Source: a virus. Taken from it: a stretch of DNA of 23,213 nucleotides. A program made the position numbers and the translations under genes. Location: positions 1 through 23,213 of IMG/VR virus record IMGVR_UViG_3300003322_000245; one strand, 5' to 3'. The notes under the pieces are model-generated. The model did not search any database, was not told where the DNA came from, and was given only the letters and a program-made list of their open reading frames with translations. Positions 1 through 23,213 of this stretch are shown in pieces. Numbering within the stretch: the stretch's first letter is position 1; each line of letters begins with the position of its first letter.

Positions 1-25
1 TAATGATTTTGTTTGAGCGTTTCGT
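1..25. repeat. Left copy of 25-bp terminal inverted repeat
   Basis: The first 25 bases equal the reverse complement of the last 25 bases of the window with no mismatch. Identity stops sharply at base 26 (TGTGG here against GCAAG on the other end). Read inward, both copies contain an ATG at offset 3 followed by codons for MILFERFV. The repeat itself is certain. Its meaning is not: it could be a true element or genome end, an inverted repeat at which an assembly broke, or an amplification artefact. Confidence 0.9.
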
Positions 26-146
26 TGTGGTCAAGGATATGGTAGTTTTGTTATGCTGCGCCCATGAAAGTAGTATGGACAGTGCTGAAACTGGTATTCC
101 ATATGGCAAATCAGTCTTGAGGCGCGGCACCATTGCTTTTGGTTGA
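3..146 (+). CDS. Doubtful 47-residue ORF starting inside the terminal repeat
   Basis: An open frame runs from an ATG inside the left terminal repeat to a TGA at 144-146. It would encode 47 residues, beginning MILFERFVVV and ending RRGTIAFG. No Shine-Dalgarno site can exist upstream because only two bases precede the ATG, so if real it is probably the 3' end of a gene continuing outside the window. I recognise no family. The stop overlaps the -35 box of the candidate promoter at 143-171, which would fit a gene ending just before a new transcription unit. It could equally be chance. Confidence 0.2.
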   Translation: MILFERFVVVKDMVVLLCCAHESSMDSAETGIPYGKSVLRRGTIAFG

Positions 147-171
147 CTAGGACGTGGATGAGGTTTAGAGT
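143..171 (+). promoter_or_regulatory. Candidate sigma70-type promoter
   Basis: TTGACT at 143-148 is followed after exactly 17 bases by TAGAGT at 166-171. These match the bacterial -35 and -10 consensus at 5 of 6 and 4 of 6 positions. Transcription would start near 178, leaving a leader of about 74 nt before the ATG at 252. It is well placed to drive the small genes at 252-750 and possibly the late operon. This is a sequence match only. Confidence 0.4.
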
Positions 172-251
172 GGAACTGCACCCTGTCGCAGTTAGACCTG
201 TTTACACGAAGGCTCTGTAGATGTAAGCGGTGCGCTGAACAAGGGAGAGAT

Positions 252-497
252 ATGGACTTCAACATCACATATAATTTTGAGCGCTCAGAAATGTTCGCTC
301 TATTTAGCTTTGCATGTGGTTCAAAAGGATTTCTAATAAGGGCTGATAGAACACCATCTAATTATAAATCTAAGCTAGATAAACAATCCGTGCATGACTT
401 AATAAATTTCTTGCAAGAAAGCCTCTTTCAAGTGAGGAATTGGGATGAAGAACGCGGTGTCACAATTCCCGTAGATATGGACAGAACAAATGATTGA
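252..497 (+). CDS. Hypothetical protein, 81 aa
   Basis: A small protein of 81 residues, mixed and fairly charged, with no signal peptide or membrane segment. I do not recognise its family. The start is supported by a purine-rich ribosome site (AAGGGAGAGAT) a few bases before the ATG and by the candidate promoter at 143-171. Its stop codon lies inside the start of the next gene (8-nt overlap, 490-497), which suggests translational coupling. Being first in the unit and next to a Cys-rich partner it could be a small regulator or accessory factor, but nothing in the sequence shows this. Confidence 0.6.
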   Translation: MDFNITYNFERSEMFALFSFACGSKGFLIRADRTPSNYKSKLDKQSVHDLINFLQESLFQVRNWDEERGVTIPVDMDRTND

Positions 498-750
498 ATA
501 TTCATACGCCGCTGGCGAAGCTACCATTCTGGGCGGAGAAATTAATCGTCAATACTCCGAAGACTGGTGCAAAGAAATGAGCCGTTGCAAACAAGCCGCT
601 CAAGGCTTTGAGCCTTACCACAAATGGATAGTAATTTCTGAAGTAAACACGGAGCGCTCAAGAAGCGTCACAGGCCTCATGTGCGGGGTATGCTTCAAAG
701 AGATGATTGTATCGGACGCGCATCGGCACAGAGATAACTTCAATGTTTGA
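490..750 (+). CDS. Small Cys-containing hypothetical protein, 86 aa
   Basis: An 86-residue protein of unknown function with four cysteines: C27 and C33 (WCKEMSRC) and a C65-x-x-C68 knuckle (LMCGVC). This arrangement could bind zinc, though four Cys alone do not prove it. The C-terminus is rich in His, Asp and Arg (DAHRHRDN). The start overlaps the end of the preceding gene by 8 nt and has no strong ribosome site of its own, so translation is probably coupled. Its 3' end overlaps the end of the convergent minus-strand muralytic gene by 11 bp (740-750), leaving no room for a terminator between them. Confidence 0.55.
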   Translation: MIEYSYAAGEATILGGEINRQYSEDWCKEMSRCKQAAQGFEPYHKWIVISEVNTERSRSVTGLMCGVCFKEMIVSDAHRHRDNFNV

Positions 751-1210
751 TAAATTCGTTATACTTCTTTATGCTCTCATCCTTTTGGGCTTTCCCCTTT
801 TCTGTGTTGTAATGTTCTTTGTAATATGACCATAAGCCGTCCACGTCTTCATGCCTAGGTAACTTTCCAGGCGTTCTCAAGTAATGAATTCGCGCCATAG
901 CGGTTGCGAAGTGCAGGTCATAAATCATCCTATCCTGTTCAGGAATTCTATTACACCCAAGATGTAAAGCCATCAAAGTTGCCATCTTATTTCGCGCGCG
1001 AATATAGTTTGTCCAAATGTCTGTATACGTGTTAGGCTGCATTTGGTATATGCCAAGAGCGCTGCCGTTCACCTGGTGAAAAAAAGTACCCCCATTTGAC
1101 TCCGCAGCACACGTGAATACGAGAAGCTCTTCGGCCTCCTTTGAATAAATTTGCAGTTTAGACAGAACTGGTTCGATAATAAGAGAACGGAACTGATTGC
1201 AATCAAACAT
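740..1210 (-). CDS. Transglycosylase-like (lysozyme-fold) phage muralytic protein
   Basis: A 156-residue protein resembling phage lytic-transglycosylase-like proteins. The core reads CAAESNGG, with E37 as the likely catalytic acid, then ALGIYQMQP (residues 51-59), the GxYQM signature typical of the SLT/lysozyme fold. The C-terminus (WSYYKEHYNTEKGKA) also fits small phage proteins of this type. It probably cleaves peptidoglycan, either as an endolysin or as a virion-associated enzyme. There is no signal peptide, so release would need a holin, and none is visible. It is the only convincing minus-strand gene. Its AAGGAT ribosome site (complement of 1218-1223) supports the start at 1210, 37 bp from the divergent terminase start. 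Muralytic activity is inferred from motifs. Confidence 0.7.
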   Translation of the reverse strand: MFDCNQFRSLIIEPVLSKLQIYSKEAEELLVFTCAAESNGGTFFHQVNGSALGIYQMQPNTYTDIWTNYIRARNKMATLMALHLGCNRIPEQDRMIYDLHFATAMARIHYLRTPGKLPRHEDVDGLWSYYKEHYNTEKGKAQKDESIKKYNEFIKH

Positions 1211-1247
1211 ATCATTTATCCTTAAATGGTTTGAGAAGGGAATCTTA

Positions 1248-1820
1248 ATGGCAAAGATTGACGCAAAAAAACTTTATTTGCAAATAAAAGAAAAAGAATC
1301 ATCGTACATTGAAAAGGTTCATTGCCCTCTAATCTTAAACGTTATGAATACAAGAGGAACTATGACTGCCTTTTGTGAAATAGCTTTAATCAGTGACGCA
1401 TTGTTTTATAAATGGCTAAGACAATATCCTATTTTTGATCGCTGCTACCAAGTTGGCAAAATGATATCCAAAGCCAACTGGGAAGCTGAAGGGGAGGCCG
1501 GCAAAGATGATGAGAACTTCAATTTGGATTACTGGCGAATCACTGGCGCATGTCGATACGGGATTGGCCGTACAAATCGTGTACGATTATCCATCGACCC
1601 AGAGGCAAACCCTTACGACCAGTACAAACAACTTGTTGGACAAGCTAACGGAGAAGAGTTCACTGCTTCCGAAATTAAGCAACTCATGGAGTCCGTTAAT
1701 ATAGGTCGTAGTGTTTACGAAACATTTAAACTGCAAGAACAGATTAATTCGATGACAGATGCCATAAGAAAAATGGAACTTAACAATGCCCACAATAGCA
1801 GCACAATTGAGAAAACTTGA
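1248..1820 (+). CDS. Probable terminase small subunit
   Basis: A 190-residue protein. Residues about 38-60 (TMTAFCEIALISDALFYKWL, then RQYP) look like the N-terminal helix-turn-helix of terminase small subunits, which bind the phage packaging site and deliver it to the large subunit. The middle part (RYGIGRTNRVRLSID) and a helical, charged C-terminus suit the oligomerisation region. A start at 1248 is preferred over an upstream non-ATG start at 1197 because AGAAGGGA precedes it at good spacing and the longer form would overlap the divergent gene. It lies three genes before the portal, while the large terminase is at the far right end. A different DNA-binding protein is possible. Confidence 0.6.
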   Translation: MAKIDAKKLYLQIKEKESSYIEKVHCPLILNVMNTRGTMTAFCEIALISDALFYKWLRQYPIFDRCYQVGKMISKANWEAEGEAGKDDENFNLDYWRITGACRYGIGRTNRVRLSIDPEANPYDQYKQLVGQANGEEFTASEIKQLMESVNIGRSVYETFKLQEQINSMTDAIRKMELNNAHNSSTIEKT

Positions 1821-1920
1821 AAAAAAGATTACCATTCCTTATGTCATAAAATTCGTTAACAGGGTTGTTGACGTCAAAGAATACGAAGAAAAGGTTATAT
1901 ACGTACACATTTGGATTTAG
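1786..1920 (+). CDS. Small ORF, 44 aa, between terminase and pre-portal genes
   Basis: An ATG at 1786, inside the end of the small terminase gene, opens a frame of 44 residues beginning MPTIAAQLRKLEKKITIPYV and ending VIYVHIWI. It stops at 1918-1920, just before the ribosome site of the next gene. It fills an otherwise empty 110-base gap in a very compact operon. The composition looks protein-like: an amphipathic, Lys-rich N-terminus followed by an alternating hydrophobic strand. No strong Shine-Dalgarno site precedes it, so expression would depend on coupling. I do not recognise the family. Confidence 0.45.
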   Translation: MPTIAAQLRKLEKKITIPYVIKFVNRVVDVKEYEEKVIYVHIWI

Positions 1921-1930
1921 GGAGAAACCA

Positions 1931-2221
1931 ATGAGCACATTATCCAAGTGGCTTAAGAAAGCCGAAAAGTTTGTATCCAATATCATTCCTCATCAACATA
2001 GCGCTGATAGACGCGCTGCCAATGCTGCGGCCGCAGAACAAATCGCATTTTATAAAGAACAAAAAGATATGATGACCAAAGAGGCCACGCGCCTTGAAGG
2101 TGAGCGCGAACAAGAAAAAAGAAGGATAGCCCAAAAACAAATTCGAAGCATGCGCAGAGCTTATCGTGCGCCTGGCTTCATGGAGTCAGCAGGGAGCGGT
2201 TTAAGCGACACAATGGGATAG
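1931..2221 (+). CDS. Small phage protein preceding the portal, 96 aa
   Basis: A 96-residue, strongly charged and probably helical protein with a central coiled-coil-like stretch (about residues 35-75, rich in Glu, Lys, Arg and Gln). It has a conserved-looking end, RAYRAPGFMESAGSGLSDTMG. Short proteins with a Gly-rich ending of this sort often sit directly before the portal gene in podovirus structural operons, where their role is not settled. A start at 1931 (AGGGAGAAACC before ATG) is preferred over an upstream start at 1865. The stop is 3 bases before the portal ATG. An accessory role in portal or head assembly is a guess from position. Confidence 0.6.
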   Translation: MSTLSKWLKKAEKFVSNIIPHQHSADRRAANAAAAEQIAFYKEQKDMMTKEATRLEGEREQEKRRIAQKQIRSMRRAYRAPGFMESAGSGLSDTMG

Positions 2222-2224
2222 AAA

Positions 2225-3859
2225 ATGAATTACATGGAAGTTGTAAAAGATGAAATGCAATATGCCGAGAATGAGCGGCTATGGAGACTATTCCGTAAGC
2301 GTTACCAAGCCGCTCAAACTGTTGCGGACTTATGGGCTTCTATTCTTGAAGCCTGCTATTACTATGCCGTGCCGTACCGAAATAGGTTCTACCGACCGAA
2401 GGAGCAGCAAGGCGAGTTCAAAGCAACCAGACTATACGATACGACAGCAGTAGAAGCAACAAAAACTTTTGTATCTAAATTACATGACGCGATGACGCCA
2501 CCACAAGTTCAATGGGGTTTTCTTTCAATTGATGAAACTTTCAACGACCTAGAAGAGGAAGAGCGTACTCAGGTTCAGCAAACGCTCGATAACTATATGC
2601 GGAAATTATTCGTTTACATACACGAATCAAATTTTGATGTGGTGATTAACGAATGCTATTTTGACCTAGCTATTGGAACATCTTGTCTTGTTGCAAACTC
2701 TTTTACGGATGAGCAGCCATTATTATTCACTTCAGTTCCCATGGACAAACTGGCTATTGAGGAATCATTTTCAGGTAGAGTAGATTCTTGGTTTCGGTAT
2801 TGGGAAGACGTTAAGATAAACGAAATTAAAGTGCGCTGGCCAAATGCAGTCTTGACACCTGAAATGATTATGCAGGTCGTTGAGAATCCAGACGCAATAT
2901 GTAGAATGCTTTATGAGGGCGTCATGTATATGCCGCATAAAGACAAACCTTATGTTTACATGGTAGGCACAGCAGAATGCCCTCTCTTGTGTGAAGAATT
3001 TGAGTCTAACCCTGGAATCGTTTGGCGATTTCAGAAGGTCAACTCAGAAGTTTTTGGCCGTGGTCCGGTCATGGATGCACTGCCATCAATGATCTCATTG
3101 AATGAGTTAGCAAGGATTGAGCTTGCCGCGGCCAACTTAAACACTTTCAAGCCTTATATGGGCTTTAGTGATGCGGTATTTAATCCGCACACATTTAAAC
3201 TTGAGCCGTTTACAGTAATCCCAATTGCACCTATTGGAGCTGGCGCACAAACTCCTTTGATTCCTTTGCCTGGTTCAGCAGATCCTAATTTTTCGCAATT
3301 GACGATTATGGACTTGCGTAACCAAATTAAATCGCTCTTGTTTAATGATGTTGTACCTAATCAATCAAGCGTACAACCACAGACTGCAACAGAGCTTATG
3401 ATAGTTCAGCAAAGCCTTGCGCAAAGAATCGGACCATTGTTCTCGCGCCTACAGCAAGAGTTCCTCTGGCCTGTAATTAAGCGATGCGCATACATTCTTG
3501 ATAAGCGTGGACTGCTGCCTTATCCCGAGATTCAAGGCGTAAAAATAAATTTCCGTTATCGCTCCCCTTTGGCGCTGGCGAAAGGCATGCAGGATATCTC
3601 ACGGTTCGCGCAATACCAGCAATTAATGCAGGGAATGTTTGGTGCCAATGCTGCGCAGATTTATATCAATTCTGGGCTTGCACCATATCTCATAGCAGAG
3701 CAAATGCAGGTAGACCCGAGATACTTAAATGCGCCGAAGAATGTCGCTAAAGTTGCTCAGCAAACACAAGACCAGCAGGATGCTATGTTAGAAGCAGCAA
3801 ACCAAGAACAACAGAATCAACAAGTGGCTAGCGCACAGACGCTAGCACAAGGAGCCTAA
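2225..3859 (+). CDS. Portal (head-to-tail connector) protein
   Basis: A 544-residue protein matching the podovirus head-tail connector family; T7 gp8 is 536 residues. The N-terminus (RLWRLFRKRYQAAQTVADLW) and the following region with RLYDTTAVEATKTFVSKLHD and LTPP-like MTPP are typical of these connectors. So is the late segment QTATELMIVQQSLAQRIGP, where the chain usually forms the long crown and stem helices. The last 40 residues are Gln/Ala-rich. Twelve copies would form the ring through which DNA is packed and ejected, docking the terminase during assembly and the gp11-like protein afterwards. Its place directly upstream of the scaffold and capsid genes supports the call. Confidence 0.9.
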   Translation: MNYMEVVKDEMQYAENERLWRLFRKRYQAAQTVADLWASILEACYYYAVPYRNRFYRPKEQQGEFKATRLYDTTAVEATKTFVSKLHDAMTPPQVQWGFLSIDETFNDLEEEERTQVQQTLDNYMRKLFVYIHESNFDVVINECYFDLAIGTSCLVANSFTDEQPLLFTSVPMDKLAIEESFSGRVDSWFRYWEDVKINEIKVRWPNAVLTPEMIMQVVENPDAICRMLYEGVMYMPHKDKPYVYMVGTAECPLLCEEFESNPGIVWRFQKVNSEVFGRGPVMDALPSMISLNELARIELAAANLNTFKPYMGFSDAVFNPHTFKLEPFTVIPIAPIGAGAQTPLIPLPGSADPNFSQLTIMDLRNQIKSLLFNDVVPNQSSVQPQTATELMIVQQSLAQRIGPLFSRLQQEFLWPVIKRCAYILDKRGLLPYPEIQGVKINFRYRSPLALAKGMQDISRFAQYQQLMQGMFGANAAQIYINSGLAPYLIAEQMQVDPRYLNAPKNVAKVAQQTQDQQDAMLEAANQEQQNQQVASAQTLAQGA

Positions 3860-3864
3860 TACGC

Positions 3865-4197
3865 ATGACAAAACCTAATCCATTTTTAGAACCAGAAAAT
3901 TATTTTGAAGGATACAAAGACAGCATTGATAAGCTAAAACAAAATCCTGAGGTCGTCGAAATAGATAAACTGTGTTATTTAGTTTTCAGAACTGAAGATG
4001 GACAGAAATTGCTTAACGAGTTTACAGAGCGTTTTATTATCCCAGGATTTGTAAACCCAATAGTTCCCCATGCAAGCAATGCTGCATTGTTTTATGAGGG
4101 ATTTAAAGAAGCATTTCGCATGATTAAAAAGTGCATCACATCTCATGAGCAGCGTATTAAAGCTGAGAGCATTAAAGCGGAGAACAAACAAGAATGA
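3865..4197 (+). CDS. Bbp19-like small phage protein, 110 aa
   Basis: A 110-residue protein with LCYLVFRTEDGQKLLNEF (residues about 37-54) followed by NAALFYEGFKEAFRMIKKCI. The pattern of a short VFxTxxGQxxLxxF element and a later F.EG.R/K helix resembles the Bbp19 domain first noted in Bordetella phage BPP-1. Those proteins lie next to portal and scaffold genes in podoviruses and have no firmly known function. It has a strong AAGGAG ribosome site five bases into the intergenic end, and its stop overlaps the scaffold start (ATGA at 4194-4197). The family call rests on remembered motifs. Confidence 0.55.
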   Translation: MTKPNPFLEPENYFEGYKDSIDKLKQNPEVVEIDKLCYLVFRTEDGQKLLNEFTERFIIPGFVNPIVPHASNAALFYEGFKEAFRMIKKCITSHEQRIKAESIKAENKQE

Positions 4198-4913
4198 GTT
4201 TACTAGCCGATGAAGCCATTACAACTGCCAATTCCACCGCACCCCAAGAAGGACAAACCCAAGCGCATACCGGTGAAACACCTTCCTGGTTTTGGGATGA
4301 AAATACCCCTGGCTCTGGCGAAAGACCATCATGGCTTCCCAGTAAATATAAATCTGCTGCTGATGTAGGTAAAGCTTATGCAGAACTAGAAAAGAGATTA
4401 GGCCAAGCTCCAAGCGAATACGATTTTTCAAAGGGTGAGACTTGGATGGAGCCAGACTATGAGCCATTTCATCATTTGGCAGATTTTGCAAAACAAAATC
4501 ATGTGCCACAAAGTGTCATGGATAAGATGCTTGAAACCGTAGGATTATACTTAGATGAATTTAAACCAGACATTGAAGAAGAAAAGGCCAAGCTCGGAGA
4601 AAAAGGAGCAGAGCGCATACAGTTACTTAATAATTGGGCAAAGTCTAACTTGTCCGAAAAAGCTTTTACCACGCTCGCAGGACATATGAGAACTGCTGAC
4701 GCTATTGAAGCACTAGAGGAAATTAGAGAGAAAATGTTGAATCAAAATACAATGGTTCCAGGAAATAATAATGCTGGAACTGGTGGCGCTTTAACTATAG
4801 AAGAGTATCGATCAGAATTAAACGCGAACTATTCTAAGTACAAAACAGACACCCATTACCGCAAAGAAATGGAGCGAAAACTCGAAGCTATTGTTACCAG
4901 ACAGAACAAGTGA
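4194..4913 (+). CDS. Capsid assembly scaffolding protein
   Basis: A 239-residue acidic, mostly helical protein. The segment RPSWLPSKYKSAADVGKAYA, followed by ELEKRLGQAPSEYDF (about residues 43-77), is characteristic of podovirus scaffolding proteins of the T7 gp9 kind. A disordered Ala/Thr/Gln-rich N-terminus and a basic C-terminal helix (residues about 200-239, RKEMERKLEAIVTRQNK) also fit; in such scaffolds the C-terminus contacts the coat protein. It should direct coat assembly into a procapsid and then leave. It lies directly before the capsid gene, coupled to the previous gene by an ATGA overlap. It is shorter than T7 gp9 (307 residues). Confidence 0.85.
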   Translation: MSLLADEAITTANSTAPQEGQTQAHTGETPSWFWDENTPGSGERPSWLPSKYKSAADVGKAYAELEKRLGQAPSEYDFSKGETWMEPDYEPFHHLADFAKQNHVPQSVMDKMLETVGLYLDEFKPDIEEEKAKLGEKGAERIQLLNNWAKSNLSEKAFTTLAGHMRTADAIEALEEIREKMLNQNTMVPGNNNAGTGGALTIEEYRSELNANYSKYKTDTHYRKEMERKLEAIVTRQNK

Positions 4914-4919
4914 TATATT
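4891..4919 (+). promoter_or_regulatory. Candidate promoter for the major capsid gene
   Basis: TTGTTA at 4891-4896 and TATATT at 4914-4919 are separated by exactly 17 bases and match the -35 and -10 consensus at 4 of 6 and 5 of 6 positions. They span the last codons of the scaffold gene and lead into a 155-base untranslated stretch before the capsid ATG. An extra promoter here would explain how the capsid protein is made in excess over portal and scaffold. It is a sequence match only. Confidence 0.4.
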
Positions 4920-5018
4920 AAATTACAGAAGTACAAGCTACGAACAGGACACCTCTCACTGAAGCCCGAAAGGATACCTTCATAAACGTGATAGCCCTAA
5001 TTAGTAATTGAGCCACCA

Positions 5019-5038
5019 TTTTCCCGACTTCGGGGAAA
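5019..5038 (+). promoter_or_regulatory. Stem-loop in the capsid leader
   Basis: TTTTCCCG and CGGGGAAA can form an 8-bp stem with one T-G wobble closed by an ACTT loop, 30 bases upstream of the capsid ATG and just before its GAGGGAT ribosome site. No T-run follows, so it is not a standard factor-independent terminator. It could be an mRNA processing or stabilising hairpin, or a weak attenuator. Confidence 0.5.
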
Positions 5039-5068
5039 AGGTAATTAATTATTTGATGAGGGATTATC

Positions 5069-5899
5069 ATGTCACAATCATTAACAGCCGTACAACAAAC
5101 TGATTTCGACGAACTCGTAAAGGCAGAATATCGCTCCAAAGGTTTCTTGCTTCGCGATTCCGTTCGCACAAAAAATGACGTAATTGGTTCAAGCGTAGAA
5201 TTTAGAAAGGTTGACCAGGTTATATCTGTGCCAACTGCATATCTTGCTGCGGTTACCATTCAAGACCCAGACTACACCAAAGTTACTTGTAATATTCAAA
5301 AGTACACAACACCTACTGCTGTAGATACTGTGCAAGAACTCACCGTTAACTTTGATGACAAAATGGAAAATGCCATGTTGGTTGGTCAAGGTATGGGTAG
5401 ACGTTCTGACCAAATCATCATCGATGCTCTAGCTGCTGACCCAGGGACTACAATTGTGGATGGCGGCACTAACTTCGATTATCTAAAGTTCACTGAAATT
5501 TATGAGAACTTCGAAAACAATGCTGTTCCTAAAGGAGAACGCTACTTAGCGCTATCTGCTCCTATGATTCGTTCAATCATGCAAGATGACCAATTCATTT
5601 CTACTTTCTACACAGAAAATAGAATTTTAGACCGTGGTTACATTCTTGAGTACTTAGGTATCAACGTTATCACCATACCTCAAATGACTGAAGGTGGCCT
5701 TCCCATTACTGGCGACATTCAAACCGCATTTGCTTGGCACAAGATGTCTACCGGTATGGCAATTGGCCATGATTTTAGAACAGAGATTAATTACTTGCCT
5801 GACAGAACCTCTTGGCTCGTCAACGGGATTTTCTCTGCTGGTGCTGTGGTTATTGATAACCGCGGTGTAATCGCAATTGACTGCGATGTATCAGTTTAA
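5069..5899 (+). CDS. Major capsid protein
   Basis: A 276-residue protein directly after the scaffold gene, with the look of a podovirus coat protein. It has an N-terminal arm, alternating strand and helix segments, a PKGERYLALSAPMIRSIM stretch (a structural feature seen in phage coat proteins), and a C-terminus ending in alternating hydrophobic strands (GAVVIDNRGVIAIDCDV). I infer the HK97 fold from gene order and family resemblance; it is not directly visible. It would form the icosahedral shell. It has its own leader with a candidate promoter and hairpin and a GAGGGAT ribosome site, which suits high expression. It is shorter than T7 gp10A (345 residues). Confidence 0.85.
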   Translation: MSQSLTAVQQTDFDELVKAEYRSKGFLLRDSVRTKNDVIGSSVEFRKVDQVISVPTAYLAAVTIQDPDYTKVTCNIQKYTTPTAVDTVQELTVNFDDKMENAMLVGQGMGRRSDQIIIDALAADPGTTIVDGGTNFDYLKFTEIYENFENNAVPKGERYLALSAPMIRSIMQDDQFISTFYTENRILDRGYILEYLGINVITIPQMTEGGLPITGDIQTAFAWHKMSTGMAIGHDFRTEINYLPDRTSWLVNGIFSAGAVVIDNRGVIAIDCDVSV

Positions 5900-5914
5900 T
5901 TAAGGAGAATAACC

Positions 5915-6748
5915 ATGGCTTTCAATCCAAATCGTTTTGTACGTGCGACTAGCGCATATAACTCTGGACGCATAACAACTTCATTTAACCCTAGCGAAAC
6001 ACCAGCATTTTCAAATGGTCCTGCTGTGTTTTCCTATGCTTCATCGACAGATACCATCGCAACAATTGGCGGAGCTAATTATTTTGCTGATGTAGTTTTG
6101 GACTTAGCAGTTGATGACATGATTATTTGTGTTGGTTCTGATGCATCGTTGATTTATCAAGTTGCAACAGTAGACAGAGACGCAGGCACGGTCACTACTC
6201 AATCCTTCACAACTGCTGGTAGCGTGGGAACATCTAATATCACCGACTTGGCTGTTACCACTGCCAAGATTGATGACTTGGCTGTTACTACTGGCAAGAT
6301 AGCGGCCAATGCCGTAACTAGCGCTAAGCTTGATGCTGCTGTATTGCAATACGCAACTGTTGCTATCACTGCCGCACAATTTAATGGTATGTATGCTGCC
6401 CCTAAATTATTAATTGCTGCACCTGGTGCAAATAAATTAATAGTTGTTGAACGTATGGTTTTAGCCATGACTTATGTGTCTGCAAACTATGCGGCTGGTG
6501 GGGTTGTAGCAGCACAGTATGACTCGACTGTACATGGCGGAGGAGTTCTAGCTACAAACTCAGAAGCTGCGGCTGATTTCCAAGCGGCGGCTAGCACTTC
6601 GTTCATGTTTAATGGTGACGTTGTTCTAGCTCCGTTCTCAACATCAGTGAATAAGGGTTTGTACTTGTCAAATGCTACTGCTGCCTTTACCACAGGTGAT
6701 AGTACGTTTGTTGCGCACATTTGGTACAAAGTTATACCTACTGTGTAA
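5915..6748 (+). CDS. Head-fibre / capsid decoration-like protein
   Basis: A 277-residue protein, close to the 280 residues of the phi29 head fibre gp8.5. The N-terminal part (residues about 1-105) looks like a small beta-domain that could sit on the capsid. Residues about 108-145 carry 10-residue repeats of the type DLAVTTAKID, DLAVTTGKIA and ANAVTSAKLD, seen in trimeric phage fibre stalks. The rest (about 146-277) is an Ala/Gly-rich beta-strand domain that may be an exposed head. It follows the capsid gene after 15 bases with an AAGGAG ribosome site, so it is likely made at comparable levels. A decoration or head-fibre role is inferred from the repeats and position; a tail attachment is not excluded. 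Confidence 0.65.
   Translation: MAFNPNRFVRATSAYNSGRITTSFNPSETPAFSNGPAVFSYASSTDTIATIGGANYFADVVLDLAVDDMIICVGSDASLIYQVATVDRDAGTVTTQSFTTAGSVGTSNITDLAVTTAKIDDLAVTTGKIAANAVTSAKLDAAVLQYATVAITAAQFNGMYAAPKLLIAAPGANKLIVVERMVLAMTYVSANYAAGGVVAAQYDSTVHGGGVLATNSEAAADFQAAASTSFMFNGDVVLAPFSTSVNKGLYLSNATAAFTTGDSTFVAHIWYKVIPTV
6245..6300 (+). repeat. 30-bp tandem repeat in the head-fibre gene
   Basis: The 26 bases from 6245 recur from 6275 with two mismatches, giving a 30-base period that equals one 10-residue stalk repeat (DLAVTTAKID / DLAVTTGKIA). A third, more diverged unit follows (ANAVTSAKLD). The near identity at DNA level suggests recent duplication or slippage, which could change stalk length. Confidence 0.8.
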
Positions 6749-6758
6749 TGGAGTATCT

Positions 6759-7355
6759 ATGGCCGAGTCTAAAGTAAGTATTATTTCTAATGCGATAACA
6801 TTGCTCGGCCATGCTCCTATATCTAGCTTGGAAAATGGCGACCAGATGGTTGTAGCCGCAGAACAAGCTTTTGATATGCTTTATCCGGCAGTTCTTGCCG
6901 AAAATAATTGGCGATTTGCAACACAGATTCAGGAATTATCTGCATCTATAGACACACCTCCTCAGCCTTGGCTCACAATTTATTTACTGCCCGCAGGATG
7001 GCTTAAAACTATTCGTGTGTACCCGAACATTTACGTTTGGGATATCTATGAGAATTCTAAAATTTACGCGCAATTTAGTGGGCAATTTTTCATGGAGTAT
7101 ATCTTTCAACCAGATATATCAAAGCTCCCTGCTCATTTTATAAAGTATTTTGTTTATGAAATTGCCGCTTATTTGGCTCTGTCTAGCGCACAAAAGGCAA
7201 ATTTCTATGCGCCAATAGAGTCTAAACGAATGGCAGCATTCGCAATGGCTGCGGCGATAGAAGCTCAAAACAGACCACAGTTTACACAATACACTTTCCC
7301 TGTTCTTGCTAACAGAAATCTCGGGACGATTATCGGGAACGTTGCTCCTTCATAA
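6759..7355 (+). CDS. Tail tubular protein A-like (T7 gp11-like adaptor)
   Basis: A 198-residue protein, nearly the length of T7 gp11 (196). It shows the family pattern: an N-terminal helix region (VSIISNAITLLGHAPISSLE) and an early W-R-F-A motif (ENNWRFATQ). It ends with a helical part carrying KYFVYEIAAYLALSSAQKA before the C-terminal tail. Such proteins form a 12-fold ring under the portal and connect it to the nozzle. A start at 6759 (GGAG five bases upstream) is preferred over an in-frame non-ATG start at 6672, which would overlap the head-fibre gene by 77 bases. The next gene follows after 8 bases. Confidence 0.8.
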   Translation: MAESKVSIISNAITLLGHAPISSLENGDQMVVAAEQAFDMLYPAVLAENNWRFATQIQELSASIDTPPQPWLTIYLLPAGWLKTIRVYPNIYVWDIYENSKIYAQFSGQFFMEYIFQPDISKLPAHFIKYFVYEIAAYLALSSAQKANFYAPIESKRMAAFAMAAAIEAQNRPQFTQYTFPVLANRNLGTIIGNVAPS

Positions 7356-7363
7356 GGACTGAA

Positions 7364-9877
7364 ATGGCAGACATATTATGGTCACAGGATTTTTTTGCCA
7401 AGGGCGAACTCTCGCCCCTTATGTATTCGCGCGTAACTCTTAATGCGTACTACCAGGGATTAAAGCGAGCAAAAAATGTTCTATGCCTACCACAAGGTTC
7501 TGCTGGTAAAAGATTTGGAACACGTTATCTTGCAAAGTTAACTGAAACAAATTACCAACAAGTTTATTTTAAATCGTTTCAGTATTTGAATGAGTGTTGT
7601 TATTTAGTTGTTTTCTACAACGACAAAATAGATATTTATTTGGAAGGTGCTCTTGTTGCTACAGTTTCCAGTACAGGTATCTTGGCTGATGAAGTAGGAT
7701 TGATAAACCATACTGTTTTGAATAATAGATTTCGAGTGACAACAGGAATTTATAGACCAAAGGATTTGACGCGTTCAGCAGCATCGCCCAATGCTATAAC
7801 TGCATTTACGTCAACTACATTAACCCTAACCACACCTTTGACTGCCGGATTTTTTGCGCCCGCTCAATTTACAACAGCCACTTCTTTGCCAACAACAACG
7901 CCTCAAATTCATTTAAGCAAAACATATTTCATACGCATGATAACTACTACCACCTTCAGTATTTACAGTACTGCTGAAGATGCAGCTAATAATGTAAATG
8001 CGTACGCGATTGCATCCGCAGGTGTAAGTTCAAATGTGGTTGTTTTAAATACATGGACATTTGCCGATGTTACATTCAAGAATAGACCGGTTTATGATTT
8101 CGCTGGGGGATATGATACATCCGCATTTACCCCGGCAGCTACTACCGGATATAGCGTAAATATTACGCGCACGTCAGGCACGTATAATTTACCAACTTCT
8201 TTAATTGGTGGCGCATTTATAGGCAATGGTGGCATTGCTCGCATAACAAATTCTAATGGAACAAACATTATAACGGTTAGTATTCTTCAACCTTTTAATT
8301 CAACAGCGGCCATTCCAGGAACCGAAGTTTTAATTGCAGAACCAGCTTGGTCTGATGCAAGAGGGTGGCCACGCAAATGTTCATCATTTCAAAACAGGGC
8401 TTTTTTCGCGAACACAGACCTTTTATCTAATGGCCTTTGGGCGTCTGTTGTAAACCAGTATGATGATTTTAATGATCTGGAAGGTGACGCCGATAGCGCT
8501 ATTAGCTGGTATCCAACATCGGATAATGTTAACTATATCAATTTTATCGTTCCTTATAGAAGCCTTACAATACATACGAATTCCGGTGTATATTCGACTC
8601 CATTGTCTGTTGAAACCGCTATTACGCCTACAAACTTTTCACTATCGTTGCAGGACTCAACATCAACCTCCGAAAACGTACAGCCCGACGGACTTGATAA
8701 TCAGATTATCGTAATATCTGGGAATGATGCCCACAGTCTTTTATGGGATGGTTTTAACAATGCCTATACATCTAGTATCATTTCTGTTGCCAATGAGCAG
8801 TTATTGAGAACTCCTATTGACCAGACCCCTTATATTGATAAAGTTCGCGGTGGTTCGCGTTATATGTTCATAACGAATCTTGATGGAACATTGGCGATAT
8901 ATCAAACATTAATTTCCGAAAACGTCTCAGGATTCACAGTTGCAGAGCTTGAGCAATCTTATGGTCAAGCGTATTTTAGATGGCTTGCCTCTAACTTTGA
9001 TGGTCGAGCATGGTTCGTCACTGAGCGAGAAATTGGTACCGCATCCGCTCCAACTGCAATTACGGGTTTCACTGCAACGAGCTTGGTTTCAGCTTATGCA
9101 TTCTCTACAGACACTTTTACAGCCTGTTCGTTCGCAGGGACGACATTGCCATCAACCTCACCTCAAGTTGTAACCGATCATATTTATTGGGCTGTGGGTG
9201 TTGATGCAACGCATTTCAAAATCTATTTAACCCAGGAAGATGCAACCGCTGGCGTTGATGCTTTTGATATCTTAAGCGCTGGTACTTTAGCGACAGTTAC
9301 CGCATATCCTTTAGTCACAAATCTATTCATTGAACAGTTAGATTTTGACGCAATGATGGACTGTGTAGGGTATTACGATGGTGCGGCTACAGATGTCATT
9401 ACAGGACAGACACGTTTTAATGGGCAAGAAGTTCTCATGCAAGGCGATGGATTTGGATTTAATGACCTTGTAGAAAATGGCAATATTTTCTTCGAAGCAC
9501 ATGGTGAACTTCGCGAGATTTCAGAAGCGCAATATGGTTTTCCTATTGATGTTGAGATTAAGCCTTTGCCGCTTTCAATCTCTGGCGGTAGTCCAAAGAG
9601 TTCAAATCTTATCGATACAAAACACATTCGTTTCGCGACATTTCTATTCGCTGACACTATTGGCGGAACAATTACAGACGGTACTAATGTGACACCAATA
9701 GCTATGGAAACATTGACTCAAGTTCCTTTTGGATCTCCTCCGGTTCCAGTTACAGGAAGTTTTGAAATGGCGCTCTTCGGTGGCTGGGATGATTTCAATA
9801 ATAACGCTTTTACGATTCATCATCGTGAGCCTTTCGGTATGAAACTGACAGGCATATTTTATAAAGTTGAGGTTTAG
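7364..9877 (+). CDS. Tail tubular protein B-like / tail nozzle protein
   Basis: An 837-residue protein; T7 gp12 is 794. The start FFAKGELSPLMYSRVTLNAY, then YQGLKRAKNVLCLPQGSAGKRFGTRY, is the hallmark of podovirus nozzle and stabilisation proteins (GELSP...R...Y..G...NV...PQG...R.GT). The fold should be a beta-propeller-like hexamer forming the tail tip to which the fibres attach. Two related inserts of about 76 residues interrupt it, at residues 144-220 and 565-640. Both run from AIT.FT through LP.T.PQ and T.F.IY.T.EDA to SAG. These look like small beta-domains of the sort added to phage tail proteins for surface binding. An AAGGA site precedes the ATG. Confidence 0.8.
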   Translation: MADILWSQDFFAKGELSPLMYSRVTLNAYYQGLKRAKNVLCLPQGSAGKRFGTRYLAKLTETNYQQVYFKSFQYLNECCYLVVFYNDKIDIYLEGALVATVSSTGILADEVGLINHTVLNNRFRVTTGIYRPKDLTRSAASPNAITAFTSTTLTLTTPLTAGFFAPAQFTTATSLPTTTPQIHLSKTYFIRMITTTTFSIYSTAEDAANNVNAYAIASAGVSSNVVVLNTWTFADVTFKNRPVYDFAGGYDTSAFTPAATTGYSVNITRTSGTYNLPTSLIGGAFIGNGGIARITNSNGTNIITVSILQPFNSTAAIPGTEVLIAEPAWSDARGWPRKCSSFQNRAFFANTDLLSNGLWASVVNQYDDFNDLEGDADSAISWYPTSDNVNYINFIVPYRSLTIHTNSGVYSTPLSVETAITPTNFSLSLQDSTSTSENVQPDGLDNQIIVISGNDAHSLLWDGFNNAYTSSIISVANEQLLRTPIDQTPYIDKVRGGSRYMFITNLDGTLAIYQTLISENVSGFTVAELEQSYGQAYFRWLASNFDGRAWFVTEREIGTASAPTAITGFTATSLVSAYAFSTDTFTACSFAGTTLPSTSPQVVTDHIYWAVGVDATHFKIYLTQEDATAGVDAFDILSAGTLATVTAYPLVTNLFIEQLDFDAMMDCVGYYDGAATDVITGQTRFNGQEVLMQGDGFGFNDLVENGNIFFEAHGELREISEAQYGFPIDVEIKPLPLSISGGSPKSSNLIDTKHIRFATFLFADTIGGTITDGTNVTPIAMETLTQVPFGSPPVPVTGSFEMALFGGWDDFNNNAFTIHHREPFGMKLTGIFYKVEV

Positions 9878-9879
9878 AA

Positions 9880-10404
9880 ATGGAACCAATGACCGCTTTT
9901 TTATTATCAATGCAAGCTGCTGGTCTTGTTACTTCAGTATTTGGCTACAAGTCTCAGAAAGATACAATTGATCTCGGTAGAAAATTAGAGCAAGAACAAT
10001 TTAAAACAAACTTAGAAGCTATCCGTTTAGAAAGCACACAAGCCTCAGTAGCTGAATTAAAACAGGTTCGTCAAAATATCGGCGCTCAAATCGTGGTTAA
10101 TGCGGCTAGAGGAAACCGCGGTGGTTCAAGTTATTTAGGAATCGAACAAACAAAATCTGCTTATAACAATGATGAGCGTGTAAGGCGCATGAATCTTTTA
10201 GCCAAAGAGTCAAGTTTACGAGCAGCAAACGTCCTATCAGGATTACATACTCTGCAATCTGAAACGCAGCTTGGTCAAAACTTAATGAAAGATATTTTTA
10301 ATACTATCCCGTTAAGCGCTGGTATTGACTCGCTCTTCAATAACAAAAAGAAATCCAACACTGCCACGAGCAATACTGGCGGTAATTTTAATTGGGGATA
10401 CTAA
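9880..10404 (+). CDS. Internal virion protein, T7 gp14-like position
   Basis: A 174-residue protein, slightly shorter than T7 gp14 (196). It has an N-terminal hydrophobic helix (MTAFLLSMQAAGLVTSVFGY), a long helical middle (residues about 25-80) with a Gly-rich break NAARGNRGGSS, and a disordered Asn/Thr/Gly tail. Many podoviruses place a protein of this pattern at the start of the ejection-protein cluster; in T7 it inserts in the outer membrane as DNA enters. It lies directly between the nozzle gene and two very large proteins, as in T7. The role is inferred from position and shape, and sequence identity to gp14 cannot be judged here. Confidence 0.6.
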   Translation: MEPMTAFLLSMQAAGLVTSVFGYKSQKDTIDLGRKLEQEQFKTNLEAIRLESTQASVAELKQVRQNIGAQIVVNAARGNRGGSSYLGIEQTKSAYNNDERVRRMNLLAKESSLRAANVLSGLHTLQSETQLGQNLMKDIFNTIPLSAGIDSLFNNKKKSNTATSNTGGNFNWGY

Positions 10405-12872
10405 TGGCGTACCAAATCCCAGAACCATTACAAGAACAAGTCAAGGTTGATGCAACAGTTGGCCAAGCGCCTTTTTCTGCCTCGTATGCAAATGCAGCTT
10501 TACACGAAACTTTACTCGGACAATTAGGTTCAACCATTGCTCAAACTGCTTCTAACTCGCTGGCTACAAAGATGGGTTATAACGAGGGTATGAATCCACA
10601 TGGTGATATCATTCCTCCAATTACGGAAGCTGATAGACATTATGCTGATGCCTACACCGCGCAGTCTAAAAACGTTTTGGCCTTACAAATTAATGATATG
10701 TTTTCTAAGGCTCAGACAGAACTTTCAAGATCATATCGAATCTCCCCAGGCATGATTAATGACTACAAAACTCAGATTTCCCAAGGTACTCAAGAGATTT
10801 TACAAAATGCTCCTACAGGCGTTAAGCAAGAACTAGGGGCGCAGTACGCCAACACAATAATGTCATCCTCAGCAGCGCTTGAACGGAGACTAATTGCACA
10901 GAACAAAGATGACGCAATTAGCGCTATGAAGATAGCAGACAAGAATACTGATACGGCAATACTGGATACAGCTGCTTTAGGCAATCCTGATGAAGCCAAA
11001 AAACTCTATGACCAGAAAGTTGCTCAAAATAAGAAACAACGTGCTGCTGGCATGATGACGCCGCTTGAAGAATCAACTTCAAACACAGCCGCAAAATTAA
11101 GTTATTACTCTGGGGTTTCAAATGCGAAAGCCCTTGCGGCTCGCAATCAAAAAGGAGAAGCCCTCGGTAAATATTTATCCAGTCTTGCAGATCCAAAAAA
11201 TAAACCTGCGGATTTAAGTTTTTCAGAATGGAATACGATTGGAAATAATACACTTTCACTCATGCGTCATATGGACGCACTTCAACAAACTGATAAGAAT
11301 TTAATTCTTTCTGATTTGCATGAAAAGCTTGCAAAGAATGGACAGCTTGACCCACAAGACATTCTTACAGCCTATGAGTCTCCAGCAATTAATGACACAG
11401 ATTTGAATGAAATTCTTTCAAAGATGTATTCAAACAAGACAAAAGGAAATACTCGAGAACAAAAGATTCAAATTCTTACGTCTAATTTTTCAGATGCCCA
11501 AGTGTTTGGAGAACAATCTGGCGAAACTGTAAATGACACCTATTCCAATTTGGTTCAAGCAGCACGAACCAAGAATCCAGAACTTGCTCCAATGGAAGCC
11601 GAAGCTTCAATTGCTGCAATGGCCGGAGGGAGCATTCCACGATTTTTAAATACAGTTGCTAACCTTTCTAAATCAAATAACCTCAATGACGTGATAGCAG
11701 CCTCTAATGCCTATCATCGAGTCCAAGGTGCTTCACCGCAAAACTTAATTGGCTTAAATGAGGATGCTTATAACTTCATAAATGCCTTTGATTCCTTTAG
11801 GCAAGTGAATCCTGGTGACCCTGCAAGTGCTTTAGCGCAAACACGTAATGCGCTCGTAAGTAGAACAAAAGAAGAACAAGAGGCCATTAAGTCCAATTGG
11901 AATACTATCTATAGAAAAAAATATTCAACACCTGAGCAACGAAGTAATTTCGCAAGAGAAATGCTGGGAATTAATACATTATTTAATTCAGTAAATGTTC
12001 AAAACAAAGCTGTTGCTGATGATCACATAACAAACTTGCTTGAAAAATATATGACCCTAACTGGTGGAGATATTGAGACCGCCAAAGACATGACGCAAAA
12101 AGCTATACGCAATGTTTATAGTGATACATGGGTAAATGGTCGTCATGAAGTAGCATATCTTTCTCTTGAAAAAATCGCAGGCCTTGATGAAGGTGGTACT
12201 TTTTTTGTTCAAAAAGATATTGCGAGCCAGGTTCAAAATTCGTTTGGCGTGTACAAAGAGGCATACGACAAAGGCTATAGCGATTTCTATTATAGGATTA
12301 AAAATCCTGAAAAATACTCTATAGATTCTTTGAAAATTCAATCTATCCGCAATGCCAAAATTACAGCAGAAATTGGCGCCATAGATGAGAAAATAAACGC
12401 TCTATCTAAGGAAGGATATTTTGAAGGCATGAAGAACGATGCCAAATATCAAGCGCTTCTTAACGAGCGAAATGAATTGCTTGGAGAACAAAAAATTATT
12501 AATAAGGGTTTTAAGGGGATTAGCAGTGATCAGGCAGCGATTCAGATTGAAAAAGTATTTAGAGGCGCAAAAGGCGATGGTGAGGTTCAAACATTAAATC
12601 TAGCCGTAATCCCAGAAACCAACACCATGCTTTCCTACGATAATGCACAGCCAATCATAGGAAATTATTTTATAAAGCTTATAAATGAGAATGGTGGCAT
12701 AGAAAACCTTGATTCTATTTCTGGATTCAAATCATCCCCTATTTACTATTCACCTAACATCGGCCAAATAAGAAAGGATTACACGGAATTTCATAACCGC
12801 TTTGGGAATCAACCCTCCTATAGACAGCAGCTTGATGAATACATCAAGGCAAAAATGGAGGGCAAGAAATGA
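10404..12872 (+). CDS. Internal virion (ejection) protein, T7 gp15-like position
   Basis: An 822-residue, mainly helical protein rich in Asn, Gln, Lys and Ala, comparable with T7 gp15 (747). No enzyme motif is visible. Several heptad-like helical stretches are present, for example around NALSKEGYFEGM and ALLNERNELLGEQK near residues 660-700. An ATG at 10404 sharing one base with the previous stop (TAATG) and preceded by TTGGGGA is preferred over an in-frame TTG at 10392. It ends with an ATGA overlap into the next gene. In T7 the equivalent protein leaves the head and helps form the periplasmic part of the DNA channel. The function is inferred from gene order and size. Confidence 0.65.
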   Translation: MAYQIPEPLQEQVKVDATVGQAPFSASYANAALHETLLGQLGSTIAQTASNSLATKMGYNEGMNPHGDIIPPITEADRHYADAYTAQSKNVLALQINDMFSKAQTELSRSYRISPGMINDYKTQISQGTQEILQNAPTGVKQELGAQYANTIMSSSAALERRLIAQNKDDAISAMKIADKNTDTAILDTAALGNPDEAKKLYDQKVAQNKKQRAAGMMTPLEESTSNTAAKLSYYSGVSNAKALAARNQKGEALGKYLSSLADPKNKPADLSFSEWNTIGNNTLSLMRHMDALQQTDKNLILSDLHEKLAKNGQLDPQDILTAYESPAINDTDLNEILSKMYSNKTKGNTREQKIQILTSNFSDAQVFGEQSGETVNDTYSNLVQAARTKNPELAPMEAEASIAAMAGGSIPRFLNTVANLSKSNNLNDVIAASNAYHRVQGASPQNLIGLNEDAYNFINAFDSFRQVNPGDPASALAQTRNALVSRTKEEQEAIKSNWNTIYRKKYSTPEQRSNFAREMLGINTLFNSVNVQNKAVADDHITNLLEKYMTLTGGDIETAKDMTQKAIRNVYSDTWVNGRHEVAYLSLEKIAGLDEGGTFFVQKDIASQVQNSFGVYKEAYDKGYSDFYYRIKNPEKYSIDSLKIQSIRNAKITAEIGAIDEKINALSKEGYFEGMKNDAKYQALLNERNELLGEQKIINKGFKGISSDQAAIQIEKVFRGAKGDGEVQTLNLAVIPETNTMLSYDNAQPIIGNYFIKLINENGGIENLDSISGFKSSPIYYSPNIGQIRKDYTEFHNRFGNQPSYRQQLDEYIKAKMEGKK

Positions 12873-15800
12873 TTGAAAATGCAAAAGATAAAATCAAGGA
12901 TGCATTTGAAGAAAACAACCCAATGGTTTTTTCAACAAGCATTCCTAACTCAATTAATAACGAATCTCAAACTGTAAATTTTGAACCTTTTAGCGCCCCT
13001 GTTTACCGGCCTAAGCCTGAAGCAGAAGCGCCAGAACTTGAAGGTAAAACTCCTGGGATTGTTGAAGGAATCATTCATGAATGGAAAAACTGGAGTTTGG
13101 TTGGCTCTAATATCAAAGCATATGAAAAAGGCCAAGCCTTAAAACCTGCAAATGATATTTACGAAAACCCTAGTGATGACCCTATTCCGGACAATTGGAC
13201 ACCATTTGAGAATCGCGATTATTACCTAAATGTTTCTCGTGACTGGTGGGATACGCTATTCCTAGCGAAAAGCCCAAAAGACCAAGAGGCGCGCTTTAAT
13301 TTCGCACGCCAAGAAATGGCTAAGGAAGAATATTTTAGTCGTGGCTCTATCATGCAAAAGATTGTTTCAAAATCTCTTGGTATACCAGGTGGCATTGTTA
13401 TTGACCCATACAATCTACTGCCTTTTGCTGCATCAATGAAGTATTTAAAGATTTCTCAAAACTTTCTTAAGAATGCAGTTAAAGTGGCTCCAAGTCTTGG
13501 CGCAATTAATGTTGGCAAAGAGCTTATTAATTACGACCAAGACCCTGACGAAACCATTGCTAATGCTGGATATCATGCGGTCAGAGACACAATGGCAGGA
13601 ATGTTTTTAATAGCAGGCATGCAAGGTTTAGGACGAGGTTATGAAGGTTACAAACTGTATAGGTTACGTAATTCTGGCGATTTCAATAGAGAAGGTATTG
13701 GCTTTAAATTTGATGTTGGTGATAAAGGAGAAATCAAAGGATACACAGCCTATAGCATGCCTAATGAAGCAATGAGTGCTATGCGTGTAACACGCGCGCA
13801 GGAATACGCTGATTCGCAATTTGCGCGAACTGGATTATTCTGGCTTCCTAAAGTAACCAACTTAGCTGGTGTTTTAAGTCCCATCATTCGTGGTCTCAAT
13901 AGCAGCTACGGCTCCATTCGCGCGCTGACAAATAGACTTGTAGACCACGATATTAATACTGTAGGTGGCAATAAACATGTTCCTGATTCAACATCCTTTG
14001 AAAAACGTCTTATGGACATTGAGGGCGATGCGGCTAGCTTTGGCGTTAAAATGGAGGGCTTACGGAAAGCATACAATGGTATTGACCTTACCGTTGACGA
14101 AGAAGAAGCGCTTAAAAAACTCAATTCAACCCTTAATAAAAAGGATCCTTATGATCCCGCAAGTTTCGGAAGGCGAGTTGCCTCTGCTGTGATTACAGAC
14201 TCTTCAGGCCAAGGTTTACAAATTAATGAAGCCAAAAAATTATGGGATGATTTCGCACAAAAGTATTGGAACAGATATCAAAGAGCTTTAGGTTTTCGTG
14301 AAGAAACTTTGCCTCTTGCTACAGCCAAAGGATACCTTACACAAGTTTATAATCGTGTCGCGATGGCTGCCAACGAAGAAGGATGGACAAATGCTGTAGC
14401 ACTTGCGCTTAAAGACCAAGACAAAATAATTCGCGAACTTACAAGACCTATAGATGAATTAAATCTACAAATTAAAGAAGTCAAAGCAGAAATTCTTGCA
14501 GGCAATGATCTTGAAAATAATAGATTATTGCTTAAGGAATTACGGGGTCAAAAGAAAACTGAGCGGGACGCGCTCATTGAAACCTTAAGAGATAATCAAG
14601 ACTACAGTATCTTATTACGCGAAAGAAATCTTCTAAGCAGCAAAGAAGCAGAAGGGTTAAGAGAAACTTTAAAGCCTCTTAAGGCTCTTAAAAAAGACCA
14701 ATTGAAAGTTAAAGATGAACTGACTCAAATAAAGAAAACTCGTGCATCTTTAATTAAGAATCTTGAAACACCCCGAAAGAAAAAAGTAGCGCCTGAAGTT
14801 TTGAAAAAACAGCATGCCGAAATTAAAGCCAAGATTGAAGAAATCGACAAAGAGATTGCTCGCTTTGAAGAAGAAATAAATTCTTTTGAATACAAAATCC
14901 TAAATGAAGAAGCCGCGCTTTCTTCGCGAGCAATGGCAGGAGAACTCCCAGATAACTATTTTTATCGTCATCACGAAACAGGACAAGTCATATTCAGAGA
15001 TCCAAATAAACTACCTAAATTTCGCGACTTATACATTGATGATGATGATATGCGCCAAGAAGCTAAATCGCTTTATGAGTCAATCATGAACCTATCTGAT
15101 GAAGAGGTAATGAACCATCGGGTAACAGAATTAAGTGGCGTTATTTCCGAGAACCCTTTGTATAAAAGAACAGTCATGATTCCATCGGAAGTTTTCTTAA
15201 ATAACAATTTCCTAGTCACAGATATGCCAGCCATTGCGAATAACTACGCGCTTGGCATAGGAAAATCAGCCGCTTTAAACGAAGCTTTAGAAGGTTTTGG
15301 TATAGGGCGCAAAGGAGTAGATGGCGTCTTTGAGCTTTTAGGAAAAGAATATCAAGACAATTTAAAAAAATTGAATGGGCTAGAAGGAAAGGAACACGCC
15401 AAACAACTAGAGAAGATTACAAAAAAATTTAACAAAGAAAAGCAATTTGCCAAAGATTTGCTCGATGCAATGATGGGCTTTAGACAGCATGATAAATACA
15501 TAAGTAGCATTTCGCGTGATATACGAAATCTGGCTGCTAGCACGAAACTTGGCTTTGTCCCTCTCACTCAAATTGCAGATACCATGGCAAACGTATTTAA
15601 GCATGGAATTTGGCGTTTTATTCGCGATGGCTTCGCGCCTTCTCTTAGAAGTCTTAATGGGCAGCTTAGAGGTAAAAATGCTGAGAATGTAAGGCGTACA
15701 GCAAGTGAAGCGAATTTAACGTTAGAACACTTCAGAGGAGGAATGGTCAGAAAGTTTTACGGTTATGACTCTTATGGCGAACTTGCCCCACAAAACAAAC

Positions 15801-16723
15801 TTTCTGCTGGTCTTCAATCTGCCGCGAATTTTTCAGGAAATTTATCAGGGATGAATTACATTGAGAATTTCAACCAAAGGCTAAGTGCGGGTATTGTTGA
15901 CAGCAAAATCATGGAGCTAATGCATAAGTTCCAAAATGGAACTTTGAGCACAAGAGAAGCAAAAGAATTAAGTCGCATGGGGCTAGACCCTGAAATATGG
16001 GCTGAACCCTTCATAAAGCAATTTAATGAACATGGAATTAAAGGCGTCTTTGGTGGGTATGACAGTTATTTCTACAACTGGACTAACCGAGATGCAAAGT
16101 TAAAAATGGCTCAAACTATTCATACGTCTGTTAGAAATCTTATTGTAAGGCGCGGAAGGGCTGATATGCCTCTTATTTTTAATAACCCAGTTCTATCTTT
16201 GGTAACACAGTTCATGGGTTGGGGTTTCGCGTCATTTAATCGATTCACAGTTCCATTGCTTCAACGTGGAGATGCCAACGCGATTACTGGAACAATACTT
16301 ATGGCTATGGTTGCAAGCATGGAGGGAGTTACGAGAAAGATTGCTCGAGGCGAAGAAGTCGATTTTGATGATGAAAACTTCATGGCTGAAGCTTTTTCTA
16401 ACTCAGCTCCTTTTGCAATGCTCTATAAATCAGCAATGTTTGCTAACCAATTTTTAGACAATGATTTTTTAACCAGCATGCAAAATGATAAGCAACGTGC
16501 AATTAGCCAACTTGGGATGATAAGCGGCGCTGGATTTGGCGTAATTAAAGACTATGCAAAAGTCCTCTCTATGATTGGCTCGAATGATTACAACAAGCAA
16601 GACATAGCGAAATTAGTACGCGCAATTCCAGGCACCCAAGCTTGGTACCTATATCAGATTCAACAGAAATTTATTGACGCAGCAACAGAAGGATTACCGG
16701 AGCGAAGGACGCCCAAGGGATAA
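12869..16723 (+). CDS. Very large internal virion (ejection) protein, T7 gp16-like position
   Basis: A 1284-residue protein, close to T7 gp16 (1318). I see no transglycosylase motif at the N-terminus, where T7 gp16 has one; a separate transglycosylase-like gene is present at 740-1210. The N-terminus is Pro- and acid-rich. Weakly hydrophobic segments occur near residues 165-190 and 240-255. A long charged coiled-coil region spans about 523-680 (ELTRPIDELNLQIKEVKAEI onward, then many E/K/L heptads). The C-terminus carries MGWGFASFNRFTVPLLQRG and RAIPGTQAWYLYQI, resembling the ends of large podovirus internal proteins. It would be ejected to span the cytoplasmic membrane. Translation is coupled by ATGA to the preceding gene. 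Confidence 0.65.
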   Translation: MIENAKDKIKDAFEENNPMVFSTSIPNSINNESQTVNFEPFSAPVYRPKPEAEAPELEGKTPGIVEGIIHEWKNWSLVGSNIKAYEKGQALKPANDIYENPSDDPIPDNWTPFENRDYYLNVSRDWWDTLFLAKSPKDQEARFNFARQEMAKEEYFSRGSIMQKIVSKSLGIPGGIVIDPYNLLPFAASMKYLKISQNFLKNAVKVAPSLGAINVGKELINYDQDPDETIANAGYHAVRDTMAGMFLIAGMQGLGRGYEGYKLYRLRNSGDFNREGIGFKFDVGDKGEIKGYTAYSMPNEAMSAMRVTRAQEYADSQFARTGLFWLPKVTNLAGVLSPIIRGLNSSYGSIRALTNRLVDHDINTVGGNKHVPDSTSFEKRLMDIEGDAASFGVKMEGLRKAYNGIDLTVDEEEALKKLNSTLNKKDPYDPASFGRRVASAVITDSSGQGLQINEAKKLWDDFAQKYWNRYQRALGFREETLPLATAKGYLTQVYNRVAMAANEEGWTNAVALALKDQDKIIRELTRPIDELNLQIKEVKAEILAGNDLENNRLLLKELRGQKKTERDALIETLRDNQDYSILLRERNLLSSKEAEGLRETLKPLKALKKDQLKVKDELTQIKKTRASLIKNLETPRKKKVAPEVLKKQHAEIKAKIEEIDKEIARFEEEINSFEYKILNEEAALSSRAMAGELPDNYFYRHHETGQVIFRDPNKLPKFRDLYIDDDDMRQEAKSLYESIMNLSDEEVMNHRVTELSGVISENPLYKRTVMIPSEVFLNNNFLVTDMPAIANNYALGIGKSAALNEALEGFGIGRKGVDGVFELLGKEYQDNLKKLNGLEGKEHAKQLEKITKKFNKEKQFAKDLLDAMMGFRQHDKYISSISRDIRNLAASTKLGFVPLTQIADTMANVFKHGIWRFIRDGFAPSLRSLNGQLRGKNAENVRRTASEANLTLEHFRGGMVRKFYGYDSYGELAPQNKLSAGLQSAANFSGNLSGMNYIENFNQRLSAGIVDSKIMELMHKFQNGTLSTREAKELSRMGLDPEIWAEPFIKQFNEHGIKGVFGGYDSYFYNWTNRDAKLKMAQTIHTSVRNLIVRRGRADMPLIFNNPVLSLVTQFMGWGFASFNRFTVPLLQRGDANAITGTILMAMVASMEGVTRKIARGEEVDFDDENFMAEAFSNSAPFAMLYKSAMFANQFLDNDFLTSMQNDKQRAISQLGMISGAGFGVIKDYAKVLSMIGSNDYNKQDIAKLVRAIPGTQAWYLYQIQQKFIDAATEGLPERRTPKG

Positions 16724-16739
16724 ATGTTAGGAGAACATC

Positions 16740-19700
16740 ATGTCACAGGTAGTGATTGACGATATAATTCCACGCACGCAACTCGTTGCTACAGGTGGAC
16801 AAACTGTATTTAATACAGACTGGACGGCCGATGAAGACACGGACGTTTTAGTATATGCGAGAGCTGATGGCGTTGAGCCAGACGATGCTACACAGCTAGT
16901 AAGCCCAAGCCTCTATGATGTTACATTTATTGGTGGTAGTGAGACTGTGCGTGTGACATTTTTGTCTGGAAGAACTGCAAATGATGTTATTACAATAGTT
17001 CGTAATACTCCCGCCGAAAGAACAAATCTTTATATCAATACGAACTTTGTTCCCTCTATGCTTAATCAGGACTTCGGGATATTAACTCTCGTTGACCAGC
17101 AAGCACAGATGTATGACACGATAGTCAACCCAGGCTATAACGTATCAGCAACTATAGGTCAAAAAGATAAAGTATTGCCAATATTAGGAGCGAATCAAAT
17201 TTGGGCGATGAATCCTGCTAATACTGCCATTATCCCTTATGATGTGCCGTCTTCGGGTGGACTTGCACCAGATAATGCAACCTACATATTGCAAGTTGCA
17301 CATAGTGATTTGCCAGATGCTCAAGCTATTGGTGCGTTAGCTAGCGGTATTTTAATAGGGACAACAACGACAGGTGTTGTTTTAAGCCGAATTCTTCAAG
17401 GTGTCTCTGATCAAACAGTTGTGAATAATGGCTCAGGAATTGGGGGAAACCCAACTGTAGGTATAGCAGATAATCCAGTTTTGCCAGGCACAGCAGGTAT
17501 GGGGATACCACAAGGAACTACAGCAGAACGCGTAGTCCCAATTCAAGGTATTGGTCTTAGATTTAATACTGATTCACAATTTATTGAATATTGGGATGGT
17601 GTAGTCTGGACTCAGCTTTCAGATAATAGCGATTTTTCAGTGCTCCCAACAGGTTTTGTAACCGTAACCACGGGTTCTGGAGATTTAAACTCTCGTCTAT
17701 TAGTTCCTACTGCAAACCAAATTAATATTACAAATACAGACGGACAAGGCAATCCTGCTTTTTCATTATCTGACACCCTCAATTTTCCTGGAACATTTAC
17801 AGTTCAGTCTACAACTGTAATAGATAAAATTATTGATGATGATACGTTTGTAACGGCAACTTCTAGCAATATTCCTACAAGTTCCTCTGTAAAGTCTTAT
17901 GTTGATAGCAGTTTAAATAGTTATGTACAGTCTGTTACCGGAACCGCTAATCAAATAGATTTTAATAATGCTGACCCACAAAATCCTGTTGGATCATTAT
18001 CTGCAACTTTAGATTTTCCAGGATCATTCACAGTTCAGTCTTCCACAGTAATTAATTCGATTATTAATGATTCGTCAATGTCGTCAGCAACAACCGATAA
18101 TCTTTCTTCAAGTGCTGCCATAAAAGCATACGTTGATTCTTTGGTTACTGGATTAAATGTCCAAGGTTCATGTGTGGCCGGTTCAACTGTGGCATTGACA
18201 GCTACCTATGCCAATGGAGTAGCAGGTGTAGGTGCAACATTAACCAATGCTGGAGCAATGGCAGCAATTTCTTTAGACGGCGTGAGTCCGACTGTAGGCC
18301 AAAGGGTGCTTATCAAGAATCAGGCATCAAGCTTACAAAACGGTATTTACACCGTTACTACTGTAGGCTCTGGCGCAGTCAACTGGGTTTTAACACGTGC
18401 TACAGATTATGATTCACCATCCGAAATAACACCTGGCGATTTGGTTATTCTAACTGGCGGTACTACGCAAGCTGAATCCTCATGGGTAGAAACTGCAACG
18501 GTTAGCACGGTTGGCGTTGATGCAATTACCTTCGTGCAATTTACCGCAAGCTTACCAGTTAATGTGCCTAGTGGGGGAACTGGCAGGACATCCTTCACGG
18601 CTTATGCACCAATCGTTGGAGGAACAACTACTACCGGAAGCCTTCAATCAATTACCTTAGGCGCCTCTGGAACTCTTTTCCAATCAGGCGGTGTAGGTGT
18701 ATTACCTGGATTTACTACAGCAGCATATCCATCAACGGCTGGCACCTCAGGTACGATGATGCGTTCAAATGGTACAAACTGGGCAAATTCAACATCAACA
18801 TTTGCCGACACTTATGCGATAAATACAATTTTGTATAATAGTTCAGCCAATACCGTTGTGGGATTAGCAACTGCCAATAGCGCAGTCTTAGTGACATCAG
18901 CGGGTGGAATCCCAAGCTTAAGCACCACATTGCCAAATATTAATATAGGAACACCAACCGCTGGCGTTTTAACAAATTGTACTGGCTTGCCAGTAGGTAG
19001 CATTACTGGTCTTGGCACTGGGGTAGCGACAGCACTTGCGGTAAATGTTGGTTCGGCAGGTGCCTTTGTAACTTTCAACGGCGCACTTGGGACGCCCTCT
19101 AGTGGCACCTTAACCAATTGTACAGGTTTACCTATAAGTAGTGGGATTACGGGATTAGGGACGGGTGTAGCTACAGCCTTGGCTGTTAATGTAGGTTCTG
19201 CTGGCGCATTCGTCACATTTAATGGCGCACTCGGAACACCATCTAGCGGAGTCCTAACAAACTGTACAGGCTTGCCTGTTGTAGGCGGAGGAACCGGACT
19301 AAGCTCCTTAAGCCAAGGCGACCTAATTTATGGAAGCGCTGCAAATACTTTTTCCATATTATCCAAAGATACGAATACTACTAGATATCTATCTAACCAA
19401 GGAACCAGCAATAATCCTTCCTGGAATCAAGTTAATTTGGCAAATGGCGTCACTGGAAATTTGCCTGTAACTAATCTGAATTCTGGTACATCGGCTAGTT
19501 CTAGTACATTTTGGCGGGGAGATGGAACCTGGGCAGCACCTAGTGGAACTGGAATATCTCAAGTTGTTATACAAACTTTTACAAGCAGTGGCACCTATAC
19601 GCCAACATCCGGCATGAAGTATTGCATAGTCGAACTTGTTGGAGGCGGTGGCGGCGGAGGAGCTACAACCGCACCCTCATCTTCACAGGTCTCTGCCGCA

Positions 19701-20207
19701 GCCGGAGGAGGTGCGGGCGGTTATTCTAGAAAGGTTATCAGTGCTGCAACGATTGGAGCATCGCAAACTGTCACCATAGGAGCCGCTGGAACGGCAGGTG
19801 CCGTCTCAGGTGGAACCGGAGGTACAGGAGGCACAACATCTTTGGGAGCAATAATGCAAGCTACTGGAGGCGTTGGTGGCTCTGGGGACGGTGTTACTAC
19901 AACAGGTTCCGTATCTTCAGGTGGTGCAGGAGGTGTCGGCTCAGGTGGTGATCTCAACTTAACAGGTTCAAGCGGTGGTTACGGATTCGGTATTGCAACA
20001 AGCTCAGTCAATATGGCAACCGGAGGTGTTGGCGGAGCAAGTCTATTAGGAGGCTCAATATCCTTGACCACAAGTGCCACGCAATCAGGAAGAGATGCAT
20101 TAAACTATGGCTCAGGTGGTGGTGGTGGGCAATCCCAGAAAAGCGGTAGTGCTGCTGCTGGTGGCGCCGGAACTAAAGGATATATGATTATCACAGAATA
20201 CATTTAA
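16740..20207 (+). CDS. Tail fibre / receptor-binding protein
   Basis: A 1155-residue modular fibre. Residues 1 to about 160 form the podovirus attachment domain ([20 protein letters not shown]). Two copies of a 65-residue unit (about 325-390 and 403-467) run from ANQI to YVDS. Residues about 472-604 are a common phage tail beta-domain ([11 protein letters not shown]... [10 protein letters not shown]... NGIYTV... WVETATV). After a GGTGRTSF linker come [15 protein letters not shown]-type repeats (about 735-847), a [15 protein letters not shown] linker, and from about 947 a glycine-rich tip ([11 protein letters not shown], many GG runs) like polyglycine receptor-binding domains. An AGGAGA site lies 8 bases before the ATG. 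It should attach to the nozzle and decide host range. Confidence 0.85.
17712..18140 (+). repeat. Two-copy 65-residue repeat in the tail fibre
   Basis: Copy 1 (17712-17909) and copy 2 (17946-18140) encode related segments from ANQI to YVDS. Both contain the cores FPGxFTVQSxTVI, a Ser/Thr-rich stretch, and K-S/A-YVDS. The period is 77-78 codons. The copies are clearly homologous but diverged in both protein and DNA, so the duplication is old. They probably extend the fibre shaft. Confidence 0.7.
19008..19277 (+). repeat. Protein-identical but codon-divergent 144-bp repeat
   Basis: Codons 19008-19133 and 19152-19277 both encode [34 protein letters not shown] or V, then LTNCTGLP. Of 42 codons, 41 encode the same residue but only 10 are identical; 31 differ synonymously. 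A partial third copy precedes them ([15 protein letters not shown], about 18948-18993). The units have a 48-codon period. Confidence 0.9.
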
Positions 20208-20268
20208 AATTACGTACATTACATTACAATAATGAAGGGAAATTTTTATTAATAAATAGGGAGATAAA

Positions 20269-20505
20269 ATGAACAGAGAATTATTAGAAAAACGCATTAT
20301 GGATATTGATAAAGAAATGACTCAGAACAAAGCGAATCAAGAAATTCTAAAAGGACATTTTGGAGAAGCTCACTATTGGCTAGGGCAACTACTTAAGGCT
20401 GAAGCCGAAGCGCAAGCTGTTACCCCCCAAGAACAATCTAATCCAACAACAGAGGAGCAACAAAATGGCGAAGCTAACAACGAGCCAGCGGAACAAGCTG
20501 CCTAA
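20269..20505 (+). CDS. Small coiled-coil-like protein, 78 aa
   Basis: A 78-residue acidic protein. The N-terminal half (residues 1-48) is a likely helix or coiled coil, with a GHFGEAHYWLGQLLKAE segment resembling small late-operon phage proteins of unknown role that carry a YWL motif. The C-terminal half is Gln/Glu/Asn/Pro-rich and probably disordered. A TAGGGAG ribosome site sits 6 bases before the ATG. The 61-base gap after the fibre gene holds only AT-rich sequence with a short TACATTACATTACA run. Its last 41 bases are shared out of frame with the next gene. No function can be assigned. Confidence 0.6.
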   Translation: MNRELLEKRIMDIDKEMTQNKANQEILKGHFGEAHYWLGQLLKAEAEAQAVTPQEQSNPTTEEQQNGEANNEPAEQAA

Positions 20506-20674
20506 CTCTGCTTTTGCTGGTAAAAACCGCTCATATCCTGTTGAAGATAGGAGTCATGCAGCAAATGCCAAGGCGCGCGCTAAACAGCAATTCAATAAGG
20601 GCAATATTTCTAAGGGCGAGCTATCAAGAATCGATAGTAAAGCTAATAAGGTTTTAAACCGAAAGGGGAAATAA
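20465..20674 (+). CDS. Small basic phage protein, 69 aa
   Basis: A 69-residue, Lys/Arg-rich protein with the recognisable start MAKLTTSQRNKLPNSAFAG and then RSYPVEDRSHAANAKARAKQ. Many phages and prophages carry small proteins of this form (LT..QRN.LP.SAFA...R.YP..D..HA.NA.AR). Their function is not established as far as I know. It starts 41 bases inside the preceding gene in another frame, with GAGG about 9 bases upstream. It could bind nucleic acid given its charge, but there is no recognisable DNA-binding fold. The next tiny gene begins one base after its stop. Confidence 0.65.
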   Translation: MAKLTTSQRNKLPNSAFAGKNRSYPVEDRSHAANAKARAKQQFNKGNISKGELSRIDSKANKVLNRKGK

Positions 20675-20675
20675 A

Positions 20676-20822
20676 ATGCCACTTGTAAAGGGAAAGAAAG
20701 CTAGTACTAAAAAAGGATTTTCTGAAAATGTTAGGCGTGAAATGCATGCAGGAAAACCACAAAATCAAGCTGTCGCTATTGCCTATAGCGAAGCAAGACG
20801 AGGCAAGGGGAAGAGAAAATGA
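20676..20822 (+). CDS. Tiny basic protein, DUF6496-like, 48 aa
   Basis: A 48-residue protein, MPLVKGKKASTKKGFSENVR onward, then REMHAGKPQNQAVAIAYSEA, ending GKGKRK. The signature ENVR.E.HAGKPQ.QAVAIA.S.A is a widespread small phage family that I associate with DUF6496, of unknown function. An AAAGGGGAA ribosome site precedes the ATG, and its stop overlaps the next start (ATGA at 20819-20822). Its high positive charge and conserved AGKPQ core point to nucleic-acid or capsid contact, but that is a guess. Confidence 0.75.
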   Translation: MPLVKGKKASTKKGFSENVRREMHAGKPQNQAVAIAYSEARRGKGKRK

Positions 20823-20962
20823 AAGGACGCGGTAAATCACCTGTTAAACAATCAAAAACGATGGTTAAGGATAGGTCTCAATATGCACCAAATTATGATG
20901 CTAAAAGACAAACTGGCATGGAATCAGCAATGATGAAGGTCGGAAAAAAAGTCAAAAAGTAA
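20819..20962 (+). CDS. Tiny basic protein, 47 aa
   Basis: A 47-residue Lys/Arg-rich protein, MKGRGKSPVKQSKTMVKDRS onward, ending MESAMMKVGKKVKK. It begins by ATGA overlap with the previous tiny gene and has AGGGGAAGAG as ribosome site, so the two are almost surely co-translated. I do not recognise a named family. The compact, basic composition matches its two neighbours and suggests they act in one process in the virion or on DNA. Confidence 0.55.
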   Translation: MKGRGKSPVKQSKTMVKDRSQYAPNYDAKRQTGMESAMMKVGKKVKK

Positions 20963-20969
20963 TCATGGA

Positions 20970-21008
20970 TGAGGCTTTAGGTTTGCCACTTCCTATCCTT
21001 TAGCCTCA
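20970..21008 (+). terminator. Weak stem-loop after the small basic genes
   Basis: TGAGGCT at 20970-20976 pairs with AGCCTCA at 21002-21008 across a 25-base loop, with a possible inner TAGG/CCTA pairing. There is no T-run on either side, so it is at best a weak or factor-dependent terminator or a processing site. It occupies most of the 61-base gap before the lipoprotein gene. Confidence 0.3.
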
Positions 21009-21023
21009 CCATTTAGGACTCTA

Positions 21024-21566
21024 ATGCTTAAAAAAATATTGCCTATTGGACTATTGATTAGCTTGGCTGCTTGTACTATTTCTCACGATATAAAGATATC
21101 AAGACCGCCATGTCTATACCCATTTAAAAATTATGATTTTACTTTATGCAGAACTTTTAAATTCAAAGTTGATGATACTCTCTATCGCGTTCATAAAGGT
21201 TTTGCTACAGATCTTGCATCTATTCCGCGAGCACTTTGGGGAATTTATTCGCCTACAAAAACCGAAACCATTCCTGCTGCTGTCATTCATGATTACTTAT
21301 ATTTTTGTCCTGGCGAGATGACAAGACGCGAGGCTGATTCTATTTTTTATGATTCTCTTATTGTCAAAGGATTTCCACGCTTCACTGCTTTCAGATATTG
21401 GATTGTAGTTCGTATTTTTGGCAGTTCACATTTTAATAAAGGAGCTTTTTGTTACCATGGCTACGCGCGAACAACAAACACAATTGGCCATATGCGAATG
21501 GCTGATGCTGCAACATCCGAGTATTTATCCGTATCTAGTCAAAATAGACAACGAGGGCAAGCGTAG
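21024..21566 (+). CDS. DUF1353 lipoprotein
   Basis: A 180-residue protein. Residues 1-17 are a lipoprotein signal peptide: a KK start, a hydrophobic core and the lipobox L14-A-A-C17. The rest matches DUF1353, seen in many phages: HKGFATDLASIPRALWG (57-73), AAVIHDYLY (85-93), READSIFYDSL and a final VRIFG. Its function is unknown. Sorting to a membrane with a phage lysis-type position might mean an envelope role such as lysis or exclusion; that is inference. T7 keeps its spanins in this interval before the large terminase. Residues about 145-180 lie over the start of the next gene and are probably outside the conserved domain. TAGGAC precedes the ATG. Confidence 0.75.
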   Translation: MLKKILPIGLLISLAACTISHDIKISRPPCLYPFKNYDFTLCRTFKFKVDDTLYRVHKGFATDLASIPRALWGIYSPTKTETIPAAVIHDYLYFCPGEMTRREADSIFYDSLIVKGFPRFTAFRYWIVVRIFGSSHFNKGAFCYHGYARTTNTIGHMRMADAATSEYLSVSSQNRQRGQA

Positions 21567-21837
21567 CGTTGGCATGCATGTTCTTGCAAAGAGGATGGGT
21601 TTACATGTCGGAGCTAGCGATTTATTTTTAGGCTTTCCTACGCAAGATTTTGCTGGGTTTTGGATGGAGATTAAGCCCGATGGTTGGAAACCTCCCAATT
21701 CAAAAAAAGCCAAACTACACTTCCAAAACCAATTGCATTTCTTAGACAAAATGTCAGGCGTAGGATATTTTACTTGTTTCGTTGTTGGCGTAGACGAAGG
21801 TATTAAAGCTTTGAAGACCTATTTAAAAGACGCTTAA
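21457..21837 (+). CDS. VRR-NUC domain nuclease
   Basis: A 126-residue protein that is essentially one VRR-NUC (PD-(D/E)XK-type) domain: the N-E-G-K-R element at 32-36, G-A-S-D55-L-F-L, E71-I-K73 and Q90-x-Q92, followed by a GYFTCFVVGV strand. D55, E71 and K73 are the likely metal-binding and catalytic residues. Stand-alone VRR-NUC proteins of phages are structure-specific nucleases that can cut Holliday-like junctions. Lying directly before and sharing one base with the large terminase start (TAATG), it may clear branched DNA for packaging. The ATG at 21457 has AAAGGAG 12 bases upstream; a TTG at 21418 is less likely. It overlaps the lipoprotein gene by 110 bases. Confidence 0.8.
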   Translation: MATREQQTQLAICEWLMLQHPSIYPYLVKIDNEGKRSVGMHVLAKRMGLHVGASDLFLGFPTQDFAGFWMEIKPDGWKPPNSKKAKLHFQNQLHFLDKMSGVGYFTCFVVGVDEGIKALKTYLKDA

Positions 21838-23153
21838 TGTATATACCTATTCCATATAGAATAAAACCAAGGCATTACCAGAGAGATTGTTTAACTGCAA
21901 TACACAAAGGATTAAACGCACTCTCTATAGTACACAGGCGAGGCGGCAAAGATACAATTTGCGTTGAAGCGTGGCTTTTGCGTTCATTGTCTCGAATTGG
22001 TACTCACGTTTATCTTTTCCCCCTTGTGCAACAAGCACGGTCGGTTATCTGGAAAGGTATGGACTATGATGGCGTGCCATTCCTATCAACCATTCCAGAC
22101 ATCCTAATAGCCAAGAAAAACGAAGCCAGGATGGAAATTGAATTGATTAATGGCTCTCGAATGGTTCTTGGAGGAAGCAATAACTATAACGGCCTTATGG
22201 GTACTAACCCAGTAACAATCATTTATTCAGAATTCAGCTTACATAACCCTTTAGCCAGGCAATACCTTAATCCCATCCTAATTCAGAATGGAGGTCTGGA
22301 GATTCTGCAATACACCCCACGAGGCAAGAATCATGGCTGGGAAGTTTTGGAATCAGTTCGCGAAAATCCTAAATACTTTATCCAGCATCTTAGCGTTAAG
22401 CAGACATTTGTTGATGACGAAATGACAATCCCTGTTATCAGTGATGAGCAGATTGAAAGCGCAAAGCGCATGGGAATGTCTGAGGAAATGATTCGTCAAG
22501 AGTTCATGTGCGATTTTGATGTTGGCAATGTAGGCGCATATTTCACACGCGAAATTTCTGACATGGAACTCGAAGGACGCATCACTGCGTTGCCTCCTAA
22601 TCCTAACTTGCCTTTGCATTCTGTTTGGGATTTAGGTGGCACTGATGCTACCGCTGGCTGGTTATTTCAGATTGAAGGTAAATACATTAACCTTCTGCAT
22701 ATCCTTCATGACTCAGGCGAAGGATTAAAGTTTTACCTTGAAAAAGCTGAAATGATTCGCAAGTCCTTTGGATGCAAATGGGGAAACCATTTTATGCCCC
22801 ATGATGTAAAACAGGGTCATCAAGGATGGGAAAGCACCGAATCTCGGTTGATGATTGCCCGCAAGCATGGCTGGTTTTTTCAAGTGACTCCGAAGGTAAA
22901 CTTCGAGGACGGCATTGAGGCGATTCGATATATCTTCCCGAAGTTGCGCATAGACAAACATAACTGTCCAATTGGTGTTCGTGCTCTCCGAGAGTACCAA
23001 CGCGAGTATGACGAATTACGCGCGTGCTATAAAAGTAGGGCTTTAGATAATTGGGCAACTCATATTGTAGATGCATTACGTTATCTAGCGGTTAATTATC
23101 GCAGGCTTTATGATATACCACAAAAGCCTGTCAAATACACCACAACTCTATAA
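21837..23153 (+). CDS. Terminase large subunit
   Basis: A 438-residue packaging motor with both domains. The ATPase half has a variant Walker A loop HRRGGK38DT and a Walker B strand VTIIYSE132F with E132 as catalytic base. An adjacent YTPRGKNHGWE segment matches the coupling motif. The nuclease half has D265 in VWDLGGTDAT, D323 in MPHDVK and D412 in THIVDALRYLA, an RNase H-like acidic set. It pumps DNA into the procapsid and cuts it at headful or specific ends. It is shorter than T7 gp19 (586) but looks complete. The putative small subunit is at the opposite end of the window. The start shares one base with the VRR-NUC stop. Confidence 0.92.
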   Translation: MYIPIPYRIKPRHYQRDCLTAIHKGLNALSIVHRRGGKDTICVEAWLLRSLSRIGTHVYLFPLVQQARSVIWKGMDYDGVPFLSTIPDILIAKKNEARMEIELINGSRMVLGGSNNYNGLMGTNPVTIIYSEFSLHNPLARQYLNPILIQNGGLEILQYTPRGKNHGWEVLESVRENPKYFIQHLSVKQTFVDDEMTIPVISDEQIESAKRMGMSEEMIRQEFMCDFDVGNVGAYFTREISDMELEGRITALPPNPNLPLHSVWDLGGTDATAGWLFQIEGKYINLLHILHDSGEGLKFYLEKAEMIRKSFGCKWGNHFMPHDVKQGHQGWESTESRLMIARKHGWFFQVTPKVNFEDGIEAIRYIFPKLRIDKHNCPIGVRALREYQREYDELRACYKSRALDNWATHIVDALRYLAVNYRRLYDIPQKPVKYTTTL

Positions 23154-23165
23154 TCAAAGCCCAGT

Positions 23166-23187
23166 CAAGAACCAAGTCGTTCTCTTG
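23166..23187 (+). other. Small hairpin after the terminase gene
   Basis: CAAGAAC can pair with GTTCTCTTG with one bulged C around a six-base loop. It ends one base before the right terminal repeat (23189). There is no T-run, so terminator function is doubtful. Nothing else is visible in the 60 bases after the terminase stop except the terminal repeat. Confidence 0.3.
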
Positions 23188-23188
23188 C

Positions 23189-23213
23189 ACGAAACGCTCA
23201 AACAAAATCATTA
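23189..23213. repeat. Right copy of 25-bp terminal inverted repeat
   Basis: This is the exact reverse complement of bases 1-25. Read inward on the minus strand it opens a 26-residue frame (23131-23211) that again begins MILFERFV and then overlaps the end of the terminase gene, so that frame is unlikely to be a gene. See the left copy for interpretations. Confidence 0.9.

What the first reader, a model, noticed from the sequence alone, without database searches (positions are those of the whole stretch)
1..23213. Perfect 25-bp inverted repeat exactly at the two ends of the window
Bases 1-25 are the reverse complement of bases 23189-23213 with no mismatch, and identity ends abruptly on both sides. 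A 25-base perfect match placed exactly at both edges is not expected by chance. It could mark the ends of a linear molecule or mobile unit. Terminal inverted repeats are known in protein-primed phages such as phi29 and PRD1, but those encode their own polymerase and terminal protein, which are absent here. It could also be an inverted repeat at which an assembly stopped, or an amplification chimera.
Basis: partly seen in the sequence, partly recalled or inferred. Interest (0 to 1): 0.7.

Follow-up and report, generated by a model that had tools for sequence, protein, structure and literature searches.

The report
Phage genome with plastid-like inverted repeats
The matching ends of this contig are most likely not the ends of a virus but the place where assembly stopped at the inner edge of a large inverted repeat which, in a family of uncultured phages, divides the genome into a big structural half and a small replication half, as in chloroplast and some herpesvirus genomes.

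Summary
In detail: bases 1-25 are the exact reverse complement of 23189-23213, and nothing matches beyond. The window is an IMG/VR contig holding only the structural half of a podovirus. Relatives share this layout. Many stop at the same two places, and several carry 99-127-bp perfect inverted repeats at their ends, lengths that look like assembler k-mers. Longer relatives read through: a large single-copy structural region (LSC, 20-24 kb), an inverted repeat (IR, 0.5-1.2 kb), then a small single-copy region (SSC, 7-12 kb) with lambda-like replication and recombination genes. The map is quadripartite, like a plastid genome, 32-36.5 kb in all. In three viruses, near-identical contigs from different samples join different pairs of single-copy ends across the same IR. 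The IRs hold a conserved 35-bp dyad site and, in many, a sigma70-type promoter pointing into the SSC. The family-level architecture is strongly supported. That the window's 25 bp is the inner edge of such an IR is inference, because the contig stops there. Flip-flop isomers are likely but unproven, since short-read assemblers may resolve such repeats arbitrarily. I found no description of a tailed phage with this architecture.

The parts
1..25 (+). Left arm of the 25-bp inverted repeat; read as the LSC-facing edge of the left IR copy
   Evidence: Exact match to the reverse complement of 23189-23213; relatives have inverted repeats in the same position
23189..23213 (-). Right arm of the 25-bp inverted repeat, starting 36 bp after the terL stop; read as the LSC-facing edge of the right IR copy
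   Evidence: in relatives the IR starts from about 100 bp before to some hundreds of bp after the terL end
26..23188 (+). Large single-copy region (LSC), the structural and packaging half of the genome
   Evidence: Gene content; same block lies between the inverted repeats in relatives
740..1210 (-). Conserved gene of family phrog_3108 (unknown function; by eye lysozyme-like), the left-edge marker of the LSC in the family
   Evidence: phrog_3108, E 9.6e-36; same place and strand in relatives
2225..3859 (+). Portal (head-to-tail connecting) protein
   Evidence: PF12236, E 6.2e-76
5069..5899 (+). Major capsid protein
   Evidence: PF19821, E 4e-46
12869..16723 (+). Internal virion protein
   Evidence: phrog_342, E 6.2e-49
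16740..20207 (+). Tail fibre protein
   Evidence: phrog_863 and phrog_6202
21837..23153 (+). Terminase large subunit (terL), the right-edge marker of the LSC; in most relatives its 3' end lies inside the IR
   Evidence: phrog_2, E 5.2e-17; 60-82% identical relatives whose contigs mostly stop right after it

Best explanation
The 25-bp repeat is the innermost visible part of a larger inverted repeat at which the short-read assembly broke, so the window is the large single-copy region of a genome with a quadripartite map: LSC (about 23.2 kb here) - IR - SSC - inverted IR. Shown in relatives, not in the window: both LSC ends meet one face of the IR and both SSC ends meet the other; the IR carries a conserved 35-bp dyad site and, in many, a sigma70-type promoter with small ORFs reading into the SSC; the SSC encodes SSB, a lambda-P-like replication protein, an exonuclease VIII homologue and, in some, RusA or a RecT-like protein. 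Inferred: the DNA circularises in the cell and replicates with the host replisome; the phage's recombination genes keep the two IR copies identical and, when an exchange resolves as a crossover, flip SSC relative to LSC, giving two isomers; the IR's role is to put the same early promoter, early genes and dyad site at both ends of the early region.
For: Contigs that stop at the same places, several with 99-127-bp perfect inverted repeats exactly at both ends; six contigs that read LSC-IR-SSC with both edges of the IR repeated inverted at the far ends; G031 with two 217-bp arms in one contig; same-virus contigs from different samples with the full IR beside LSC-left and beside LSC-right: G002/L013, G038/G039/G040, L306/L307; inverted 3' fragments of terL at the left LSC border; conserved motif in otherwise diverged IRs; promoter on the SSC-facing strand in 8 of 14 IR stretches against 0.16 expected; SSC genes. 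Summed size 32.0-36.5 kb, like the 31-38 kb of isolated distant relatives.
Against: For the window itself only 25 bp are seen, 25 is not a usual final k-mer length, and its SSC was not found. No contig holds two complete IR copies. Which SSC end joins which LSC end cannot be trusted in short-read assemblies, so isomers are not demonstrated. Read depth could not be examined. The recombination step and circularisation rest on gene content alone.
Confidence: 0.82

Rival explanations
1. Same quadripartite map but a single fixed orientation: the IR is a static duplication of the early promoter region, and the mixed linkages come only from assemblers.
For: An assembler cannot bridge a 0.5-1.2 kb repeat with short reads, so both linkages are expected even from one isomer; about 11 to 9 linkages fit chance.
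Against: IR copies are identical where both can be compared while IRs differ strongly between viruses, which implies continuing exchange between copies; exchange between inverted copies tends to invert.
Confidence: 0.3
2. Two separate molecules: LSC and SSC are different linear segments that share the same terminal repeat.
For: The assembly graph alone does not exclude it, and IR-bounded contigs look like separate units.
Against: Summed size equals that of single-molecule relatives; six contigs read LSC-IR-SSC; a packaged segment of 8-13 kb would leave a head of this size mostly empty (inference).
Confidence: 0.06
3. Terminal inverted repeats of a linear genome, as in protein-primed phages.
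For: Exact placement at both contig ends.
Against: Relatives continue past these positions; replication genes are of lambda type; the window has no replication gene.
Confidence: 0.03
4. Amplification chimera or assembly error.
For: Such chimeras make inverted repeats at contig ends.
Against: The repeat recurs at equivalent gene positions with different sequence in many contigs, with sharp borders, a conserved internal site and terL 3' duplicates.
Confidence: 0.03

Closest known systems
Plastid (chloroplast) quadripartite genomes with two structural haplotypes (PMC7145664)
   Same: LSC-IR-SSC-IR map, a gene cut by the IR border, IR copies identical, both relative orientations seen in assemblies
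   Different: No homology; IR is 0.5-1.2 kb; isomers not demonstrated here
Class D herpesvirus genomes, e.g. SalHV-1 (PMC13030845)
   Same: Virus of the same realm with a long and a short unique region, inverted repeats carrying duplicated genes, isomers by inversion of the short region
   Different: In SalHV-1 one repeat copy is terminal; here both copies lie between single-copy regions of a circular map; physical ends unknown
Halovirus PhiH invertible L-region (PMC6210493)
   Same: Tailed virus with an 11-kb segment that inverts and is flanked by repeats
   Different: There the repeats are insertion sequences; here they hold phage early promoter and genes and recur across a whole family
Pelagibacter phage HTVC010P, Methylophilales phage MEP301, Dunaliella viridis virus SI2
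   Same: Distant homologues of capsid (about 29-34% identity) and/or terL, similar genome size
   Different: No comparable inverted repeat in HTVC010P or SI2, nor in the 32 kb of MEP301 examined; terL precedes the portal in HTVC010P and MEP301

Membership tests
Quadripartite (LSC/IR/SSC/IR) genome | Two single-copy regions whose ends meet the two faces of one inverted repeat | tested here: met
   In relatives G002, G004, G005, G006, G007, G031. In the window only the LSC and 25 bp of the repeat are present.
Quadripartite (LSC/IR/SSC/IR) genome | Two complete, identical IR copies | tested here: inconclusive
   Full IR beside LSC-left and beside LSC-right in different same-virus contigs, 217 bp of both arms in G031, but never two full copies in one contig.
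Quadripartite (LSC/IR/SSC/IR) genome | Two isomers by inversion of a single-copy region | tested here: inconclusive
   Both linkages seen, but short-read assemblers can produce this from one isomer.
Protein-primed linear phage (phi29/PRD1 type) | Molecule ends at the inverted repeat | tested here: not met
   Relatives continue past it.
Protein-primed linear phage (phi29/PRD1 type) | Own DNA polymerase and terminal protein | tested here: not met
   None recognised in the window or among the SSC proteins scanned; lambda-P-like and SSB proteins instead.
Site-specific invertible segment (Mu gin, P1 cin type) | DNA invertase encoded beside the repeats | tested here: not met
   A serine recombinase homologue was found only in G001 and G009 among the contigs held.
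T7-like podovirus (Autographiviridae) | T7-like portal, tail-tube and internal virion proteins with terL last | tested here: met
T7-like podovirus (Autographiviridae) | Single-subunit RNA polymerase and direct terminal repeats | tested here: not met
   No ORF of that size in the SSCs listed; inverted repeats and a sigma70-type early promoter instead. RNA polymerase was not searched with a profile.

The most novel reading that the evidence does not exclude
The conserved 35-bp dyad site (CTGGTG-N23-CACCGG) between the terL end and the early promoter in each IR is the terminase recognition or cleavage site. The two inverted copies then let packaging start from either IR, so virions hold a mix of isomers: a tailed-phage counterpart of the repeat-coupled packaging and isomerisation of herpesviruses.
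Probability: 0.22. Interest if true: 0.88.

Novelty: new variant of a known kind. Interest (0 to 1): 0.72.

Why it matters
It points to a widespread uncultured phage lineage whose genome is split by long inverted repeats, an architecture known from plastids, the yeast 2-micron plasmid (own knowledge) and some herpesviruses but which I could not find described for tailed phages (an open-access library only). It would explain why these phages come out as 22-24-kb pieces, and it warns that an inverted repeat at contig ends need not mean a complete genome: CheckV found only 33.2% of ITR contigs with an estimate to be more than 90% complete (PMC8116208). It makes a question testable: does phage recombination keep a virus genome in two flipping forms, and does packaging use repeat-borne sites?

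Tried and rejected
(1) Search for the 25-mer in other IMG/VR contigs: none. (2) Megablast against isolated phages: none. (3) Prophage or host in GTDB genomes through the capsid profile: none. (4) Large inverted repeats in HTVC010P, MEP301 (32 of 34.8 kb), SI2, Vibrio 1.257.O, ZP6 and ct3Et533: none over 29 bp. (5) A conserved folded RNA at the IR motif: single-sequence folds show a stem in some but not all, so not claimed. (6) The motif as a physical DNA end: only L009 and L089 end inside it, too few to claim. (7) Serine recombinase as the general cause: only G001 and G009. (8) Contigs G034-G036 share SSC exonuclease and/or phrog_3657 genes but lack the capsid and the IR, so they are other phages. 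(9) Exact-pattern scan with the motif core gave two new contigs, L306 and L307.

Full report
OBSERVATION. The 25-bp perfect inverted repeat at the two window edges is real and not chance (about 5e-7 expected anywhere). The window is a whole IMG/VR contig of 23213 bases, so the edges are contig ends. It encodes a podovirus structural and packaging block: portal, head-assembly protein, capsid, two tail-tube proteins, internal virion proteins, tail fibre and, last, terL. No replication gene was recognised.

RELATIVES BREAK AT THE SAME PLACES. TerL, portal and capsid scans gave many relatives. No close isolate is known; the best capsid match among isolated phages is about 34%. Contigs of 22-25 kb recur. 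From the table I count 29 of 40 contigs with full or 5' terL that stop within 150 bp of the end of the terL match. I rebuilt 30 contigs from their fetched halves. Several have perfect inverted repeats exactly at both ends: 99 bp (G012, G013), 123 bp (G011, G021, G027), 127 bp (G022). Those lengths look like assembler k values (own knowledge) while the sequences are unrelated: the signature of contigs that stop at the innermost k-mer of a real, longer inverted repeat. The window's 25 bp is read the same way, although 25 is an unusual k. G017, one of the closest relatives, shows a shorter trace: 14 bp, with 11 extra bases at one end.

READ-THROUGH CONTIGS GIVE THE MAP. In G002, G004, G005, G006, G007 and G031 one contig contains the LSC, a stretch of 487-1193 bp, and a second region of 7-12 kb. 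The LSC-facing edge of the stretch is repeated, inverted, at the far LSC end, and its other edge is repeated, inverted, at the far end of the second region. The graph is LSC, IR, SSC, with both LSC ends on one face of the IR and both SSC ends on the other: the quadripartite map of plastid DNA. Sizes: LSC 20.3-24.1 kb, SSC 7.3-12.3 kb, IR 0.49-1.19 kb, total 32.0-36.5 kb.

SAME-VIRUS EVIDENCE. L013 1-10810 equals G002 21719-32528, and L013 10688-14855 equals the reverse complement of G002 4178-8345, both 100%. One virus thus has the full 817-bp IR plus the same SSC end joined to LSC-right in one sample and to LSC-left in another, diverging sharply at G002 8346. G019 is exactly G002's LSC without the IR. 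G038 and G040 (100% identical where they match) show the same with a 1155-bp IR, and G039 joins LSC-left to a different flank. L306 and L307 repeat the pattern: LSC-left with an exonuclease end in one, a RusA end in the other. G031 holds two 217-bp arms in one contig. Across contigs, LSC-left joins the exonuclease/phrog_3657 end of the SSC about as often as the other end (about 11 to 9, my tally). That is expected of two isomers, but equally of arbitrary assembly, so isomers are not proven.

IR CONTENT. In most relatives the IR begins inside the last codons of terL, so an inverted 3' fragment of terL lies at the left LSC border (G029, G048, G050, G055, G057, L306, L307), much as plastid IR borders cut genes. 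In the window the visible repeat starts 36 bp after terL. IR sequences diverge strongly between viruses but share a motif of about 120 bp whose core is a 35-bp dyad, CTGGTG-N23-CACCGG, often with AGAGAGTT inside. On the SSC side of it lies a sigma70-type promoter: score 11 or more of 12 in 8 of 14 IR stretches on the SSC-facing strand, none on the other, 0.16 expected in shuffles. In several IRs 1-4 small ORFs follow.

SSC CONTENT. SSB, lambda-P-like protein, exonuclease VIII homologue, a phrog_3657 protein next to it (unknown function; I take it for an annealing protein from its position), RusA in some, RecT-like in G007, serine recombinase in G001 and G009. No DNA polymerase was recognised among the proteins scanned. 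This suggests lambda-like replication of a circular form by the host replisome with phage recombination.

MECHANISM. Shown: the family's map, identical IR copies where comparable, conserved motif and promoter. Inferred: that the window belongs to this plan beyond its 25 bp; circularisation; homogenisation and flipping by recombination; the IR supplying the same early promoter at both SSC ends. Guess: the dyad as packaging site. It sits between the terL end and the early promoter, where genome ends lie in many podoviruses (own knowledge), but only two contigs (L009, L089) end inside it.

COMPARISON. Plastids have this map and two orientations (PMC7145664). Class D herpesviruses invert their short region between inverted repeats that hold duplicated genes (PMC13030845). 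Halovirus PhiH inverts an 11-kb segment flanked by insertion-sequence copies (PMC6210493). I found no tailed phage with promoter-bearing inverted repeats dividing the whole genome, but only an open-access library was searched. By CheckV's rule an inverted repeat of 20 bp or more at contig ends is a sign of a closed genome, yet only 33.2% of such contigs were more than 90% complete (PMC8116208). This window, about two thirds of a genome if its SSC and IRs resemble those of relatives, would be one such case.

Noticed in passing
25-40 and 20058-20073: A 16-bp inverted match that touches the inner end of the left arm; the other copy lies in the tail-fibre gene. About 0.06 expected by chance.
   Followed up: no
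407-420 and 1273-1288: Two perfect short palindromes near the left end, TTTCTTGCAAGAAA and one around TTATTTGCAAATAA.
   Followed up: no
21418-21837: Small protein before terL (phrog_824, unknown function) that by eye resembles VRR-NUC-type nucleases; several relatives have a RusA match in the same slot.
   Followed up: partly
G028 about 6323 and G029 about 7127 (oriented contigs; loci L183-L186): A lambda-P-like match between portal and capsid genes, away from the SSC.
   Followed up: no
G001 26108-26677 (oriented) and G009: A serine recombinase in the SSC of two relatives from the window's clade, absent from the other contigs held.
   Followed up: partly
L009 and L089 contig ends: Two different contigs end inside the conserved IR motif within a few bases of each other, which could reflect a physical DNA end.
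   Followed up: partly
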